Positions 1-64,000 of a stretch of DNA of 64,000 nucleotides are shown piece by piece. The notes below the pieces were generated by a model, which did not search any database, had not been told where the DNA came from, and worked only from the letters and a program-made list of their open reading frames with translations. The DNA comes from Streptomyces sp. 840.1 (GTDB lineage: Bacteria > Actinomycetota > Actinomycetes > Streptomycetales > Streptomycetaceae): contig NZ_RJUU01000003.1 of NCBI RefSeq assembly GCF_003751445.1, forward strand, positions 1,240,001 to 1,304,000. Direction: 5' to 3'. Every line of letters begins with the position of its first letter. The first letter of the stretch is position 1. The position numbers and the translations under genes were made by a program.

Positions 1-4
1 CCGG

Positions 5-865
5 TCATCCGGCCTTGTCGGCCTGTTCCGTGCCGGTGGCGCGGGAAATCCATTCGAGTGCGGCGTCGACCTGATTGAAGGAGAACAGGTGCAGACCCTC
101 GACCGACATTTCAGCGAAGGAGATCTCCTGCTGTACGGCGCGCAGCAGGTCCATGGGTTCATAGGAACGTCCCAGCAGAAGACTGCCGACCATGCCGTGC
201 TGTCCGGACAAATACCGTACGGACTGTCCGACACCGATTCTGACTGACAGTTCGATCAGTTTCCTGGCCTGCAGCGGAGCCGCGACACCGATCCGAAGCG
301 GCAGGGTGATGCCGCGGTCACGAGCGGACCGCACCCACGAGGTCAGGGCGGAGGCGTCGAAACAGAGCTGGCTCACCATGTAGTCGGCGTAGTGCTGCTT
401 GAGCGCCAGAGCCTCCGACAGCTCGTCCTCGCCGATTTTCGGGTGACCCTCCGGGTAACAGCCGACCCCGAGCCGGGTCAGCCCGTGGTCGAACTCGCGC
501 AGTTCCCGCAGCACGTCCAGGGCCTCGCTGTATGGTCCGACGGGCTCCTCTCCGTCGCCGCCGACCACGAACAGTTCGTCGACCCCGAGGTCGGTCACCC
601 CGCTTACGAACTCGCGCAGTTGTGCCCGCCCCGCGACCATGCGGGCAGCCAGATGGGGCACGACCCGGAGCCCTGACCGACGGGCGGCCGCCACGTGGTC
701 GAGGGTCCGTGACAGCCCGAACTTCGGCGAGCACGTGATGCTTATCGTCGTTCCCGCCGGCACTGCGGCCGCCTTCCCTTCCGCGCCCTTCAACGGAATG
801 ATTTCGATGCTGGAAGCACGGACGATCTCTTCGATCGTCGGCTTCCGGCCAGCAGATCGCACCAT
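5..865 (-). CDS. Methylenetetrahydrofolate reductase-like protein
   Basis: This 286-residue protein looks like a soluble member of the MTHFR/MetF flavoprotein superfamily, which interconverts methylene- and methyl-tetrahydrofolate in one-carbon metabolism. The family-type PEGHP motif lies near residue 138, and the following stretch with SQLCFDAS and the RIGVAAPL segment fits the TIM-barrel fold. The length is close to that of bacterial MetF. The gene is complete, with its stop at the window edge. It is divergent from the SDR at 1077 and has no ECF41-type promoter word upstream. It may be a specialised paralogue (for example linked to demethylation) rather than the housekeeping methionine enzyme; the sequence alone does not settle this. 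Confidence 0.72.
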   Translation of the reverse strand: MVRSAGRKPTIEEIVRASSIEIIPLKGAEGKAAAVPAGTTISITCSPKFGLSRTLDHVAAARRSGLRVVPHLAARMVAGRAQLREFVSGVTDLGVDELFVVGGDGEEPVGPYSEALDVLRELREFDHGLTRLGVGCYPEGHPKIGEDELSEALALKQHYADYMVSQLCFDASALTSWVRSARDRGITLPLRIGVAAPLQARKLIELSVRIGVGQSVRYLSGQHGMVGSLLLGRSYEPMDLLRAVQQEISFAEMSVEGLHLFSFNQVDAALEWISRATGTEQADKAG

Positions 866-1076
866 CGCTGTTTCCCGCCTTCTTGAGCTGGAGCACGTTG
901 GATCGGGCGTGTGGCCTCGAATTTCGGCAAGAGCGTACGACGGTGATCGTTAGACGCTTGTTAACCGCGACTTCGCCGCGTTATCCGCCCGTTAGCCGTC
1001 GTTGCTCCTCGGCCGCCCGTGTTCCAGGCTCGGTGTGGCGGTACGGCGCCGCCGGGCATGGACGGAGAAGACAGCA

Positions 1077-1883
1077 ATGACTCTTGATATTCGACTCGAC
1101 GGACGCACCGCTCTGATCACAGGAGGCGGGAGCGGCCTCGGTCTCGCGGTGGCGCGGCTGCTGCACCAACAGGGCGCCGCTGTCGCCCTCGTCGGCCGAA
1201 CCCGGGCGAAACTGGAGGAAGCCGCGGAGAGGGTCGCCGAAGGCGGTGACAGCCCGGTGCTGACCGTGGTGGCCGACGTCACCGACGATGACGCCGTCAC
1301 CCGTGCGGTGCGTAACGTGCACGAGTGGCAGGGCCGGCTGGACATCGTGGTCAACTCCGCGGCGCCCCTGCTGGCGGTCAGCCCCCTGGCCGATGTCGAC
1401 GAGGCCGTCGTGAGTGACGCGCTGAGCGCCAAGACCGTCGGCTATCTCCGGGTCGCCCGCACCGCCCTTCCTCTCATCGAGAAGGGGGGTACCGGACGCA
1501 TCATCAACATCGCGGGCATGGCGGCGCACGTGCTGGTTCCCAACATCGGGGTCGCCGCCGCGGTGAACGCCGCCGTCGTCGCCCTGACCAGCTATCTGGC
1601 GGCCGAGGCAGCACCACAAGGTGTGCTGGTGAACGGCATCTCACCGGGCATGACACTGACGCAGGTCTGGCAGGACCGGCACGCGGCCACCGCCGAGGAG
1701 AAAAACGTCACGCCGGAGCAGGTGCGCGACGTCATGGTCGACAACCTCGGCATTCGCCTCGGTCGCTGGGGCCGCCCCGAAGAGATCGCCGCCGCGGCTC
1801 TCTTCCTCGCCTCCGACCTGTCGACCTACGTGACAGGGCAGACCCTGCAGGTCGACGGCGGGCTCGGCAAGTCCGTCATCTGA
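1077..1883 (+). CDS. SDR-family protein with degenerate catalytic site
   Basis: This 268-residue protein has the short-chain dehydrogenase/reductase fold. The nucleotide-binding TGGGSGLG motif is near residue 16, the NSAA motif stands in place of NNAG, and the C-terminal VDGG ends the fold. The ATG at 1077 was chosen because GGAGAAG lies 6 bases upstream. Where active SDRs have YxxxK followed by AA(V/L), this protein reads GVAAAVNAAV, so both the catalytic Tyr and Lys appear to be replaced (by Ala and Asn). It probably binds NAD(P)(H) but may be a non-catalytic or mechanistically altered member. It is divergent from the MTHFR-like gene. Confidence 0.8.
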   Translation: MTLDIRLDGRTALITGGGSGLGLAVARLLHQQGAAVALVGRTRAKLEEAAERVAEGGDSPVLTVVADVTDDDAVTRAVRNVHEWQGRLDIVVNSAAPLLAVSPLADVDEAVVSDALSAKTVGYLRVARTALPLIEKGGTGRIINIAGMAAHVLVPNIGVAAAVNAAVVALTSYLAAEAAPQGVLVNGISPGMTLTQVWQDRHAATAEEKNVTPEQVRDVMVDNLGIRLGRWGRPEEIAAAALFLASDLSTYVTGQTLQVDGGLGKSVI

Positions 1884-2064
1884 CGAACGGAGAGGAACAT
1901 ACGCGGCGATCGCAGAGGCGGTCCGCGAAGCCTGAGCGGCGCGCTCGCCGGGCGGAGATGCGACTGTGCTACGGCCGCGTCCGAGGACGGCTACGGAGAC
2001 ATCGGCGTCAAGGAGTAGCGTTTGACGGGTGTTCCGTGACCCGTCGCGTCGGCGCGAGGGAGGG

Positions 2065-2406
2065 TTACGCCACTGATCCCACGACGACCGCCGTACACAG
2101 GAGCGTCACGACGTTGAGCATGACCATGGCGAGCAGGGTGCCTCGCAACCATCGCCTGAGCCGGACATGGTGCGCCGCTTCGGCCGCGCCGACACTGCCG
2201 TCGATGTGTTCCGTCACCATGCGAGCCACGTATTTCTGCTCCGCGAGGTACCACGATTCGATGGCGCACTTCTGCTCGCGGCTCAATCCGTCCCGCGTCT
2301 CGGTGAAGGCCATCACTCGTCGTCGAGCGGCACTGAGATGACCCTCCTGGTACAGATAGGCCTCTATGGCGGCCAGGCCACGGGTGGTCTGCTGGTTCGT
2401 GTTCAA
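2065..2406 (-). CDS. Small membrane-anchored protein, paralogue A
   Basis: This 113-residue protein has an acidic/basic helical N-terminal two thirds and one C-terminal hydrophobic segment (about residues 84-110) that probably anchors it in the membrane. It is clearly paralogous to the product of 36357-36698 (same length, shared AIEAYLY, SAARRRV and GAAEAAHH-type stretches). I chose a TTG start at 2406 because the paralogue starts with ATG at exactly the corresponding codon and both have a GGAGCG sequence just upstream; an ATG 84 bases further upstream is possible but unmatched in the paralogue. Function is unknown. It resembles small DUF3040-like actinobacterial membrane proteins only in general layout. 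Confidence 0.7.
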   Translation of the reverse strand: MNTNQQTTRGLAAIEAYLYQEGHLSAARRRVMAFTETRDGLSREQKCAIESWYLAEQKYVARMVTEHIDGSVGAAEAAHHVRLRRWLRGTLLAMVMLNVVTLLCTAVVVGSVA

Positions 2407-2574
2407 GATCCGCTCCCATAGTCGGTGGCCCGGCCCCATGCCCCGGGCCGGGCTTCGGGGATCGCGAGGACCCATGTACCGCGTACTCATGTCGACCCGT
2501 GAACGTACCGAGCCGCCTTCACGTCCCAGGGGTGCCGAGAAGGCGTCCCGTCGCGAACACCGGAGGGTCGTGGT

Positions 2575-3294
2575 CTAGCTTGTCGCCCGAGCCGCTTCGT
2601 CGATGAGCCGCGCGACCTCACCGGGACGCGCAACGCTCACCGCATGGGAAGCGGAGACGTTCACCACGGTGGCCCTCGCGCGCTCGGCCATGAACGTCTG
2701 TGCCCGCGCGGGGATGTTGCGGTCCTCGGTGGCCACGAGAACCCAGGACGGGACGTTCCGCCACGCCGGAGCCGAAGCCCCCTCCGCGAGTGCGGCGTCG
2801 GCTACGGGGCGCTGGGTGGCAGCCATGACCGCCGCGGTCCCTTCCGGGACATCGGCGGCGAACTGCTGAGGGAACTTGCTCCTGTCGATGTAGAGGTCCA
2901 CGACCTCGACACCGCCGGGTTGCGTGACCGCAACCGGCTGAAGTGTCTCTCCGAGAGTGCTGCCCGGGAACTTGCCGGACAGGGCGACCGCGCTCTCGCC
3001 CTCGTCCGGCAGGAAGGCCGCGACGAAGACGAGCGCCTTGACGTTGTCGAGTCCGGTGGCGGCGTTGCTGATGACCGAGCCGCCGTAGGAGTGCCCCGCG
3101 AGGACCACAGGTCCGTCGATGGAGGCCACGAGCTGTCTCACGTACGTGCTGTCGGTGGCCAGTCCACGCAGCGGATTGCTCGCGGCCACCACCGGATAGT
3201 CGTGGGACTGGAGTCTTTCGATTACGCCGTTCCAGCTCGAGGAGTCCGCGAACGCGCCGTGAACGAGGACAATGGTCGGCTTCTGTGCACTCAC
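2575..3294 (-). CDS. Alpha/beta hydrolase, cytoplasmic paralogue
   Basis: This 239-residue alpha/beta-hydrolase-fold enzyme shows the VHGAFAD oxyanion-region motif near residue 11, the nucleophile elbow GHSYGGS (Ser near residue 69) and a C-terminal ASHAVSVARPGEV segment that should carry the catalytic His. The substrate is not predictable. The start is GTG, following a GAAAGG-type ribosome-binding site. It is a close paralogue of the secreted hydrolase at 52962-53804: the sequences match along nearly their whole length, but this copy lacks the signal peptide, so the pair looks like one enzyme made for two compartments. It lies upstream of, and in the same direction as, the small membrane protein gene at 2065. 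Confidence 0.8.
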   Translation of the reverse strand: MSAQKPTIVLVHGAFADSSSWNGVIERLQSHDYPVVAASNPLRGLATDSTYVRQLVASIDGPVVLAGHSYGGSVISNAATGLDNVKALVFVAAFLPDEGESAVALSGKFPGSTLGETLQPVAVTQPGGVEVVDLYIDRSKFPQQFAADVPEGTAAVMAATQRPVADAALAEGASAPAWRNVPSWVLVATEDRNIPARAQTFMAERARATVVNVSASHAVSVARPGEVARLIDEAARATS

Positions 3295-3358
3295 TGGGGT
3301 GGCCTTTCGTTGTTCAATACCGGATCACGCGCGTCGTCGGGCGAATGGCCACGAAGGG

Positions 3359-4309
3359 TCAGCCGGTACCCAGGGCCTTGCGCAGGACGTGGATGGCCTG
3401 CTCGATCGCCGCCGTCGATGCCTGAGTTCCGCGGACCGGGTTCAGCATCATGAAGTCGTGAAGACTGGCGTTGTAGCGGATGCTCGTGGTGGCCACGCCC
3501 GCCTGGGTCAACTTGGCGGCGTACGCCTCGCCTTCGTCACGGAGCACGTCGTTCTCGTCGACCACGATGAACGCCGGCGGCAACCCCTGGAGGTCCTCCT
3601 GAGTCGCACGCAGCGGGGAAGCGGTGATCTGGTTCCGCTCGGCAGGGTCGGTGGTATAGGCGTTCCAGAACCACTCCATCGCCTTCGCCGTCAGGTGCGG
3701 GCCATGGGCGAAGGTCCGGTAGCTCTCGGTGTTCTGCCCCGCGTCGGTGACGGGGTAGTACAACGACTGGTGCAGGAAGGTCACGTCACCACGCCGCTTG
3801 GCCAGGTGGGTGAGAGCGGCGCTCATGTTGCCGCCCACTGAGTCACCGGCGACGACCAGACGCGAACCGTCCAGTCCCTCGTCCCCGCCCTTGGCTGTGA
3901 CCCACTGGGCGGTGGCGTACGCCTGCTCGATGGCGACGGGGTACTTGGCTTCCGGGGAGCGGTCGTACTCCACGAAGACGACGGCCGCCTCGGCGCCCAC
4001 AGCCAGCTCACGGACCAGGCGGTCGTGCGTGCCGGCGTCGCCCAGGATCCAGCCACCGCCGTGGACGTAGAGAATCACCGGCAGGTCAGCAGTGCTGCCG
4101 ACGGGCTTGACGATGCGTACCCGCACGTCACCGACCCGGGCGGGAACAGTGATCCACTTCTCTTCCACGTCGAACTTCTCGATCGGCCCGGACTGAACGT
4201 CGTCGAGCAACTTGCGGGCCCCTTCGACCCCGAGCTCGTACAGCAGCGGCGGCCGGGCGGTCGCGTCGGCGAAGTCCTGTGCGGCGGGTTCGAGAACAAT
4301 GTCGCTCAC
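3359..4309 (-). CDS. HSL-type alpha/beta hydrolase (esterase/lipase)
   Basis: This 316-residue protein belongs to the hormone-sensitive-lipase-like esterases. The oxyanion motif HGGG sits in YVHGGGWILG, the nucleophile in GDSVGG, the acid residue in the DENDVLRDE region, and the His in LHDFMML near the C-terminus. It should hydrolyse carboxyl esters in the cytoplasm. I chose the GTG at 4309 because AGGAG lies 6 bases upstream. The ATG at 4351 would begin only 8 bases from the -10 element of the upstream promoter-like site and has no ribosome-binding site. The promoter at 4359-4385 suggests it belongs to the ECF41-type regulon. Confidence 0.82.
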   Translation of the reverse strand: MSDIVLEPAAQDFADATARPPLLYELGVEGARKLLDDVQSGPIEKFDVEEKWITVPARVGDVRVRIVKPVGSTADLPVILYVHGGGWILGDAGTHDRLVRELAVGAEAAVVFVEYDRSPEAKYPVAIEQAYATAQWVTAKGGDEGLDGSRLVVAGDSVGGNMSAALTHLAKRRGDVTFLHQSLYYPVTDAGQNTESYRTFAHGPHLTAKAMEWFWNAYTTDPAERNQITASPLRATQEDLQGLPPAFIVVDENDVLRDEGEAYAAKLTQAGVATTSIRYNASLHDFMMLNPVRGTQASTAAIEQAIHVLRKALGTG

Positions 4310-4358
4310 GGCGTACTCCTCGAAAGGTAGCGGTTCTCCAAAGGCTGTCACCTCACAA

Positions 4359-4385
4359 GACAGGGCCGTGGACTCAGGTGTGACA
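4359..4385 (-). promoter_or_regulatory. ECF41-type promoter (one mismatch) for the 4309 esterase
   Basis: Read on the minus strand this is TGTCACA, 15 bases, CTGTC. The -10 element ends 50 bases from the GTG start of the esterase. The single mismatch to the window consensus is in the second base of CGGTC. Confidence 0.6.
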
Positions 4386-4411
4386 CTGTTGGAGCCGAGA
4401 CTCCGTAGCCC

Positions 4412-5212
4412 TCATTCAACGTCCAACGTTTCAGCCGTCGCGGCCGCGTCGGCGAGCTTCGGCAGCGGGGAGCCGTCGATGTACAGGTCGACGTGTTCGT
4501 TGTAGAACGCGGTCAGCCCGGCGATGCGATGGGCATGGATGGTCGGGAAGTCGTACATCCAGGCGATGTCCTCGTGCGCGGCCTTGTCGCTGTCGAACGA
4601 CCAGTAGCCGCTGGTGGTCCCCTTGTAGGGGCATCGCGTCACTGTGTCCGAGGACCGCAGGCGGCTCCAGTCGATGTTCGCGCGGTCGAGGTAGTAGCGG
4701 GTCGGCAGGCCGGTCTCGAACAGTTTCACGCAGTTGGTGGCCTCCGCCAGCACGACACCGTCCACCTCGACCCTGACGCTGCTGCTGGACCGCAGGGCGT
4801 CAACGCGCGAATAGGGACTGCGGGGATGGGCGAAGACCGGTTCGTCCTCCTCGAACCAGGTGTCCAGCGCCTCCCATTCGAAACGCACGGTGTCGCGCAA
4901 GGCTCCAGGAGCGCCTTCCCCCCAGACCCACGCCGCCCCCGGACGAGCCTCCGATCCCACCAGCAGAGAGTGCCGGTGGGCGGGGCCGGCGCCCAGTTGC
5001 TCCGTGTGCTTGTCGTCGTGCAGCACTCCGTCCACCAGGTCCTCGACCGGGATGCTGAACTGGGGGTACGCCTGCCATTCCCACACGTACAGGGCGCGGC
5101 GGGTGTCGAAGACGACACGGCCGCCGATCACTCCACGGATGCGGCGCGGTACGGGCTCCACGTGCCCGACCGGGACGATGAAGCTCGGGTGCAGGACGCT
5201 TTCGGTTGCCAT
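4412..5212 (-). CDS. DUF427-domain protein
   Basis: This 266-residue protein contains the DUF427 fold, apparently twice. The first copy, around residues 30-60, includes VVFDTRRALYVWE; the second, around residues 145-245, includes VLAEATNCVKLFETGLPTRYYL and CPYKGTTSGYWSF, the family's signature segments. DUF427 proteins are widespread in actinobacteria and fungi and have no established reaction that I can name. The gene stands alone, divergent from the MFS gene. I see no good ECF41-type promoter on its strand in the 318-base intergenic region. Confidence 0.8.
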   Translation of the reverse strand: MATESVLHPSFIVPVGHVEPVPRRIRGVIGGRVVFDTRRALYVWEWQAYPQFSIPVEDLVDGVLHDDKHTEQLGAGPAHRHSLLVGSEARPGAAWVWGEGAPGALRDTVRFEWEALDTWFEEDEPVFAHPRSPYSRVDALRSSSSVRVEVDGVVLAEATNCVKLFETGLPTRYYLDRANIDWSRLRSSDTVTRCPYKGTTSGYWSFDSDKAAHEDIAWMYDFPTIHAHRIAGLTAFYNEHVDLYIDGSPLPKLADAAATAETLDVE

Positions 5213-5416
5213 GTGATCACCTTGGATTCGCTGATGAGGCGCTCGCCGTAACGGTGTTCGTCACTGCGGGCGGCTTCGCTCCGGTCGGGCCGACGGCCCA
5301 CACCTACTCGTTTCGATGCTAGCGGCTGCGCCCGAGCGGTCCGCGAAAGGGCGTAGCGTGCACCACACATCGTTGTCACACCGTGTTGCTCGTCCTGGTG
5401 TCGCGGAGACAGTCGG

Positions 5417-5443
5417 TGTCACATGTCCGGGGCGGCCCGGGTC
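5417..5443 (+). promoter_or_regulatory. ECF41-type promoter (one mismatch) for the MFS gene
   Basis: TGTCACA, 15 bases, GGGTC, with the -10 end 87 bases upstream of the MFS ATG. Another TGTCACA at 5374-5380 lacks a matching -10 (TGGTG). Apart from these, the 5213-5530 intergenic region shows nothing recognisable. Confidence 0.6.
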
Positions 5444-5530
5444 AATGAACCGTAACTGTTCCACGTCAAGCCGGCCGCACCGCCGCATCGCTCCGGGTCG
5501 CCTGTCCCGGATGACCCCAGGACACCCCGC

Positions 5531-7072
5531 ATGGACGACTCCCCCGCTCCGCACGGCCCCGCCCCGCTACGCATCGACAGTGCCCGGGGGCGGTGGACCT
5601 TGCTGGTCACCGTTGTGGGGTCCGGCGTGGTGATGCTCGGCTCGACCGTCACGAACGTCGCGCTGCCGCACATCGGTGACGACTTCGACGCCGGCCTCGC
5701 CACGCTCCAGTGGACGGTCAACGCCTACATGCTGACGCTGGCGGGGCTGATCCTGCTCGGCGGAGCGCTGGGAGACCGTTTCGGGCGGCGCCGCGTCTTC
5801 GTCCTGGGCGTCGTGTGGTTCGCCGTGGCATCGCTGCTGTGCGGTCTGGCCCCGGGGGCCATCACTTTGATCGCTGCCCGAGCACTGCAGGGAGTCGGCG
5901 GTGCCCTGCTCACCCCCGGGTCGCTGGCGATCATCGAGGCTTCCTTCCACCCCGACGACCGGCCGCGCGCGATCGGCCTGTGGTCGGGGTTCGGTGCTGT
6001 CGGCGCGGCGCTCGGGCCACTTCTGGGCGGATGGCTGGTGGACGGCCCCGGCTGGCGCTGGACCTTTCTGCTGAGCGTCGTCCCGGCACTGCTGTGCGTC
6101 CCGATCGCGCTGCGCCATGTCCCGGAATCGGTGGGCTCGTCCGCGGAGGACGTGGATGGCACGAGCGCGGCGACGAGCCCAGCGATGCGACCGCGACGAC
6201 ACGGATTCGACGTGTCCGGCGCCGTCCTGGGCGCCCTGACACTCGCCCTGCTCACTTACGCACTGACCGAAGCGCGGAACAGCGGACCGGCGGCTCTCGC
6301 GGCGGCTGTGACCGGCCTCCTGGCAGGAGCCGCGTTCCTTCGCGTGGAGCGACGCGGCACCGCTCCGATGATGCCGTTGTCCATCTTCGAGTCCCGGCAG
6401 TTCACCGCCATCAACCTGATCACACTGTGTGTCTATGCGGGAACGGGCGGGTTCTTCTTCCTGACCGCTATTCAGCTGCAGCTCGTGGTCGGGTACTCGG
6501 CGTCGTCGGCGGGCGCGGCCATGTTGCCGACAACCGTGCTGATGCTGTTGTTCTCGTCCCGTTCCGGAATGCTCGCCCAGCGTCTGGGGGCGCGGATCCC
6601 GCTCACCGTCGGCCCGCTGGTGTGCGGGACGGGCATGCTGATGATGGTGCGCGTGGGTCCTGGCTCGTCCTACCTCGACGACGTTCTCCCCGCTCTGCTG
6701 GTCATGGGAACCGGCATGGTCGTCATGGTGGCTCCGCTGACCGTGACCTTGCTGTCCTCGGTGCATCCCTCGAACGCCGGGCTGGCCAGTGGCATCAACA
6801 ACGCCGCAGCCCGGGCGGCCGGTCTGCTGTCCGTGGCGGCGTTGCCGCTACTGATCGGGATGGATCCGGGAAGCTACCGGCCGGGCGTGGCCTTCGCTAC
6901 GTCCTTCAACCGCGCCATGCCGCTGTGCGCGGGCCTGCTGGCCATCGGCGGAGCCGTGGCCTTCGTGACCCTGCGGCAGGCCGCGGCGCCTCCTCGGCGC
7001 GGGCGGGCACACAGCTGGCTCATGGAGCCGCCGCTGACCTCCCGCTTCGTTGATGACGACGTCGCCGGATAG
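5531..7072 (+). CDS. MFS drug exporter, DHA2 (EmrB/QacA-like) type
   Basis: This 513-residue polytopic protein fits the 14-helix DHA2 drug:proton antiporter group. Motif C is present (GPLLGGWLVDGPGWRWTF near residue 160), as is the loop 2-3 motif GGALGDRFGRRRVF (around residue 76), and the family-typical NVALPHIGDDF lies in the first helix region. Such proteins export hydrophobic or cationic compounds with proton influx across the cytoplasmic membrane. Substrate cannot be told from sequence. The promoter-like site at 5417 suggests co-regulation with the stress genes of the window. The ribosome-binding site before this ATG is weak (CCAGGACACC). Confidence 0.88.
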   Translation: MDDSPAPHGPAPLRIDSARGRWTLLVTVVGSGVVMLGSTVTNVALPHIGDDFDAGLATLQWTVNAYMLTLAGLILLGGALGDRFGRRRVFVLGVVWFAVASLLCGLAPGAITLIAARALQGVGGALLTPGSLAIIEASFHPDDRPRAIGLWSGFGAVGAALGPLLGGWLVDGPGWRWTFLLSVVPALLCVPIALRHVPESVGSSAEDVDGTSAATSPAMRPRRHGFDVSGAVLGALTLALLTYALTEARNSGPAALAAAVTGLLAGAAFLRVERRGTAPMMPLSIFESRQFTAINLITLCVYAGTGGFFFLTAIQLQLVVGYSASSAGAAMLPTTVLMLLFSSRSGMLAQRLGARIPLTVGPLVCGTGMLMMVRVGPGSSYLDDVLPALLVMGTGMVVMVAPLTVTLLSSVHPSNAGLASGINNAAARAAGLLSVAALPLLIGMDPGSYRPGVAFATSFNRAMPLCAGLLAIGGAVAFVTLRQAAAPPRRGRAHSWLMEPPLTSRFVDDDVAG

Positions 7073-7094
7073 AAACCGTCCGGGATCGCCCACC

Positions 7095-7121
7095 TGTCAC
7101 ATCGGCGGACGCCCGTCGGTC
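7095..7121 (+). promoter_or_regulatory. ECF41-type promoter for the 7195 cupin gene
   Basis: Exact TGTCACA, 15 bases, CGGTC; the -10 end is 73 bases from the ATG at 7195. Confidence 0.75.
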
Positions 7122-7194
7122 TTCTTGTACAGGGACCGCCGTCCAGCGGATCTCGTGGCGCCATTCACGCGCTGACAGCAGGAAGGAATCAGAT

Positions 7195-7689
7195 ATGTCA
7201 TATCCCTACCCGGAGCAGAAGTACTGGGGCGAGGACGGTGAAGTCAGCGCCGTCTTCCGGCCCGCCACCACACCGCCGGCCATCGGTGCGACCGGTATCG
7301 GGAAGGACGCCACCCACTATCTGGCGACCACGGACACCACCCGGGGCGAGTTCGGGTTGTACCGGGTGGAGATGCGGCCCAGGGCGGGCGGACCCAAGAC
7401 GCACTACCACAAGCGGATCTCGGAGTCGTTCTACATCCTGGACGGCACCGTGCGGGTCTTCGACGGCGTGCAGTGGGTGGACGCGCGGAAGGGAGATTTC
7501 CTGCACGTCCCTCAAGGCGGGCTGCACGCCTTCCGCAACGACTCGGACGCACCGGCCGACATGCTGCTTCTCTTCACACCAGGTGCCCCACGCGAGGAGT
7601 ATTTCGAGCAGGTGTCGCAACTGGCGCACGCCTCCGAGGAGGAGCGCGCGGCGTTCTTCGACAAGCACGACTCGTACTTCGTGGAATAG
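7195..7689 (+). CDS. Cupin-domain protein
   Basis: This 164-residue single-domain cupin carries motif 1 (THYHKRISESFYILDGTVRV, residues about 70-90) with two metal-type His and a Glu, and motif 2 (PQGGLHAFRN) with the third His. Cupins of this layout usually bind one divalent metal and act as small oxygenases, isomerases or binding proteins; no substrate is predictable. A strong AGGAAGGAAT-like ribosome-binding site precedes the ATG. It is transcribed from an exact copy of the window's ECF41-type promoter. Two further cupin genes (36927 and the split gene at 39217) lie in the window. Confidence 0.82.
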   Translation: MSYPYPEQKYWGEDGEVSAVFRPATTPPAIGATGIGKDATHYLATTDTTRGEFGLYRVEMRPRAGGPKTHYHKRISESFYILDGTVRVFDGVQWVDARKGDFLHVPQGGLHAFRNDSDAPADMLLLFTPGAPREEYFEQVSQLAHASEEERAAFFDKHDSYFVE

Positions 7690-7784
7690 GACCCAGCGAC
7701 CACCGCGGAGCTGGGGATGACCGTTGGCTTCGACGACGGCCCGGTGACGTAGACGACCCGGCTCCCGGGCTCAGCCAGTACGGC

Positions 7785-7998
7785 TCCCCGGCCCGGATCC
7801 GCGAGGCCGGACGACGACGGCTGGTCACACTGATCCGCCCGCAGGCGCCCAGGACGGCCAGGCGGCTCATCGTCGAGGTCTCCACCGCGCTCGACGAGCC
7901 GACCGTCGTGGTCGCGCGGACCGACGCGGCCGCGCTGATCGTCCCCAGCCTCGCCGGCTCGCTCACAGCAGTCCTTGAGCAGCGCGGACTCATCGACG
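7785..7998 (+). pseudogene. Remnant of an IS110-family transposase
   Basis: One frame of this otherwise gene-poor 473-base gap encodes about 70 residues that read like the middle of IS110-type transposases: RRRLVTLIRPQAPRTARRL, then STALDEPTVVVARTDAAA, then VPSLAGSLTAVLEQR. There is no start, no N-terminal DEDD catalytic part and no C-terminal helix-hairpin domain, so this is a decayed fragment. It lies between the cupin gene and the adenylation gene and marks an old insertion or rearrangement point. No element ends could be recognised. Confidence 0.55.
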
Positions 7999-8162
7999 TC
8001 GGGCACGGCACCGGCCTCCCCACGGCAGCCATCCACAACCCCCGTTCGGCGGCACACCCTCCGTCGCCTTCGACGTATTCAGCCGCTGACACGTCTTCGG
8101 TCCCCTGCGCCGCGGAACACCCCTTACGCCGCCTGCGAGGCCGCGACAAGAAAGGACCACCC

Positions 8163-9263
8163 ATGACCTACGAGCCCTCTTCCGTGTTGGACGCCGCACC
8201 GTCGGACGGCGTCGATCCGGACGAGTTCGTGCGAGCGGCCATGCACTGGCACTTCGACCCGCGGACAGGCTCCCGCTACTGGCTCGAGCGGGCCGAAAGG
8301 CTGGCCTTCGATCCGATGCGGGACGTGAAGTCCGTGGCGGACCTGTCGCTCTTCCCCGACCTGACCGACGAACTACGGGACGTCCCGGTGACCGAGCTGA
8401 TCCCCCGGGGCTATGGAAACCGTGCCGCCCTCATCAATGTCTTCGACAGCGGCGGCACGACCGGGGCGCCCAAGCGAGTCGTCCAGCTCGACGACTGGAT
8501 GCGGCGCAGCACCGAGCAGATCGACCGTCGGCTCCGGGACCACGGCCTGCCCGTCGGCACCCACTGGCTGACTGTGGCGCCGACCGGGCCCCACCTGGTG
8601 GGGGACGTCCTGCAGCGAGCGGCGGGTGCCCTGGGGAGCCCAGGACTGAGCATCGACATGGACCCCCGCTGGGTCAGGAGACTGATCGCCGCGGGCCGCG
8701 GCGACGAGGCCGAGTCCTATACGGACCACCTCGTCGAGCAGTGCCGACGGATCCTGCTGACCCAGGACATCGGAGTACTTGCCGCGACCACCCCGCTGCT
8801 GGAGCGGTTCGCCGCCGAGGACGACCTCCTGGAACGGATCAACGGCTCCGTCGAGGCGATCATCTGGGGTGGCACGCACATGGATCCCGACACCCGCCAC
8901 CTGCTGGCCACGGACGTCTTTCCCGATGTGCCGCTCATCGGCATGTACGGCAACACCATGATGCTCACCGCGCTGATCGAACGTGTCGGTCTCAGTGCGA
9001 GCCGGCCCTGCGTGTTCGATCCCGTGTCGCCGAACGTGTTCCTGTCGGTGGTGGATCCCGGCACCGGTGAACGGGTCGAGGTGGGTGAGCGGGGCCAGGT
9101 GATCGTCAGCCATGTCAGCAAGTCCATGCTCATCCCCAACAACGCCGAACGTGACACGGCCGTACGCGTGCGGCCGGCCGACGGCCAGGCGGGCGACGCC
9201 GTGGCGGACGTGGCCCCGGTGGCCACGGTGAAGGACGAACGCGTGATCGAGGGCGTGTACTGA
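8163..9263 (+). CDS. Adenylate-forming enzyme, EhpF-like
   Basis: This 366-residue protein is a short ANL-superfamily (AMP-forming) ligase. The phosphate-binding motif DSGGTTGAPK lies near residue 98 and the GMYGNTMM segment occupies the A5 position. The size matches the compact ligases described for phenazine griseoluteate pathways (EhpF) rather than full-length acyl-CoA ligases; the usual C-terminal lid domain appears missing. It should activate a carboxylate as an acyl-adenylate for the reductase encoded next. AGAAAGGACC is its ribosome-binding site, and its TGA overlaps the next ATG (TGATG), so the two genes are translationally coupled. The substrate is unknown; no phenazine core genes are in view. 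Confidence 0.68.
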   Translation: MTYEPSSVLDAAPSDGVDPDEFVRAAMHWHFDPRTGSRYWLERAERLAFDPMRDVKSVADLSLFPDLTDELRDVPVTELIPRGYGNRAALINVFDSGGTTGAPKRVVQLDDWMRRSTEQIDRRLRDHGLPVGTHWLTVAPTGPHLVGDVLQRAAGALGSPGLSIDMDPRWVRRLIAAGRGDEAESYTDHLVEQCRRILLTQDIGVLAATTPLLERFAAEDDLLERINGSVEAIIWGGTHMDPDTRHLLATDVFPDVPLIGMYGNTMMLTALIERVGLSASRPCVFDPVSPNVFLSVVDPGTGERVEVGERGQVIVSHVSKSMLIPNNAERDTAVRVRPADGQAGDAVADVAPVATVKDERVIEGVY

Positions 9264-10654
9264 TGACGGCTGCCGACATCACGGACCCGGTCCACGTGGA
9301 CGCTCTCGGCCCCCGCGGCGCCTACCGGTCGCGGGTGCCGAGCACGGTGACGGATGTGTCCGGTGCCGAAGTGGCACGACTGAGCCTGGTACCACCGGTG
9401 TACGTGACCCGGGCTCTCGCGGCGCTGCGCAGAGCCGAGCCCGTGGCAGCGGCCGGCGCGGACGCGCTGTTGCGGGCGGCGGGCGAGGAGTTCGCGACCG
9501 GCACCATCGGTGGGCTGGGCGTACGCGAGTACGAACACCTTGTCAGTCGTACCTCGGGCATCCCGCTGACGGTGGTGCGCTCCACCACGCGCGGTACGGC
9601 ACGGTTCGTCGCGCAGGCCCAGTCGTCCGCCCGCCGAGGCAAGCCGAGCGGGGCGGTCCTCGACCGTCGGGATCCGGCACTGAAGGCCGGGCACGCCGTA
9701 TGGGCCCGTCGAGGCGACGTGTTCGCCGTCAACGCCTCCGGCAACCATCCCGGAGTCCACCGGCAGTGGCTGGAGGCACTGGCCCTGGGTTACCGCGTCG
9801 CCGTGCGTCCTTCCCGACGGGAGCCGTTCACGGCCCACCGGCTGATCGGGGCACTGCACCGGGCCGGTGTCCGCGAGGACCAGCTGGTGCTCCTCCCCAC
9901 GGACCATGCGACCGGCGACGCGCTGATACGCGGCGCGGACCGCGCGGTGGTCTACGGCGGCGACGATGTGGTCGCACGCCACGCCCACGATCCCCGCGTG
10001 CTGACCCAAGGTCCGGGCCGGACCAAGATCCTCGTCACCGCAGACACGGACTGGCGCCAACACCTCGACACGATCATCGGTTCCGTCGCCGATGAGGGGG
10101 GCACCGCGTGCGTCAACGCCACCGCCGTCCTCGTCGAGGGCGATCCCGCACCGCTCGCCGAAGCCGTCGCAGACCGGCTGTCCCAGCTGCCCGCCCTGCC
10201 GCTCCAGGACGCCCGTGCCGTGCTCCCGGTCTGCCCACTGGACCGGGCGCGCGCCCTCAGCTCCTACCTGAGGTCGGCGGCGGCAGGTACTCGTGCCTGG
10301 CTCGGTAGTGAGGGCGTCGTCGGTGACCTCGGTGACGGAAGCGCCGCCCTGCGTCCCGCCGTCCATCAGGTCGACAGCCCCCTTGCCGCCCAACTCCGGA
10401 CCGAACTCCCCTTCCCCTGCGTGTGGGTAGCGCCCTGGAGCCGCGCGGACGGGATCGCTCCTCTACGGGACACGCTCGTCCTTTCCGCTCTGACCAGCGA
10501 CGGCACGTTGCTCGACGAGTTGCTGGCGGAGCCCACGATCGCCAATGTGCACGTCGGTGACACCCCGACCTACTGGATGGCCCCGGGGGTGCCGCACGAC
10601 AGTTACCTGTCAGATTTCCTGATGCGCAGCAAGGCCATGATCGGCACCCTGTAG
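9263..10654 (+). CDS. Aldehyde dehydrogenase / acyl reductase-like protein
   Basis: This 463-residue protein has the aldehyde dehydrogenase superfamily layout. A cofactor-binding half contains NASGNHPG and a catalytic half contains DEGGTACVNATAV, where the Cys of GGTACVN sits at the thiol-nucleophile position (near residue 285). Coupling to the upstream adenylation gene suggests that the pair reduces an activated carboxylate to an aldehyde (LuxC/EhpG-like logic) instead of oxidising one. The start overlaps the upstream stop by one base. No other biosynthetic genes adjoin, so the product is unknown. A convergent hairpin follows the gene. Confidence 0.68.
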   Translation: MTAADITDPVHVDALGPRGAYRSRVPSTVTDVSGAEVARLSLVPPVYVTRALAALRRAEPVAAAGADALLRAAGEEFATGTIGGLGVREYEHLVSRTSGIPLTVVRSTTRGTARFVAQAQSSARRGKPSGAVLDRRDPALKAGHAVWARRGDVFAVNASGNHPGVHRQWLEALALGYRVAVRPSRREPFTAHRLIGALHRAGVREDQLVLLPTDHATGDALIRGADRAVVYGGDDVVARHAHDPRVLTQGPGRTKILVTADTDWRQHLDTIIGSVADEGGTACVNATAVLVEGDPAPLAEAVADRLSQLPALPLQDARAVLPVCPLDRARALSSYLRSAAAGTRAWLGSEGVVGDLGDGSAALRPAVHQVDSPLAAQLRTELPFPCVWVAPWSRADGIAPLRDTLVLSALTSDGTLLDELLAEPTIANVHVGDTPTYWMAPGVPHDSYLSDFLMRSKAMIGTL

Positions 10655-10678
10655 GAGGTCGGGCGACACGGGCACCGT

Positions 10679-10739
10679 GATCGCCGGTCAACCGCTGCCG
10701 GAGCGGACTCGTCGCCCGATGCTCCGGCCCCCGGCGATC
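10679..10739. terminator. Convergent bulged hairpin
   Basis: A two-part inverted repeat: GATCGCCGG (10679) pairs with CCGGCGATC (10731), and inside it CCGGAGC (10698) pairs with GCTCCGG (10721). It lies between two convergent genes and is a likely bidirectional terminator, though without a U-tract. Confidence 0.5.
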
Positions 10740-10770
10740 GCCCGCCCGGGCGGGTGCGCCGCGGCATGCG

Positions 10771-11505
10771 TCACACGCCCGCGTGCGCGTTCCAGTGGCC
10801 CTCCAGGACAGCGGCCACCTCCGCGGGCCGCTGAAGCAGCGGCCAGTGGTTGCAGTCCATCTCGATCACGGCGGAGGCGTGCAGGGACGCGCCGAGCCTG
10901 CGCCCGAACTCGATCTGGCACGCGGGGTCGTGCGCACCCCAGAAGACCAGGCACGGCGCGGAGACGGCGGACAGTCCCGGTTCCCACTCCGCGCCCATCG
11001 TGAGCGCCGACCGGTACAGCCTGAGGACCGCGTCTTTCATGGTCCCATCCACGCGTCGGGCCATCTCCCTCGCCCGGTCGATCGGCACATCGAAGCCGGC
11101 GGCCAGGTCCTCCGCGAACGGTTCCGCCCGGAGTTCCCTCATATAGCGATCGCCCTCAGCCTCGTCCTGCCAGATCTTGGCCAACGGATGCCAGACGTAT
11201 CCGGCGTTGATCGGTCCGTTGCCGCCCGCCCAGCTACGCACCAGATCGGGACGCAAATAGGCGACACGCAGTGTCAGAATGCATCCCCAGTCGTGACCGA
11301 CCAGGTCCACCGGCTCGCCCACCGTCTCCAGCCGCTGGATGAGCCAACGGACGTAGTCCTCTTTGGCCGAGCCGAAACCGGCCGGGCGTTCCGTGCCGAA
11401 GCCGGGCAGGTCCCAAGCCTCCACATCGGTCCTGGTCAAGTGCTGTCGCACGCCGTCCCATACGTGGTGGGTGTCAGGAACACCGTGGATCAGAATCGCG
11501 GGCAT
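10771..11505 (-). CDS. Alpha/beta hydrolase with Asp nucleophile (epoxide hydrolase/dehalogenase-like)
   Basis: This 244-residue alpha/beta hydrolase has HGVPDTHHVW near its N-terminus and the nucleophile elbow GHDWG. An Asp, not a Ser, occupies the nucleophile position, which is typical of epoxide hydrolases and haloalkane dehalogenases. A C-terminal NHWPLLQRP segment should supply the His. Expected role: hydrolytic detoxification of an epoxide or halide in the cytoplasm. I chose the ATG at 11505 (AAGGA upstream, and the protein then begins MPAILIHG like its relatives) over the longer frame to 11556. Confidence 0.78.
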   Translation of the reverse strand: MPAILIHGVPDTHHVWDGVRQHLTRTDVEAWDLPGFGTERPAGFGSAKEDYVRWLIQRLETVGEPVDLVGHDWGCILTLRVAYLRPDLVRSWAGGNGPINAGYVWHPLAKIWQDEAEGDRYMRELRAEPFAEDLAAGFDVPIDRAREMARRVDGTMKDAVLRLYRSALTMGAEWEPGLSAVSAPCLVFWGAHDPACQIEFGRRLGASLHASAVIEMDCNHWPLLQRPAEVAAVLEGHWNAHAGV

Positions 11506-11559
11506 GAGTGAGTTCCTTCGTGAGGAGGAGATCGTCTCGCGGACAAGGCCGCACACATC

Positions 11560-11576
11560 TTGTCACAATGTTGTCA
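11560..11576. repeat. Tandem TTGTCA pair spaced one helical turn
   Basis: TTGTCA at 11560 and again at 11571 (5-base spacer, 11-base period) between two divergent hydrolase genes. It may be an activator or repressor site. The first copy contains TGTCACA, but no CGGTC follows at 15 bases. Confidence 0.35.
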
Positions 11577-11693
11577 ACGCATCCGGTTGGGGCGACGCAC
11601 CCGCTTCGGCCGGTCGGGGCAGTCCGGCGCCGCGAGATGGCGCGGCACACACCGTGTTGAGCAACCGTATCGGATGGTGCATCATCTGACACT

Positions 11694-12650
11694 ATGAGCA
11701 CATCTCCGGAGCCGACATGCTCCGACCCCGTCGCCGAAGACCCCGGATCCGGTCTTTCACCCGGCACCCACACGGTACTCGTCCCCTTCGGTTCCACTGT
11801 CGTGGAACAGCGTTTTCACGTCGCAGGCAGGGGCCCCGTGTGCGTCGTCCACTCCGGGGGGCCGGGCATCGGCTGGGAGTACATCCGCATGCCCGTGCTC
11901 GAGAAGGACCTGACCATGGTCTACATCGAGCCCATCGGTACCGGTACGTCAGGAAGGCTGGCCGACGCCCGCCAGTACAACATCGCTACCTACACACACT
12001 TTCTGCACACGGTCGTGGAGCGTCTGTCGCTGACCTCGTTCACCTTGCTCGGTCACTCGCACGGAGGGTTCGTCGCTCAACGCTACGCGCTCGACCACCC
12101 GGAACGGCTGGCCTCACTGATCCTGTACGACAGCTCCCCCAGGACGGGCGAGAGCTTCTGGGCCGAAGCGACTTCCAGCATGGCGGAGTTCGCCCGCAGG
12201 CACGTCGACAAGCACCCCGAGGTGTCCTCGTACGGCGCGCAACTCACCACATCGCTCGGCGAACTCGACGACAAGGATGCGACTTCCATTCTGCACTCCA
12301 TCTGCCCGGCCTACTTCTACGACTACTGGGGACGAGAGGACGAGTTCGGCCCCGCCCGCCGAACGCTGCGCATGTTCGCCGCCCCCAGTCAGGGCGAGGG
12401 TCCTTCTTTCGACGTTCTGCACGAGCTGTCCGGTCTCGCCACTGCGACACTCGTCGTCGTGGGAGTGGCGGACTTCATCTGCGGGCCGCGATGGGCTCAT
12501 CTGATGCACGAGGAGATTCCGGACTCCCGACTCGTCGTCCTGGACGAGGCCGGCCACTTGGGCCATCTTGAGAAGCCGGAGGATTTCGCCCGTGCGGTGG
12601 TGTCGTTCCTGGCACGGGCGCACACCGTACTCGAACCGGGCCGCCCGTAG
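11694..12650 (+). CDS. Alpha/beta hydrolase, proline iminopeptidase-like
   Basis: This 318-residue hydrolase shows the peptidase S33-like pattern. HSGGPG (near residue 56) corresponds to the HGGPG oxyanion motif, GHSHGGF carries the nucleophilic Ser, VGVADFICGP carries the acid, and AGHLGHLEKPE carries the His. The family includes prolyl aminopeptidases but also many small-molecule hydrolases, so the substrate stays open. No ribosome-binding site is visible ahead of the ATG (the upstream sequence is TCATCTGACACT), so the mRNA may be leaderless or translated from an atypical signal. It is divergent from the Asp-nucleophile hydrolase at 10771. Confidence 0.75.
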   Translation: MSTSPEPTCSDPVAEDPGSGLSPGTHTVLVPFGSTVVEQRFHVAGRGPVCVVHSGGPGIGWEYIRMPVLEKDLTMVYIEPIGTGTSGRLADARQYNIATYTHFLHTVVERLSLTSFTLLGHSHGGFVAQRYALDHPERLASLILYDSSPRTGESFWAEATSSMAEFARRHVDKHPEVSSYGAQLTTSLGELDDKDATSILHSICPAYFYDYWGREDEFGPARRTLRMFAAPSQGEGPSFDVLHELSGLATATLVVVGVADFICGPRWAHLMHEEIPDSRLVVLDEAGHLGHLEKPEDFARAVVSFLARAHTVLEPGRP

Positions 12651-12707
12651 CCCGGCGTCGGAGACGGCCCGAGGCGTCCCTGTCGGGTGCAGGAGTCGTG
12701 GCGCCTT

Positions 12708-13064
12708 TCACGGCACTCCGGCCCTGGCATCCTTGGGGCCGTCGCGCCGCGGAGGAGCGATCGCCGGGCGGGAGGGCGGCGCGGACAGCAAGGTCGAGGG
12801 CCCTGACGGAGCCCGCTCCCGGCCCGCGTTGGCCATGACGGCAGCGACGTACGGCAGGAGGATGGCGAGCGCCAACGCGCCGAACGCCACGTACTGTTCG
12901 ACGTTCCACAGGACGATGGTCAAGATCACCGCGACCGTGCGAACCGACATGAGGATGACATAGCGCCGCTGCCGCTCACCGACATCCTCGTCCAGCCCGC
13001 GCCGCGCAGCGGTGATCCGGAAAACCGGCGTCCCGTCGTGTTTCCTGCTCACTTCGTCACCCAT
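12708..13064 (-). CDS. DUF3099 membrane protein
   Basis: This 118-residue protein matches the actinobacterial DUF3099 pattern: an ITAARRGLDEDVGERQRRY segment before two close hydrophobic helices (roughly residues 38-55 and 60-78), then a basic, Pro-rich tail. Function is unknown; members are usually small inner-membrane proteins. The start at 13064 (MGDEVSRKHDG) keeps the conserved domain near the N-terminus; longer frames upstream have no homology-like sequence. A TGTGACA at 13203 gives a weak minus-strand match to the window promoter (TGTCACA, 15 bases, ATGTC) 119 bases upstream, which I do not count. Confidence 0.72.
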   Translation of the reverse strand: MGDEVSRKHDGTPVFRITAARRGLDEDVGERQRRYVILMSVRTVAVILTIVLWNVEQYVAFGALALAILLPYVAAVMANAGRERAPSGPSTLLSAPPSRPAIAPPRRDGPKDARAGVP

Positions 13065-13274
13065 CCGTTCCGGCGCCTTTTCCCGCGGACACGCTGTCAG
13101 CGAGCCCCGGCCTTCGCCACACCGTGCCGCGTCATCACAAGTTCTCGTGATCTGCGCCGTCAGGTGGCTTCCTCCCTGCATTGACATTGCGGACACGGAG
13201 TATGTGACAACAATGTGATCGCTCCTGCCCGCCTGCCGGCAGCACTGTCGCTCGTGAGGAGCGATGATGGTGTG

Positions 13275-13727
13275 ATGCACATTCCCCCGGCACACCGGCC
13301 GAAGGGCGACGGTCCGCGCACCATCGTCACCGGCGTGGACGGCTCGCCCACTTCACTTCGCGCGGCGGCCTACGCGGCAGGTCTCGCACGCCGTCAAGGC
13401 GCCCGGATGGTTGCCGTCCACGTCATCCGCCCGCCCTTCGGCGCGAACATGGCGCCGATGGCGGACATCGAGCTGCGCGGCACGCTGAAGGAGATCGCCG
13501 AGCAGGTCCGGGACGACGTGCACGACGGTGCCGAACACGTCGGCATGCAAGTCGAGTTCGTCACCGCGGACGGCGACCCGTACGCGCAGCTCGTCCGAGT
13601 GACCAACCAGCTCGGGGCGGACGCTCTCGTGGTAGGTGCCTCGACGCGTGTCGGACACCGGATCGTCGGGTCGCTCGCCGTGCGACTGGTCCGATCCGGG
13701 CTGTGGCCCGTCACCGTCGTGCCGTGA
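13275..13727 (+). CDS. Universal stress protein (UspA family)
   Basis: This 150-residue single-domain UspA protein has TGVDGSPTS at the start of the fold (a VDGS-type N-terminus). Its C-terminal nucleotide-binding segment, LVVGASTRVGHRIVGSLAVRLVR, carries the G-2x-G-9x-G(S)-type pattern of ATP-binding members in degenerate form. It is probably a cytoplasmic stress modulator. GAGGAG lies about 12 bases before the ATG; a GTG one codon earlier is equally possible. A strong convergent hairpin follows. Confidence 0.82.
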   Translation: MHIPPAHRPKGDGPRTIVTGVDGSPTSLRAAAYAAGLARRQGARMVAVHVIRPPFGANMAPMADIELRGTLKEIAEQVRDDVHDGAEHVGMQVEFVTADGDPYAQLVRVTNQLGADALVVGASTRVGHRIVGSLAVRLVRSGLWPVTVVP

Positions 13728-13750
13728 GCGATGTACCGCGACGCCGACGA

Positions 13751-13803
13751 ACGCGCCTTCTCGCAAGCCGGGCTCGATCGCCGTGACGTACGAGAAGGCG
13801 CGT
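13751..13803. terminator. Convergent hairpin between UspA and DUF5134 genes
   Basis: ACGCGCCTTCTCG (13751-13763) is the exact reverse complement of 13791-13803. The 13-bp stem with a 27-base loop lies between two convergent genes and is a likely bidirectional terminator. Confidence 0.6.
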
Positions 13804-13819
13804 GCGGTTCACTTACGGG

Positions 13820-14458
13820 TCAATGGGGCATGAACAGCATGATCGCCGTGCCCAGTGCCATCGCCCCGTGCCAGAACCGTCGGTAGAGGTCGTCGTCGTC
13901 GCAGGCCTGCGGCAAGGCCACGTCGGCCCGCAGGTCGGGCATGATGCGGATCAGCCAGGCCAGTGCACTTGCCAGGAGAATCAGCGCCAAGGTGGCCGTG
14001 ACCGCCTGAGCGGGATCGGACACCGGCGCGACATGACGGTGGTCGCCGACCGGATGTGCCAAGGTCGGGCCACCGGCGACGATCTCGTGGGAAGCCCGCG
14101 CCGCGGCGTGCCCCTGCCACGCCATCCATGTCATCCACGCCATCGCCGACATCCCTGCCGCAGAGGGCAGTCTTCCGGCGACCGCCCGCATCAGGGACAC
14201 CCGCCGCCGGCGAACGGCGGTGAGCGGGAACCACAGGGCTGCCGTCAGGAAGAACACGATCGGCGCCGGGTGACTCAGCCACTCGCCCCAATGCCACGGC
14301 ATCACCGCCATGGCCAGAGCCATGACGGCGTGCAGCAGATGATCGACGCGTTCCCGCCACCCGGCGTCGCGGGAGACAACGAACCAGCGCACAAGGTGTA
14401 TCGCGGCAGCCGTGAACAGCACGGTCATCAGGCAGTGGACGGTATCGACAGCACTCAT
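13820..14458 (-). CDS. DUF5134-type polytopic membrane protein
   Basis: This 212-residue membrane protein has about five hydrophobic segments (near residues 5-22, 45-65, 75-95, 120-135 and 165-185) and His-rich parts between them (VMPWHWGEWLSH, GDHRHVA). This layout is typical of actinobacterial DUF5134 proteins, some of which are thought to be linked to metals. Its ATG overlaps the stop of a 16-codon leader ORF (ATGA), so translation is probably coupled. An exact ECF41-type promoter lies 130 bases upstream. Function unknown. Confidence 0.7.
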   Translation of the reverse strand: MSAVDTVHCLMTVLFTAAAIHLVRWFVVSRDAGWRERVDHLLHAVMALAMAVMPWHWGEWLSHPAPIVFFLTAALWFPLTAVRRRRVSLMRAVAGRLPSAAGMSAMAWMTWMAWQGHAAARASHEIVAGGPTLAHPVGDHRHVAPVSDPAQAVTATLALILLASALAWLIRIMPDLRADVALPQACDDDDLYRRFWHGAMALGTAIMLFMPH

Positions 14459-14505
14459 ACTCGACCGCGCCTCCCTCCTGGGAGGCGCTGTGCGGATTCT
14501 GACAC
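14455..14505 (-). CDS. Putative 16-residue leader peptide coupled to the DUF5134 gene
   Basis: A GTG at 14505, preceded by AAAGG, opens a 16-codon frame (VSESAQRLPGGRRGRV) whose TGA overlaps the ATG of the DUF5134 gene. The ribosome-binding/start block (about 25 bases) is nearly the same as that of the cupin gene at 37394, which also begins VSE. Either it is a real coupling peptide or the relic of a cupin-like N-terminus. The frame is too short for codon statistics. Confidence 0.4.
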   Translation of the reverse strand: MSESAQRLPGGRRGRV

Positions 14506-14588
14506 TGTGTCGCACCTTTCGTGGGCTCCGGGGTACGACGGCGAGGTCCGCGACGGCCACCCGGTCGCGAGGACGGTCCACGCACCAT

Positions 14589-14615
14589 GACCGGATGCAG
14601 GCCGGACCTGTGACA
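14589..14615 (-). promoter_or_regulatory. ECF41-type promoter for the leader/DUF5134 unit
   Basis: Exact TGTCACA, 15 bases, CGGTC on the minus strand; the -10 end is 83 bases from the leader GTG and 130 from the DUF5134 ATG. Confidence 0.72.
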
Positions 14616-14649
14616 TCACGTACTCCCACCCGGGGGAGACATGACGCGG

Positions 14650-14676
14650 TGTCACAACAGCGCGCCATGTCCTGTC
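14650..14676 (+). promoter_or_regulatory. ECF41-type promoter (one mismatch), possibly for the pyruvate dehydrogenase operon
   Basis: TGTCACA, 15 bases, CTGTC. The -10 end is 249 bases upstream of the aceE ATG. The stretch between holds no gene I recognise, so this would be a long leader; the assignment is tentative. Confidence 0.45.
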
Positions 14677-14925
14677 CTACAGGTACCAGGCGCTCCGCGA
14701 CGTGGGCCTGTGACGTCCGCTTCGAGGGCCGCGTTTCCGCGCGCCGCCCGAGGTCTTCAGCGCGGTGCTCGACCGACGGACGCTGTTGCCACGGGCGGAC
14801 GCCGACGTGGGGCGCACCACGTTCTCCCACTGGCTCGAACGACGCTGACAGCCCTCGGCGGCACCATGCGTTGTCCGCGGCCCGAGAACTCGACCACCGC
14901 CAACCCGTTCCGACAAGAGGCTGCT

Positions 14926-17616
14926 ATGAGTAACGATCCGGCCCGGTCCATCGAGCTCTCCGGTACCAGCGAGCTCGATCAACTACCCGACCGCGACACC
15001 GAGGAGACCGCCGAGTGGCAGGCATCCCTGGACGCCGTCATCCGGAACGCCGGACCTGAGCGCGCGGCCTACCTGCTACGGCGTATGCGGGAATCCGGGG
15101 CGCGTTCCGGGATGCCCCTTCCCGAGCTGCTGTCCTCCGACTACATCAACACCATCCCGGCCACCACACAGCCGGCGTTCGACGGTGACCTGGGCATGGA
15201 GTCGAGGATCACCGCACTGAACAGGTGGAACGCGGCAGCGATGGTCACGCGCGGATCACCTCTCGGGCTGGGCGGGCACATCTCCACCTACGCGTCAGCG
15301 GCCTGGCTCTACGAAATCGGCTTCAACCACTTCTTCCGCGGCAAGGAGATCGACGGCTCCGGCGATCAGCTCTTCCTCCAGGGACATGCCTCGCCGGGCG
15401 TCTACGCCCGCCTCTTCCTCGAAGGCCGGCTGGACGAACGGCGCCTGAACGCCTTCCGCCGGGAGACCGGCGGCCGCGGGCTGCCCTCGTACCCGCATCC
15501 ACGCCGGTTGCCGTGGCTGTGGGAATTCCCGACCGTCTCCATGGGCCTGGGGCCGCTCGGCGCAATCCACCAGGCCCGGTTCAACCGCTATCTTCAGGCC
15601 CGGGGTATCAAAGACACCTCCGCGTCACGGGTATGGGCCTTCCTCGGCGACGGTGAGGTCGACGAACCCGAGTCGCTGGCCGCTCTCGCCCTGGCGGCGC
15701 GGGAGGGCCTGGACAACCTCACCTTCGTCGTCAACTGCAACCTGCAGCGCCTCGACGGGCCGGTGCGGTCCAACTCCAAGATCGTGCAGGAGCTGGAGGC
15801 CCGGTTCCGCGGTGCGGGATGGAACGTGGTGAAGTGCCTGTGGGGCGAAGCCTGGGACCCGCTGCTCCGGCAGGACACCACCGGCGCCCTGGTACGCCGC
15901 CTCGGCGAGGTGCCCGACGCGCAGATGCAGACCTACGCCGCGCGCGACGCCGCCTACCTCCGCAAGCACTTCTTCACCGGAGACGCGCTGACCCGTGTCT
16001 CCGCCGGGCTCAGCGACGCCCAGCTCGTGGACCTCTTCGAGAACTCCCGCGGCGGACACGAGCCGCTGAAGGTGCATGCCGCGTACCGGGCCGCCGTGGA
16101 GCACCGTGGGGCACCCAGCGTGATTCTCGCCCAGACGGTGAAGGGCCACACCCTCGGCTCGGCCTTCGAGGCCCGCAATGCCAACCACCAGATGAAGAAG
16201 CTGACGATCGAGCAGTTCCGCAAGATGCGCGACCTGTTGGAGCTTCCCATTCCCGACAGCGCGCTCGCCGGGGGCCAAGTGCCCTACTGGCACCCCGGCG
16301 ACAACTCGCCGGAGGCGCGGTACCTTCGCGAGCGGCGGGCCGCCCTGGGCGGATCCGTACCGGTGCGCCGGGTGACCGCGGGGCCGCTGCCGCAGCCCGC
16401 TCCGAAACCCTTCGAGACGCTCGAGAAGGGCTTCGGCAACCAGGAGGTCGCCACCACCATGGCGCTGGTCCGGCTGGTGAAGGACCTGATGCGGGACAAG
16501 CGGACCGGTGCGCGCTGGGTGCCCATCATCCCTGACGAGGCGCGCACGTTCGGTATGGAGTCGATGTTTCCCACGGCCGGGATCTACTCACCGCAGGGGC
16601 AGACCTACGATCCGGTGGACGCCGGCCAACTGCTCCACTACAAGGAGAGCAAGACGGGGCAGCTCCTCATCGAGGGCATCACCGAGGCCGGTTCGGTGGC
16701 CGAGTTCGCCGCCGCCGCGACCTCGTACGCCACGCACGGCGAGCCGATGATCCCGTTCTACATCTTCTACGCCATGTTCGGGTTCCAGCGCACCGGCGAT
16801 CAGTTCTGGGCGCTCGCCGACCAGATGGGGCGTGGCTTCCTCGTCGGCGGCACGGCCGGACGCACCACCATGACCGGCGAGGGTCTCCAGCACGCCGACG
16901 GACACTCCCATCTCCTGGCGTCCACCAATCCGGCCGTGGTCAGCTACGACCCGGCCTTCGCCTTCGAGATCGCGGTGATCGTCCGGGACGGACTGCGTCG
17001 CATGTACGGCGAGCGGCCGGAGAACGTCTTCTACTACCTGACGGTGTACAACGAGCCGAAACTTCAGCCCGCCATCCCCGCCGTCCCCGGGATCGAGGAG
17101 GGCATCGTCCGGGGCCTCTACCGGTTCCGGGCCGCCGAACCGGCCCTGGAGGGGCCGCGGATCCAGCTGCTGTCCTCGGGCACGGCCATCCACTGGGCGC
17201 TCGACGCGCAGGAACTGCTCGCCTCGCAATGGGGCGTGCACGCCGACGTCTGGTCGGTGACGTCCTGGACGGAGCTCCGACGCGACGCGATGGACGCCGA
17301 CACGGCTCGGATGCGGGGCGAGGAACGCACCCCGTACGTGACGGCGGCGCTCGCCGGTGCGCCCGGTCCGGTACTCGCGGTCAGCGACTGGATGTGCCAG
17401 GTCCCCGATCAGATCAGTCGCTGGGTCGAGCAGGACTACTACTCATTGGGCACGGACGGGTTCGGCCTGTCCGACACCCGCGAAGACGTGCGCCGCTACT
17501 TCCGGGTGGACGCCCAGTCCATCGTCGTGGCAGCGCTGACGCGGCTGGCCCGCTCCGGACAGGTCGCCCCGGAGACGATCGTCCGGGCCCGCGAGCGCTA
17601 CGGCCTTCACGCCTGA
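14926..17616 (+). CDS. aceE: Pyruvate dehydrogenase E1 component, homodimeric type
   Basis: This 896-residue protein is a full-length AceE-type E1, which decarboxylates pyruvate with thiamine diphosphate and passes the acetyl group to a lipoyl domain of E2. The TPP motif GDGEVDEPES starts near residue 237 and ends at the NCNLQ segment; SGDQLFLQGHASPG and GLQHADGHSH are typical AceE signatures. AAGAGG precedes the ATG at 14926. An E2 gene follows 103 bases downstream, forming a pair. Streptomyces normally carry a housekeeping aceE elsewhere, so this is probably an additional, conditionally used copy. A 48-base relic of a second aceE-like sequence lies at 51836. Confidence 0.9.
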   Translation: MSNDPARSIELSGTSELDQLPDRDTEETAEWQASLDAVIRNAGPERAAYLLRRMRESGARSGMPLPELLSSDYINTIPATTQPAFDGDLGMESRITALNRWNAAAMVTRGSPLGLGGHISTYASAAWLYEIGFNHFFRGKEIDGSGDQLFLQGHASPGVYARLFLEGRLDERRLNAFRRETGGRGLPSYPHPRRLPWLWEFPTVSMGLGPLGAIHQARFNRYLQARGIKDTSASRVWAFLGDGEVDEPESLAALALAAREGLDNLTFVVNCNLQRLDGPVRSNSKIVQELEARFRGAGWNVVKCLWGEAWDPLLRQDTTGALVRRLGEVPDAQMQTYAARDAAYLRKHFFTGDALTRVSAGLSDAQLVDLFENSRGGHEPLKVHAAYRAAVEHRGAPSVILAQTVKGHTLGSAFEARNANHQMKKLTIEQFRKMRDLLELPIPDSALAGGQVPYWHPGDNSPEARYLRERRAALGGSVPVRRVTAGPLPQPAPKPFETLEKGFGNQEVATTMALVRLVKDLMRDKRTGARWVPIIPDEARTFGMESMFPTAGIYSPQGQTYDPVDAGQLLHYKESKTGQLLIEGITEAGSVAEFAAAATSYATHGEPMIPFYIFYAMFGFQRTGDQFWALADQMGRGFLVGGTAGRTTMTGEGLQHADGHSHLLASTNPAVVSYDPAFAFEIAVIVRDGLRRMYGERPENVFYYLTVYNEPKLQPAIPAVPGIEEGIVRGLYRFRAAEPALEGPRIQLLSSGTAIHWALDAQELLASQWGVHADVWSVTSWTELRRDAMDADTARMRGEERTPYVTAALAGAPGPVLAVSDWMCQVPDQISRWVEQDYYSLGTDGFGLSDTREDVRRYFRVDAQSIVVAALTRLARSGQVAPETIVRARERYGLHA

Positions 17617-17719
17617 ACCCGCCTCACCGCCCCACACGCGCCGGCCGGCACGGCGGGCCGGCGCAGAAGCCCCAGGGGCACCCGCTCGCCCCGCGCATAC
17701 CTGAGGAGCAACAGAACCC

Positions 17720-19249
17720 ATGCCCGTTTCGGTATCCCTTCCGGCACTCGGTGAGAGCGTCACCGAGGGCACTGTCACCCGCTGGCTGAAAGCGGAGGGC
17801 GAGCGCGTCGAGCTCGACGAGCCGCTGCTCGAGGTATCGACCGACAAGGTCGACACCGAGATCCCCTCCCCCGCCGCCGGCGTTCTGGCCTCCATCGAGG
17901 TCGCCGAGGACGAGACCGTCGAGGTCGGCGCCGAGCTGGCCGTCATCGACGACGGTTCCGGCGCCCCGGCCCAGGAGCAGGCCCCGGCCGCCGAGCCGGC
18001 CAAGCCCGCCGAGGCCTCGCCGTCCACCGGGACCGAGGCACCCGCCCCGGCCCCCACCCCCGAGGCGACCGCCGGCTCCCGCTCCACCGAGGGCACCGAC
18101 GTGACCCTGCCCGCCCTGGGCGAGTCCGTCACCGAGGGCACCGTCACCCGCTGGCTGAAGGAAGTCGGCGAGGAAGTTGCGGAGGACGAGCCCCTGCTCG
18201 AGGTCTCCACCGACAAGGTCGACACCGAGATCCCCTCCCCCGTCGCCGGTGTGCTCCTGGAGATCACCGTCGCCGAGGACGAGACCGCCGAGGTCGGTGC
18301 CAAGCTCGCCGTCATCGGTGCCCCCGGTGCCGCTCCGGCCGCCGCGCCCGCGCGTCCCGCCGCCCCGGCCCAGGAGGCTCCGGCCTCACAGACTCCGGCC
18401 GCTCCGGCGCCGCAGACCCCTTCGGCCCCGGCTCCGCAGCAGCAGACCGCCCCGGCGCCCGACCCGGTCCTGTCGCAGCCCGCCCCGGCCGCCGCGCCGA
18501 GGTCCCCGGCCCTGGAGGTGTCTCCCCTCCGCGGCCGGACGGTCAAGCTGCCGCGCATCCGCAAGGCCATCGCGGACAACATGACCAAGGCGCTGCACGA
18601 GCAGGCGCAACTGTCCTCGTTCATCGAGGTCGACATCACGAAGCTGATGAAGCTCCGTGCCCAGGCCAAGGACGGCTTCGCCGCCCGCGAAGGCGTCAAG
18701 CTCTCGCCGATGCCGTTCTTCGTCAAGGCCGCCGTCCAGGCGCTGAAGGCCCACCCGGTCATCAACGCCCGCCTGAACTACGACGAGGGCACGATCACCT
18801 ACTTCGACTCCGAGAACGTCGCCATCGCCGTCGACTCCGAGAAGGGTCTGATGACCCCGGTCATCAAGGGCGCGGGCGACCTCAGCATCGCGGGCATCTC
18901 CAAGAAGACCGCGGAACTGGCCGGCAAGGTCCGCACCAACAAGATCGCCCCGGACGACCTGTCAGGCGCCACCTTCACGATTTCCAACACGGGGTCGCGC
19001 GGCGCGCTCTTCGACACGGTCATCGTCCCGCCGAACCAGGTCGCCATCCTGGGCATCGGCGTGACGGTGAAGCGCCCCGTCGTCATCAACCACCCGGACC
19101 TGGGCGAGAGCATCGCCATCCGGGACATGACGTACGTGACGCTCTCCTACGACCACCGTCTGGTGGACGGCGCCGACGCCGCCCGCTACCTGACGACGGT
19201 CAGGCAGATCCTGGAAGCCGGCGAGTTCGAGGTCGAGCTCGGCCTGTGA
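17720..19249 (+). CDS. Two-lipoyl E2 acyltransferase lacking a visible E3-binding domain
   Basis: This 509-residue protein is a 2-oxoacid dehydrogenase E2. Lipoyl domain 1 (about residues 2-78) and lipoyl domain 2 (about 116-195) both show the ESTDKVD-type lysine site (here EVSTDKVDTEIPSP). A long Ala/Pro linker follows, and the catalytic core starts near residue 265 and ends with YDHRLVDGADAARYL (His and Asp of the active site). The peripheral subunit-binding domain normally found between linker and core is not visible: the core's KLPRIRKAIADNM follows the linker almost at once. By sequence it is nearer SucB than AceF, yet it sits behind an aceE gene. The two may form a complex with altered E1/E3 recruitment. 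Confidence 0.82.
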   Translation: MPVSVSLPALGESVTEGTVTRWLKAEGERVELDEPLLEVSTDKVDTEIPSPAAGVLASIEVAEDETVEVGAELAVIDDGSGAPAQEQAPAAEPAKPAEASPSTGTEAPAPAPTPEATAGSRSTEGTDVTLPALGESVTEGTVTRWLKEVGEEVAEDEPLLEVSTDKVDTEIPSPVAGVLLEITVAEDETAEVGAKLAVIGAPGAAPAAAPARPAAPAQEAPASQTPAAPAPQTPSAPAPQQQTAPAPDPVLSQPAPAAAPRSPALEVSPLRGRTVKLPRIRKAIADNMTKALHEQAQLSSFIEVDITKLMKLRAQAKDGFAAREGVKLSPMPFFVKAAVQALKAHPVINARLNYDEGTITYFDSENVAIAVDSEKGLMTPVIKGAGDLSIAGISKKTAELAGKVRTNKIAPDDLSGATFTISNTGSRGALFDTVIVPPNQVAILGIGVTVKRPVVINHPDLGESIAIRDMTYVTLSYDHRLVDGADAARYLTTVRQILEAGEFEVELGL

Positions 19250-19464
19250 TCACGCCGGCCAACGGCAGCACCGGTGTTTCGCCGGAGCTGTCAGAACCCG
19301 GGTGACCTTCACTCAGGGGGCGGCCTGCGAGCGGCATATACAGCCGCCGCCAGGCCGCTTTTCGCTGTAGCCGAGCAGCCTGCCGGCTCTGCCCCACGTA
19401 CGCTCCGCCAAGGCCCTTGCTCCGTGCCTATGGGAGCGCGAACACAGCATGGGTGGCGACAAGG

Positions 19465-19497
19465 CGGCGCGCCACCCCGAGTGGAGGTGGCGCGCCG
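19465..19497. terminator. Hairpin downstream of the cytochrome b gene
   Basis: GGCGCGCCACC (19466-19476) is the exact reverse complement of 19486-19496, with one more flanking C-G pair and a 9-base loop. It lies just past the stop of the minus-strand cytochrome b gene, in a 266-base intergenic stretch shared with the plus-strand E2 gene. Confidence 0.55.
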
Positions 19498-19515
19498 GGC
19501 CGAGAAGAGGCGGGA

Positions 19516-21132
19516 CTACGAGTGCCGCTCGGCGATCTCCTCGTGCTCCCTTTCCGTGGGTTTGGAAATTTGTGCGTCCTGTCCGTAGAAGCCTCGGCTG
19601 AGTCTGGCCCGCAGCCGTTGAGTCCGGCTGGGTGTGCCGTCGGGGCTCCGCCGTCCCGGGGCCGCCTCCAGGGGCCGGTACTGCTCATGAGAGGTCAGCA
19701 CATGCAGTTCCTGGCGGCTGAGCGGCTCATGCACCTCGATGAACTCACCGTGCGGCAGTCGCCTGATGACGCCGGTCTCACGACCGTGCAACACCTTGTC
19801 GCGGTCGCGGCGTTGCAGCCCCAGGGCGCACCGCTTGGTGACGAGGTACGCCGCTGCCGGCACGACGAACAGGGCGATACGTACAGCCCAGGTGACACCG
19901 TTGAGCGAGACGTGAAAACGGGTGGCGATCACGTCGTTGCCGGCGCCGATGAGAGCCACCAGATAGACACTGAGCCACGCCACACCGAGGGCGGTGCGCA
20001 CGGGACGGTTCCTGGGGCGGTCCAGCACGTGCTTTTCGCGGTCATCGCCGGTGACCCATGCTTCGAGGAAGGGGTAGGCACCCATGGCGAGGAAGAGCAG
20101 GGCCCCGACCAGCAGCGGTAGGAGGTTGTCCAGGGCGAAGGTGTGACCCCAGATGTTGACTTCCCACCCGGGCATGACCCGCAGAAGCCCGTCGGCCACG
20201 CCCATGTACCAGTCGGGCTGGGACCCGGCGGAGACCTGGTCCGGTCGGAAGGGACCGTATCTCCAAACGGGGTTGATCTGGGCAACGGCGGCGAGGAAGA
20301 AGATCCAGCCGGACACCAGGAGCGCGTATCCGCCGGCCTTGACGGCATACACCGTGAGAGGCAGGCCGACGACGTTGGTGTTCGTGCGTCCCGGCCCGGG
20401 GAACTGGGTGTGCCGGCGGCGGACGCCCAGAGCGACATGGGCGACGATCAGGGCGGCCATGAGACCGGGGATCACCAGGACGTGGATGATGTTGAAGCGG
20501 GCGATCAGATCGTCACCGGGGAACTCGCCGCCGAACAGGAACATCGACAGATAGGTGCCGACGACCGGGATCGACAGGATCGTTCCGTTGACCACTTGCA
20601 ACCCGGTTCCCGACAACAGGTCGTCGGGCAGGTCGTAGCCGGTGAGGCCGGCGAACATGGCCAGGATCAGGAGTAGGAACCCGAGGACCCAGGTGACCTC
20701 ACGCGGCTTGCGATAAGCGCCTGTGAAGAAGACGCGCAGCATGTGCACGAACACCGCGGCCACGAAGATCAGTGCCGTCCAGTGGTGGGCCTGGCGGATG
20801 AGCAGGCCCCCCCGGACATCGAAGGAGATGTGCAGGGTGGAGTCGAACGCCTCCGAGACCGGCAGGCCCCTCAAGGGGACGTAGCTGCCGTCGTAGATGA
20901 CCGTGCGAGAGGAGGGGTGGAAGTACAGGCTCAGGTAGACACCCGTGACGATGAGGATGACGAAGCTGTAGATCGCGATCTGCCCGAGCATGAAGGACCA
21001 GTGGTCCGGAAAGACGAAACGCCGCACAGAACGGGCCATGCGGGAGGAGCCCGGTCGGCCGTCCGCCCAGTCGGCAAGCTTCTGCCCCGTGCGCTTGTGC
21101 TCCGGCCCTGCCGGTTGGCTCTCATTGCCCAT
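19516..21132 (-). CDS. Orphan cytochrome b (QcrB-like)
   Basis: This 538-residue protein is a cytochrome b with the actinobacterial long form: N-terminal heme-binding helices (His residues in RQAHHWTALIF and FVHMLRVFF, and again in FNIIHVLVIPG and ALIVAHVALG), the quinol-site motif PDWY (near residue 310), extra C-terminal helices and a hydrophilic tail. In a cytochrome bc1 complex it oxidises menaquinol in the membrane. No Rieske protein or cytochrome c gene adjoins, so this is probably a paralogue of the housekeeping qcrB that pairs with subunits encoded elsewhere. The start could be the ATG at 21132 or the GTG one codon upstream. An exact ECF41-type promoter points at it from 365 bases upstream. 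Confidence 0.85.
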   Translation of the reverse strand: MGNESQPAGPEHKRTGQKLADWADGRPGSSRMARSVRRFVFPDHWSFMLGQIAIYSFVILIVTGVYLSLYFHPSSRTVIYDGSYVPLRGLPVSEAFDSTLHISFDVRGGLLIRQAHHWTALIFVAAVFVHMLRVFFTGAYRKPREVTWVLGFLLLILAMFAGLTGYDLPDDLLSGTGLQVVNGTILSIPVVGTYLSMFLFGGEFPGDDLIARFNIIHVLVIPGLMAALIVAHVALGVRRRHTQFPGPGRTNTNVVGLPLTVYAVKAGGYALLVSGWIFFLAAVAQINPVWRYGPFRPDQVSAGSQPDWYMGVADGLLRVMPGWEVNIWGHTFALDNLLPLLVGALLFLAMGAYPFLEAWVTGDDREKHVLDRPRNRPVRTALGVAWLSVYLVALIGAGNDVIATRFHVSLNGVTWAVRIALFVVPAAAYLVTKRCALGLQRRDRDKVLHGRETGVIRRLPHGEFIEVHEPLSRQELHVLTSHEQYRPLEAAPGRRSPDGTPSRTQRLRARLSRGFYGQDAQISKPTEREHEEIAERHS

Positions 21133-21496
21133 CACTCATCACTCATCTCTGCATCACACTGAGCGCGCCGCACTGTCCGGGCCGACGTGGTGACCGGGAC
21201 CGGGACGAGGGGGGTCCGGCCCGGCGAGCGCTGCGCGTCCCTCACTGGGGGTCGCCCGACCTCCGTCAAGCCCGGTGAGCTGCGGAGCGCGTGTTCCGGT
21301 GGGCCGCGTGAGTCGGCCTCCGGCGCAGGTCCGGACATGTTTTCCGTCCTGCGCAGGGCGCCGGTGAACGGGAGACCGTCGCCCGATGCCGGTGAAGTCG
21401 TGAGGAGCCCGCGTGCTCTCCCGGTGCGGCGGGGCCGTCGGGGCCATCGCTCCACCGGTCCGGGCGGAGTGCCCGAACAGTTCCTGTCACACACAG
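21133..21496. other. 364-base leader region without a recognisable gene
   Basis: Between the cytochrome b start and its putative promoter I see no convincing frame on either strand. If the promoter at 21497 is used, the cytochrome b mRNA has a leader of about 360 bases. No riboswitch fold was recognised by eye. Confidence 0.4.
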
Positions 21497-21523
21497 GACC
21501 GACAAGTCGGTGACGATGTGACA
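21497..21523 (-). promoter_or_regulatory. ECF41-type promoter facing the cytochrome b gene
   Basis: Exact TGTCACA, 15 bases, CGGTC on the minus strand. It is divergent from the flavoprotein promoter, whose -35 starts 44 bases away. Confidence 0.65.
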
Positions 21524-21566
21524 CCAAAAGGGCTCAACCGCAAGATCATCCAGATGCTGAGGCCCG

Positions 21567-21593
21567 TGTCACAGATTCCGGCACAGCCCGGTC
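21567..21593 (+). promoter_or_regulatory. ECF41-type promoter for the flavoprotein gene
   Basis: Exact TGTCACA, 15 bases, CGGTC; the -10 end is 33 bases from the GTG start at 21627. Confidence 0.75.
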
Positions 21594-21626
21594 GTAGGAA
21601 GTGACCACCCAGCGATCGGAGCAGTC

Positions 21627-23357
21627 GTGGCTATTACTGAACAACGTCATTCCACCGCGGTGCTGGTGATCGGCACGGGCGGAGCCGGCCTGCGAGCGTC
21701 GATCGAACTGGCCGAGGCCGGAATCGATGTTCTGGCCGTCGGCAAACGCCCCAAGGAGGACACCCACACGTCCCTCGCGGCAGGGGGAATCAACGCCGCC
21801 TTGGCCACTATGGATCCTGAGGACAGCTGGCAGCAGCACGCGGCCGACACTCTCAAGGAGAGCTATCTGCTCGCCGATCCTCGCACCGCCCAGATCGTCA
21901 CCCAGGGCGCCGCCTTGGGGATCGATGACCTGGAACGCTACGGCATGGCGTTCGCCCGCGAGGAGGACGGTCGTATCTCCCAGCGGTTCTTCGGCGCGCA
22001 CAAGTTCCGGCGCACGGCCTTCGTCGGTGACTACACCGGTCTGGAGATCCAGCGCACGCTCATCAGGCGTGCGAACCAGTTGGGTATCCCCCTGCTCGAC
22101 AGCCTGTACATCACGCGCCTCCTGGTACACGACGGCGCCGTGTTCGGAGCTTATGGCTTCGACCCCGCCAGCGGCAGGCGCCACCTGATACACGCCGACG
22201 CCGTGATCCTCGCAGCCGGCGGCCATACGCGCATCTGGCGGCGTACGTCCTCACGACGGGACGAGAACACAGGTGACTCCTTCCGCCTGGCCGTGGAGGC
22301 GGGGGCCCGCTTGCGCGATCCCGAACTGGTCCAGTTCCACCCCTCCGGGATCATCGAGCCCGAGAACGCCGCAGGCACGCTGGTCAGTGAGGCCGCCCGC
22401 GGTGAGGGCGGGATTCTGCGCAACGCCATCGGCGAGCGATTCATGAACCGCTACGACCCCGTTCGCATGGAGCTCTCGACCCGCGACCGGGTCGCGCTCG
22501 CTTCCTACACGGAGATCAAGGAGGGGCGCGGAACCCCGAAGGGCGGAGTCTGGCTGGACGTCTCCCATCTGCCCCGCCAGACGATCATGAACCGGCTTCC
22601 TCGTGTCTACCAGACGCTGCTGGAACTGCAGATGCTGGACATCACCCGTGAACCGATCGAGATCGCACCGACCGCGCACTACTCGATGGGCGGCGTCTGG
22701 GTACGTCCGGAGGACCACAGCACCGACGTCCGTGGTCTCTACGCCATCGGTGAGGCGTCCAGCGGTCTGCATGGTGCCAACCGCCTCGGGGGCAACAGCC
22801 TCATCGAACTCCTGGTCTTCGGCCGCATCACCGGTCAGGCTGCCGCCGCATACTCCCAGGGGCTCACCGCACAGGTGCGCTCGGCATCGGCGACGGCGCT
22901 GGCTCGCGAGGAGGTCGACGCTCTTCTCAAGGCCGATGGCCCGGAGAACGTCCGAGCTCTTCAGCGCGCCATCCGTAACACGATGACGGAACATGCCGGC
23001 GTCGTCCGCAACGAGGCGGGGTTGCGGGCAGGACTGGAAGAACTCGAATTGATCGAGAAGAGAATGGAGGAGGTCGGCGTACATCCGGACATCGCCGGTT
23101 TCCAGGATCTCGCTCATGCCTTCGATCTCAAGTCCGCCGCCCTGGCGGCCCGCGCGACACTCGAAGCGGCTCTCGAACGTCGTGAGACCCGCGGTTGTCA
23201 CAACCGCAGCGACTATCCGTCCATGGACCCCGCACTCCAGGTGAACCTCGTGTGGTCACCCACGGCTGGCATCACCCACGAAAGCATTCCGCCGATCCCG
23301 CCGGAGATCTCCTCCCTGATGGAAGAGGTCACCACCGAGGGAAAACTTGTCGAATGA
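21627..23357 (+). CDS. FAD-dependent fumarate reductase/succinate dehydrogenase-type flavoprotein
   Basis: This 576-residue protein is an FRD/SDH flavoprotein-type enzyme. It has an N-terminal FAD motif (VIGTGGAGLRASIELAEAG), the covalent-flavin-type HTSLAAGGINAAL region, the substrate-site segments QFHPSG and SEAARGEGG, the C-terminal FAD contact HGANRLGGNSL, and the Arg-rich closing helices. It could be an SdhA/FrdA or a related L-aspartate oxidase; the H-T-S-x-A-A-G-G context favours the quinone-linked SDH/FRD branch. No iron-sulfur or membrane-anchor subunit gene is next to it. The GTG start at 21627 has GGAG upstream. It is divergent from the cytochrome b gene, each with its own ECF41-type promoter, and together they suggest a respiratory side module. 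Confidence 0.85.
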   Translation: MAITEQRHSTAVLVIGTGGAGLRASIELAEAGIDVLAVGKRPKEDTHTSLAAGGINAALATMDPEDSWQQHAADTLKESYLLADPRTAQIVTQGAALGIDDLERYGMAFAREEDGRISQRFFGAHKFRRTAFVGDYTGLEIQRTLIRRANQLGIPLLDSLYITRLLVHDGAVFGAYGFDPASGRRHLIHADAVILAAGGHTRIWRRTSSRRDENTGDSFRLAVEAGARLRDPELVQFHPSGIIEPENAAGTLVSEAARGEGGILRNAIGERFMNRYDPVRMELSTRDRVALASYTEIKEGRGTPKGGVWLDVSHLPRQTIMNRLPRVYQTLLELQMLDITREPIEIAPTAHYSMGGVWVRPEDHSTDVRGLYAIGEASSGLHGANRLGGNSLIELLVFGRITGQAAAAYSQGLTAQVRSASATALAREEVDALLKADGPENVRALQRAIRNTMTEHAGVVRNEAGLRAGLEELELIEKRMEEVGVHPDIAGFQDLAHAFDLKSAALAARATLEAALERRETRGCHNRSDYPSMDPALQVNLVWSPTAGITHESIPPIPPEISSLMEEVTTEGKLVE

Positions 23358-23361
23358 GTCG

Positions 23362-23388
23362 TGTCACACGAAGTGCCACTGTCCGGTC
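23362..23388 (+). promoter_or_regulatory. ECF41-type promoter for the 23476 SDR
   Basis: Exact TGTCACA, 15 bases, CGGTC, beginning 4 bases after the flavoprotein stop; the -10 end is 87 bases from the ATG at 23476. Confidence 0.75.
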
Positions 23389-23475
23389 TTTACTGAAGCA
23401 GTGTGCTGAGCGGCATCGAGAGCAGCCCCGCACGGACTGCACCTCACCAATCGAAAGACACCGAGAGGAATTCTC

Positions 23476-24222
23476 ATGAAGATCGTAGTGATCGGCGGAA
23501 CCGGGCTCATCGGCTCGCAGGTGGTCTCCAAGCTCACCGAGCACGGCCACGACGCTGTCGCGGCGTCACCCAACACAGGCGTCAACACCCTGACGGGCGA
23601 GGGCCTGGACGAGGTTCTGCGGGGAGCCTCGGTCGTCGTCGACGTGTCCAACTCCCCTTCCTTCGCGGACGACGCCGTCATGGAGTTCTTCCGCGTCTCC
23701 ACCGCCAACCTACTCAAGGCGGAGACCGACGCCGGGGTGACCCATCACGTGGCCCTGTCCGTGGTGGGCACCGACCGCCTCCAGGAGAGCGGCTACTTCC
23801 AGGCCAAGCAGGTCCAGGAAGACATGATCAAGGACTCGGGAACTCCGTACTCGATCGTCCACGCCACACAGTTCTTCGAGTTCGCGAAGAGCCTCGCGGA
23901 CTCGGCGACCGAGGGCGACACGGTGCGCGTGGCACCCATCAAGATCCAGCCCATCTTCTCCGGAGACGTGGCCGCGGCCGTCGGCCGCACCGCCGTCGGC
24001 ACACCCGTCAACGGCACGGTGGAGGCCGCGGGCCCCGAGGTCTTCCAGCTCGAGGACTTCATCCGGAAGGGGCTCGCCGTCAAGGACGACCCCCGCGCGG
24101 TCACGACGGACCCGCAGGGTCTCTACTGGGGGGCGGCGCTCCAGGAGGACGCCCTGCTTCCGGGCCCCGATGCGCACATCGCCGAAACCCGTTTCGTCGA
24201 CTGGAGCGCACGGCAGCGGTAA
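23476..24222 (+). CDS. NmrA-like atypical SDR (NAD(P)-binding)
   Basis: This 248-residue protein is an extended/atypical SDR of the NmrA type. The glycine motif GGTGLIGS (residues 8-15) binds NAD(P); VVDVSNSP and THHVALSVVG follow at the positions expected for this fold, and the protein ends with the family-typical PGPDAHIAETRFVDW tail. Members act as quinone reductases, epimerase-like enzymes or redox sensors. It is paralogous to 50981-51721 and to the deletion relic at 37680. GAGAGGAA precedes the ATG. ECF41 factors are classically found next to such oxidoreductase/epimerase genes, which fits its promoter. Confidence 0.82.
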   Translation: MKIVVIGGTGLIGSQVVSKLTEHGHDAVAASPNTGVNTLTGEGLDEVLRGASVVVDVSNSPSFADDAVMEFFRVSTANLLKAETDAGVTHHVALSVVGTDRLQESGYFQAKQVQEDMIKDSGTPYSIVHATQFFEFAKSLADSATEGDTVRVAPIKIQPIFSGDVAAAVGRTAVGTPVNGTVEAAGPEVFQLEDFIRKGLAVKDDPRAVTTDPQGLYWGAALQEDALLPGPDAHIAETRFVDWSARQR

Positions 24223-24331
24223 GCACGGCTGGGCGCCGTGACCGACCGGGGCGCCCGCCTCCGGCACCTTCCGGTACCACCGGGGGACGCGTCCCAAGGG
24301 CCGACGCCGGGAAGTCTGACGCGGATCCGGC

Positions 24332-25741
24332 TCACCGGCTCGTACGGGTCATGTTCTCCGGTGGTGTTCTCCCGGGCCCGTGGGCGAGAGACACGCTTCC
24401 TCGTCGGCCGTGCAGGGTCACGTCGACCCGGGCCACCGCACCGGACTGCAACAGCCTCTGGTGGACCACTGGCACGTACCCGAGCGAGGCGGTGACCACA
24501 CTCACGTATCCCTCCGGCAGTCCGGTGACGGCGTATTCGCCCCGCGCGTTCGTCGTCGTCCGCACCAACTGCCGGCCACTCGTGCCGATGACAGTCACCG
24601 CCGCGTGCCGTACGGGCTCCTGCTGGGCGTCGAGTACGGTTCCCTCCAGTGTCGGCATGGGCTCTCCGAAATGGTGATGGTGGCGTACCGGCAGCGCGGT
24701 CGGTGTCGGCGCCTCCACGGACGGGTCCTCCACCGGCGGTTCCTCGATTTCCCGCTCGTCGGCGCCCTGGCGCGCGGCCTGACGATCGTGTCGCCAGGCG
24801 TCGAGGCCCAGCAGGGCCAGGCCCGCCGCTGTCCACGCGCACAACACCAGGGCCGGCCCGAGTACTCCGGTTCCGCCGAAGTAGAGGGCACCTCTCAAGG
24901 CGTCCACGGCGTTGGCCAGTGGCATGACCTCGTGCAGATCCTGGAAGAACGTGGGGAGCATCGAGGCCGGGACCACACCACTGCTGGGAACGCTGAGCAC
25001 GATGAACAGACCCATGCCCGCGGCGGGGAAGAACTGCTTGGTGAAGGGCGCCATCCCGGTGGCGAAGGTGGCCACCGCCGACATGAGGAGGAACCCGACG
25101 GCTATGGCCGAGGGGTCGTCGGGAAGATAACCGAGACCGGCTCCGACGAGGAAGCCCACCACACTGAAGAGGGCGGAACTGCCCGCTATGGCCAGCAGTT
25201 TCTTCCGGCGGTTGAAGGTCACAGCCCGCTGCAGGGTCGTCGCGAGGATGTAGCCGGGGATGCTCCAGGCGACTCCGAAGTAGACCAGAGTGTTACCCGT
25301 CTGGTCCTTGCTCAGGGTCGGCGCGACGTCCGTGACGGCGAGGGCGACGTGGCGGTGCGCGGAGAGCGCGGTGAACTGTTGGGTGAGCGCCTGTTCCAGT
25401 GACAGTCCGTTGGCCTTGGCCACGTACAGCACGTCGCGTTGTGCTCCGGTGACATAACCCGCTACGGCCTCGCGTTCGACGACCGCTCGTCGCGCCGCCC
25501 GGGCATCGGCCACCGTGGTGACGTCGTACCCGCCGGGGTGTTGTCGCTCCAGGACGGTGCTGGTTTCTCGAGCCGACACACCGTGGGCCACGACGACGTC
25601 CGCGTGGTGTGACTGCGGTGCGTGCAGGGCCGGAGGAAAGCAGAACAGGAGCCCGAGGAAAAGTATCGCCGGGAAGAGCAGCGACTCGGTCAGGGTCTTG
25701 GCCGTGCCCATGCCCTGCCGATGCGTGCTTCGGTGTTTCAC
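24332..25741 (-). CDS. ABC-2/YhgE-like membrane protein with C-terminal carboxypeptidase-regulatory-like domain
   Basis: This 469-residue protein has one N-terminal transmembrane helix (about residues 20-36), a roughly 130-residue extracytoplasmic segment and then about five helices (residues 165-340). This is the layout of ABC-2 or YhgE/Pip-type membrane proteins involved in export. A charged linker leads to a C-terminal beta-sandwich (about 380-455) whose LEGTVLDAQQEPVRHAAVTV and NARGEYAVTGLPEG segments match carboxypeptidase-regulatory-like domains. I placed the start at the GTG at 25741; an ATG ten codons later is also possible. It is divergent from a TetR gene with palindromes between them, so it is probably repressed by that TetR and induced by its ligand. 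The transported substrate is unknown. Confidence 0.68.
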   Translation of the reverse strand: MKHRSTHRQGMGTAKTLTESLLFPAILFLGLLFCFPPALHAPQSHHADVVVAHGVSARETSTVLERQHPGGYDVTTVADARAARRAVVEREAVAGYVTGAQRDVLYVAKANGLSLEQALTQQFTALSAHRHVALAVTDVAPTLSKDQTGNTLVYFGVAWSIPGYILATTLQRAVTFNRRKKLLAIAGSSALFSVVGFLVGAGLGYLPDDPSAIAVGFLLMSAVATFATGMAPFTKQFFPAAGMGLFIVLSVPSSGVVPASMLPTFFQDLHEVMPLANAVDALRGALYFGGTGVLGPALVLCAWTAAGLALLGLDAWRHDRQAARQGADEREIEEPPVEDPSVEAPTPTALPVRHHHHFGEPMPTLEGTVLDAQQEPVRHAAVTVIGTSGRQLVRTTTNARGEYAVTGLPEGYVSVVTASLGYVPVVHQRLLQSGAVARVDVTLHGRRGSVSLAHGPGRTPPENMTRTSR

Positions 25742-25860
25742 AAGCTTTCCGCCCTCTGGACGTAGTGGTCGTAGTGATGTCGCGGTCCGTGGTGAATCGC
25801 CGGACCGGCGCACGGGGCCTCGCGGGGTCTCCGAAGCCGCCACCGACACCCATGCGTTGA

Positions 25861-25912
25861 TGTACCGATCGGAACAGCTATGCCGCTGGACCTTACGCGT
25901 ACCGATCGGTAC
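25861..25912. promoter_or_regulatory. Paired TetR-type operator
   Basis: GTACCGATCGGTAC (25899-25912) is a perfect palindrome, and TGTACCGATCGGAACA (25861-25876) is a near copy of it. Both lie between the divergent membrane protein and TetR genes. The perfect copy ends 9 bases before the chosen GTG of the regulator, which argues for autorepression. Confidence 0.72.
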
Positions 25913-25921
25913 AGTCAAAGC

Positions 25922-26491
25922 GTGCCCCGCTCCGTGAACGAAGAGAAGCGCGCCGAACTGCTCTTGGAGGTCGCCCACCACCTGGAGCGGCACGGCCTCG
26001 CGCAGATGTCGCTGACCCCCCTGGCGGAGAGCGTCGGCACCACCAAGCGCATGCTGCTGTACTACTTCGGGAGCCGCGAGAACCTCTTGGTGAGCGCCTT
26101 GAACGCGGTACGCCCCGACGCCCACGCGATGTTCGACGGTGTACGGGACACCGCCGCCCTGCTCCAGGCCGCTCGGGACCTGTGGGAGGCGATCACCGTC
26201 GGGGAGCAAGCCGGCGCGATCCGCGTGCTGTTGCAACTGCTCAGCCTCGCCACCACGGACCCGGAACAGTACGGGGACCTGGCCGCCGACACCGTCGAGA
26301 TCATGGTGGACCCGATCTCCGCTGCCTACGTCCGGCTGGGATACGCGCCACAAGAGGCCCGAGCACGGGCCACGCTCCTCGTCTCCGGCATGCGCGGCCT
26401 GTGCCAGGACCGTTTGGTGACGCGAGACGTGGCCCGTACCGACGCCGCGGCTCACCGCCTCATCAAGGACGCTGTCACCGCGACGATCTGA
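25922..26491 (+). CDS. TetR-family transcriptional regulator
   Basis: This 189-residue regulator has an N-terminal TetR helix-turn-helix (about residues 12-50: LLLEVAHHLERHGLAQMSL, then TKRMLLYYFGSRENLL) and an all-helical ligand domain. I chose the GTG at 25922 because the longer frame from 25880 would run through the operator palindrome; the shorter form begins right after it and may be translated from a nearly leaderless mRNA. It probably represses itself and the divergent export-type membrane protein. Confidence 0.8.
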   Translation: MPRSVNEEKRAELLLEVAHHLERHGLAQMSLTPLAESVGTTKRMLLYYFGSRENLLVSALNAVRPDAHAMFDGVRDTAALLQAARDLWEAITVGEQAGAIRVLLQLLSLATTDPEQYGDLAADTVEIMVDPISAAYVRLGYAPQEARARATLLVSGMRGLCQDRLVTRDVARTDAAAHRLIKDAVTATI

Positions 26492-26555
26492 CACAACGGC
26501 TTCCAGGACTCGCACTTCCCCACCGGCACCGACCGGGCGAGCGGCGGCAGGGACG

Positions 26556-26942
26556 TCACGCCGGCAGAGTCGCGCCGTCCCTGCCGCCCGTGAGGTAACG
26601 GAGCAGGTCCTCGTCGATGTTCGCGGTGCCGAGTTCCCGCACGGCCTCCTCCACCGCCCGGCGCAGGAGAGGAGAGCCCACCCGCAGCACATCGTGTGCG
26701 ACGGCGGTCAATTCCGTCTCGACGCTCCGCCGGTCGTGCGGCGCGACGTGCGTGGTGATCAGGCCGCGGTCCCGCAGACGCCTCACGAGACGGCTGGTGG
26801 CGGATGGGCTGAGCCCTGTCCCGCCGGCCAGGTCACCGAGGGGCAGCAGTCCTGAACCGGCCCGCATACTGTCCCGCAGAGCCCAGAGGGCGTAGAACTC
26901 GCTCAGTCCCAGGCCGAGTTGCCGGTGAAGATGCCCCTCCAT
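26556..26942 (-). CDS. MarR-family transcriptional regulator
   Basis: This 128-residue regulator shows the MarR winged helix: GDLAGGTGLSPSATSRLVRRL as recognition region and GLITTHVAPHDRRSVETELT as wing, with flanking dimerisation helices. MarR proteins usually respond to phenolic ligands or oxidants. It is slightly short at its N-terminus for the family (usually about 140-150 residues). Its position, convergent to the TetR gene and downstream of a LAL gene, does not identify its target. Confidence 0.8.
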   Translation of the reverse strand: MEGHLHRQLGLGLSEFYALWALRDSMRAGSGLLPLGDLAGGTGLSPSATSRLVRRLRDRGLITTHVAPHDRRSVETELTAVAHDVLRVGSPLLRRAVEEAVRELGTANIDEDLLRYLTGGRDGATLPA

Positions 26943-27117
26943 CCGGGCCTCGTCCGACGATGCACACGGTCAGTGTGTTCCAACGTGTGATCGATACGGG
27001 ATCGGTGCCCATGGGCGAGGTTCTCCTTGCTGTCCGCGGCGTGGGTAACGGCGTTCTGCCCACACCAGGTAGACAGGGCCACGGTCGTGGTGGTGACAAC
27101 CGTGTCGCTCGAACCGA

Positions 27118-29931
27118 TCACCCGGTTCGCAGCGTGTCCTCGCCCCCGAGCTCCGTGACCGAGGTGCTCTTGAGAGCAGTCGGCAGCGCGCGACGTGAGT
27201 TGATCCCGAGTTTCGTGTACACCTTCCGCAGATGCCACTCCACGGTGTGGGGGCTGATGAACAGTTCCGCGCCGATCCGCGCGTTCGTCATGCCGTCGGC
27301 GGCGAGGGTCGCGACCTGTGACTCCTGAGGCGTGAGGACGCTCGCCGGCCTGTTCTCCCTCACCTGGGCGTGCTCGCCGGTCGCCAGCAGTTCACGGCGG
27401 GCCCGCTCGGCGAAGGCGTGCGCCCGCATGCCGTCGAACATCTCATGAGCCGTGCGCAGGTGTTCCCTGGCCAGCGCACGGCGATGGCCGCGGCGCAGCC
27501 ACTCGCCGTACAACAGGTGGGTACGCGCCACCTCCACGGCCACACCGCCGTGGCCGAACGCCTCGATCGCGGTCCGGTACAGGCGGTCCGCCGCGTCGCC
27601 TTCGGTGAGCAGGGCCTGACTTCGGGCGGCGGCACCGCGGGCCCATCCGGAGTCGGCGGCGCGGGTGAGTTCGAGCAGCCGGGCCAGCGAGGCGCGAGCC
27701 TGGTCCAGCTCACCGCACCGCGTGGCGGCCTCGACGTGTTCGACCAGCGACAGACCCGTGAAGTTGAACCCGTCGTGCTCGATGCCCGTACGAGCGGCCT
27801 CCAGGGCCTCCTCGTAGCGTGCCAGTCCGTTGAAGAGGACGCCCTGGATGTAGCCCATGGCGCCCAGCAGGGACACCTCACCCCGTTGTTCGGCCTGCCG
27901 CCTGGCTTCCTCGAGGATGGGGGCGGCGATGTCCGCCTCGCCCCGCCAGGCGGCCAGTACCAGCCTGCCGTACTGATGCGGGGCATGACCGGTCGCGGCG
28001 GCGAGCGCGTCGGCTTCGTCGATCATCCGGTCCGCCTCGGCGAAATCGCCGTAGTGGATGTGGACCCCGCCGAGGTAGACGAGTGCCGGTGGCAGCGCGC
28101 CGAGCGCGCCGACGTCGCGGGCCAGCCGCACCGCACGGCTGGCCAGCGCGTCCCACGCGTGCAGGTCCCAGGCGTAGTGGATGAACGCCTCCAGGGCGAC
28201 GGGGGCGAGCAGCAGCCAGCGTACGGTCGCCTCCCGGGTACCGAGTTCCTCCTGGGTGAGCGACTCCAGTGCGCCACGCAGTACCGGGACTCCGGCCTCG
28301 TAGCCGTCCGCGAGGACGGCGGCCACTCCGTCGAGGAGGAGGTCGGCGGACCTGGAGCCCGAGGGAGGCGCACCGGACGCGCGGGCCGCGATGGCGGCGG
28401 CGCGGGCACCCGTCGGACCGTGGACCCGGCCCGCGAAGATGGTCGCGCTGATGGCTTCCAAATACGTCTCCCGGGCCAGCGGGGACCCGGCGGCGGTGAA
28501 CTGCGCTGCGGCCTCCAGGAGCAGTGGTGCCGCCTCGTCGCTGCGGCTGCGGGCGAACAGGATCCTGCCACGCAGGCGCGCCAGCCGGGCGCGGTCCAAG
28601 CCGCTCAGGGCGCAGAGTTCGGCCACAGTCGCGAGCTCCGTGGCCCGGTCGGGTGCGGCGGCCGAGAAGTGCGCCTCGGCGGCGGCGAGGGCGCGGCGGC
28701 CCCGTGGTCGCGGGTCCGGTGTCACGTCCGCCGCGCGCTCGAGCAGCACAGCCTCGGCGGCGATGCCACCGCGCTGCCGCGCGCGGCCGGCAGCTTGTTC
28801 CAGGCCCGTGGCGACTTCCTCGTCCGGCCCGTCGGCGGCCTGCGCGGCGTGCCAGGCGCGCCGGTCCGGGTCCAGGACCGGGTCCGTCGCCTCGGCGAGT
28901 GCCCGGTGCACCGCTCGGCGTTCTTCTGGCTCGGCTCCGTGGTAGACGGCGGAACGGACCAGTGGGTGCCGGAAGCGGATGGACTCGCCGAACTCGATGA
29001 GACCGGCCGCCTTGGCCGGTGCGGCATGAATGGCGATCTTGAGTGCGGCGGCCGCGCGGACCAGCAGGCGGGCGTCACCGACCGGTTCCGCCGCCGCGAT
29101 CAGCAGCAGCGTCCGGGTGGCCGTCGGCAGCGCGCCGAGGCGGCTGGCGAAGTCTCGTTCGACGCGGCCGGCCACCGGGCCCTGGAGGCCGGGGAAAGTC
29201 GATGAGTCGAGGCCGTAGGCCAGTTCGGCGGCACTGCGGCCGCGGGAGAATTCGAGCAGGGCCAGCGGGTTACCGTGCATCTCGGCCACGAAGCGGTCCC
29301 GGACCCGCTTCTCCAGCCGCCCCCCGACGGTGGTTTCGAGGAGTTCACCGGCGGCGGCGGTGTCGAGACCGTCGAGCCGCAATGTCGGCAGGCCGCCCAG
29401 CGCGGACCGTCCTTCGGGGTCCCGGATAGCGAACACCATGGCGACAGCCTCGGCGAGCAATCGGCGGGCCACGAACTCCAGTGTCTGCAGGGAGACTTGG
29501 TCCAGCCACTGCGCATCGTCCACCAGCACGAGCACTGGCTGGGTCTCCGAGGCGCGGGTGAGCAGGGTGAGCACGGCGAGGCCGACCAGGAAGCGGTCGG
29601 GCGGGTCCCCTGCTGCTATCCCGAACGCCACGCGTAGGGCGTCACGTTGGGGCTTCGGGAGTTCGTCGAGCTGGCCCCAGAACGGCGTGCACAGTTGGTG
29701 CAGGCTCGCGTAGGGCAGCTCCATGTCGGCCTCGATGCCGTGCGCCCAGGTCACCTTCGTCCCGGACGCCCGGGCGGCCACGTACTCCAGTAGCACCGAC
29801 TTCCCGATGCCGGCCTCGCCACGGACCACCAGGACCCGGGACCCGCCTTCGCGCAGACCTGTCAGCAGGTCGTCGAGCGCCCCGGACTCATGCTGCCGAC
29901 CGACCAGGTCGGGAGGCGGGCCGGCGATCAT
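27118..29931 (-). CDS. LuxR-family ATP-binding regulator (LAL 1)
   Basis: This 937-residue protein is a large ATP-binding LuxR regulator. The N-terminal AAA/STAND-type NTPase carries Walker A GEAGIGKS (about residues 39-46) and Walker B VLVLVDDAQWLD, the middle is a long helical TPR-like region, and the C-terminus is a LuxR helix-turn-helix (LTPQESQVATLAADGMTNARIG onward, ending in SPHTVEWHLRKVYTKLGI). LALs are typically pathway activators whose NTPase integrates a ligand. It is divergent from LAL 2, with which it shares strong similarity. AGGAG lies upstream of the ATG. No ECF41-type promoter was seen for it. Confidence 0.9.
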   Translation of the reverse strand: MIAGPPPDLVGRQHESGALDDLLTGLREGGSRVLVVRGEAGIGKSVLLEYVAARASGTKVTWAHGIEADMELPYASLHQLCTPFWGQLDELPKPQRDALRVAFGIAAGDPPDRFLVGLAVLTLLTRASETQPVLVLVDDAQWLDQVSLQTLEFVARRLLAEAVAMVFAIRDPEGRSALGGLPTLRLDGLDTAAAGELLETTVGGRLEKRVRDRFVAEMHGNPLALLEFSRGRSAAELAYGLDSSTFPGLQGPVAGRVERDFASRLGALPTATRTLLLIAAAEPVGDARLLVRAAAALKIAIHAAPAKAAGLIEFGESIRFRHPLVRSAVYHGAEPEERRAVHRALAEATDPVLDPDRRAWHAAQAADGPDEEVATGLEQAAGRARQRGGIAAEAVLLERAADVTPDPRPRGRRALAAAEAHFSAAAPDRATELATVAELCALSGLDRARLARLRGRILFARSRSDEAAPLLLEAAAQFTAAGSPLARETYLEAISATIFAGRVHGPTGARAAAIAARASGAPPSGSRSADLLLDGVAAVLADGYEAGVPVLRGALESLTQEELGTREATVRWLLLAPVALEAFIHYAWDLHAWDALASRAVRLARDVGALGALPPALVYLGGVHIHYGDFAEADRMIDEADALAAATGHAPHQYGRLVLAAWRGEADIAAPILEEARRQAEQRGEVSLLGAMGYIQGVLFNGLARYEEALEAARTGIEHDGFNFTGLSLVEHVEAATRCGELDQARASLARLLELTRAADSGWARGAAARSQALLTEGDAADRLYRTAIEAFGHGGVAVEVARTHLLYGEWLRRGHRRALAREHLRTAHEMFDGMRAHAFAERARRELLATGEHAQVRENRPASVLTPQESQVATLAADGMTNARIGAELFISPHTVEWHLRKVYTKLGINSRRALPTALKSTSVTELGGEDTLRTG

Positions 29932-30075
29932 GCGACGCAGCTCCTAGGAGAAAGATCCGGGGATGTCGGGCTCCCGCAACGTTGTCGGAACGACAGTGTC
30001 AACCTTACCCGGGCCGGGTCCGCACCGAGGGCCCGATCGGCGTGACGGAGTCCACTCCGGATCTTCCTCCGGAGC

Positions 30076-30102
30076 TGTCACAGACGGGGCCGCTGTCCGG
30101 TC
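30076..30102 (+). promoter_or_regulatory. ECF41-type promoter for LAL 2
   Basis: Exact TGTCACA, 15 bases, CGGTC. It lies inside the longest possible LAL 2 frame (from 29982), which shows that the true start must be downstream. Confidence 0.72.
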
Positions 30103-30194
30103 CTGCCGTGTCGGTGGCACCGGGAGTTTCCGGGTGGCCGCGACGGCCGGCCCCGGGTACGCGGTTGTTATGCTCGCCGTGTGCGGGAGTCGGG

Positions 30195-32939
30195 GTGAGC
30201 AGCGAGAACAGGTTGGGGCCGCTGCGTGGTCGGCGCCGTGAACGTGACGCACTCGAAGCACTGATTTCGGAGGTCGCGGCCGGGCGCAGTGCCGTACTGG
30301 TCCTGCGGGGTGACGCCGGGATCGGGAAGTCCGCTCTGCTGGATCACCTCGCGGCGCGCGTCGCGGAGTACCGCATCGCGCGTGGGGCGGGTGCCGAGTC
30401 GGAGATGGAGCTCCCGTTCGCGGGTCTGCACCAGCTGTGCTCCCCGTTCCTCGACCGCGCCGACTCCCTTCCCCCGCCGCAGCGGGACGCGCTGGCCACG
30501 GCTTTCGGGATGAGCGTGGGACCGCCTCCGGACAGATACCTGGTCGGTCTGGCCGTGCTCGGGTTGCTGACCGACGTGGCCGCCGAACGGCCGCTGTTCG
30601 TCCTCGTGGACGACGCACAGTGGCTCGACCGGGTCTCCGCGCAGACCCTGGCGTTCGTGGCACGGCGGATGCTCGCCGAACCCCTGGCCTTGGTCATCGC
30701 CTCCCGGGAACAGCGGGGGCGCGACGAATTCTCCGGGCTGCCCGAGCTGACGGTCGACGGTCTCGACACCACCGACGCCCGGGCACTGTTGAGCACGGCG
30801 GCCGACGGTCCGATGGACGAGCGGGTCCGCGACCGGATTCTGGCCGAGGCCCGCGGCAACCCTCTCGCGCTGCTGGAGCTCCCCCACGGCCGGCTCGACG
30901 CGGAACCGGCCGACGGTACGGATCGGCCCGCTCCCGGACCGGTGACCGGCCGCATCGAGCGGAGCTACCTCGCGCGGGTGCGGTCCCTGCCGGAGGACAC
31001 CCGGCGGCTGCTGCTGATCGCCGCCGCCGAGCCGATCGGTGACGTGACGCTGCTCCGGCGGGCCACCGAGCGGCTGGGTATCGGCCCGGGCGCGGACGGC
31101 CCGGCGGTGTCGGCGGGGCTGCTCGCCGTCGGGGCCCTGGTGCGATTCAGGCATCCGCTCCTGCGCTCCGCCGTCTACCGGTCGGCCGGGCTCGCGGAGC
31201 TCCGGGAAACCCACCGGGTCCTGGCGGAGGTGACCGATCCCGTCCTCGACGCCGACCGCCGGGCGTGGCACCTGGCGCGGGCGACGGTGCGGCCGGACGA
31301 GGCGATCGCCAGTGAGCTGGAATCGTCGGCCGGGCGGGCGCTGGCCCGGGGCGGCATCGCCGCGGCGGCCGCCTTCCTCGCCCACGCGGCCATCCTGACA
31401 CCCGACCCGCGGCGCAAGACCACGCGCGCCCTCGCCGCGGCCCAGGCGAAACTCCGCGCCGGTGCGCCGGCCGCGGCACGCGATCTGCTGGCGCTGGTCC
31501 GCAGCGGCGTCCTGGACGAGCACGGCCGCACCCGCGCGGACCTCCTCCATGCTCAAGTCGCCTTCGCCGCCGGCCGCATCGACGAGGCGCTCCCCCTGCT
31601 GCTGGCCACCGCGCGGCGCCTGGTGTCCCTCGACGCGAGTCTGGCGCGGGAAACCTTTCTGGACGCCCTGTCGGCCGCCGTGTTCGCCGGGCGCCTCGCC
31701 TCCGGCGCGGATGCCTGTGCGGTGGCGGCCGCGGCACAGCGGACCTCGCAACCGGTCACGGGGCCGCCGCGCCCTGTCGATCTGTTGCTGGACGCCCTGG
31801 CCACCAGATTCACCGCCGGGTACCGCGACGCGGTGCCCGCCGCGCACGCCGCTGTGCGCGCGTTCCGCCGGGAGACCGACCCGGAGGAGGTGCTGCGCTG
31901 GTCGTGGCTGGCCTCGGCACTGGCGGCCGAGATGTGGGACGACGAGGCATGGACGGAGCTGGTGGACCGCCACGTACGGACCGCGCGCGCCGTCGGCGCG
32001 CTCACCGAACTGCCGCTCGCGCTCAACTCACGCATCGTCGTCCACTCGTGCGACGGTGGCCTGGACGCGGCGGCGTTGCTGATCGCGGAGGTCGCCCGGG
32101 TACAGGAAGCAGCGGGCAGCAGCTTCGCGCCGTACGGCGCGATGACGCTCGCCGCCTGGCAGGGACACGCACGCGAAGCCCTGCCACTGATCGAGACCGG
32201 CATCGGGGACGCGGTGAACAGGGGCGAGGGCATCGGCGTCTCCATCGGGCACCGGGCCGAGGCCGTGCTGCACAACGGGTCGGGCCGGTACGAGGACGCC
32301 TTCGACGCGGCCCGGCAAGCCTGCGCCCATCCGGACGACCTGGTCACAGCCAACCTGGGATTGGCCGAACTGGTGGAGGCCGCGGTACGCAGCGGTCGCC
32401 AGGACGCGGCGCGGGACGCGCTGGACCGGCTGGCCCGGATCACCGACGCCGCCGCGACGGACTGGGCGTTGGGCATCCAGGCACGTTCTGGGGCGCTGCT
32501 CGACCAGGGTGACGCGGCCGAGCGGCTGTACCGGGAGGCGATCGAACGACTCGGGCGCACCCGGATCACGGCGGAGCTGGCCCGGGCGCATCTGCTGTAC
32601 GGGGAGTGGCTGCGCCGGGAAGGCCGTCGTGTCGACGCCCGGGGGCAGTTGCGCGAGGCACACACACTGTTCACGCGGTTCGGCGCGCACGCCTTCGCCG
32701 AGCGGGTGGTACGCGAGTTGCGGGCCACCGGTGAGACCGTGGCCCGGCCCGGCGCCGACACCGCGACGGCGCTCACCGCGCAGGAGACGCAGATCGCACA
32801 GCTGGCCAGGGACGGACTCACCAACTCCGAGATCGGCGCCCAGTTGTTCCTCAGCCCGCACACCGTGGAATGGCATCTGCGGAAGGTGTACGTCAAGCTC
32901 GGCATCACCTCGCGAAGGCTCCTGCGCACGGTGCTGTGA
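30195..32939 (+). CDS. LuxR-family ATP-binding regulator (LAL 2)
   Basis: This 914-residue LAL has Walker A GDAGIGKS near residue 35, Walker B LFVLVDDAQWLD and a C-terminal LuxR helix-turn-helix (LTAQETQIAQLARDGLTNSEIG, SPHTVEWHLRKVYVKLGI). I chose the GTG at 30195: GGGAG lies 6 bases upstream, the homology to other LALs begins just after it, and the frame's earlier starts overlap an exact ECF41-type promoter. Transcription by an ECF41 factor would place this regulator under the stress regulon, one of five LALs in the window and the only one with that promoter. Confidence 0.88.
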   Translation: MSSENRLGPLRGRRRERDALEALISEVAAGRSAVLVLRGDAGIGKSALLDHLAARVAEYRIARGAGAESEMELPFAGLHQLCSPFLDRADSLPPPQRDALATAFGMSVGPPPDRYLVGLAVLGLLTDVAAERPLFVLVDDAQWLDRVSAQTLAFVARRMLAEPLALVIASREQRGRDEFSGLPELTVDGLDTTDARALLSTAADGPMDERVRDRILAEARGNPLALLELPHGRLDAEPADGTDRPAPGPVTGRIERSYLARVRSLPEDTRRLLLIAAAEPIGDVTLLRRATERLGIGPGADGPAVSAGLLAVGALVRFRHPLLRSAVYRSAGLAELRETHRVLAEVTDPVLDADRRAWHLARATVRPDEAIASELESSAGRALARGGIAAAAAFLAHAAILTPDPRRKTTRALAAAQAKLRAGAPAAARDLLALVRSGVLDEHGRTRADLLHAQVAFAAGRIDEALPLLLATARRLVSLDASLARETFLDALSAAVFAGRLASGADACAVAAAAQRTSQPVTGPPRPVDLLLDALATRFTAGYRDAVPAAHAAVRAFRRETDPEEVLRWSWLASALAAEMWDDEAWTELVDRHVRTARAVGALTELPLALNSRIVVHSCDGGLDAAALLIAEVARVQEAAGSSFAPYGAMTLAAWQGHAREALPLIETGIGDAVNRGEGIGVSIGHRAEAVLHNGSGRYEDAFDAARQACAHPDDLVTANLGLAELVEAAVRSGRQDAARDALDRLARITDAAATDWALGIQARSGALLDQGDAAERLYREAIERLGRTRITAELARAHLLYGEWLRREGRRVDARGQLREAHTLFTRFGAHAFAERVVRELRATGETVARPGADTATALTAQETQIAQLARDGLTNSEIGAQLFLSPHTVEWHLRKVYVKLGITSRRLLRTVL

Positions 32940-32947
32940 GCGCCGAG

Positions 32948-32974
32948 TGTCACAGGTGCGGACGCCGCTCGGTC
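32948..32974 (+). promoter_or_regulatory. ECF41-type promoter for the 33046 OsmC gene
   Basis: Exact TGTCACA, 15 bases, CGGTC, beginning 8 bases after the LAL 2 stop; the -10 end is 71 bases from the OsmC ATG. Confidence 0.75.
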
Positions 32975-33045
32975 TGGTGGAAGGACGACGGGTACCACGA
33001 CGGTCCCCGCCGCATCGTCCTCGCCCCGCGCCGAGAGGGAGACCC

Positions 33046-33453
33046 ATGACCACGCGCATCGTGTCCGTCGCCGAAGGCAGACGGCTCACTCGTGCCGTCA
33101 CGATCGGCACCCACACCCTGACCGCCGACGAACCCGAGCCGCTCGGCGACGACACGGGCCCCACCCCGGGAGAACTGCTGCTGGCCGCGCTGGGGTCGTG
33201 CACGTCCATGGCCGTACGGGCGATGGCCGACCGGCACGGCTGGCGGCTGGACCGTATCGACGTGGCCGTACGGTTCGGGACGGAGGGGCGCATCGTCAAG
33301 AATATCGGGTTGACCGGGGAGCTGGATCCGGAACACCGCAGACAGTTGCTGGCGGCCGCCGGACGGTGTCCCGTCCACCGCATGCTGAACAACAAGGTCC
33401 CGATCGTCACCGTTCCCACACTGCTGGCGGAACCGGAGACGCCCGCCGCCTGA
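33046..33453 (+). CDS. OsmC-family protein
   Basis: This 135-residue protein has the OsmC/Ohr fold with both redox cysteines: the first in ALGSCTSMAVRAMA (near residue 50), the second in GRCPVHRML (near residue 106). The layout is that of YhfA/OsmC proteins which reduce organic hydroperoxides through a thiol pair in the cytoplasm. GAGAGGGAG precedes the ATG at 33046. A second, Ohr-type, relative is encoded at 45682; both have ECF41-type promoters. Confidence 0.85.
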   Translation: MTTRIVSVAEGRRLTRAVTIGTHTLTADEPEPLGDDTGPTPGELLLAALGSCTSMAVRAMADRHGWRLDRIDVAVRFGTEGRIVKNIGLTGELDPEHRRQLLAAAGRCPVHRMLNNKVPIVTVPTLLAEPETPAA

Positions 33454-33460
33454 CGGGAAG

Positions 33461-36232
33461 TCAGGTTGCGGGCGCGGTGGAGTCCGGTGCCACCGAGCCG
33501 ATCTCTTTGCGGGAGGAGACACCGAGCTTCGCGAACACCTTGCTCAGATGCCATTCGACCGTGTGCGGGCTGAGGAACAGCCGGGCGGCGATCTCCGGGT
33601 TGGTGAAGCCCTCCTGCGCGAGCCGGGCGATCTCGGCCTCCTTCGTGGTGAGGGCCGCCGGGGCCGCCGAGGCGCGTTTGCGTACGGTCGCTCCGGCGGC
33701 CTGCAACTCTCGTCGCGCGCGCTCCGCGAACGCATCGGCCCCAGCCTCGCTGAGCATCTCGTACGCCTCGCTCAGCCGCACACGCGCGTCATCCCGCCGT
33801 TGTCCGAGGCGGAGCCACTCGCCGTAGCGGAGCCGGGCGCGGGCGCTGTCCATGCGGGTCCCCGCCGCGTCGAGGTGCTGAATCGCCCGCTGGTGCAGGG
33901 TGTCGGCTTCCTGCCCCTCGCTCACCAGGGCTCGGACGGCGGCGGAGATGCCCAGAGCCCAGGGCGTGCGGACGGCCCGGGCCATCTCCTCGATCGTCCG
34001 GGCGGCCTGGGCCGCCTGCGCGGTGTGCCCCAGCCGTACGGCCGCTTCGACGAGTTCCACCCGGGACTGGAGGGACAGTCCGAGTTCCTGGGGGTTCTCG
34101 CAGCCGTGCTGCGCGGCGGCGTAGGCCTCCTCGTACCGGCCGAGACCGTTGTGCAGCACCGCGGCCGCCCACTGGGTGGCCGTCGTCACCTTGCCCTCGC
34201 CCTGAAGGAGACGGTCCCGCGTGACGGCTTCGATCGCCTGCCGGGTCGAGGACTCGTGTCCCTTGAAGGGCTCCACGACGAGCGCGCCGTAATGTGCGAA
34301 GAAGCTGCTGCCGGTGGCTTCAGCGATCGCGCTCGCTTCCACGGCGAGGGAGTGGGCCCCGCGCAGATCGCCGGCGAACACCCGGTTCGACAGGCGCAGG
34401 AGGAGGGCCGAGGGCAGTACGGCCAGTGCTCCGCTGCCGCGGGACAGTTCGACCAGCCGCGCCGAGAGCTCGGACCAGGAAGCGAAGTCCCAGGTGTTGT
34501 GCGCCATGCGGCATACCAGCGGGAGCCACCCCAAGCCGTCTTCCCGGGTGAGCTCCCCCGTCCGGAAGGCCGCCACGGCCTCCAGGAGGGGCGGCGCGCC
34601 CACGGCGTAGCTTTCGGTGATCACCCGTGCGAGGCCGGTCAGCAAGAGTTCCTCACGGCCCGCCGGGGGCACGTGCTCCCGCGTGCTCAGTAGGGCCTCG
34701 GCGACATCAAGGACGCCGCCCCTGGCGAGCCGGCCCGCGGTCAGGGCCGCGTGGGCGGCATCCCGGTAGGTCTGGAGGGCCAGTTGGGGGGCGAACGGCT
34801 GAAGTCGCCCGGCCGCTTCGAGCAGGTAGGGCAGTCCGGTACTGGCGCTCTTGGCGGCGGACATGATCTGTCCCCGCAGCAGGGTCGCCCGTGCCGCTTC
34901 GGCGTCGTCGAGCTGGCTCAGTTCCGCCGCGTCGACCAGTGACCGCGCGACGTCGAAGGCACCCGCCTGGTACTTCGCCCGCGCCGCGGCCAGCGCCCTG
35001 TCCCCACGGCGCGCGGGGTCCGGTGTCAGTTCGGTGGCCCGGTGCAGGAAGGCCGCCGCCGCCGCGATGCCGCCGCGCGTGTGGGCCCGGCCGGCGGTTC
35101 CCTCCAGCTCGGCGGCGACGGCCTCATCGGGTCCCGTCGTCGCACTCGCGAGGTGCCATACGCGACGTTCGGGATGAAGACTCGCGTCGATCGAATCGGC
35201 CAGGGCCGCGTGTACGCGACGGCGCTCCCGGACACCGCCGGCGCGGTACGCCGCGGAGCGGACCAGCGGGTGGCGGAAGCGCACCCAGGTGCCGAACGTG
35301 ATCAGGCCGGACGCCTCGGCATGGGTGACGGCGGTGTCCACGCAGATGCCCAGGTGTTCGGCGGCTCTTCGCAGTAGGGCGACATCCCCGACCGGTTCGG
35401 CGGCTGCGATGAGCAGCAGCTGCCGCGCCTGAGCCGGGAGCGACTGGACGCGCTGCAGGAAACCCGCCTCGATCCGGCTGGACAGCGGCCGGGTCGTGAG
35501 GTCGCCGAGGCCGCGCGCCATCTCGACGGCGGTCAGACCTCGCGGCAGTTCGAGCAGGGCCAGCGGATTGCCGCGCGTCTCGGCGACGACACGGTCCCGC
35601 ACACTCGCATCCAGAGGTCCGGTGACGACCGTGTCGAGGAGTCTGCGGGACTCCTCCTCGTCCAGCCCCCGTACGAGGAGTTCCGGCAGGTCGGCGAGGA
35701 TCTCGCGGGTTCCGGACTCCCGGACGGCCAGGACCAGCACGACCGACTCGGCGAGCAGTCGGCGCGCGACGAACTGGAGGGTCTGCGCGGACACCCGGTC
35801 CAGCCACTGGGCGTCGTCGACCACGCAGATCAGCGGCTCGTCGCCGACGGCCGACGCGAGCAGGCTCAGGGTGGCCAGACTGACCAGGAACCGGTCGGGC
35901 GCGTCACCGGCTCGGAGTCCGAACGCCGTGCCCAGGGCGTCGCGCTGCGGCTCGGGGAGGTCGTCGACATGGGAGAGCAGCGGGGCGCAGAGCTGATGCA
36001 GCCCTGCGTAGGCGAGTTCCATCTCGGACTGCACACCGGCCGCCCTCACGACCCGGCAGCCGGCGGCCCGGTCGAGGAGGTGGTTCAACAGCTCGGTCTT
36101 GCCGATGCCCGCCTCGCCGCGCACCACCAGGACCCCGCTCTGCCCGGCCTTGGCCCGGGCCAGCAGGTCGTCGAGGACCTGGCATTCGTCCCGCCGCCCG
36201 ATGAGCTCGGTCCGTGTTCCGCCCCTTACCAT
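33461..36232 (-). CDS. LuxR-family ATP-binding regulator (LAL 3)
   Basis: This 923-residue LAL has Walker A GEAGIGKT, Walker B ICVVDDAQWLD and a C-terminal helix-turn-helix (LTTKEAEIARLAQEGFTNPEIA, SPHTVEWHLSKVFAKLGV). I chose the ATG at 36232, with GGGAGGCGG just upstream, over the start nine codons earlier. Its stop is 7 bases from the convergent OsmC stop. The middle TPR-like part contains several short-spaced helical repeats. Ligand and targets are unknown. Confidence 0.88.
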   Translation of the reverse strand: MVRGGTRTELIGRRDECQVLDDLLARAKAGQSGVLVVRGEAGIGKTELLNHLLDRAAGCRVVRAAGVQSEMELAYAGLHQLCAPLLSHVDDLPEPQRDALGTAFGLRAGDAPDRFLVSLATLSLLASAVGDEPLICVVDDAQWLDRVSAQTLQFVARRLLAESVVLVLAVRESGTREILADLPELLVRGLDEEESRRLLDTVVTGPLDASVRDRVVAETRGNPLALLELPRGLTAVEMARGLGDLTTRPLSSRIEAGFLQRVQSLPAQARQLLLIAAAEPVGDVALLRRAAEHLGICVDTAVTHAEASGLITFGTWVRFRHPLVRSAAYRAGGVRERRRVHAALADSIDASLHPERRVWHLASATTGPDEAVAAELEGTAGRAHTRGGIAAAAAFLHRATELTPDPARRGDRALAAARAKYQAGAFDVARSLVDAAELSQLDDAEAARATLLRGQIMSAAKSASTGLPYLLEAAGRLQPFAPQLALQTYRDAAHAALTAGRLARGGVLDVAEALLSTREHVPPAGREELLLTGLARVITESYAVGAPPLLEAVAAFRTGELTREDGLGWLPLVCRMAHNTWDFASWSELSARLVELSRGSGALAVLPSALLLRLSNRVFAGDLRGAHSLAVEASAIAEATGSSFFAHYGALVVEPFKGHESSTRQAIEAVTRDRLLQGEGKVTTATQWAAAVLHNGLGRYEEAYAAAQHGCENPQELGLSLQSRVELVEAAVRLGHTAQAAQAARTIEEMARAVRTPWALGISAAVRALVSEGQEADTLHQRAIQHLDAAGTRMDSARARLRYGEWLRLGQRRDDARVRLSEAYEMLSEAGADAFAERARRELQAAGATVRKRASAAPAALTTKEAEIARLAQEGFTNPEIAARLFLSPHTVEWHLSKVFAKLGVSSRKEIGSVAPDSTAPAT

Positions 36233-36356
36233 GACCGCCTCCCGGCTGTCACGATACATCAGCGATCATCGTGCCCACGGCCTGCTCAGCAACCGCTTCC
36301 GGTGACCGGAGGCCATTTCGACGGGACCGCGCGGCGCCTCGGTGTTCCTCGCCGGC

Positions 36357-36698
36357 TCAGGCCACCCACACCGTGCAGGCCACCGTGCCCACGAAGATCA
36401 CCGCGATGACGACGATCATGGCGATCAGTGTGCGACGCAGCCATCGCGCGACCCGGGCGTGGTGCGCCTCCTCGGCCGCGCCGATGCTGTCGGCGATGTG
36501 CCGCGTCACCATGCGGGCCACGTGCTTCTGGTCCTCCAGGTACCACACCTCGATGTCCCGCTTCTGCTCATGGGTCAGCCCGGGCGTCTGCCCGGTGAAA
36601 GCGGTCACGCGCCGACGGGCGGTGCTGAGGTGGGACTCTCGGTACAGATATGCCTCAATATCGGCCAGCCCCCGGGCGGCCTGCTTGTCCGTGTTCAT
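36357..36698 (-). CDS. Small membrane-anchored protein, paralogue B
   Basis: This 113-residue protein matches the product of 2065-2406 along its whole length (AIEAYLY/DIEAYLY, TARRRV, GAAEEAHH) and likewise ends in a hydrophobic helix (about residues 84-110). The ATG at 36698 has GGAGCG upstream. Function unknown. Unlike paralogue A it has a large perfect palindrome (36822-36847) 124 bases upstream of its start, a candidate repressor site, and it lies beside LAL 3. Confidence 0.72.
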   Translation of the reverse strand: MNTDKQAARGLADIEAYLYRESHLSTARRRVTAFTGQTPGLTHEQKRDIEVWYLEDQKHVARMVTRHIADSIGAAEEAHHARVARWLRRTLIAMIVVIAVIFVGTVACTVWVA

Positions 36699-36821
36699 GA
36701 TGCGCTCCAGGGTGGTGGCCCGGTGAACCTTGGATCCGCCGTCGAGGTGCTCACCGCGTCCGGTCGCAGTGGCTCCGGGCCGACCGCGCCTGCTCGCTCG
36801 ACGCCATCGGCGGCGATCTCC

Positions 36822-36847
36822 GACAGGACATGTACACATGTCCTGTC
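36822..36847. promoter_or_regulatory. Perfect 26-base palindromic operator
   Basis: Two 12-base arms, GACAGGACATGT and its exact reverse complement, are separated by AC. The form is typical of a dimeric repressor operator (TetR/GntR-like). It lies upstream of the 36357 gene; a shorter palindrome, CACACGGTGTG, follows at once. No regulator gene adjoins that clearly matches it. Confidence 0.7.
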
Positions 36848-36880
36848 TCACACGGTGTGTCGACGTCCGGATACCGACGG

Positions 36881-36916
36881 CTGCGGGGCCCCGTGCCCCT
36901 GCACGGGGCCCCGCAG
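36881..36916. terminator. Strong hairpin downstream of the 36927 cupin gene
   Basis: CTGCGGGGCCCCGTG (36881-36895) pairs perfectly with 36902-36916 across a 6-base loop: a 15-bp GC stem just past the stop of the minus-strand cupin gene. Confidence 0.7.
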
Positions 36917-36926
36917 TTCTTGTAGG

Positions 36927-37394
36927 TCAGGCCGTGGGCCGCGGGGCGCGCAGGTGGGCTCGCTCCTTCAGCTCCGCCTCGTCGACCAGTTCCAGCATGG
37001 GCTTGCCGGGGGCGCACATCATGGTGACGACGAACTCGGTCGGCTCATCGTCCAGGGCGTTGCCGTCCTGGTAGTGGATGGCGTCACCGCCCGGCTCCCA
37101 GAAGGTGCCGCCGGGCTCGACCACGCGCTCGGGCTCGCCCTCCAGCTCGAAGCGGACGGCGCCCTTGATGACGTAGCCGAACGCCGGGCCGGAGTGCCGG
37201 TGCGGCGGGGTGCCCGGGTCACCGGGCTCCCACTGGACGTGAATGGTCATCGCCGAGGCGCCCTCGGGCACGGTGATCGGCGCGGCGTCCTGCAGCAGTT
37301 TCGCCGCCCGCGTCCAGCTGGGGCCGTCCTCGCCGCCGGTTCCGTGGTGGTGCCCGTGGTGGCCGTGGTGGGCATGCTCTGATTCTTCCGACAC
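36927..37394 (-). CDS. Cupin-domain protein with His-rich N-terminus
   Basis: This 155-residue cupin has the metal-site segments PPHRHSGPAFGYVIKG (motif 1) and WEPGGDAIHYQDGN (motif 2). Its N-terminus is unusually His-rich (HAHHGHHGHHHG, residues about 7-18), which may bind metal. I chose the GTG at 37394 because GGAAGG lies 9 bases upstream; the same ribosome-binding/start block recurs at the DUF5134 leader (14505). An exact ECF41-type promoter lies 109 bases upstream and a strong terminator follows. Substrate unknown. Confidence 0.78.
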   Translation of the reverse strand: MSEESEHAHHGHHGHHHGTGGEDGPSWTRAAKLLQDAAPITVPEGASAMTIHVQWEPGDPGTPPHRHSGPAFGYVIKGAVRFELEGEPERVVEPGGTFWEPGGDAIHYQDGNALDDEPTEFVVTMMCAPGKPMLELVDEAELKERAHLRAPRPTA

Positions 37395-37502
37395 TGAGTC
37401 GCACCTTCCGTGATGACACCGTCGTCCGGGCCGTGGCCCGGCCGTCGCATGGTCGTTCTGGTCGCGGGGATTGCTTGGCCTCTCCGACCGCTCGACTCCT
37501 CT

Positions 37503-37529
37503 GACCGGGTGGCCGCCGGATCTGTGACA
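37503..37529 (-). promoter_or_regulatory. ECF41-type promoter for the 37394 cupin
   Basis: Exact TGTCACA, 15 bases, CGGTC on the minus strand; 109 bases from the GTG start. It is divergent from the 37600 promoter. Confidence 0.75.
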
Positions 37530-37599
37530 CGAGGCGACCGGCGGGGGCATTGGCGGTCGAGGTGTCGTCCGGGGACTGTTCTCGCAAACACAGTGCCCG

Positions 37600-37626
37600 T
37601 GTCACAGAAGACGTGTCCGCCCGGTC
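37600..37626 (+). promoter_or_regulatory. ECF41-type promoter kept upstream of the SDR relic
   Basis: Exact TGTCACA, 15 bases, CGGTC; the -10 end is 54 bases from the GTG of the internally deleted SDR gene at 37680. Confidence 0.75.
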
Positions 37627-37679
37627 TCCCCCATGCGGTCAACATCATGACATCAGCGCATATACGCGAGGTTCCCACC

Positions 37680-37835
37680 GTGAAGGTCGTAGTGATAGGC
37701 GGCACCGGACTCATCGGCTCCAAGCCGGTGGCCAAACTCGACGAGCATGGCCAGGTGGACACCCTGCGGCCCGGCGCGGACGCACGCATCGCGCAGATCC
37801 GGTTCCGCGACTGGCTCGCGCAGCAGCAGCACTGA
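37680..37835 (+). pseudogene. NmrA-like SDR with a large in-frame internal deletion
   Basis: This 51-codon frame joins the N-terminal 24 residues of an NmrA-like SDR (VKVVVIGGTGLIGS, KLDEHG) directly to the last 25 or so residues (LRPGADARIAQIRFRDWL). Both halves align with the complete paralogues at 23476 and 50981, but about 190 residues between them are gone. Frame, ribosome-binding site (GAGG) and promoter are intact, so a short peptide could still be made, though it could not fold as an SDR. Confidence 0.8.
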
Positions 37836-37973
37836 GCCACGACGGGGCGGACCGCAGGAAGGGGGTCCGTCGCTCGTGTGGCGGCCCAAGTCGTCCGCAC
37901 TGCGGCACGCCGGGCCCCCCGTCTATCAGGCACCTTTCCAGGCAGACACCGATTACAGAAGGAATTACCCACC

Positions 37974-38573
37974 ATGTCCACCAAGCACGACCAGGCCGTT
38001 CCCGCCGGCTCCGCGTCCTACGCGGGGGTGACCGGTGTCTACACCGTCGACCCGCTCCACAGCACCATCGGCTTCTCCGCCCGGCACACCATGATCTCCA
38101 ACGTGCGGGGCAGATTCGTCCGTTTCGAGGGTCTGCTCATACTCGACGGCTCCGCCCCGTCCCGTTCGGAGGCGTACGTAAGTGTCCAGACCGACAGCAT
38201 GGACACGGGAGCCCAGGAGCTCGATGCCTACCTGAGGGGGCCCGACTTCTTCGATGCCGCGACGTTTCCCCTGATGAGCTTTGGCTCGACGCGCGTCATC
38301 CCTCTCGGCGACGACAACTTCCGGCTCCTGGGCGCTCTGCGCATCAAGGACATCGAGCTGCCCCTGGACCTGGCGGTGGTTCTCGGCGGAGTCGGCGCGG
38401 ACGCCAACGGGCGGCACCGGGTCGGCTTCGAGGGCACGGCCACCCTTCGGCGTTCGGACTGGGGTCTGGCCTGGAACATGCCCCTGCGGACGGGAGGCGC
38501 CCTGATCAGTGACAAGGTGACGCTGTCCCTGGACATCTCGGCGGTGCGGGCCGACCTCACACCGGCGGCCTGA
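37974..38573 (+). CDS. YceI-family lipocalin-like protein
   Basis: This 199-residue protein matches the YceI family. YTVDPLHSTIGFSARHTMISNVRGRF (residues about 22-47; the D-x-x-H-S-x-x-F-x-x-x-H core is visible) starts the beta-barrel, and FPLMSFGSTRV and LGALRIKDIELPLDL follow at the usual positions. YceI proteins bind isoprenoids such as polyprenyl quinones. No signal peptide is seen, so it should be cytoplasmic. AGAAGGAA precedes the ATG at 37974. It may be transcribed from the promoter at 37600 across the SDR relic. A 22-bp hairpin follows. Confidence 0.85.
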   Translation: MSTKHDQAVPAGSASYAGVTGVYTVDPLHSTIGFSARHTMISNVRGRFVRFEGLLILDGSAPSRSEAYVSVQTDSMDTGAQELDAYLRGPDFFDAATFPLMSFGSTRVIPLGDDNFRLLGALRIKDIELPLDLAVVLGGVGADANGRHRVGFEGTATLRRSDWGLAWNMPLRTGGALISDKVTLSLDISAVRADLTPAA

Positions 38574-38579
38574 CCGGGC

Positions 38580-38625
38580 GGCGAGACGAAGGGGGGCCCG
38601 GTGCCGGGCCCCCCTTCGTCTCGCC
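38580..38625. terminator. Very strong convergent terminator hairpin
   Basis: A perfect inverted repeat of 22 bases per arm (left arm 38580-38601, right arm 38604-38625) with a G6C3/G3C6 core. It lies between the convergent yceI-like and whiB-like genes. Confidence 0.78.
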
Positions 38626-38655
38626 GTGCGCCCCCGGCTCACACGGCCCGTGTGC

Positions 38656-38922
38656 TCAGGCAGCTGTCTCCGCCGCCGTCCGGCGCCGTGCCGCGCGCCG
38701 TCGTTCGGCACGGCGCTCCCCTTCTGTCGTGCCGCCCCAGATGCCTTCGACGGGACCCGCGACGACGGCCCACGCCAAGCACTGTTCCCTCACGGGACAA
38801 CGACGGCAGACGGACCTCGCCTCGTCCGTCTGTAGTACTCCCTGACCACTGTTCATACCGCCTATCGGGAAGAAGAGATCAGGGTCTTCGCGTAGGCACA
38901 GGCCCCGGTCGCGCCAATCCAT
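38656..38922 (-). CDS. WhiB-like iron-sulfur regulator
   Basis: This 88-residue Wbl protein has the four cluster cysteines (GLC near residue 9, then SVCRRCPVREQC), the GIWGGTTEGERR turn and a basic C-terminal tail. Wbl proteins carry a [4Fe-4S] cluster that reacts with oxygen or nitric oxide and act with a principal sigma factor in development or stress. AGGAGG lies 6 bases before the ATG. An exact ECF41-type promoter lies 52 bases upstream, so the redox sensor itself seems to belong to the regulon. It could correspond to a WblA/WhiB1-like subgroup, which I cannot fix by eye. Confidence 0.88.
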   Translation of the reverse strand: MDWRDRGLCLREDPDLFFPIGGMNSGQGVLQTDEARSVCRRCPVREQCLAWAVVAGPVEGIWGGTTEGERRAERRRAARRRTAAETAA

Positions 38923-38974
38923 GGAACACCTCCTGCGGTCAACGGTTCGACACTGTTCCGCGCTCACTTGAGGA

Positions 38975-39001
38975 GACCGAGCTGTCGGCTCGGGTGTGAC
39001 A
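38975..39001 (-). promoter_or_regulatory. ECF41-type promoter for the whiB-like gene
   Basis: Exact TGTCACA, 15 bases, CGGTC on the minus strand; 52 bases from the ATG at 38922. Confidence 0.75.
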
Positions 39002-39284
39002 TCGCGAACGGGCCGGATCCTTTTGCCGTTGCGCGGTGCGCCCGTCGCGCGCCGCCCGCACCTCGAGCAGTCCCGGGGGCGGCGGGGGCGGCGGCCATAT
39101 GCCACTGTCTGACACTCTCTTCAGAGGTCGTACAGTGTGTTTGGCAACAGCCCGTCGACGAGGCCCCTCTGACCCCCGGGCGGTGCCTCCCGTACCTGTC
39201 TCCCGAAGGGACAACCATGCGTAACACACTACGTACCACCGCCGTCGGAACCATGCTCCTAGGCCGTGTCTGATAATTGATCTT

Positions 39285-40174
39285 GTGGCTGGTCGAGGTG
39301 AACTGACGGATGCGGCGTGGGAGCAAATACGACCGCTGCTTCCTACGATGGACGGGCGGGGTAGGCCCTGGAGGGATCACCGGCAGGTGATCGACGGGGT
39401 GCTGTGGCGGCTGCGGACCGGTGCTCCGTGGCGAGATATGCCCGAGCGATACGGCCCGTGGCAGACCGCCTACGAACGCTTCGCCCGCTGGGAAGCCGAT
39501 GGCACATGGGCCAGGTTGCTCGAGCACGCACAGGTCCGCGATGACGCGGTGTGCCGGATCGAGTGGACCGTGTCGGTGGACTCCACCATCAATCGTGCCC
39601 ACCAACACGCCGCCGGCGCCCGCAAAAAGGGGAGCCCTGCGAGGACAAACTGGAGGATCCGCAACGCTCGGCGGCGCGGCAGGCTCTTGGCCGATCCCGG
39701 GGAGGGCTGACCACCAAGGTCCACGTGGCCGTCGACGGACGAGGCCTGCCGCTGTCCATCGTCCTGACACCGGGCAACGTCAACGACTCCACGATGTTCG
39801 ACGCAGTCCTGGACGCCATTTACGTTCCCCGGTCCGGGATGGGCAGGCCCCGACGTCGACCTGACCGAGTGCTTGCCGACAAGGCGTACTCCTCCCGGGC
39901 TATCCGGGCCGGGCTCAGGCGCCGTGGCATCAAGGCCACCATCCCCGAACGCTCCGACCAGGTCGGCAACCGGCGTCGAAGGGGCAGCGCCGGCGGCCGC
40001 CACCCCGCCTTCGACCGGGAGGCATACAAGCACCGAAACGTCGTGGAACGCTGTTTCAACCGGCTCAAACAGTTCCGGGCCGTCGCCACACGGTTCGACA
40101 AGCTCGCCACCCGCTACCAGGCGGGACTGCAGCTGAGTTCGCTCATCTTGTGGCTACGCGATTTGGTGCCGTGA
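39285..40174 (+). CDS. IS5-family transposase made by -1 frameshift
   Basis: Two overlapping frames form one transposase. The first (39285-39710) carries the N-terminal part, with LTDAAWEQIRPLLP, GVLWRLRTGAPWRDMPERYGPW and the first catalytic Asp in VSVDSTINRAHQH. The second (to 40174) carries LGRSRGGLTTKVHVAVDGRG, the VLADKAYSSRAIRAGLRRRG segment with the second Asp, and RNVVERCFNRLKQFRAVATRF with the Glu. The junction is probably the run AAAAAGGGG at 39624-39632, where a -1 slip joins the frames. Active full-length protein would be about 296 residues. Confidence 0.82.
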
Positions 40175-40672
40175 TCGCCGGGCGAACAGACTTCGCCTGC
40201 GAGGTTGAGTCATGAACGCCGTTTGCGGGACACCCAGCGCATCGAGCCGTGCCATGAGCCGAACCTCTTGCTCTGATGTGACAGCGATCCACAGGGCTGT
40301 GCCCGTGTCGCTGGCGCTGAAGATCTCTCGGCCCTGTCGCCACGCCTCGGCATGAATCGTGTAGGGAGCCAAGGCCAGAAGCACGTCGAACTGCGTGTCG
40401 TCGCGGACATCGACGTCAATCCCCATACCAGGATCACCTTTCGCAGACCGGACGCCCTCGGCCACCTCGTCGGCGGCCATCGACAACACCTGCTTGTACG
40501 CGGGCGCCACTTCCCGTGGCCAGGCGATATCGCTGTAAGCATCGATGTGAGCCGTCTCGATGCTGTCTCGCAGGACACGAAGCGCCTCACGGTGAACACG
40601 CACCACGTCTGCTGCCTCCAGGCCGTCTCGGAGGAACAGGTCTCGACGTGGTTCATCGGCTTCACTGGTCAT
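40154..40672 (-). CDS. Passenger protein of unknown function inside the IS
   Basis: This 172-residue frame lies inside the IS, on the strand opposite the transposase, with its 3' end overlapping the transposase end by 21 bases. It looks coding: balanced composition, helical N-terminal half (AADVVRVHREALRVLRDSIE), then LLALAPYTIHAEAW and GTALWIAVTSEQEVRLMARL. I do not recognise a family. The frame remains open upstream almost to the IS end; I chose the ATG at 40672. IS5 elements rarely carry extra genes, so it may be a cargo or regulatory gene. Confidence 0.55.
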   Translation of the reverse strand: MTSEADEPRRDLFLRDGLEAADVVRVHREALRVLRDSIETAHIDAYSDIAWPREVAPAYKQVLSMAADEVAEGVRSAKGDPGMGIDVDVRDDTQFDVLLALAPYTIHAEAWRQGREIFSASDTGTALWIAVTSEQEVRLMARLDALGVPQTAFMTQPRRRSLFARRSRHQIA

Positions 40673-40791
40673 GCGGCTCAGCCTTTCACGCGCCGACGTC
40701 GTCCGTTTGAAGGGCCTGACTGCGGCCGCCGTTGTGGCCACGCAACGGACGACCTCGCTCGCCCACAGCTTGATCATTTATCAGACACGGC

Positions 40792-41745
40792 CTAGGTGTA
40801 CTGACCCGTGAGGTTGGGGACGCGGCTGGCGGGTGGCTGGCCCTTGAGTGCGGTGTGTCCGCGGTGGTGATTGTAGGTGTGGAGCCATCGCGGGTAGGCG
40901 TCGCGTCGCTCGGTCTCGGTCCGGTAGGTCTGGGCGTAGGCCCATTCGTCCAGAAGGGTGCGGTTGAACCGCTCTACCTTCCCGTTGGTCTGGGGCCGGT
41001 AGGGACGGGTCCGCTTGTGTGAAATCCCCTGTCCGGCAAGGGAGTTGCGCCAGAGGTATGACTTGTAGCAGGAACCGTTGTCGGTCAGGACCCGCTGGAC
41101 GGTGATGCCGGCAGCGGCGAAGTAGGCGTGGGCCCGTTGCCAGAATCCGACGGCGGTTTCCTTCTTCTCGTCGGTGAGGATCTCGCTGTAGGCCAGGCGG
41201 GAATGGTCGTCGACAGCGTTGTGCAGGAAGCTCATGCCGGCCTTCGCCCGGTTTTTGCGGCCCGCTTGCCGGCCGAGGACCTTGTGGCCTCCGCCGTCGG
41301 GGATGTTGCCGAGCTTTTTGATGTCGACGTGGACGAGGTCGCCGGGGGCGGCGTGCTCGTAGCGGCGGATCACCCGGCCGGTGGCCCGGTCGAGGTGAGC
41401 CAGGCGGGCGAGTTTGTAGCGGGTCAGGACACGGTGGACGGTCGCCGGGTTCAGCCCGAGGAGATACGCGATGCGGGCCGGGCCCCAGCGCCGCAGGACG
41501 CGGACCCTGATGATCCGCCGCTCGGTCCGCGTCGGTGTCCGGCCTGGGCTGTGGTGGGGCCGGGAGGAGCGGTCGGCCATCCCGGCCTCGCCCTGCTCGC
41601 GGTAGCGGACTGCCCACCGCTGAGCGGTGGTCGTCGAGACCTGGAAGCGCTCGGCGGCCCGGCGCAGCGGCCAGCCGTCGTCCACGACGCAGCGGGCCAG
41701 ACGCAGACGTCCGGTCTCGGTCAGGGGTGCATTACGGTGGGACAT
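40792..41745 (-). CDS. IS481-family transposase
   Basis: This 317-residue transposase has an N-terminal helix-turn-helix (WPLRRAAERFQVSTTTAQRW), a second HTH-like part (GPARIAYLLGLNPATVHRVL) and an rve-type catalytic core. Its DDE residues lie in DLVHVDIKKLG, RVLTDNGSCY and RPYRPQTNGKVERFNRTL. The stop codon TAG lies in the CTAG flank outside the element proper, so the insertion site supplies the end of translation. I chose the start at 41745 (MSHRNAPLTETG), the usual N-terminus; a longer frame reaches 41784. Confidence 0.85.
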   Translation of the reverse strand: MSHRNAPLTETGRLRLARCVVDDGWPLRRAAERFQVSTTTAQRWAVRYREQGEAGMADRSSRPHHSPGRTPTRTERRIIRVRVLRRWGPARIAYLLGLNPATVHRVLTRYKLARLAHLDRATGRVIRRYEHAAPGDLVHVDIKKLGNIPDGGGHKVLGRQAGRKNRAKAGMSFLHNAVDDHSRLAYSEILTDEKKETAVGFWQRAHAYFAAAGITVQRVLTDNGSCYKSYLWRNSLAGQGISHKRTRPYRPQTNGKVERFNRTLLDEWAYAQTYRTETERRDAYPRWLHTYNHHRGHTALKGQPPASRVPNLTGQYT

Positions 41746-41860
41746 GAGGGCCTTCTGGTCGTTCGTGTAGATGTCGCAATCCACACCGAACCCGGAAGGC
41801 CCTCACTCGTTCAAGATCCCCAAGCCGTGGAATCCGTCACCAACCTCCGTGGACAGAACA
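40797..41860 (-). mobile_element. IS481-family element inserted next to the IS5 element
   Basis: Imperfect terminal inverted repeats of about 26 bases (left TGTACTGACC..., right end, complemented, TGTTCTGTCC..., both continuing AGGTTGG and GACG) enclose 1064 bases. CCTAGG flanks both ends (40791-40796 and 41861-41866). It used the CTAG at the right border of the IS5 element as its target. Confidence 0.8.
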
Positions 41861-42301
41861 CCTAGGGCTCTCTCTCCTCCCCGGTACCGCCCACGCGACA
41901 CCCGGCGGTCCTGGTGTCAGCGGCAGGATCCTGGCCCAACGGACCGTCGGTGACCGGGACTACATCCTGCGCGAGATCACCGTCCCGCCGGGCCAGGCGA
42001 CAGGCTGGCACTACCACGACGGCTACCTGTACGCCCATGTTCAGCAGGGAACACTGAGTCATTTCGATGCCACGTGCGCGTCCGACGGCGTCTACAGGAA
42101 GGGCAGTTACCTGAAGGAGGTGCCAGGAGCGGACCACGTGCACATCGGGGAGAACCGGGGTACGACCGACCTCGTCCTGGAGGTTCTCTACGTCCTGCCG
42201 CACGGCGCCCCGCTCTCGCGGGACGCCGCCGATCCCGGCTGCGAACTCCCGTAGCGCCGGAAGCATCCAGGGGCACCGGGTGCCGGGCAGCCGGGCAAGG
42301 G

Positions 42302-42328
42302 CGTCACAACTCTTCTCGCTGTCCGGTC
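42302..42328 (+). promoter_or_regulatory. ECF41-type promoter (CGTCACA variant) for the flavohaemoglobin gene
   Basis: CGTCACA, 15 bases, CGGTC; the -10 end is 83 bases from the hmp ATG. The Ohr gene has the same -35 variant. Confidence 0.65.
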
Positions 42329-42411
42329 GAACCTGTGGACCGGTGGGACGGCGGACGGGACCGCACCGCATCGAAAGACACTCAACTCCCCTACGAGTTT
42401 TGGAGTTCAGC

Positions 42412-43620
42412 ATGCTCTCCGATCAGTCGGCGCGGGTCGTCCGCGCCACGCTCCCCGCGGTGGGAGCGTCCCTCGGCACTATCACCGAGGTGTTCTACCG
42501 CCACATGTTCGAGGAACGTCCGGAACTGCTGCGAGGCCTGTTCAACCGGGCGAACCAGGCCAGCGGCGCCCAGCGCGACGCTCTCGCCGGGGCGGTTGCC
42601 GCCTTCGCGACCGCTCTGATGGAGCATCCCGGCGAGCGCCCCGACGCGGTACTGGGACGCATCGCGAACAAGCACGCCTCGCTGGGCATCACCGCGGACC
42701 AGTACACCTTGGTCGCCCGTCACCTCCTCGGAGCCGTCGCGGAGGTCCTCGGTGACGTGGTGACCCCGGCGGTGGCGGCCGCATGGGACGAGGTCTACTG
42801 GCTCATGGCCAACGCCCTCATCGCCATGGAGGCCCGCCTGTACGCCGAGGCCCGGGTCGAGGACGGCGCCGTCTGGCACACCATGGAAATCACGGAACGC
42901 CATGAAGAGACTCCGGACGCGGTCTCTTTCGACCTGGGCCACCCCGACGGGTCGCCCGGCGGAGCCTTCGTCCCCGGCCAGTACGTCAGCGTCCAAGCCC
43001 AACTCCCCGACGGCGCGTACCAGATACGGCAGTACAGCCTGTCCACAGCCCCCGGCCGCGAGACCTGGCGCATCACCGTCAAGCGAGAGCGCTCCGCCGA
43101 CGGCCGGGTGCCCGAGGGTGAAGTCTCCTCGTGGCTGCACGCGAACGCCCGTCCCGGCGACACCCTGCAGGTCTCCCTGCCCTTCGGTGACCTGCTGCTC
43201 CCCGAGGGCGACAGCCCGCTCCTGCTCGCCTCCGCCGGCATCGGTGTGACCCCGATGCTGGCCATGCTGGAGCACCTGGCCACCGTGTCACCGGAACGCC
43301 CCGTGGCCGTCGTCCACGCCGACCGTTCGCCCGTCCACCACGCCCACCGGCTCGAACTCTCCGAACGCGTCGCACAGCTCCCCAACGCCTCGTTGCACCT
43401 GTGGTACGAGGTCACCGACCACCCGGACGCCGCCGGTGACCACGTCAACGAGGGCTGGGCCGACATCACCCCCATCTCCCCGGCCCCCGGCACCATCGCG
43501 TTCCTGTGCGGGCCGCTGCCCTTCATGAAGACCGTCCGCACCGACCTGCTGGCCCACGGACTGAGCCCCAGGGACATCCACTACGAGGTGTTCGGCCCGG
43601 ACCTGTGGCTGAGCAAGTAG
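42412..43620 (+). CDS. hmp: Flavohaemoglobin (nitric oxide dioxygenase)
   Basis: This 402-residue protein has the three-domain layout of Hmp. The N-terminal globin (residues about 1-140) has its distal region near FYRHMFEERPELL and a proximal-His region NKHASLGITADQY. The FAD-binding barrel has RQYSLSTAP (RxYS) and the GEVSSWLH segment. The NAD-binding domain has SAGIGVTPMLAML and the C-terminal CGPLPFMKTV and FGPD. It should oxidise NO to nitrate with NAD(P)H in the cytoplasm. GGAG precedes the ATG. An ECF41-type promoter variant links NO defence to the regulon. Confidence 0.92.
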   Translation: MLSDQSARVVRATLPAVGASLGTITEVFYRHMFEERPELLRGLFNRANQASGAQRDALAGAVAAFATALMEHPGERPDAVLGRIANKHASLGITADQYTLVARHLLGAVAEVLGDVVTPAVAAAWDEVYWLMANALIAMEARLYAEARVEDGAVWHTMEITERHEETPDAVSFDLGHPDGSPGGAFVPGQYVSVQAQLPDGAYQIRQYSLSTAPGRETWRITVKRERSADGRVPEGEVSSWLHANARPGDTLQVSLPFGDLLLPEGDSPLLLASAGIGVTPMLAMLEHLATVSPERPVAVVHADRSPVHHAHRLELSERVAQLPNASLHLWYEVTDHPDAAGDHVNEGWADITPISPAPGTIAFLCGPLPFMKTVRTDLLAHGLSPRDIHYEVFGPDLWLSK

Positions 43621-43695
43621 CCGCCGCCCCGACCGCCGCCTGCCCATTCTGCTACTGACCCACGCGAGTATCGCCGGCGCCGCGGGCGGGGGGCG

Positions 43696-44463
43696 TCAGA
43701 TGAGTTCCAGTCCGCCGTCGACGGTGACCACCTGGCCGGTCGCGTGGCGTCCGGCGGGTTCGGCCAGGCGCAGGACCCAGTGCGCCATCTCGTCGGCGGA
43801 GGCGATGTGGTGCGTGGGGATACGCTCGCGCTCGTAGGCGTACATGTCGTTGGCCGCCTCCGGGGTGAGACCGGCGTGGAGCATGACGTCCGTGCGCGTG
43901 GGGCCGGGGGCGACGGAGTTGACACGGACCCCCTCACCGGCGAGTTCGAGGGCCCAGCTCCGCGTCATCTGCTCGATGGCGGCCTTGGTCGCCGCGTAGT
44001 GGGCGCCGCCGGCCATCGGGCGATGGCCGTAGGTGCTGGAGAGGTTGATGATCGTGCCCGAGGTCGCGCGCAGGTGCGGGAGGGCTTCGTGGGCCAGCAG
44101 GCTCGGAGCGACGACGTTGAGCGCCAAGAGGTCGAGAATGACCTGCTTATCGGTCTCCGCCAGCGGCATGACCGCGGTGGCACCGGCATTGTTGACCAAG
44201 TAGTCGAGGCGGCCCCACTTCTGCACGGCGTGCGCCACGATCTCGGCGGGTGCCCCGTCGGCGCGGACGTCGACGGCCAGGACCGCGATGCTGTCGTGGG
44301 CCTCGGCGGTCTCCTTCAGCGGTTCCGCACGGCGGCCGACTCCGAGTACATATGCGCCGGCCTCGGCGAAGGCCACGGCGGTGGCCCGGCCGATGCCGGA
44401 GCCGGCGCCGGTGACGATGGCGACGTGACCGGAGAGTCCCCGGTCGGTGGTGGTGGCGGTCAC
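43696..44463 (-). CDS. Classical SDR oxidoreductase
   Basis: This 255-residue protein is a classical SDR: TGAGSGIG cofactor motif, NNAGA, the catalytic Ser in INLSSTYG, YAATK (Tyr/Lys) and the C-terminal TVDGG. The N-terminal MTATTTDRG is preceded by AAGGA; the start is GTG. Substrate is unknown. It is divergent from the intact ECF41 sigma gene and is driven by an exact ECF41-type promoter, the classical ECF41 arrangement of sigma gene beside an oxidoreductase target. Confidence 0.88.
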   Translation of the reverse strand: MTATTTDRGLSGHVAIVTGAGSGIGRATAVAFAEAGAYVLGVGRRAEPLKETAEAHDSIAVLAVDVRADGAPAEIVAHAVQKWGRLDYLVNNAGATAVMPLAETDKQVILDLLALNVVAPSLLAHEALPHLRATSGTIINLSSTYGHRPMAGGAHYAATKAAIEQMTRSWALELAGEGVRVNSVAPGPTRTDVMLHAGLTPEAANDMYAYERERIPTHHIASADEMAHWVLRLAEPAGRHATGQVVTVDGGLELI

Positions 44464-44518
44464 GTGACATCCTTCGTTCGACGATCATGGCTAACGCATC
44501 GTGTGATGACGTCCTTCT

Positions 44519-44545
44519 GACCGAACGGGAGTGCTGCCTGTGACA
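44519..44545 (-). promoter_or_regulatory. ECF41-type promoter for the SDR next to the sigma gene
   Basis: Exact TGTCACA, 15 bases, CGGTC on the minus strand; 55 bases from the SDR GTG at 44463. Confidence 0.78.
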
Positions 44546-44590
44546 GGCCCGGTGAACCGGCCGTCCCTGGCATCGTGCGTGCCACGGTGC

Positions 44591-44617
44591 GTCCGCCAAA
44601 GGCAAGTCGGTGTGACA
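44591..44617 (-). promoter_or_regulatory. Second, weaker ECF41-type site in tandem
   Basis: TGTCACA, 15 bases, CGGAC on the minus strand, 72 bases upstream of the exact copy. It reaches to within 42 bases of the sigma gene start, so it might also affect that gene. Confidence 0.4.
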
Positions 44618-44658
44618 CTTGTAGCATGACCGGTGACCCGTTCAGAAGGGACCGTTCC

Positions 44659-45555
44659 ATGCAAGCCGGTGCCCCTCGCGACACCCTCGCTCAAGCGACG
44701 AAGGACTTCATTTCCGCGCGTCCGCAGCTCTTCGGCATCGCGTACCGCATCCTGGGCAGCACGGCGGAGGCCGAGGACGTGGTGCAGGAGACCTGGTTGC
44801 GGTGGCAGAACACCGACCGGACGGCCGTGCACGAATCGGCCGCCTTCCTCACCACGGTGACCACCCGGCTGGCGATCAATCTGGCCCAGTCGGCGCGCGT
44901 GCGCCGCGAGACCTATGTCGGCCCGTGGCTCCCGGAGCCGGTCGGCACCGGGCAGGACCCGTATCTGGGCGCGGAGCGGGCCGAGGCGCTCGAACTGGCG
45001 GTGCTGCTGCTCCTGGAGAAGCTGAACCCGGTGGAGCGCGCCGCCTATGTGCTGCGGCATGCCTTCGACTATCCCTACGGGCGGATCGCCGAGATGCTGG
45101 AGATCACCGAGGCCAACACCCGTCAACTGGTGAGCAGGGCGCGCAAGCACCTGGCCGCCGAGCGCCGGGAACGGGTCAGCCCGGCGGTCCATCGGCGTAT
45201 GCTCAAGGTGTTCCTCTCCGCGGCACGGACGGGCGACCTGTCGGTGCTGGAGGACGTGCTCACCGCGGATGTCGTCAGTTACTCGGACGGGGGCGGAATG
45301 CGCGGCGCGTCCAGGATCCCGGTCGTCGGACGGGACCGTGTGAGCCGGTACCTCGTGGCCTTCGCGCCGCGCTTCTGGCCGTCGGCGGACACGCGTTGGG
45401 TTGAGGCCAACGGCCGCCCGGCGGTACTCGTGTCGTCCGGCGGGAAGGCGGTGGCCCTGCTGTCCGTCGGTGTGTCCGCCGAGGGCATCGACCGGATTCT
45501 GTGGGTGCTGAACCCCGACAAGCTGTCCGCCTATGTCGCGTCACTCGTCAACTGA
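44659..45555 (+). CDS. ECF41-type RNA polymerase sigma factor (intact)
   Basis: This 298-residue ECF sigma factor has sigma2 (about residues 15-75: RPQLFGIAYRILGSTAEAEDVVQ onward), the linker motif WLPEP, sigma4 (LNPVERAAYVLRHAFDYPYGRIAEML, then RQLVSRARKHL) and a C-terminal SnoaL-like domain with YSDGGG and the closing NPDKL. WLPEP, DGGG and NPDKL are the hallmarks of ECF41, whose fused C-terminal domain is reported to control activity in place of an anti-sigma factor. AGAAGGG precedes the ATG at 44659; an ATG eleven codons earlier is possible. I see no forward ECF41-type promoter ahead of it. It is the best candidate reader of the promoter word found throughout the window. Confidence 0.92.
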   Translation: MQAGAPRDTLAQATKDFISARPQLFGIAYRILGSTAEAEDVVQETWLRWQNTDRTAVHESAAFLTTVTTRLAINLAQSARVRRETYVGPWLPEPVGTGQDPYLGAERAEALELAVLLLLEKLNPVERAAYVLRHAFDYPYGRIAEMLEITEANTRQLVSRARKHLAAERRERVSPAVHRRMLKVFLSAARTGDLSVLEDVLTADVVSYSDGGGMRGASRIPVVGRDRVSRYLVAFAPRFWPSADTRWVEANGRPAVLVSSGGKAVALLSVGVSAEGIDRILWVLNPDKLSAYVASLVN

Positions 45556-45594
45556 CACACTGTCGGATGTTCCCTGCGGCCCGCAACGGGTAGG

Positions 45595-45621
45595 CGTCAC
45601 AGGCAAGATGACTCGCCGGTC
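45595..45621 (+). promoter_or_regulatory. ECF41-type promoter (CGTCACA variant) for the Ohr gene
   Basis: CGTCACA, 15 bases, CGGTC; the -10 end is 60 bases from the GTG at 45682. Confidence 0.68.
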
Positions 45622-45681
45622 ATCCTGTAGTCCGGACTCTGTGTCCGCGGATGTAAGCGTCTTCCACCATCGGAGCATGCC

Positions 45682-46182
45682 GTGACCAAGCGGATCCAGT
45701 TGCCCACCCTGTCCACCGAGAAGGACGTCGACGGGGACTCCTTCTCGCCCATCTACACCACGACGGTGACCGTCAGCGGTGGGCCGGCCGCGCACGGGCG
45801 AGCCTCTGGGCGGGCGCGATCGGCCGACGGCGCCCTGGACCTCGATCTGCGCGTTCCCGCCGAGCTGGGCGGTGACGGCCGGGGCACCAATCCCGAGCAG
45901 CTGTTCGCCGCCGGTTTCGCCGCGTGCTTCCAGGGAGCGCTGAGCCTGATGGCGCGGCAGGAGGCCCTCGACCCGGACCTCATCTCGGTCGAGGCCACCG
46001 TGGGGTTCGGGCGGGACCCGGCAGACGAGGGATATCTGCTGCGTGTCGATCTGGTGGTGACGTGGCCCGGCGTCGACGCGGAGGTCGCCACTCCCCTGGT
46101 GGAGAAGGCCCGTTCCCTGTGCCCCTATGCGCGGATGGCGTGGCGGGGCACACCAACGACCATCACACTCGCCGTCTCCTGA
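45682..46182 (+). CDS. Organic hydroperoxide resistance protein (Ohr/OsmC family)
   Basis: This 166-residue protein has the Ohr thiol pair: the first Cys in LFAAGFAACFQGAL (near residue 80), the second in SLCPYARMAWRG (near residue 148), with the conserved Arg/Glu environment of thiol peroxidases. It should reduce organic hydroperoxides. It is slightly longer at its N-terminus than typical Ohr (about 140 residues). The GTG start lies after GGAGCATGCC. It is the second OsmC-superfamily gene of the window and, like hmp, has the CGTCACA promoter variant. The 255 bases after it, up to the sigma-like gene, hold nothing I recognise. Confidence 0.86.
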   Translation: MTKRIQLPTLSTEKDVDGDSFSPIYTTTVTVSGGPAAHGRASGRARSADGALDLDLRVPAELGGDGRGTNPEQLFAAGFAACFQGALSLMARQEALDPDLISVEATVGFGRDPADEGYLLRVDLVVTWPGVDAEVATPLVEKARSLCPYARMAWRGTPTTITLAVS

Positions 46183-46437
46183 GGTCACGACTGCCGGGAT
46201 CATGAAGGAAACCACAGGTCCGCGTCGGCGGCCGCCTCCTCGCAGACGTCGAAGACGGAGATCTCCTTCTTGGGCAGGTGCTGCGGAGGCAGGGCGGCGA
46301 TCAGGGGGTGGTCGGCGCCGAACTCCCGCCGGACCGGGCGCACTACGCGTCCGTCAACGCCGAGTACTTCGAGCCACCCGACTCCCCGAGCTCATCCTTA
46401 TGGCCGCGGGGACCGCGAAAGTGTGACGCGCTGCGCG

Positions 46438-47217
46438 TCACGCGGGAGTCCGGTTCCAGGCGCGTAGCTTGTCGGGGTTGAGCATCACCCAGACCTGGAC
46501 GACCCGGGACCCGGCGATGTCGAGCGTGATGACGGCGACGACCCGGTCGTCGTAGCGGGCTACGAGGCCGGTGCGTCCGTTGACGGAATGGGTGTCCAAG
46601 GTCGTGCGGGGCTGACGGGTGAGCAGCGTCAGAAGACTGTGGGCGACCTCGGCGCCGCCGTTGACCGGCCGAGTCAGTGTGCGGATCCTGCCTCCGCCGT
46701 CGTAGAAGACGCTCGCGTCGGGGGCCAGCAGCGAGGCCAGCCGGCCGGCGTCCTCTTCGGCGCATGCCCGTCGTACCATGCCGACTATTCGGTCCTGCCG
46801 GTGCGGTGGTGCCGGCTCCGCCCGGCGCGCCCGCAGGCTCAGGCGGGCCCGGTCCAGTGGGTCGGCGTACCCCGGTTCGGACCGCCCGATGGTGCCCGCG
46901 CCCGTGCGCGGCGCTGTCCCGGCCTCTCCCGCCGGCTCCGGACTGCTCGGTACACCAACGTGCGGTGCCGACCCGGCCCCGTCCGGCCCCGCGAACCGCC
47001 CCAGGCAGATCCCGCCGACGGTCCGCGTCAGCCAGGCCCGAGGTACCGTCACTTCGGCCCGTTCCGGATCGGAGAGCCCGTACCACCGCCGGTACGCGTC
47101 GTTGATCGCTCCCTCGGCGGCGACCCGGCTGCCGAGCATCCAGCTTGCGACCTCCAGCAGATGCCGCCGCTCATCGAGCAGCTCCGTGATCGGCACGTCG
47201 TCACCGACGTGGTCCAT
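46438..47217 (-). CDS. ECF41-derived sigma-like protein lacking a recognisable sigma4
   Basis: This 259-residue protein has a sigma2-like N-terminus (LLEVASWMLGSRVAAEGAIND onward, residues about 12-60) and a SnoaL-like C-terminus with FYDGGGRIRTLTRPV and VMLNPDKL, both as in ECF41. Between them neither the WLPEP linker nor the sigma4 helix-turn-helix is visible; that space holds a Pro/Gly-rich stretch and RARLSLRARRAEPAP. I infer loss or extreme divergence of the -35-binding domain, so it may act as a modulator rather than an initiating sigma factor. ATG at 47217. It is driven by an exact ECF41-type promoter. Confidence 0.7.
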   Translation of the reverse strand: MDHVGDDVPITELLDERRHLLEVASWMLGSRVAAEGAINDAYRRWYGLSDPERAEVTVPRAWLTRTVGGICLGRFAGPDGAGSAPHVGVPSSPEPAGEAGTAPRTGAGTIGRSEPGYADPLDRARLSLRARRAEPAPPHRQDRIVGMVRRACAEEDAGRLASLLAPDASVFYDGGGRIRTLTRPVNGGAEVAHSLLTLLTRQPRTTLDTHSVNGRTGLVARYDDRVVAVITLDIAGSRVVQVWVMLNPDKLRAWNRTPA

Positions 47218-47303
47218 ACCGGGTCCTCCTCCTGGACGGCGCTCCGACGCCCTCGCCATCGCGACGCGCGTGCACAGCGGAACGGTACTCGTAGTACCGG
47301 CCG

Positions 47304-47330
47304 GACCGGGCGGCAAAAGACCTTGTGACA
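47304..47330 (-). promoter_or_regulatory. ECF41-type promoter for the sigma-like gene
   Basis: Exact TGTCACA, 15 bases, CGGTC on the minus strand; 86 bases from the ATG at 47217. Confidence 0.75.
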
Positions 47331-47380
47331 CCTTTTCGTTGCCACGGCCCCGCCATCGCTTCGCCCCGGTCAGGACCGGG

Positions 47381-48730
47381 TTACCGGGCGACCACGTCCT
47401 CGGTCCGTTCGCCGTGGCGGGGGGCGCCCTTGGAGACGAAGGCGTCCCGCGGACGCTGGACCGACGCGAGCGAGACGATGTCGCGGCCGAAGAGGGCGGC
47501 ACTGACCCACACGGCGAACACCCGGGCCTTGCGCTCCCAGGTCGGTATGGCCAGCACGTGGTAGCCGCGGTGCATCAGCCAGGCCGGGAGCCCCTTGATG
47601 ACCAGGCGCCGGTACTGGAAGATGCCGTGCCCAAGCCCCAGGGTGGCCACCACACCCAGGCTGTGGTGCACGTAGTCCTTGGTGGGCCGGCCGCGCAGGT
47701 CCGCCAGGATGTTTCTCGCCAGCAACTTCCCCTGCCGTACCGCGTGCTGGGCATTGGGGACCGTGTGAGCCCCCGGCTGTCCGGATGCCAGATCGGGTAC
47801 GACGGCGTCGTCGCCCGCGGCCCACACGCCGGCCACTGCCTCGCTGTCGGTGCCGACCCGGAGGTCGGCGCGGACCACGAGCAGTCCTCGTTCGTCGACC
47901 GGGAGGTCGGTGTGGTTGCTCACGATCGGGTTGGACGCGTTGCCCGCGGCCCACACGAGCAGGTCCGACTCGTACTCCGTACCGTCGGACAGCACGATGT
48001 GACCGCCCGCCGCGGAGACGAGCTGAGTGTTCAGGTGGACCCTCGCACCCCGCTTCTCCAGGAAGCGCACCACCCACTCGCCGGGCCGTTCCCCGACCTC
48101 GGGAAGGATGCGCCCCCGCGCTTCGACCAGGTGGAACGACAGCTCGTCCGCGTGGATCTCCGGGTAGCTCCTGAGCAGTGCGGCCGCCAGGGCCAGCAGC
48201 TCCCCGAAACCCTCCACGCCGGCGAAGCCGCCGCCGACAAAGGTGACCGCCAGCAGTTTGCTGCGTTCGGAGCCGGGCGGCAGTAGCGCGGCGCGGTCGA
48301 ACGAGGTCAGCAGCCGGTCCCGTACGGCCACCGCCTCCTCGACGTGCTTCAGGCCGTACGCCTGTTCGCCGACCCCGGGAATGGGGAAGGTGCGGGTGAC
48401 CGCGCCCGCCGTCACCACCAGGACGTCGTAGGAGAGGTCGAAGTCCGCTCCGGTCTCCGGCCGTACCGTCACCTTGCGTTCGCCGTCGCGGACCTCCGTG
48501 ACGGCGCCCGCGATCAGCCGGGTCCCGCGCAGGTGTCTACGCAGGGACACCGACGCGTGCCGGGCCTCGACCGACCCGGCCAGCACCTCGGGCAGGAACG
48601 GCTGGTACGTCATGTAGGGGCGGGGGTCGACCACGGTGACGCGTGCCTCACCCCGGCGCATTTTCTTCTGAAGGCCCCACGCGGTGTAGAAACCCGCGTA
48701 ACCACCACCCACGATCAGGATTTCGCGCAC
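47381..48730 (-). CDS. Type II NADH dehydrogenase (NDH-2)
   Basis: This 449-residue flavoprotein fits NDH-2. Its FAD motif ILIVGGGYAGFYTA is at the N-terminus, the NAD motif VTFVGGGFAGVEGFGEL lies near residue 165, VWAAGDDAVVP is the second FAD contact near residue 305, and a C-terminal amphipathic segment is expected to sit on the membrane. It transfers electrons from NADH to menaquinone without pumping protons. The GTG start at 48730 is only 34 bases from an exact ECF41-type promoter. Together with the cytochrome b and flavoprotein genes it supports a respiratory branch under the same sigma factor. Confidence 0.88.
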   Translation of the reverse strand: MREILIVGGGYAGFYTAWGLQKKMRRGEARVTVVDPRPYMTYQPFLPEVLAGSVEARHASVSLRRHLRGTRLIAGAVTEVRDGERKVTVRPETGADFDLSYDVLVVTAGAVTRTFPIPGVGEQAYGLKHVEEAVAVRDRLLTSFDRAALLPPGSERSKLLAVTFVGGGFAGVEGFGELLALAAALLRSYPEIHADELSFHLVEARGRILPEVGERPGEWVVRFLEKRGARVHLNTQLVSAAGGHIVLSDGTEYESDLLVWAAGNASNPIVSNHTDLPVDERGLLVVRADLRVGTDSEAVAGVWAAGDDAVVPDLASGQPGAHTVPNAQHAVRQGKLLARNILADLRGRPTKDYVHHSLGVVATLGLGHGIFQYRRLVIKGLPAWLMHRGYHVLAIPTWERKARVFAVWVSAALFGRDIVSLASVQRPRDAFVSKGAPRHGERTEDVVAR

Positions 48731-48764
48731 AGTGTCCTCTGTTCCTCTCGGCTTCTGACACCAA

Positions 48765-48791
48765 GACCGGGAGGAGCCGTTCGCTGTGACA
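48765..48791 (-). promoter_or_regulatory. ECF41-type promoter for NDH-2
   Basis: Exact TGTCACA, 15 bases, CGGTC on the minus strand; 34 bases from the GTG. Confidence 0.78.
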
Positions 48792-48820
48792 GGGTGCGGT
48801 CGCGCCGACGGGGTGCCGGG

Positions 48821-49462
48821 TCAGCTCGGTGCGGAGGGGGCCGTCAGCCGCAGTCCGGCGGGCGGCGGGTGCGGCAGGGTGCGGGCACCGGAGTCGCCCA
48901 GCCCGTCGAGGGCCAGTTCCAGGTAGCGCCGCCACAGTTGCGGGGCCGTGTCCAGCAGGGGGGCGGCCGTCTGGTGGATGCCGCCGAGCAGCAGCATGAT
49001 GTCCGTCCCGGTGACATCCGCACGGACGGCGCCCTGTTCCTTCGCCCGGGTCGTGAGGTCCTCCACGACGTCGCCGAGGCGGCCGATCGCTGCCCGTACC
49101 TCGGCATGCTGGAGCGAGGGGCGTCCGATCACCTCGCAGAACGCCTGGTCGGAGGCGAGCGCGTCGACACCCGCGGTCATGAACTCCCGCAGGGCCGCTC
49201 CAGCGGCGTCGGCCTTCAGCAGGCGTGCCGCCAGACCGGTGAGTTCGTCGAGCAGTTGCAGCATGATCGCCGCGAGCAGGTCGTCCTTCGACGCGAAATG
49301 CCGGAACACGGTGCCCTTGGCGAGGCCGGCTCGCTGGGCGATCTCGCTCATCGACACATCGACCCCGCACTCGGCGAATGCCTCGGTAGCCGCGGTGAGC
49401 AGCAGCCGCCGGTTGCGAACCATGTCCGCTCGGGGACCGGGAGCGGGCGTCGTGTCAGTCAT
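48821..49462 (-). CDS. TetR-family transcriptional regulator
   Basis: This 213-residue regulator has the TetR helix-turn-helix (AECGVDVSMSEIAQRAGLAKG and VFRHFASKDDLL, residues about 30-65) and an all-helical C-terminal ligand domain. It is divergent from an SDR gene with two palindromes between them, so it most likely represses both. A ligand handled by the SDR would be the natural inducer. Confidence 0.87.
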   Translation of the reverse strand: MTDTTPAPGPRADMVRNRRLLLTAATEAFAECGVDVSMSEIAQRAGLAKGTVFRHFASKDDLLAAIMLQLLDELTGLAARLLKADAAGAALREFMTAGVDALASDQAFCEVIGRPSLQHAEVRAAIGRLGDVVEDLTTRAKEQGAVRADVTGTDIMLLLGGIHQTAAPLLDTAPQLWRRYLELALDGLGDSGARTLPHPPPAGLRLTAPSAPS

Positions 49463-49484
49463 GCTCCGAGCTTAACACCGAAGG

Positions 49485-49536
49485 TGACCAGTAGGTCATT
49501 TTCGATGCTAGGCTCGGCAACCTGACCGCTCGGTCA
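49485..49536. promoter_or_regulatory. Two TetR-type operators
   Basis: TGACCAGTAGGTCA (49485-49498) and the perfect palindrome TGACCGCTCGGTCA (49523-49536) lie between divergent tetR and SDR genes, 38 bases apart centre to centre. Confidence 0.72.
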
Positions 49537-49562
49537 CTTTAAATACAGCTTCAGGAGGAGAC

Positions 49563-50300
49563 ATGAGCATGACCCTCGACAGGAAGGTCGCCCTGGTCAC
49601 GGGCGCTTCCTCGGGCATAGGTCGGGCGACGGCGCTCGCCCTGTCCAAGGCGGGCGCCCGGGTGGCCGTCGGCGGGCGACGGGTCGACAGGCTGGCCTCC
49701 CTGGCAGCGGAAGCCCCCGGCGACGTACTCGTCCTGGAGCTGGACGTCACCGATCCCGGCTCCGTACAGGACGCCGTCACGGCGACGGTCGAGCGCTTCG
49801 GCGCACTCGACATCGTGGTGAACAACGCGGGCGTCATGCTCGGCGGAGCCATCCTGGGCGCGGACATCACGGAGTGGACGCGGATGGTGGAGACCAACCT
49901 GCTGGGATCCATGTACACGGTGCACTCGGCGCTCCCCCACCTTCTCGCGGCCAAGGGAGCGGTGGTGCAGATCTCCTCCACCGCGGGGCGCATCTCCTCG
50001 GCGGCGAGCGGAGCCTACGCGGCCACCAAGTTCGGCGTCACCGCCTTCTCCGAGGCACTGCGCCAAGAGGTCACGGAGCAGGGCGTACGGGTCGTCGTCA
50101 TCGAGCCCGGGTTCGTCTCGACCGAGCTGACCAGCCACATCACCGATCCGGTCATGCGGGCCGCGGCGAAGGACATGGCGCGGTCCATCCAGACCCTCGA
50201 CTCGGACGACATCGCCGCGGCCGTCCTCTACGCGGTCACCCAGCCGGCGCACGTCGCCGTCAACGAGATCCTCATCCGTCCCACCGACCAGACCCGCTGA
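49563..50300 (+). CDS. Classical SDR oxidoreductase regulated by TetR
   Basis: This 245-residue classical SDR has TGASSGIG, NNAGVM, the catalytic Ser in QISSTAG and YAATK (Tyr/Lys). It ends with a segment typical of clavaldehyde/serine-dehydrogenase-like SDRs (VNEILIRPTDQTR). AGGAGGAG lies just before the ATG. It is divergent from and probably repressed by the TetR at 48821, not by the ECF41-type system: no such promoter precedes it. An ECF41-type promoter starts 10 bases after its stop for the next gene. Confidence 0.88.
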   Translation: MSMTLDRKVALVTGASSGIGRATALALSKAGARVAVGGRRVDRLASLAAEAPGDVLVLELDVTDPGSVQDAVTATVERFGALDIVVNNAGVMLGGAILGADITEWTRMVETNLLGSMYTVHSALPHLLAAKGAVVQISSTAGRISSAASGAYAATKFGVTAFSEALRQEVTEQGVRVVVIEPGFVSTELTSHITDPVMRAAAKDMARSIQTLDSDDIAAAVLYAVTQPAHVAVNEILIRPTDQTR

Positions 50301-50309
50301 CGGCCCCCG

Positions 50310-50336
50310 TGTCACAGATCGACGGGGAACCCGGTC
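50310..50336 (+). promoter_or_regulatory. ECF41-type promoter for the AhpD-like gene
   Basis: Exact TGTCACA, 15 bases, CGGTC; the -10 end is 41 bases from the ATG at 50378. Confidence 0.8.
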
Positions 50337-50377
50337 AGTAGACCGTAACGAATTCCCCCCGGTGAAAAGGTTTCCTG

Positions 50378-50848
50378 ATGGACGCGCGTATCGACTACTT
50401 CGGCAACGCCCTCGCGGGCAAAGTCATGAAGCACCTGAACTCGGCCGGCGCGGCGGTGCACGCCGCCGTCCCGGCCGCCACACAGGAGTTGGTGAAGATC
50501 CGGGCCAGCCAGATCAACGGCTGTGGCTTCTGCACCGACATGCACACCAAGGACGCCGTCGCGGCGGGTGAGGACCAGCAGCGCCTGAACCTGGTGGCCG
50601 CCTGGCACGAGGCCACGGTCTTCACCGGCGCCGAGCGCGCGGCACTGGCCCTGACCGAGCAGGGCACGCGCCTCGCGGACGGCGCGGGCGGTGTCTCGGA
50701 CGAGGTCTGGGCGGATGCCTCGCGGTACTACGACGAGGACCAGCTCGCCGCGCTCATCTCGCTGATCGCGATCATCAACGCGTACAACCGCATCAACGTC
50801 ATCAACCGGCAGCCCGCCGGTGGCTACAAGCCCGGCATGTTCGGCTGA
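50378..50848 (+). CDS. Carboxymuconolactone decarboxylase/AhpD-like protein
   Basis: This 156-residue protein is of the CMD/AhpD family. The redox motif GCGFCTDMH (CxxC plus His, near residue 48) sits in the conserved helix KIRASQINGCGFC, followed by the family-typical ERAALALTEQGTRL segment. AhpD-like members are alkylhydroperoxidases. CMD-family genes are among the classical neighbours and targets of ECF41 sigma factors, and this one has an exact promoter copy. AAAAGG lies upstream of the ATG. A 16-bp hairpin follows. Confidence 0.88.
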   Translation: MDARIDYFGNALAGKVMKHLNSAGAAVHAAVPAATQELVKIRASQINGCGFCTDMHTKDAVAAGEDQQRLNLVAAWHEATVFTGAERAALALTEQGTRLADGAGGVSDEVWADASRYYDEDQLAALISLIAIINAYNRINVINRQPAGGYKPGMFG

Positions 50849-50886
50849 CGGGTTCTGTCACCGGGCCCGCCTGGGCCCATCTCCCG

Positions 50887-50922
50887 GGGCGGCCACCGGG
50901 GTACGGACCCCGGTGGCCGCCC
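50887..50922. terminator. Hairpin terminator after the AhpD-like gene
   Basis: The arm at 50887-50902 (core GCGGCCACCGGGGT) pairs perfectly with 50907-50922 across the loop ACGG, giving a 16-bp stem, 39 bases after the stop codon. Confidence 0.7.
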
Positions 50923-50980
50923 TTCACCATCGTCGACAACAGCCGGCGGGGTCACGGCCCGCCTGACGGAGGAGATCACC

Positions 50981-51721
50981 ATGAGAGTCGTCGTCGCAGG
51001 TGCCACGGGCCGGATCGGTTCCAAGGCCGTGGCCAGGCTCCGGGACCACGGGACGGAGGTCGTGCCCGTGTCCCGCGCGGACGGTGTGGACCTCGGCACC
51101 GGGCAGGGACTCGGCGAATCGTTGCGCGGTGCCACAGTGGTCGTGGACGTCACCGACGCCCCCTCCCGGGACGCCGACGTGGGACGGGAGTTCTTCGCCA
51201 CCGCGACGGGCAACCTCCTCGCAGCCGCCACCTCGGCGGGCGTCGAGCACTACGTAGCGCTTTCGGTCGTCGGTGCCGATCGGGTCATGGAGGGGTACTT
51301 CGGGGCCAAGGCGGAGCAGGAGGCCCTGGCGGTCCGGTCGGCCGTGCCGTACTCCCTCGTACGCGCCACCCCGTTCTTCGAGTCGGTGGCGGCCACCGCC
51401 GAGGACGGCACCCGGCCGGACGGTGTGTTCGTGCCGCCCCTGACCGTGCGGCCGGTGTCGCCGGACGACGTCGCCGCCGCCGTCGCCCATGTCGCCGTCG
51501 GCGTACCGCTGTTCGGTGTGCTGGAGGTAGCCGGCCCCGAAGAGCGACGGCTCGACGACTTCGTCACCGAGCTGCTGGCCGCCGACGGCCGGACCGACCC
51601 GGTCGTCGCCGATCCCGGTGTCCCGTTCTTCGGCGCACCGCTACGGGAGCGGACGCTGCTCCCCGGCCCTGGCGCCCATCTGGGCCACCGCACGTTCGCC
51701 GAGTGGCTCAAGCAACGCTGA
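50981..51721 (+). CDS. NmrA-like atypical SDR
   Basis: This 246-residue protein is paralogous to 23476-24222. The glycine motif is GATGRIGS (residues 7-14), VVDVTDAP and EHYVALSVVGADR follow, and it closes with PGPGAHLGHRTFAEWL. It binds NAD(P) and may reduce quinones or aldehydes. GGAGGAG precedes the ATG. No ECF41-type promoter of its own lies between it and the AhpD-like gene, so it may be transcribed by read-through past the hairpin or from an unrecognised promoter. Confidence 0.82.
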   Translation: MRVVVAGATGRIGSKAVARLRDHGTEVVPVSRADGVDLGTGQGLGESLRGATVVVDVTDAPSRDADVGREFFATATGNLLAAATSAGVEHYVALSVVGADRVMEGYFGAKAEQEALAVRSAVPYSLVRATPFFESVAATAEDGTRPDGVFVPPLTVRPVSPDDVAAAVAHVAVGVPLFGVLEVAGPEERRLDDFVTELLAADGRTDPVVADPGVPFFGAPLRERTLLPGPGAHLGHRTFAEWLKQR

Positions 51722-51835
51722 CCCCGTCCGGGCGATCGTGCGCCACGCCGGTCCGGAACGGGCCTGCTGTCCAGTGCGCCGGGTACACGAGTTCGCCGCG
51801 GAGTCCGGGACACCACTGCCGGCTCCGGGGCGCGC

Positions 51836-51883
51836 GGCGACGGCTCGGGTGACCAGCTGTTCCTCCAAGGACACGCCTCCGCC
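51836..51883 (+). pseudogene. Short relic of an AceE-like sequence
   Basis: The frame at these positions reads GDGSGDQLFLQGHASA, matching the AceE segment of 14926-17616 (GSGDQLFLQGHASPG) almost residue for residue. The two DNA stretches differ at several synonymous positions, so it is not a recent copy. The frame stops at 51910. The rest of the 252-base gap (51722-51973) shows nothing recognisable. Confidence 0.5.
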
Positions 51884-51973
51884 GGCCGGGGGAGGACACC
51901 CGTCCCGTAGGCCGGTCCCGATTCCCTGCGGGGAGCCGGGACCGGCCGCACATGGGTACGCGGGTGGCGTGGC

Positions 51974-52852
51974 TCAGGCCCGTGGGGGCCGGTTCCAGCC
52001 AAGGTGGAGGACGGTCACGTCGTCCGCCAGACCGCCGAAGGGCTCGGTGAGCAGTGCCGCACCGCGCACCAAGGCGTCGACGAAGTTCTGGTAGGGCAGG
52101 TGCGCGTACCGGGTCGCCAGGCGCAGCAGCCCCTGCTCGCCGAGCCGCCCGGAGACAGTCCGGCCCTCGTAGAGGCCGTCGGTGAACAGCACCACACTGT
52201 CCCGGTACCCGAGAGCGAAGTCGCTCTGCGACCAGCCCCCATGACCGGGGAAGAGCCCCAGCGCGATGCCCCCGGCCGGCTCTACCCACCCGATCTCCCC
52301 TTTGCGCCGGTGCAGCAGACCCGGGTGGCCGGCGCTGACCATCCGCACGGACCGCCCATGGGCCGGGAACTCCAGACAGACGAGAGTGGCATACGTCTCC
52401 TCGTCCGGCCGCTCGGCCACCAGCACCTTTTCCAGCAGGTGCAGCCGTTCCAGCTGGGTCTGTCCGCACAGGACCGCGGCCCGCCAGGACAGGCGCAAGT
52501 GGACGGCGAGGGCGGCCTCTGCCGCGCCGTGGCCGGAGACGTCCCCCATGATGACGTGCACGGTGGAGTCCTCGGTCTGCGTCACGTCGTAGAAGTCGCC
52601 GCTCAGCAGGGTATGCGGGCGGCAGGGTGCGTAGTGGAAGGCGGTGGCGAAGCCGTCGTGCCGCGGACCGAGGCCGGGCAGCAGGCCGCGTTCGAGCAGA
52701 GCACTGTCCCACGCTCTCTCCTGCTGCGCCAACAGCAGCATCGCGAGGTCGCGGTAGAGCGGGGACGCGGCTCGTGGACGGGCGGCCGGTTCGGTGCCGC
52801 CTCGGCGCGGCTCGCCGTCCGGCACGTCCGACGGCCGGAAAGGACTGATCAT
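51974..52852 (-). CDS. PP2C/SpoIIE-type serine phosphatase
   Basis: This 292-residue protein has an N-terminal helical part and a PP2C (SpoIIE/RsbU) phosphatase domain. LSGDFYDV and IMGDVSGHG carry the metal-binding Asp residues, FTDGLYEGR is present, and DDVTVLHLGW ends the fold. Such enzymes dephosphorylate anti-anti-sigma proteins in partner-switching systems. There is no PAS/GAF sensor in front, so it is either constitutive or controlled through its N-terminal helix. I placed the start at the ATG at 52852, which has a weak ribosome-binding site. No partner anti-sigma genes are in the window. Confidence 0.85.
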   Translation of the reverse strand: MISPFRPSDVPDGEPRRGGTEPAARPRAASPLYRDLAMLLLAQQERAWDSALLERGLLPGLGPRHDGFATAFHYAPCRPHTLLSGDFYDVTQTEDSTVHVIMGDVSGHGAAEAALAVHLRLSWRAAVLCGQTQLERLHLLEKVLVAERPDEETYATLVCLEFPAHGRSVRMVSAGHPGLLHRRKGEIGWVEPAGGIALGLFPGHGGWSQSDFALGYRDSVVLFTDGLYEGRTVSGRLGEQGLLRLATRYAHLPYQNFVDALVRGAALLTEPFGGLADDVTVLHLGWNRPPRA

Positions 52853-52961
52853 GTGCGGGCTTTCGTCGGGCGGATGGTGGTGCGGGGCGCGGTGGGCGCA
52901 CACGTACAAGACCGGCGCGGTACTGACGGCCGTCCCGGTCTCGTACGTGCGTGCGTGCGTG

Positions 52962-53804
52962 TCAGCGCACCGAGCGTGCGGCGTCCTCGATGACCTCGGT
53001 GACCTTCCCGGGGTGCGAGACGCTCACGGCGTGCGAGGAGCGGACCTCACTGGTGTGCGCGCCCGCCCGCACGGCCATGAACTCCTGAGCGGCGGGTGGG
53101 ATGTTGAGGTCCCGGGTGGCGATCAGATCCCAGGAGGGGATGGTCTTCCAGGCCGGCTCGGCCGCGCCCTCGGCCAAGGCCGCCTCGGTGACCGGTCTCT
53201 GCGTGACGGCCATGAGGTCCGTCTTGTCACGGGGCACGTCCGCGGCGAACTGGTGGCGGAACGTGTCGTCGCGTATGTACAGGTCGGTGCCGCGCGAGCC
53301 GTCGGGGTTGGTGACCGGCACGGGCCGCAGCGCCTCGCCGAGCGTGGAGCCGGGGAACCTGCCCGACAGGCCGACCGCGCTCTCGCCCCGCTCGGGGAGG
53401 AAGGCAGCGAGGTAGACCAGCGCCTTGACGTCGCTGTCGCCGGTGGCGGCGTTACTGATGACGGAGCCGCCGTAGGAGTGGCCGGCCAGTACGACGGGCC
53501 CGTCGATGCCGGCCAGTACGTCCTTCAGGTAGGCGCTGTCACCACTGAGGGAGCGCAGCGGGTTGGCGACGGCGACCACCGGATAGCCGTCGTGCCGCAG
53601 CCTGTCGATCACACCGTTCCAGCTCGTGGCATCGGCGAACGCACCGTGAACGAGCACGATGGTGGGTTTGGTCCGCTGCGCAGGGGCGCCCTTGTCGGCG
53701 GCGGCCGGGACGACGGTGCCGGCCAGCAACGCCGCTACGGTACCGGCACCGGTCAGGACGGTGAGCGCCGCACGGGATCGGCGGGTGAGGATGGTTCGGT
53801 TCAT
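52962..53804 (-). CDS. Secreted alpha/beta hydrolase
   Basis: This 280-residue hydrolase starts with a signal peptide (twin-Arg-containing MNRTILTRRSRAALTVLT, hydrophobic core to about residue 35, cleavage near AAADKG). The mature part is a close paralogue of 2575-3294: VHGAFADATSW, GHSYGGS (nucleophile Ser), SSHAVSVSHPGKV (His). It probably acts outside the cell on small esters or related compounds. An exact ECF41-type promoter lies 36 bases upstream. The cytoplasmic paralogue lacks that promoter. Confidence 0.85.
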   Translation of the reverse strand: MNRTILTRRSRAALTVLTGAGTVAALLAGTVVPAAADKGAPAQRTKPTIVLVHGAFADATSWNGVIDRLRHDGYPVVAVANPLRSLSGDSAYLKDVLAGIDGPVVLAGHSYGGSVISNAATGDSDVKALVYLAAFLPERGESAVGLSGRFPGSTLGEALRPVPVTNPDGSRGTDLYIRDDTFRHQFAADVPRDKTDLMAVTQRPVTEAALAEGAAEPAWKTIPSWDLIATRDLNIPPAAQEFMAVRAGAHTSEVRSSHAVSVSHPGKVTEVIEDAARSVR

Positions 53805-53840
53805 GTCGGATGCCCTTTCTGGCCTGTTTCTCGCCTGTAA

Positions 53841-53867
53841 GACCGGCGGTACCTCCGGGGTGTGACA
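53841..53867 (-). promoter_or_regulatory. ECF41-type promoter for the secreted hydrolase
   Basis: Exact TGTCACA, 15 bases, CGGTC on the minus strand; back-to-back with the 53876 promoter, the two -35 elements only 8 bases apart. Confidence 0.78.
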
Positions 53868-53875
53868 ACACGCCC

Positions 53876-53902
53876 TGTCACAGGACCGGTCGGCGCTCTG
53901 TC
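53876..53902 (+). promoter_or_regulatory. ECF41-type promoter (one mismatch) for the methyltransferase
   Basis: TGTCACA, 15 bases, CTGTC. The -10 element ends just 9 bases before the ATG at 53912, so a transcript from it would be leaderless. Confidence 0.58.
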
Positions 53903-53911
53903 TTGCTGAGC

Positions 53912-54712
53912 ATGCACCTCGTCACCGTGATCGCACCGAACGTCCGTCCCCGGCCGGACCCCTACACCGTCACAGCGGAGTTCTACGACATCCTCCAGGC
54001 CGACGAGGACGAGACGCTGGTTCGACGGCTCTACGGCCCCGCGGTCGCGCGGGCCCGGCAGGGTGTGCTGGACATCGGAGCCGGGACAGGACGGGTGACG
54101 CTGATGAGCCTGGCGGAATCCGGGGCCGATGTGCACGCGGTCGAGCCCTCGCGTGCCATGCGCACCGTGCTGACGGCCCGCCTCGCCGCACTGCCCGCCG
54201 CGCGCGACCGGGCGACGCTGTATCCGCACCCGCTGGACGAGGCTGCCCTGTACGAGGTGGCGGACGTCGCCGTCTGCCACAACACGGTCGCCTGCCTCTC
54301 GCCTGCCGCGCGGCGCGCGCTCTGGCCGTCGATCGGCGCCGCCCTCTCCCCCGGCGGCTCCCTCCTCCTCCACCTGCCGCCCGCCCGGCTTCCCGCACGT
54401 GATGTCGTGCGGATCTTTCCCGAGCGGCGGATCGGCCGGCACGAGTACGGCGGGCGCATGGTGATGTCAGCCGTCGGGGGCCGCATCCGAGCCCGTGCCC
54501 ACTACTGGGTCCGGGCGCAGGGCTGCATGCTGCAGGAACACACCGAGACCTTCTGGATGTGGCCCGCCTCGCGCTCCGCGCTCGTCCGGGATCTGGAACG
54601 CCACGGGTTCACCCCGTCGTCCGGACCCACCGACGCGGCTGTCCTCGCGATGACACTGCGGAGTGGCCTGACGGCCGGTGTCGGTGTCGGTGTCACGACC
54701 AGGGCCGGCTGA
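53912..54712 (+). CDS. SAM-dependent class I methyltransferase
   Basis: This 266-residue protein has the Rossmann-type methyltransferase motif VLDIGAGTGRVTL (near residue 55), the acidic loop AVEPSRAM after beta 2 and VAVCHNTVACLSP at motif III/IV. The C-terminal half is variable, as expected for small-molecule methyltransferases. Substrate unknown. No ribosome-binding site precedes the ATG, in keeping with a leaderless transcript from the adjacent promoter. A longer upstream frame exists but would overlap that promoter. Confidence 0.78.
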   Translation: MHLVTVIAPNVRPRPDPYTVTAEFYDILQADEDETLVRRLYGPAVARARQGVLDIGAGTGRVTLMSLAESGADVHAVEPSRAMRTVLTARLAALPAARDRATLYPHPLDEAALYEVADVAVCHNTVACLSPAARRALWPSIGAALSPGGSLLLHLPPARLPARDVVRIFPERRIGRHEYGGRMVMSAVGGRIRARAHYWVRAQGCMLQEHTETFWMWPASRSALVRDLERHGFTPSSGPTDAAVLAMTLRSGLTAGVGVGVTTRAG

Positions 54713-54717
54713 CGGTC
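54691..54717 (+). promoter_or_regulatory. ECF41-type promoter (TGTCACG variant) kept ahead of a pseudogene
   Basis: TGTCACG, 15 bases, CGGTC, overlapping the end of the methyltransferase gene; the -10 end is 79 bases from the decayed reductase start. Confidence 0.55.
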
Positions 54718-54796
54718 TGGTGCGTATCGGCGTCACACGGTTCAACCGGGCTGACCGGCCAGGACGGAGAACATCATCTCGCGTGCGGAAACGTTC

Positions 54797-55305
54797 GTGA
54801 TCGTCGGGGGCGGTCTCGCCGCCGGCCGGACCGCGGAGGAAGTTCGCCGCACCGCGCAAGGAGCACGGGGCCGATCTGCGCCCCCTCGCCCGGATCGAGC
54901 GCCTCACCGGAACGTCAACGCCTGGCACCCTCGGCTCGGCCGGCAGCTGCGCGTCGGGCACTGGGCCAACGCGCTGCACCAGCCGCGGACCGTCGCCCCG
55001 GGCATGCTCGGCCGGAAGGAGGCGTACGAGCGGCTGGCGTACTTCTGCACCGATCAGTACGACCTCGGGATGGAGTACCCCGGTCACACGGAACGGGCGG
55101 CTACGACCGTGTCGTCTTCCGCGGCTCGCTCGACGAGCGGCGGTTCATCGCCTTCTGCATGTCCGGGAACCGCGTCCTGGCGGGAATGAGCGTCCATACG
55201 TGGGACGTCGTCGATGCGGTCCGCGCCCTCGTCGAGTCGGGGGCCGGGACGGACGACTCAGCCCTGCGCGGTCCCGGCGTCCCTCTGGTGAGTCTTGTGG
55301 TCTGA
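54797..55305 (+). pseudogene. Decayed ferredoxin reductase (FAD/NAD-dependent)
   Basis: The start GTG at 54797 opens VIVGGGLAAGRTAEEVRR, a typical FAD-binding N-terminus of ferredoxin reductases. After about 30 residues the frame jumps to the C-terminal part of the same family (WANALHQPRTVAPGMLG, AYFCTDQYDLGMEYPGH); about 250 residues are missing. Near 55095 the frame shifts, and the rest (GGYDRVVFRGSLDERRFIAF, then VHTWDVVDAVRALVESG) continues in another frame to the TGA at 55305. Both lesions make it non-functional. Confidence 0.78.
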
Positions 55306-55316
55306 AGCCGGAACGC

Positions 55317-55343
55317 TGTCACAGTCCCTCCGGCTGCCCGGTC
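55317..55343 (+). promoter_or_regulatory. ECF41-type promoter for the coiled-coil/winged-helix operon
   Basis: Exact TGTCACA, 15 bases, CGGTC; the -10 end is 69 bases from the ATG at 55413. Confidence 0.77.
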
Positions 55344-55412
55344 AACCCGGTAGTGCGCTCGGGTGCCGACTCCCGGGCGCCGACCACGACTCGGGCCGAA
55401 GAAGGACGTCTG

Positions 55413-55691
55413 ATGACCCATGATCGCCACGAATCCTTCGACAGCGCCGCCTCCGCCGGTGTCTTGCTGGCAGCGGAGGCCGCCGTGCTGGAGGCGCGGG
55501 CGCAGGTGCTCCAGGATGCCATCGACACCCTCGACACGCGTATGCGGGAAGCCTCGGAGGAGTTGCGCCGGCTGCGGATGTCGCTTCCCCTACCGGGGTT
55601 GGACCGTGTGGGACGTCAGGACAGTGGCAGTCGTCGTGGTGAAGAGTATGCTTCCTTGCAGGATTTCCGAGAACAGGATGTCCGAGAATGA
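55413..55691 (+). CDS. Small coiled-coil protein of unknown function
   Basis: This 92-residue acidic protein is mostly one long predicted helix (residues about 15-62: AAEAAVLEARAQVLQDAIDT, then RMREASEELRRL) with heptad-like spacing, then a polar tail. I recognise no family. GAAGGA lies 7 bases before the ATG. It ends 9 bases before the next gene, whose N-terminus is also a coiled coil, so the two products may form a heteromer. The operon is read from an exact ECF41-type promoter. Confidence 0.68.
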   Translation: MTHDRHESFDSAASAGVLLAAEAAVLEARAQVLQDAIDTLDTRMREASEELRRLRMSLPLPGLDRVGRQDSGSRRGEEYASLQDFREQDVRE

Positions 55692-55700
55692 GAGGAAGAC

Positions 55701-56255
55701 ATGCCCCCGGCGACTCGCGCGGCGCACCACATCGAGACCACCGCTGAGAGCCTCCAGGAGTATCTGACCCGCCTGGAGATCCAGAAGGAAGCTCTGGAGA
55801 GGGAGCTGGCGGCGATCGTCGCCCACCTCGGTTCCGTACAGCGCGCGTTGAGCGCTCTCACGGATCTGATGACGGATTCGGCTGCCGTCGACGTGTTGAC
55901 CGGTGCGAGCGAAGACGCCGACACCGATGCGGCCACGACCACCCCACGGGCCGACGCTACGCAGAAGAGCAGGCCGACGACGCGGGGGCGGTCGGGGAAA
56001 CCGCAGGCGGCGAAGGAACCCGCTGTCCGTCCGCGGGCCGGGAAAGCGGGGAGCTACGGCAGGCTCACCGAACAGATCATGGACTACTTCGCCCGGGTCG
56101 CCGGCGACGACGTGCGCGCCCGTGATGTCGCGGCGGCGCTCGGACGCGACACGGACAGCGGCAGCGTCAACGCCGTCCGCAGCACCCTCGACCGGCTCGT
56201 CGGCGCGTCCCGCATCGAACGGACTGGTCGCGGCCTCTACCGCGCGAAGTCCTGA
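55701..56255 (+). CDS. Coiled-coil/winged-helix DNA-binding-like protein
   Basis: This 184-residue protein has an N-terminal coiled coil (about residues 10-60, LQEYLTRLEIQKEALERELA), a low-complexity basic linker (about 70-115, with an AT-hook-like RGRSGKP) and a C-terminal domain (about 118-184) that looks like a winged helix: LTEQIMDYFARVAG, ARDVAAALGRDT, VNAVRSTLDRLVGAS, RIERTGRGLYRA. I infer a DNA-binding regulator that oligomerises through its coiled coil, possibly with the product of 55413. GAGAGGAAG precedes the ATG. Not a family I can name. Confidence 0.68.
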   Translation: MPPATRAAHHIETTAESLQEYLTRLEIQKEALERELAAIVAHLGSVQRALSALTDLMTDSAAVDVLTGASEDADTDAATTTPRADATQKSRPTTRGRSGKPQAAKEPAVRPRAGKAGSYGRLTEQIMDYFARVAGDDVRARDVAAALGRDTDSGSVNAVRSTLDRLVGASRIERTGRGLYRAKS

Positions 56256-56321
56256 CCGGTGACAGAGTCGCGGGAGAGTGGAACACAACGTTATGCATGT
56301 GATCGCCACCCCGCGAAGCTG

Positions 56322-59087
56322 TCAGGTGGTGTCGCTCATCGCTTCGCCGAGTTGGGTGCGTGAAGTGACCCCCAGCTTGGTGAACACCTTGCGCAGGTGC
56401 CATTCGACCGTGCGTGGGCTGATGAAGAGCTCGGCGCCGATCTCCGAGTTCGTCCAGGACTCGGCGGCCAGTCGGGCGATGTGGGCCTCCTGTGCGGTGA
56501 GGGCCTCGCGCGCGTCTTTCTCGCGGTTCCGCATGGACTCGCCGAGGGCGAGAAGTTCGCGACGCGCGCGCTCCGCGAATGCCTCGGCTCCGAAACCGTG
56601 CAGCATGTCGTAGGCCGTACGCAACTGTTCGCGCGCGTCAGCGCGCCGGTCCTCGCGGCTGAGCCACTCGCCGTACACCAGGTGGGTGCGGGCGAGATGA
56701 ACGGTCACCCGGCTGCGCCCGAGGTGTCCGAGTGCCTCCCGGTACAGCCGGTCGGCGGTCCGGCCGTCGCTGAGCAGGGCCCGAGACCTGGCCAGGACGC
56801 CGAGGGCCCATTCCGTGCCGCTCGCGACGGCCCGCTCCTCCAGCCGGACCAGCGCCGCCGCGGCGGCCTCCGGGGATCCGCCGCGGACTCCGGCCTCGAC
56901 GAGTTCCATGAGGGTGAACCCGATGACCGCCAAGTCGTCGTTCCGGCACCCCAGTTCGGCGCTGACGAGGGCTTCCTCGTACTGGCCGAGACCGTTGTGG
57001 AGTACCGCGAGCAGGTAGTGGGCCAGGCCGATCGCCCGGCCTTCACCCCGGGTGTTCACGTCCTGGATACCGCTCCGGATCAGCTCCGCCGCCCCGTCCT
57101 CGTTGCCGCGCCATACGGTGAGCAGCAGCGGGGCGTACCGCAGGGGCGAGTTGCCGGTCACCTCGGTGAGGTCGTCGGACTCGTTGATCAGCTCAGCGGC
57201 CCGGGCGAACTCTCCCGCGTGCACATGGACGGCCGCACGGTAGGAGAGGGCAAGCGGAAGGAAGTTGAGCGCGCCGCTCTCGCGGGCCGAGCGGACAGCC
57301 CGCGTGGTCAACGCGTGCCACGTCTCGTCGTCCCACAGTTCACCGGCCACGAGCCACGTCAACCACAGCCAGCGCAGGGTGTCCTCGTCATCGTGCTCGG
57401 CGGCCCGCCGGAAGGCCGACAGGGCCGCACGGAGCAGGTGACTGCCATCGACGTGGCTCTCGGTGAACCAGGCCGCCAGGCCGTCGAGCAGCAGGTCCGC
57501 CGGCCGGAGCGGCAGCGGACCGGGCGGTGCTGCGGCGGCGGCCTCGGCCACCTCGCGCACCCCGACGGGTCCTCCGAGGTGGCCGGCGAAGACCGCCGAT
57601 CCGAGTGCTTCCAGGTACGTTTCCCGCGCTTGGTCCTCGGCGACGGTCTCCATGCGGGCTGCGGCGTCGAGCAGCATCGACAGCGCCTCGCCGCCGCGCC
57701 GGCGCGCGAAGGCGATCTGGGCGCGCAGCCGTGCCAGCCGCGCCTGCTGGGCCTTGTCCAACGGCAGTGTCTGCGCCGCGGTGAGGAGTTCGAGCGCCAC
57801 CTCGTGGGCTCCGGCCTCGAAGGAGGCTTGTGCCGCCGCCGCGGCACGCGTTCCACGTCTGCCCGCGTCGGGCGTCAGTTCGCTCGCGCGTCTCAGGAAC
57901 GCGGCCGCCGCCGCGACGCCGCCACGGGCCTGTGCTCGGTCGGCCGAGCGCTCCAGGTCCTCGGCCACGGCCTCGTCGGGTTCGACAGCCGCGTGGGCAC
58001 GGTGCCAAGCGCGGCGGTCCGAGTCGACCCCGGGAGCCGTCGCCTCCGCTAGCGCGCGGTGCACGGTCCTGCGCTCCGCGGGCGGGGCCGCGCGATAGGC
58101 GGCTGAACGCACCAGTGGATGACGGAAGCGCACCCTCGCGCCGAACTCGATCAGCCCCGCCTCCTCTGCCGCCCCCTCCGCGTCCGCGCCTATCTCCAGC
58201 CGCTCCGCGGCCCGTCGCAGCAGGGGCACGTCCCCCACCGGTTCCGCGGCCGCCGTCAGGAGGAGGCGCTGAGCCCCGTACGGCAGTGCCTCGATTCGCC
58301 GTACGAAGCTGTGCTCGATCTGGCTCGTCAGCGGCCGCGCGTCCGGACGCCCGAACCCGCCGGCCAGGTCGGTGGTGGTCAGCCCCCGCGTCAGCTCCAG
58401 CAGGGCCAGGGGGTTGCCCCGGGTCTCGGCGACGATGCGCTCCCGGACGCGTTCGTCCAGCCGCCCAGGGACGACCGACTCCAGCAACTCCCGCGCGTCG
58501 TCGTCGCGCAACCCTGCGACCTCGACCTCCGACAGCGCGGCCCACGGGTCGTCGACAGCCCCGAAGGCCGGGTGACGCGCCGCGAAGACCAACGCCACGC
58601 TCTCCGCGAGGAATCGGCGGGCGACGAAGGCAAGGGCCTGCGCGGAGACCCGGTCGAGCCACTGCGCATCGTCCACCACGCACAGCAGCGGGCGTTCCTC
58701 GGCCGCCTCGGCCAGCAGGCTGAGTACGGCCAGCCCCACCAGGAACCGGTCCGGTGCACCGCCGTCGCGCAGACCGAACGCGGTGGCCAGGGCGACGTTC
58801 TGGGGGCCGGGGAGCCGGTCGATGTGGCCCAGCAGCGGCATGCACAGCTGGTGCAGCCCGGCGAAGGCGAGCTCCATCTCGGACTCGACACCCACGGCCC
58901 GGAGCACCTGGAAGCCCGGCGCGTTCTGTGACACGTATTCCACCAGGGCCGACTTGCCGACCCCGGGGTCACCTCGCAGGACCAGTACCCGGCTCTGGCC
59001 CCCACGGGCATCGGCGACCACGTGGTCCAGCACCTCGCACTCATGGCTTCTGCCCAGCAGCACGCGTTGAGGAGCGTTGCTCGACAT
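56322..59087 (-). CDS. LuxR-family ATP-binding regulator (LAL 4)
   Basis: This 921-residue LAL has Walker A GDPGVGKS (about residues 39-46), Walker B LCVVDDAQWLD, the long TPR-like middle and a C-terminal LuxR helix-turn-helix (LTAQEAHIARLAAESWTNSEIG, SPRTVEWHLRKVFTKLGV). Overall it is nearest to LAL 3 by eye. The ATG at 59087 is preceded only by a weak GGTGG. No ECF41-type promoter is visible. Its target is unknown; the adjacent truncated sigma gene is divergent. Confidence 0.88.
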   Translation of the reverse strand: MSSNAPQRVLLGRSHECEVLDHVVADARGGQSRVLVLRGDPGVGKSALVEYVSQNAPGFQVLRAVGVESEMELAFAGLHQLCMPLLGHIDRLPGPQNVALATAFGLRDGGAPDRFLVGLAVLSLLAEAAEERPLLCVVDDAQWLDRVSAQALAFVARRFLAESVALVFAARHPAFGAVDDPWAALSEVEVAGLRDDDARELLESVVPGRLDERVRERIVAETRGNPLALLELTRGLTTTDLAGGFGRPDARPLTSQIEHSFVRRIEALPYGAQRLLLTAAAEPVGDVPLLRRAAERLEIGADAEGAAEEAGLIEFGARVRFRHPLVRSAAYRAAPPAERRTVHRALAEATAPGVDSDRRAWHRAHAAVEPDEAVAEDLERSADRAQARGGVAAAAAFLRRASELTPDAGRRGTRAAAAAQASFEAGAHEVALELLTAAQTLPLDKAQQARLARLRAQIAFARRRGGEALSMLLDAAARMETVAEDQARETYLEALGSAVFAGHLGGPVGVREVAEAAAAAPPGPLPLRPADLLLDGLAAWFTESHVDGSHLLRAALSAFRRAAEHDDEDTLRWLWLTWLVAGELWDDETWHALTTRAVRSARESGALNFLPLALSYRAAVHVHAGEFARAAELINESDDLTEVTGNSPLRYAPLLLTVWRGNEDGAAELIRSGIQDVNTRGEGRAIGLAHYLLAVLHNGLGQYEEALVSAELGCRNDDLAVIGFTLMELVEAGVRGGSPEAAAAALVRLEERAVASGTEWALGVLARSRALLSDGRTADRLYREALGHLGRSRVTVHLARTHLVYGEWLSREDRRADAREQLRTAYDMLHGFGAEAFAERARRELLALGESMRNREKDAREALTAQEAHIARLAAESWTNSEIGAELFISPRTVEWHLRKVFTKLGVTSRTQLGEAMSDTT

Positions 59088-59447
59088 CTACCACCGCGCA
59101 GGTCAGAGGGCCAGACCCGGGTCGGCTGGGTCACCCCATCATGCCCCACCACCCACAACCGGACCAGTCACCTCGCAGGTGGGACCACGGGGTGGACGTC
59201 CCGAACGACAACGCTTCGTATTCACCTCGTCACCAAGGGTCGCCCCCCGGGGGTACCTGCCCCGGGGGCCAGGGGGTGGACCAGGCGTCATCAGGGGCGC
59301 CGTGGAGGGGGCCGGCGGGCGAACCTGGAGGCCATGACACCGACGGATGTCGCGAATGAACGAAGCCCGTCCTCGCCTGTGCACCCGACGTCCCCCCATG
59401 ACCGCGCCTCGCAGGCACCCACCCGCAAGATCGGAGACAACAGGCTC
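59088..59447. other. Gene-free region between LAL 4 and the truncated sigma factor
   Basis: I see no convincing gene, no ECF41-type promoter and no strong hairpin here, apart from a G/C-rich CCCCCGGGGG stretch near 59245. An upstream start for the sigma gene at 59335 is possible but unsupported. Confidence 0.35.
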
Positions 59448-60119
59448 ATGAATCCCGACCCGTCCCCGGGGGACGGCACTTTGGAGGAGGCCGTCTCCGT
59501 CTTCGTGGAGTTGCGGCCACGCCTTTTCGGTATCGCGTACCGCATGCTGGGCAGTCAGGCCGAAGCCGAGGACGTCGTCCAGGAGGTCTGGCTGCGCTGG
59601 CAGCGGACCGACCGGTCGGCGGTGGTGAGTCCCGCGGCGTTCCTGTCGAGCGCCACCACTCGCCTCGCCATCAACGTGACCCAGTCCGCCCGGGTCCGCC
59701 GCGAGACCTACATCGGGCCTTGGCTGCCCGAGCCCATCGACACCAGTCAGGACCCCGAGGCCGGCGCCCAGCGGGCCGAGGCGCTGGAACTCGCCCTGCT
59801 CCTCGTCCTGGAGAAGCTGGCTCCCACGGAGCGGGCCGCGTACGTCCTGCGGGAAGCCTTCGACTACGCGTACGCGGACATCGCCGAGATCCTGCACCTC
59901 AGCGTGGTCAACGTACGGAAGATCGTGAGCAGGGCGCGCAAACACCTTCTGTCGGAGCAGCGGGCGACCGTCGATGCCGGGGACCACCGGCGCCTGTTCA
60001 AGGCGTTCGTCACCGCGGCCCGGACGGGCGACATCACGTCGCTGGAAAAACTGTTCACTCCTCACACCGTCGTCCCGAAGCGCACGCTCAGGGGAGAGCG
60101 GTCGCCCGCCCCGCTGTGA
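59448..60119 (+). CDS. ECF41-type sigma factor truncated in its C-terminal domain
   Basis: This 223-residue protein is very similar to the intact factor at 44659 through sigma2 (RPRLFGIAYRMLGSQAEAEDVVQ region), WLPEP and sigma4 (LAPTERAAYVLREAFDYAYADIAEIL, VRKIVSRARKHL). The SnoaL-like domain breaks off after SLEKLFTP: the following residues (HTVVPKRTLRGERSPAPL) no longer match, and DGGG and NPDKL are absent. A deletion or frameshift therefore removed nearly the whole control domain. ATG at 59448 with GGAG 11 bases upstream. As it keeps both DNA-binding domains, it could still compete for the same promoters or act without control. Confidence 0.78.
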   Translation: MNPDPSPGDGTLEEAVSVFVELRPRLFGIAYRMLGSQAEAEDVVQEVWLRWQRTDRSAVVSPAAFLSSATTRLAINVTQSARVRRETYIGPWLPEPIDTSQDPEAGAQRAEALELALLLVLEKLAPTERAAYVLREAFDYAYADIAEILHLSVVNVRKIVSRARKHLLSEQRATVDAGDHRRLFKAFVTAARTGDITSLEKLFTPHTVVPKRTLRGERSPAPL

Positions 60120-60204
60120 TGCCACGACCGCGGCGGTCGAGCGGCTCGACCGGGCCGGCGTGAAAATCACCTGTGCCTGTTCGCACCTCCTCCACGGCGC
60201 GTCG

Positions 60205-62958
60205 TCACAGCTGCCGTCGTGAGGTGACCCCGAGCTTGCCGAAGATCTTCCGCAGGTGCCACTCGACGGTGCGTGGGCTGACGAACAACCGCGTTCCGAT
60301 CTCTGAGTTGGTCAGTCCTTCCTTCACCAGCCGGACGATCTGCCCCTCCTTGGGTGTCAGCTCGACCGCAGTGCTCTCGGCGACCCGTTGGACGGTCCCA
60401 CCGGCGGCGCGCTGCGCGAAGCCGCACATGTCCATGGCTTCGAACTCTTCTCGCGCGACGCGCAGTTGCCGCAGAGCCTGGTCGTGGCGGCCCTGGTCAC
60501 GCAGCCATTCTCCGTACACGAGGTGGGCGCGGGCCGACTCCCCGCGGACACGGGTGCGGCCGAGCGCCTCGATCGCCTCCAGGTAGTGCGCCTCGGCCTC
60601 CGCCTGCCCGGTCAGCAGCGCACGGGAACGGGCCTCGATGCCCTTGGCCCAGTCCGTGCCGCTCACCCGCGTCAGCTCGGTCAGCCGGTCCAGTGCGTCG
60701 GCCGCTTGTGCGGGGGTGCCGGCCCGGGCATGGGCCTCGATGTACTCGACAAGGGACCACACCGGGATGCCCATCTCCAGCTGGATGTACTCCCGGCTCG
60801 CCAGGTCGGCCGCCTCCGCCGCCTCCTGGTACCGTCCGAGGCCGTTGTAGAGCAGGGCCCGGGCCCACCTGCTGACCACCGGTCCCACACCCTCCCCACG
60901 GTGTTCCACGCCTTCGTCGGCCCGCCTGCTCAGGTCCAGGCACTCCCCCTCCCGGCCCCGCCAGGCGGCGACGAAGAGCGCGCCGTAGAGGGGTGCGGCC
61001 GTCCCCACCGCCTCCGCCACCGTCTGCACCTCCTCCGCAAGCGCCGCACCCTGCGTCAGCTCACCGTCGAGGACGTGCACCACGCAGCGCATGGTCAGGG
61101 CGAACGGCAGCGCGGTGGCCTGCCCGGCCTCCCGTGCCAGCCGGAGGTGGCGGCCGGCCAGTACGGACATCGTGTCGTGGTCCCAAAGACCCACGGCGGT
61201 CACGCAGATCAGCCACAGCCAGCGCAGCCCTTCCGCTGCGGAGAGGTCCGGCTCCCTGAAGGCACCGAGGGCCCGGCGCAGTTCCGGTACGGCGGCGGCA
61301 TGACCGTCGAGGATACGGACCGCCAGGCTGTCGAGCAGCAGATCGGTCGGGCGCGGGGGCTGCGGTGCCGGGAGCCCGCGGGCCGCCCTGGCCGCTTCGT
61401 ACTGCCCGTCGTCGTACGCCTGCGGTCCGGCGAAGATCGCCGCGTTCACGACCTCCAGGTACGTGTCGCGGGCCAGCGCGACATCATGGCCGGCAAGCCG
61501 GCGGGCGGCTTCCAGCAGGAGGCCGGGAGCCTCGCTGCCCCGGTTCGTGGTGAACGCGATCCGCGCCCGGACCAGGTCGACCTCGCCGCGCATGTGTTCG
61601 TCCACGAGGTCCGTCCCGGCCAGGGACAGCAGTTCCAGGGCGCGGTCGGGGGAGCCCGCCTCGTGGGTCGCGCGTGCGGCGGCCAGCGCGCGCTCCCGCC
61701 GTCGGCCGGGGTCGGGCGTGAGTTCGGCCGCGTGGGCCAGCAGCGCGGCGGCCGCCGCGGACCCGCCGCGTGTGTGGGCCCGCCCGGCGGAGCGTTCGAG
61801 TTCCGCTGCAATGGATTCGACGGGGCCGGTGGCGCCGTAGGCCGCGTGCCAGGCGCGCCGGTCGGGGTCGGCGGTCCGGTCCGTGACCTCGGCCAGCGTG
61901 CGGTGCATGCTCCGCCGTTCTTCGGGCGAGGCCGACCAGTAGACGGCGGAGCGCACCATGGGGTGAAAGAACCGGACCCGGTCCCCGACCGTGAGGAGCC
62001 CGGCGGCCACCGCGTCCGTGGCGACCTCGGGGTCGATCCGCAGCTCGCGCGCGGCGCGCCGGAGCAGTGCGGGTTCCCCCGTCGGGTCGACCGCAGCGGC
62101 AAGCAGGAACTCGCGGGTCGCCACCGGAAGTCCGGTGATCCTGTGGACATAGGTCTTCCGGATGCGTTCTCTGACGGGCCGCATGCTCGGAAGTCCGAAG
62201 CCACCGGTCAGTGCCGCCGGAGTCGATGCCTTCGACAGTTCCAGCAGTGCGAGCGGATTGCCTTGCGACTCGGCAAGGACGCGTCTGAGGACGCTCTCGT
62301 CCCACGGTCCCGGCAGTACGGACCGCAGCAGGGCGTCGGCCTCACGCTCGGGCAGACCCTTGATCAGCAGTTCCGGTAGACCTGCCGGTTCCGGAACGCC
62401 CGGCGTCTCTTCGTCCGATGTCCGAGTCGCGAAGATGACGGTCACGGACTCCGCCTGCAGGCGCCGCGCCGTGAACGCCAACGCCTGCATGGACGCGCGG
62501 TCCAGCCACTGGGCGTCGTCCACGACGCAGAGGAGGGGGCGGTCGCGGGCCACCTCCGACAGCAGCCCGAGGACGCCGAGGGCGACGAGGAAGGCGTCGG
62601 GGGCCCGGTCCGAGCCCATCCCCAGAGCGCCGCCGACGGCATCGCGCTGCACTGCGGGAAGCCGATCGAGACGGTCCGTCATGGAGGCGCACAACTGGTA
62701 CAGGCCCGCGTAAGGCAGCTCCATCTCCGACTGCACACCGGCGACGCGGGCGACCTGGAACCCCTCGGCCCTGGTCGTCACGTACTCCAACAGCCTGCTC
62801 TTTCCCACCCCTGGCTCACCCCGCAGCACCAGCACCCGGCTGTCACCACCGCGCACAGCATCGAGCAGGCCGTCCAGCAGGTCGCACTCGCGGTTGCGTC
62901 CCAGGACCGGCACGTGCTCGGAGGGGAACCCTTCCATCCGCTGAGACAGGTTGAACAC
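60205..62958 (-). CDS. LuxR-family ATP-binding regulator (LAL 5)
   Basis: This 917-residue LAL has Walker A GEPGVGKS near residue 44, Walker B LCVVDDAQWLD and a C-terminal LuxR helix-turn-helix (LTPKEGQIVRLVKEGLTNSEIG, SPRTVEWHLRKIFGKLGV). I chose the GTG at 62958 because GGAGGT lies 6 bases upstream; the ATG seven codons later is the alternative, and the frame up to 63231 has no homology-like sequence. It converges on the truncated sigma gene. No ECF41-type promoter was seen upstream. Confidence 0.87.
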   Translation of the reverse strand: MFNLSQRMEGFPSEHVPVLGRNRECDLLDGLLDAVRGGDSRVLVLRGEPGVGKSRLLEYVTTRAEGFQVARVAGVQSEMELPYAGLYQLCASMTDRLDRLPAVQRDAVGGALGMGSDRAPDAFLVALGVLGLLSEVARDRPLLCVVDDAQWLDRASMQALAFTARRLQAESVTVIFATRTSDEETPGVPEPAGLPELLIKGLPEREADALLRSVLPGPWDESVLRRVLAESQGNPLALLELSKASTPAALTGGFGLPSMRPVRERIRKTYVHRITGLPVATREFLLAAAVDPTGEPALLRRAARELRIDPEVATDAVAAGLLTVGDRVRFFHPMVRSAVYWSASPEERRSMHRTLAEVTDRTADPDRRAWHAAYGATGPVESIAAELERSAGRAHTRGGSAAAAALLAHAAELTPDPGRRRERALAAARATHEAGSPDRALELLSLAGTDLVDEHMRGEVDLVRARIAFTTNRGSEAPGLLLEAARRLAGHDVALARDTYLEVVNAAIFAGPQAYDDGQYEAARAARGLPAPQPPRPTDLLLDSLAVRILDGHAAAVPELRRALGAFREPDLSAAEGLRWLWLICVTAVGLWDHDTMSVLAGRHLRLAREAGQATALPFALTMRCVVHVLDGELTQGAALAEEVQTVAEAVGTAAPLYGALFVAAWRGREGECLDLSRRADEGVEHRGEGVGPVVSRWARALLYNGLGRYQEAAEAADLASREYIQLEMGIPVWSLVEYIEAHARAGTPAQAADALDRLTELTRVSGTDWAKGIEARSRALLTGQAEAEAHYLEAIEALGRTRVRGESARAHLVYGEWLRDQGRHDQALRQLRVAREEFEAMDMCGFAQRAAGGTVQRVAESTAVELTPKEGQIVRLVKEGLTNSEIGTRLFVSPRTVEWHLRKIFGKLGVTSRRQL

Positions 62959-63444
62959 CCATCCACCTCCGTCGTGAACCAAGTCGTTCTCCGATGACGC
63001 ATACACCGGCCTCCTTGTATCGTGCCACCGTCTCCGAGATCGACGGGGCAGCTGACGGCACACCGAGTGGTAGTGGGAGCCCCGCGCGGCGGCAAGCGGC
63101 ATCCGCCGAAGAAGGGACGGTGGAGCCAGATCCGGAATGGCCACCCGTCGGCGCACGTACTCCGGCCCACCCTGGACGCTGAGCGGCACAGAGTGGTGAC
63201 GGAGGCGTCGAAGAGGCGCACGTCGCAGCACCGGCCGTCGTCCGCGCCGACACCGGCGACGACCGCATCACCGTGACCAGAGGCGCGGCCGTAGTTCTGT
63301 CGCTGCCGAGTGGGTTCTGGTACAGATCTGGGGGGGGTGGTCACGGCGGACGATGCCGCTGTTCGAATCGAGGTAGGGCGCGGACAATGAGCCGTTTCCA
63401 ACCTGACGGGTGGTTGGACGGGCGACCCCGGCAGCGGGCGTGAA
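62959..63444. other. 486-base region with no recognised gene
   Basis: No frame here carries a family I recognise. A short stretch near 63250-63330 reads like a fragment of a larger protein (ITVTRGAAVVLSLPSGFWYR), which I cannot assign. The left end of the IS element that follows should lie near 63420, but its terminal repeat cannot be fixed without the right end. Confidence 0.3.
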
Positions 63445-63500
63445 GAAAGCTCCTGGTAGACGGGTTCACGACCAAGATCACCAGTCCGCCAGGAGCTTTC
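63445..63500 (+). promoter_or_regulatory. Hairpin that can hide the transposase ribosome-binding site
   Basis: GAAAGCTCCTGG (63445-63456) pairs exactly with CCAGGAGCTTTC (63489-63500). The right arm contains the AGGAG ribosome-binding site of the GTG at 63503. A transcript entering from outside the element would fold and block translation. Confidence 0.55.
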
Positions 63501-63502
63501 GC

Positions 63503-64000
63503 GTGCTTGTCTACCCGTCCGGTATCGATCTGTCCAGCCGCGCCCTGCAACACCTCTCCAGCCTCCTCGCAGGTCACCGCCGTCGGATCGGCTCCCGATG
63601 GCGTCGCCTGAACTGCGGCCGGCAGGCCCTGCTCGTCCTGGCCCACCTGCGCTGCGGCGACACCTACGCCCGCCTCGCAGCAGGTTTCCGCGTCGGGATC
63701 GCGACGGTCTACCGATACATACGCGAGGCCGTCGACCTCCTGGCCGCTCTGGCGCCCACGCTGGAACAGGCAATGACGGCCGTGCGGAAGAAGGCGTACG
63801 TGATCCTCGACGGCACCGTGCTGCCGATCGACCGCATCGCCGCCGACAGGCCGTACTACTCGGGGAAGAAGAAGCACCACGGGATGAACGTGCAGGTCCT
63901 CGCAGATCCAGCCGGCCGCCTGATCTGGGCCTCGGACGCGCTGCCCGGAGCCGTGCACGATCTGACCGCGGCCCGGACCCACGGCATTCCCGCCGCTCTC
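63503..64000 (+). CDS. IS5-family (DDE_Tnp_4-like) transposase, cut by the window end
   Basis: The first 166 codons of a transposase are present. An N-terminal helix-turn-helix domain (RQALLVLAHLRCGDTYARLA, then VGIATVYRYIREAVDLL) is followed by the start of the DDE nuclease: ILDGTVLPIDRI with the first Asp, then KKKHHGMNVQVLADPAGRL and ALPGAVHDLTAAR with the second. This is the pattern of the ISL2-like branch of IS5. The GTG at 63503 has AGGAG 7 bases upstream inside a hairpin arm. The frame is open to the end of the window. Confidence 0.8.
   Translation, partial: MLVYPSGIDLSSRALQHLSSLLAGHRRRIGSRWRRLNCGRQALLVLAHLRCGDTYARLAAGFRVGIATVYRYIREAVDLLAALAPTLEQAMTAVRKKAYVILDGTVLPIDRIAADRPYYSGKKKHHGMNVQVLADPAGRLIWASDALPGAVHDLTAARTHGIPAAL

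Follow-up and report, generated by a model that had tools for sequence, protein, structure and literature searches.

ECF41 factors are a widespread group of sigma factors, and described members such as Ecf41Bli, Ecf41Rsp and SigJ join a core of sigma regions 2 and 4 to a WLPEP linker and a SnoaL extension with DGGG and NPDK. DGGG is the name of a motif in this extension, seen also in the alignments of this study, and both DGGG and NPDK are reported to contact the WLPEP linker. The accessible text of PMC3426412 assigns 13 of the 45 S. coelicolor ECF factors to ECF41, gives TGTCACA as the −35 box, names carboxymuconolactone decarboxylase (CMD), oxidoreductase and epimerase genes as targets or neighbors, and describes +37 truncations as engineered hyperactive forms; the NPDKL motif of the extension appears in the portion of PMC7730460 at hand. 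Larger ECF41 roles have already been reported, as indicated by the available part of PMC8999054, which cites a 2020 paper on the control of Azospirillum motility by an ECF41 factor. Divided control also has precedents, as far as the accessible texts describe them: the ECF56 pair SigG1-RsfG of S. tsukubaensis combines a SnoaL-type ECF factor with a co-transcribed anti-sigma partner (PMC7730460), in PhyR-NepR-EcfG a sigma factor is tuned through a protein whose sigma-like part has decayed, and SigO-RsoA divides one sigma function between two proteins (both PMC8103513). Within the open-licence PMC literature, the accessible texts yielded no separate SnoaL partner, natural truncation or clustered ECF41 regulon.

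We analyzed a 64,000-nucleotide stretch of the Streptomyces sp. 840.1 genome (the window), which contains three related proteins:

44659..45555, plus strand: sigma A, an intact ECF41 sigma factor of 298 aa
46438..47217, minus strand: the partner, a decayed sigma-like part joined to a SnoaL/NTF2-like domain
59448..60119, plus strand: sigma B, an ECF41 paralogue ending about 40 residues past sigma region 4

A sequence-only reading had described 16 perfect and eight one-mismatch copies of a promoter word, TGTCACA followed after a 15-base gap by CGGTC. Our rescan returned identical coordinates and strands. The words and the genes behind them are given below, with fractions for homologues elsewhere that have the word; gene calls came from a simple GC-frame caller, with approximate start sites.

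4359..4385, minus: CTGTC variant; alpha/beta hydrolase 3359-4309; 2/5
5417..5443, plus: one-mismatch word; MFS transporter 5531-7072
7095..7121, plus: perfect word; cupin 7195-7689; 2/4
14589..14615, minus: perfect word; DUF5134 protein 13820-14458; 0/2
14650..14676, plus: CTGTC variant; pyruvate dehydrogenase E1 14926-17616, then E2 17720-19249; 1/3
21497..21523, minus: perfect word; second QcrB cytochrome b 19516-21132, with a long leader; 6/8
21567..21593, plus: perfect word; SdhA/FrdA-like flavoprotein 21660-23357; 10/15
23362..23388, plus: perfect word; NmrA/NAD(P)-binding protein 23476-24222; 28/52
30076..30102, plus: perfect word; LAL-type LuxR regulator 30195-32939; 0/2
32948..32974, plus: perfect word; OsmC protein 33046-33453; 3/3
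37503..37529, minus: perfect word; cupin 36927-37394; 3/7
37600..37626, plus: perfect word; epimerase remnant 37680-37835 and YceI 37974-38573; YceI 0/6
38975..39001, minus: perfect word; WhiB-like regulator 38656-38922; 2/4
42302..42328, plus: one-mismatch word; flavohaemoglobin-type protein 42412-43620
44519..44545, minus: perfect word, with a one-mismatch copy at 44591 (minus); SDR 43696-44463, divergent from the sigma A gene; 1/3
45595..45621, plus: one-mismatch word; OsmC protein 45682-46182; 3/8
47304..47330, minus: perfect word; partner gene 46438-47217
48765..48791, minus: perfect word; type-2-NADH-dehydrogenase-like flavoprotein 47381-48730; 3/13
50310..50336, plus: perfect word; CMD family protein 50378-50848; 7/14
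53841..53867, minus: perfect word; alpha/beta hydrolase 52962-53804, followed on the minus strand by a SpoIIE phosphatase 51974-52903; hydrolase 1/10
53876..53902, plus: CTGTC variant; methyltransferase 53912-54712; 4/7
54691..54717, plus: one-mismatch word; broken ferredoxin-reductase-like gene, about 54784-55305
55317..55343, plus: perfect word; small unknown protein 55413-55691

The claimed excess over chance held, with dinucleotide shuffles giving 0.56 words (largest 2) at no more than one mismatch versus 24 seen. A scan of all 8,839,408 bases, which the sequence-only reading had called for, placed 17 of the 18 perfect words in one 63.6-kb cluster (C3:1231763-1295343, window −8237 to 55343) that starts outside the window with a perfect word 8 kb before it; the sole other copy lies at C1:3268364. 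The same pattern read backwards gave 0 perfect words in this 8.84-Mb genome. At no more than one mismatch, the genome holds 53 words versus 15 for the backwards control, and isolated one-mismatch matches outside the cluster are, therefore, mostly at chance level. The three sites at 4359, 14650 and 53876 have the form CTGTC and are probably real variants because related loci show an excess of this form at spacing 15 (21 copies). Every one of the 17 clustered perfect words falls between genes, in a stretch that is 82.6% coding, against the earlier concern that the word might lie in coding regions, and their asserted closeness to gene starts was borne out at 34-130 bases from the chosen start, with QcrB (364) as the exception. 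Shuffles, genome scan, intergenic placement and the spacing specificity described below rule out chance or codon bias as the origin of the word, and the clustering rules out a genome-wide word merely sampled by the window.

Sigma A proved, as claimed, to be an intact ECF41 factor with every ECF41 protein feature tested: sigma regions 2 and 4 (Pfam), WLPEP at residue 90, DGGG at 210, NPDK at 285, scores over the cut-offs for TIGR02957 and PRK09636/SigJ, a match to SigJ 5xe7 at 1e-44 and nearest relatives at 73-83%. The alleged likeness of the word to the ECF41 promoter stood in part, with an identical −35 box and a −10 element differing by one base. The published form is TGTCACA-16±1-CGTC, unlike the C[G/T]GTC at spacing 15 found here, but the GTC of both lies in the same register. 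Across 61 clade loci, defined by a sigma with 53% or more identity to sigma A, CGGTC occurred 75 times at spacing 15 and 0 times at spacings 12-14 and 16-20. The spacing-15 word was present in 32 of these 61 loci and in 0 of 19 remoter ECF41 loci; the perfect word was absent from 20 kb of 29/61 clade loci. At the level of whole genomes (61, including the window's own), 16 with a clade sigma contained 88 words and 45 without contained 24, while one clade-bearing genome of 79% completeness, G001, had none. That the word instead marks the site of another regulator is highly improbable, as the published −35 box and spacing register are matched and the word accompanies the sigma clade. Because it accompanies this clade as a whole, sigma A (44659) and the truncated sigma B (59448) are indistinguishable as its reader.

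The sequence-only reading had suggested looking beside related islands. In other Streptomyces, these are rearranged, and homologues of many of the genes listed above have the word in front of them there. Since these rearranged islands retain both word and target, a functionless lineage relic is unlikely. The proposal of a large local ECF41 regulon was well supported, with qualifications: word clusters track the sigma clade and recurring target families, but many genes in the stretch have no word, and homologues elsewhere of the DUF5134, LAL regulator and YceI genes lack it (0/2, 0/2 and 0/6). The small size ascribed to ECF41 regulons agrees with the accessible text of PMC3426412, where each of the two studied factors has one target gene or operon; the promoters predicted here, unlike those, would serve far more, about two dozen transcription units. 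A single target is a trait of those two factors and does not strictly define ECF41. We consider it probable (roughly 80%) that the words are promoters of one ECF41 clade and that the stretch is a local redox and respiration regulon of this size. RNA polymerase with sigma A and/or sigma B would initiate transcription at the words. The targets would be alternative copies of CMD, OsmC, NmrA-type and cupin proteins and of central enzymes in redox metabolism, namely pyruvate dehydrogenase E1/E2, cytochrome bc1 QcrB, the SdhA-like flavoprotein, NADH dehydrogenase 2 and flavohaemoglobin.

Sigma B keeps WLPEP but lacks DGGG and NPDK, its C-terminal extension being incomplete, and its natural end falls near the +37 position at which hyperactive forms have been engineered. 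No word precedes its gene in the window, where the best match has 8/12 bases. On the tree, sigma B is nested among clade ECF41 sigmas, marking it as a truncated derivative. A sequencing or frameshift accident is ruled out by related truncated forms that recur with constrained cores. The tree gives no firm number of truncations: five changes are most parsimonious, and well-supported branches require only two. A truncated row from Asanoa (L122) falls outside the sigma B set, within which truncation may have a single origin. For dN/dS, we sampled 7 of 10 truncated sigma sequences and 12 partner sequences. Values for truncated cores were 0.09-0.23 (21 pairs, 7 sequences), and those of sigma B against six relatives 0.15-0.23; judged by these rates, the truncated sigma core is under purifying selection.

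For motif counts in sigmas, we retained the 96 of 112 sigma-core matches with P[ED]P at the expected linker position and left out 16, of which 10 have PWLPEP elsewhere and six do not. Linker conservation is 0.90, a value inflated by its restriction to filter-passing rows, and the linker has changed in two of the truncated sigmas (L052, PRSPEP; L168, WLPDP). After dropping contig-end row L115 and leaving out duplicate loci (L141, L150, L161 and L162), the alignment comprised 95 related rows in groups defined after it was seen (24 + 48 + 17, with six set aside). The six have a partner 400-1500 bases away, and three, including the window's sigma A, keep both motifs. Where no partner adjoins the sigma, most of the clade still has a changed NPDK (intact in only 9/48), so that loss of this motif does not need a partner.

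The partner shows the converse motif set, with DGGGR and NPDKL but no WLPEP. In the window copy, region 4 is eroded, region 2.3-2.4 and the linker have diverged and no Pfam family was detected at 0.001; sigma Pfam domains are still recognizable in some relatives. DGGG[KR] and NPDKL are retained, and WLPEP is missing, in all 40 partners from related loci (>240 aa). Among the listed database matches (n = 120), DGGG occurred in 120, NPDK in 117 and WLPEP in 0; candidates were chosen by shared five-residue words, which makes the DGGG and NPDK counts upper estimates but does not favor the absence of WLPEP. One such search gave 763 matches, among which will be ordinary ECF41 sigmas. With the linker in one protein and DGGG/NPDK in the other, sigma B and partner represent complementary halves of ECF41 control.

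Partner and word are also associated across genomes. Of 30 related loci, 26 have the word, in its C[G/T]GTC form, ahead of the partner gene, and five genomes (S. flaveolus, S. spiralis, G135, G165 and G316) have the order word-partner-truncated sigma on one strand. In other loci the sigma adjoining the partner is convergent; in the window, sigma B lies 12 kb from the partner. At least five words occur in 25 of 199 Streptomyces genomes, and a full-length partner (at least 250 bits) was present in 21 of these 25 versus 2 of the 174 others. Two of the four word-rich genomes missing it, the window's own and G156, have partners without region 4, and no partner was recognised in G129 (8 words) or G177 (16 words).

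From these motif and synteny patterns, we give about even odds to the idea that the control domain of ECF41 factors was transferred, within this clade, to a separate partner acting in trans. Sigma B, having lost its own domain, would offer its WLPEP linker as a docking site for the SnoaL domain of the partner (DGGG, NPDK) and be restrained by it until a small molecule or redox signal binds; the loop would be self-limiting because the partner gene itself lies behind a word. That the trans targets are sigmas keeping the WLPEP docking site with their own domain lost or degraded is, likewise, an evenly balanced proposition. Against the trans step, self-controlled sigma A, which retains DGGG and NPDK, coexists with the partner in the window at a distance of 883 bases. 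It is fairly unlikely that sigma A, working as an ordinary ECF41 factor that inhibits itself, drives the regulon alone, with sigma B and partner as paralogues being lost: sigma A holds every ECF41 motif, decayed genes occur in the window and region 4 of the partner is eroded here, but the constraint on sigma B cores, the partner motifs retained in 40/40 and the recurrence of sigma B and partner with the word in other genomes argue otherwise.

The sigma-like part of the partner also weighs against the trans step, as it is about as conserved among partners (0.69 in 2.1-2.2) as the SnoaL part (0.71). Mean partner-sigma identity is highest in 2.1-2.2 (0.39) and lowest in 2.3-2.4 (0.15), the region that reads the −10 element. 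Both patterns would suit a decoy that binds RNA polymerase through its sigma-2-like part, cannot read promoters and competes with sigma A/B. In Acrocarpospora, Saccharothrix, Microbacterium, Asanoa and others, the neighbor of the clade sigma is a lone SnoaL domain of 79-177 aa with no sigma part, which makes a decoy quite unlikely. NTF2-like domains often pair, and the partner could be an activator instead of an inhibitor, supplying by such pairing a ligand-sensing half that enables promoter binding by sigma B or A. Full removal of the extension abolishes ECF41 activity according to the accessible text of PMC3426412, so that part of the domain is needed. Such activation is nonetheless unlikely, as the truncated sigmas extend about 40 residues beyond region 4, near the hyperactive +37 forms that need no help.

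Under the trans reading, the partner differs from each described system. RsfG, in the accessible text, has no conserved Pfam domain, unlike the partner, which is related to the SnoaL domain that the sigma itself carries; PhyR acts as a sigma mimic that removes an anti-sigma, while the partner instead carries the sigma's own control motifs; and SigO-RsoA splits two sigma regions, whereas here the division would run between core and regulatory domain. The chances are, in our estimate, equally split that the partner represents a new class of soluble anti-sigma, derived from the sigma's own fused domain and governing a 60-kb redox island.

If true, sigma core and regulatory domain of ECF41 could be expressed, mixed and titrated separately, and the pair would provide a natural, selected counterpart to the laboratory-made hyperactive truncations. 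The data also suggest that a large clustered regulon with a distinct −10 dialect can belong to an ECF41 clade, which would be useful for orthogonal promoters, and such a regulon would help to interpret what an island with duplicates of central respiratory enzymes does.

The word TGTCACA-N15-CGGTC, the putative promoter of one ECF41 sigma clade, occurs in the window in 16 perfect and eight one-mismatch copies, all at the sites listed by the sequence-only reading, against a shuffle expectation of 0.56. Across the 8.84-Mb genome (four contigs; window at C3:1240001-1304000), we found 18 perfect words, 17 of them clustered between window positions −8237 and 55343, a span of 63.6 kb; the same pattern read backwards, used as a control, gave no perfect copy genome-wide. 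Allowing up to one mismatch, the counts were 53 versus 15. All 17 clustered perfect words are intergenic in a stretch that is 82.6% coding by our own gene caller. The word thus concentrates here as anticipated, being neither equally dense elsewhere nor, in the cluster, placed inside coding regions.

Three ECF41-related genes of the window are considered here:
44659-45555 (+), sigma A, an intact ECF41 sigma factor
46438-47217 (−), the partner, a decayed sigma-like part with a SnoaL domain
59448-60119 (+), sigma B, a shortened ECF41 paralogue

Sigma A showed every ECF41 protein feature tested, in line with its earlier assignment. With it we fetched 80 loci of 20 kb or less, 61 with sigmas at least 53% identical to it and 19 with ECF41 sigmas at 43-48%. 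A perfect word lies inside 32 of the 61 and none of the 19. The spacing provides a strong internal control. Over spacings N12-20 in the clade loci, all 75 copies of CGGTC after TGTCACA stand at N15; the variant −10 CTGTC follows 21 times at N15 and once at N14. In the remoter loci, CGGTC occurs never at N15 and once at N20, and CGTC five times at N16 and three times at N17. The ECF41 promoter is given in PMC3426412 as TGTCACA-16±1-CGTC. Of the resemblance proposed earlier, the TGTCACA and the GTC in register held, but the −10 differs by one base; because the GTC register is kept, the clade appears to have its own one-base −10 dialect. Among 61 genomes, including the window's own, we counted 88 words in the 16 that encode a sigma at 55% identity or more and 24 in the 45 that do not; 15 of the 16 contain at least one, the exception being G001 (79% complete), with none.

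Genes behind the words were named by Pfam and NCBIfam scans. Perfect words precede cupins, DUF5134, QcrB, an SdhA/FrdA-like flavoprotein, an NmrA-type NAD(P)-binding protein, a LAL regulator, OsmC, a WhiB-like regulator, YceI, an SDR, a type-2-NADH-dehydrogenase-like protein, carboxymuconolactone decarboxylase (CMD) and an alpha/beta hydrolase. Targets of one-mismatch words, three of which have the CTGTC form, comprise pyruvate dehydrogenase (PDH) E1 and E2, a flavohaemoglobin-type protein, MFS, a second OsmC, a methyltransferase and another hydrolase. Genome-wide, three aceE and two QcrB copies exceeded the cut-off, the window copy scoring lowest in each case. From the family names, we infer that the targets include a spare enzyme set for respiration and redox reactions. 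The second aceE copy (G000:C1:4438088-4440721) has one in-frame TGA, read through in the family search.

The window contains five LAL-type LuxR regulators (AAA_16 + GerE), of which only that at 30195 is preceded by a word:
27118-29931
30195-32939
33461-36232
56322-59063
60205-62958

An AMP-binding and aldehyde-dehydrogenase-like gene pair, here labelled LuxE/LuxC-like, lies at 8163-10654 with no word directly upstream; its first gene is word-preceded in L060 (5981-7081) and L064 (6769-7869). Two word-bearing genes appear broken, with a transposase between them:
37680-37835, short epimerase remnant
40792-41784, IS481-type transposase
about 54784-55305, ferredoxin-reductase-like remnant

This arrangement suggests that loss of targets from the island may be under way in Streptomyces sp. 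840.1.

The sequence-only reading had suggested looking for the same word beside orthologous islands. The word does stand upstream of genes homologous to the window's targets in S. spiralis (L060), S. flaveolus (contig 45, G020:C45), G011, G027, G034, L062-L065, L070 and others. Distances to the homologue are mostly 25-250 bases, and gene orders are rearranged; some words there face a gene with no counterpart in the window, or have no called gene after them. In the loci covered by this count (homologues with identity ≥45% and cover ≥60%; C[G/T]GTC words counted between −100 and 420 bases upstream), the word preceded homologues of the NmrA-type protein (28/52), flavoprotein (10/15), CMD (7/14), QcrB (6/8), partner (6/12), methyltransferase (4/7), the two OsmC genes (3/3 and 3/8), cupins (2/4 and 3/7), WhiB-like regulator (2/4), NADH dehydrogenase (3/13), PDH E1 (1/3) and hydrolase 52962 (1/10), and none of those of DUF5134 (0/2), LAL (0/2) or YceI (0/6). 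The regulon core recurs across genomes, and some window members may be local. As a prediction, the clustered regulon first proposed is well supported by these sequence comparisons.

Near sigma A, five islands also encode a protein of 119-137 aa whose gene has a word upstream; the five copies share 69-92% identity, and the genes called in the window include no homologue:
L060, 11667-12080
L063, 11537-11923
L064, 11523-11909
L065, 11563-11922
S. flaveolus contig (L041), 591-977

The partner, itself behind a perfect word, combines a weak sigma-2-like part with a SnoaL domain bearing the regulatory motifs DGGGR and NPDKL, and lacks the linker motif WLPEP. An S. spiralis relative used as query matched at 250 bits or more in 31 of 295 Streptomyces genomes, with a word upstream in 26 of the 30 best loci. 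All 40 partners longer than 240 aa in the loci fetched have DGGG[KR] and NPDKL, and none has WLPEP. Comparing 40 of 120 listed partner relatives with 40 clade sigmas, SnoaL conservation was 0.51 in the sigmas, their least conserved section, and 0.71 in the partners, as high as any (sigma 2.1-2.2, 0.69; first part of region 4, 0.70); the linker scored 0.90 in sigmas, inflated by a filter, versus 0.22 in partners. AlphaFold2 predicted sigma 2- and 4-like helices plus an alpha/beta domain for the S. spiralis relative (mean pLDDT 79.7, pTM 0.53; domain arrangement not reliable), whose closest solved structures are SigJ and SigG1, followed for the C-terminal part by NTF2-like proteins. SnoaL-only proteins of 79-177 aa adjoin clade sigmas in Acrocarpospora, Saccharothrix, Microbacterium, Asanoa and others.

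At least five perfect words occur in 25 of 199 Streptomyces genomes. By a 250-bit threshold of our choosing, 21 of these 25 have a full-length partner, versus 2 of the 174 with fewer words. In two of the remaining four, the window's genome and G156, the partner lacks region 4, and that of G156 (L173) lies behind a word; no partner was recognised in G129 (eight perfect words) or G177 (16).

Sigma B, the window's second clade member, ends about 40 residues past region 4. Wecke et al. (PMC3426412) report activities about 20-fold and 120-fold above full length for Ecf41Bli cut at 204 and Ecf41Rsp cut at 206, each ending 37 residues beyond a dead version (167 and 169); sigma B was compared with these cut points by distance from region 4. 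Sigma B relatives that end at about its own cut point are known from S. flaveolus, S. spiralis, Actinacidiphila (L094), G034, G135, G165 and G316. Seven shortened cores, including the window's, gave dN/dS of 0.09-0.23 (21 pairs), and the linker is altered in two shortened sigmas (L052, L168). In the tree, sigma A and sigma B fall into separate, well-supported sets (99/99 and 100/99); the sigma B set mixes cut forms with full-length ones. Either sigma may be the reader of the word. Another short ECF41-like sigma, 49% identical to sigma B and without the WLPEP linker, lies in the S. flaveolus island (contig 45, L042, 17782-18516).

According to published work summarised in PMC7730460, NPDKL of the SnoaL domain contacts the linker stretch YVGPWLPEP and keeps ECF41 compact. 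Sigma B has kept the linker motif and lost the domain; the partner has kept the domain and lost the motif. Among 24 clade sigmas that have a partner no more than 400 bases away, none keeps DGGG and NPDK together (DGGG 4, NPDK 3); where the partner is at 400-1500 bases, three of six do, including sigma A (DGGG 4, NPDK 3). Both motifs occur in 7 of 48 clade sigmas with no partner within 1500 bases (DGGG 29, NPDK 9) and in 10 of 17 remote ECF41 factors (DGGG 15, NPDK 11). NPDK is thus often lost without a neighbouring partner, and the complementary-halves idea in its simplest form is weakened by this. The partner could inhibit, activate or act as a decoy. In five genomes, word, partner and cut sigma follow one another on one strand, an order that looks like an autoregulated sigma/anti-sigma operon. 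We favour, at about even odds, a partner that would supply the regulatory domain in trans, with self-limiting feedback.
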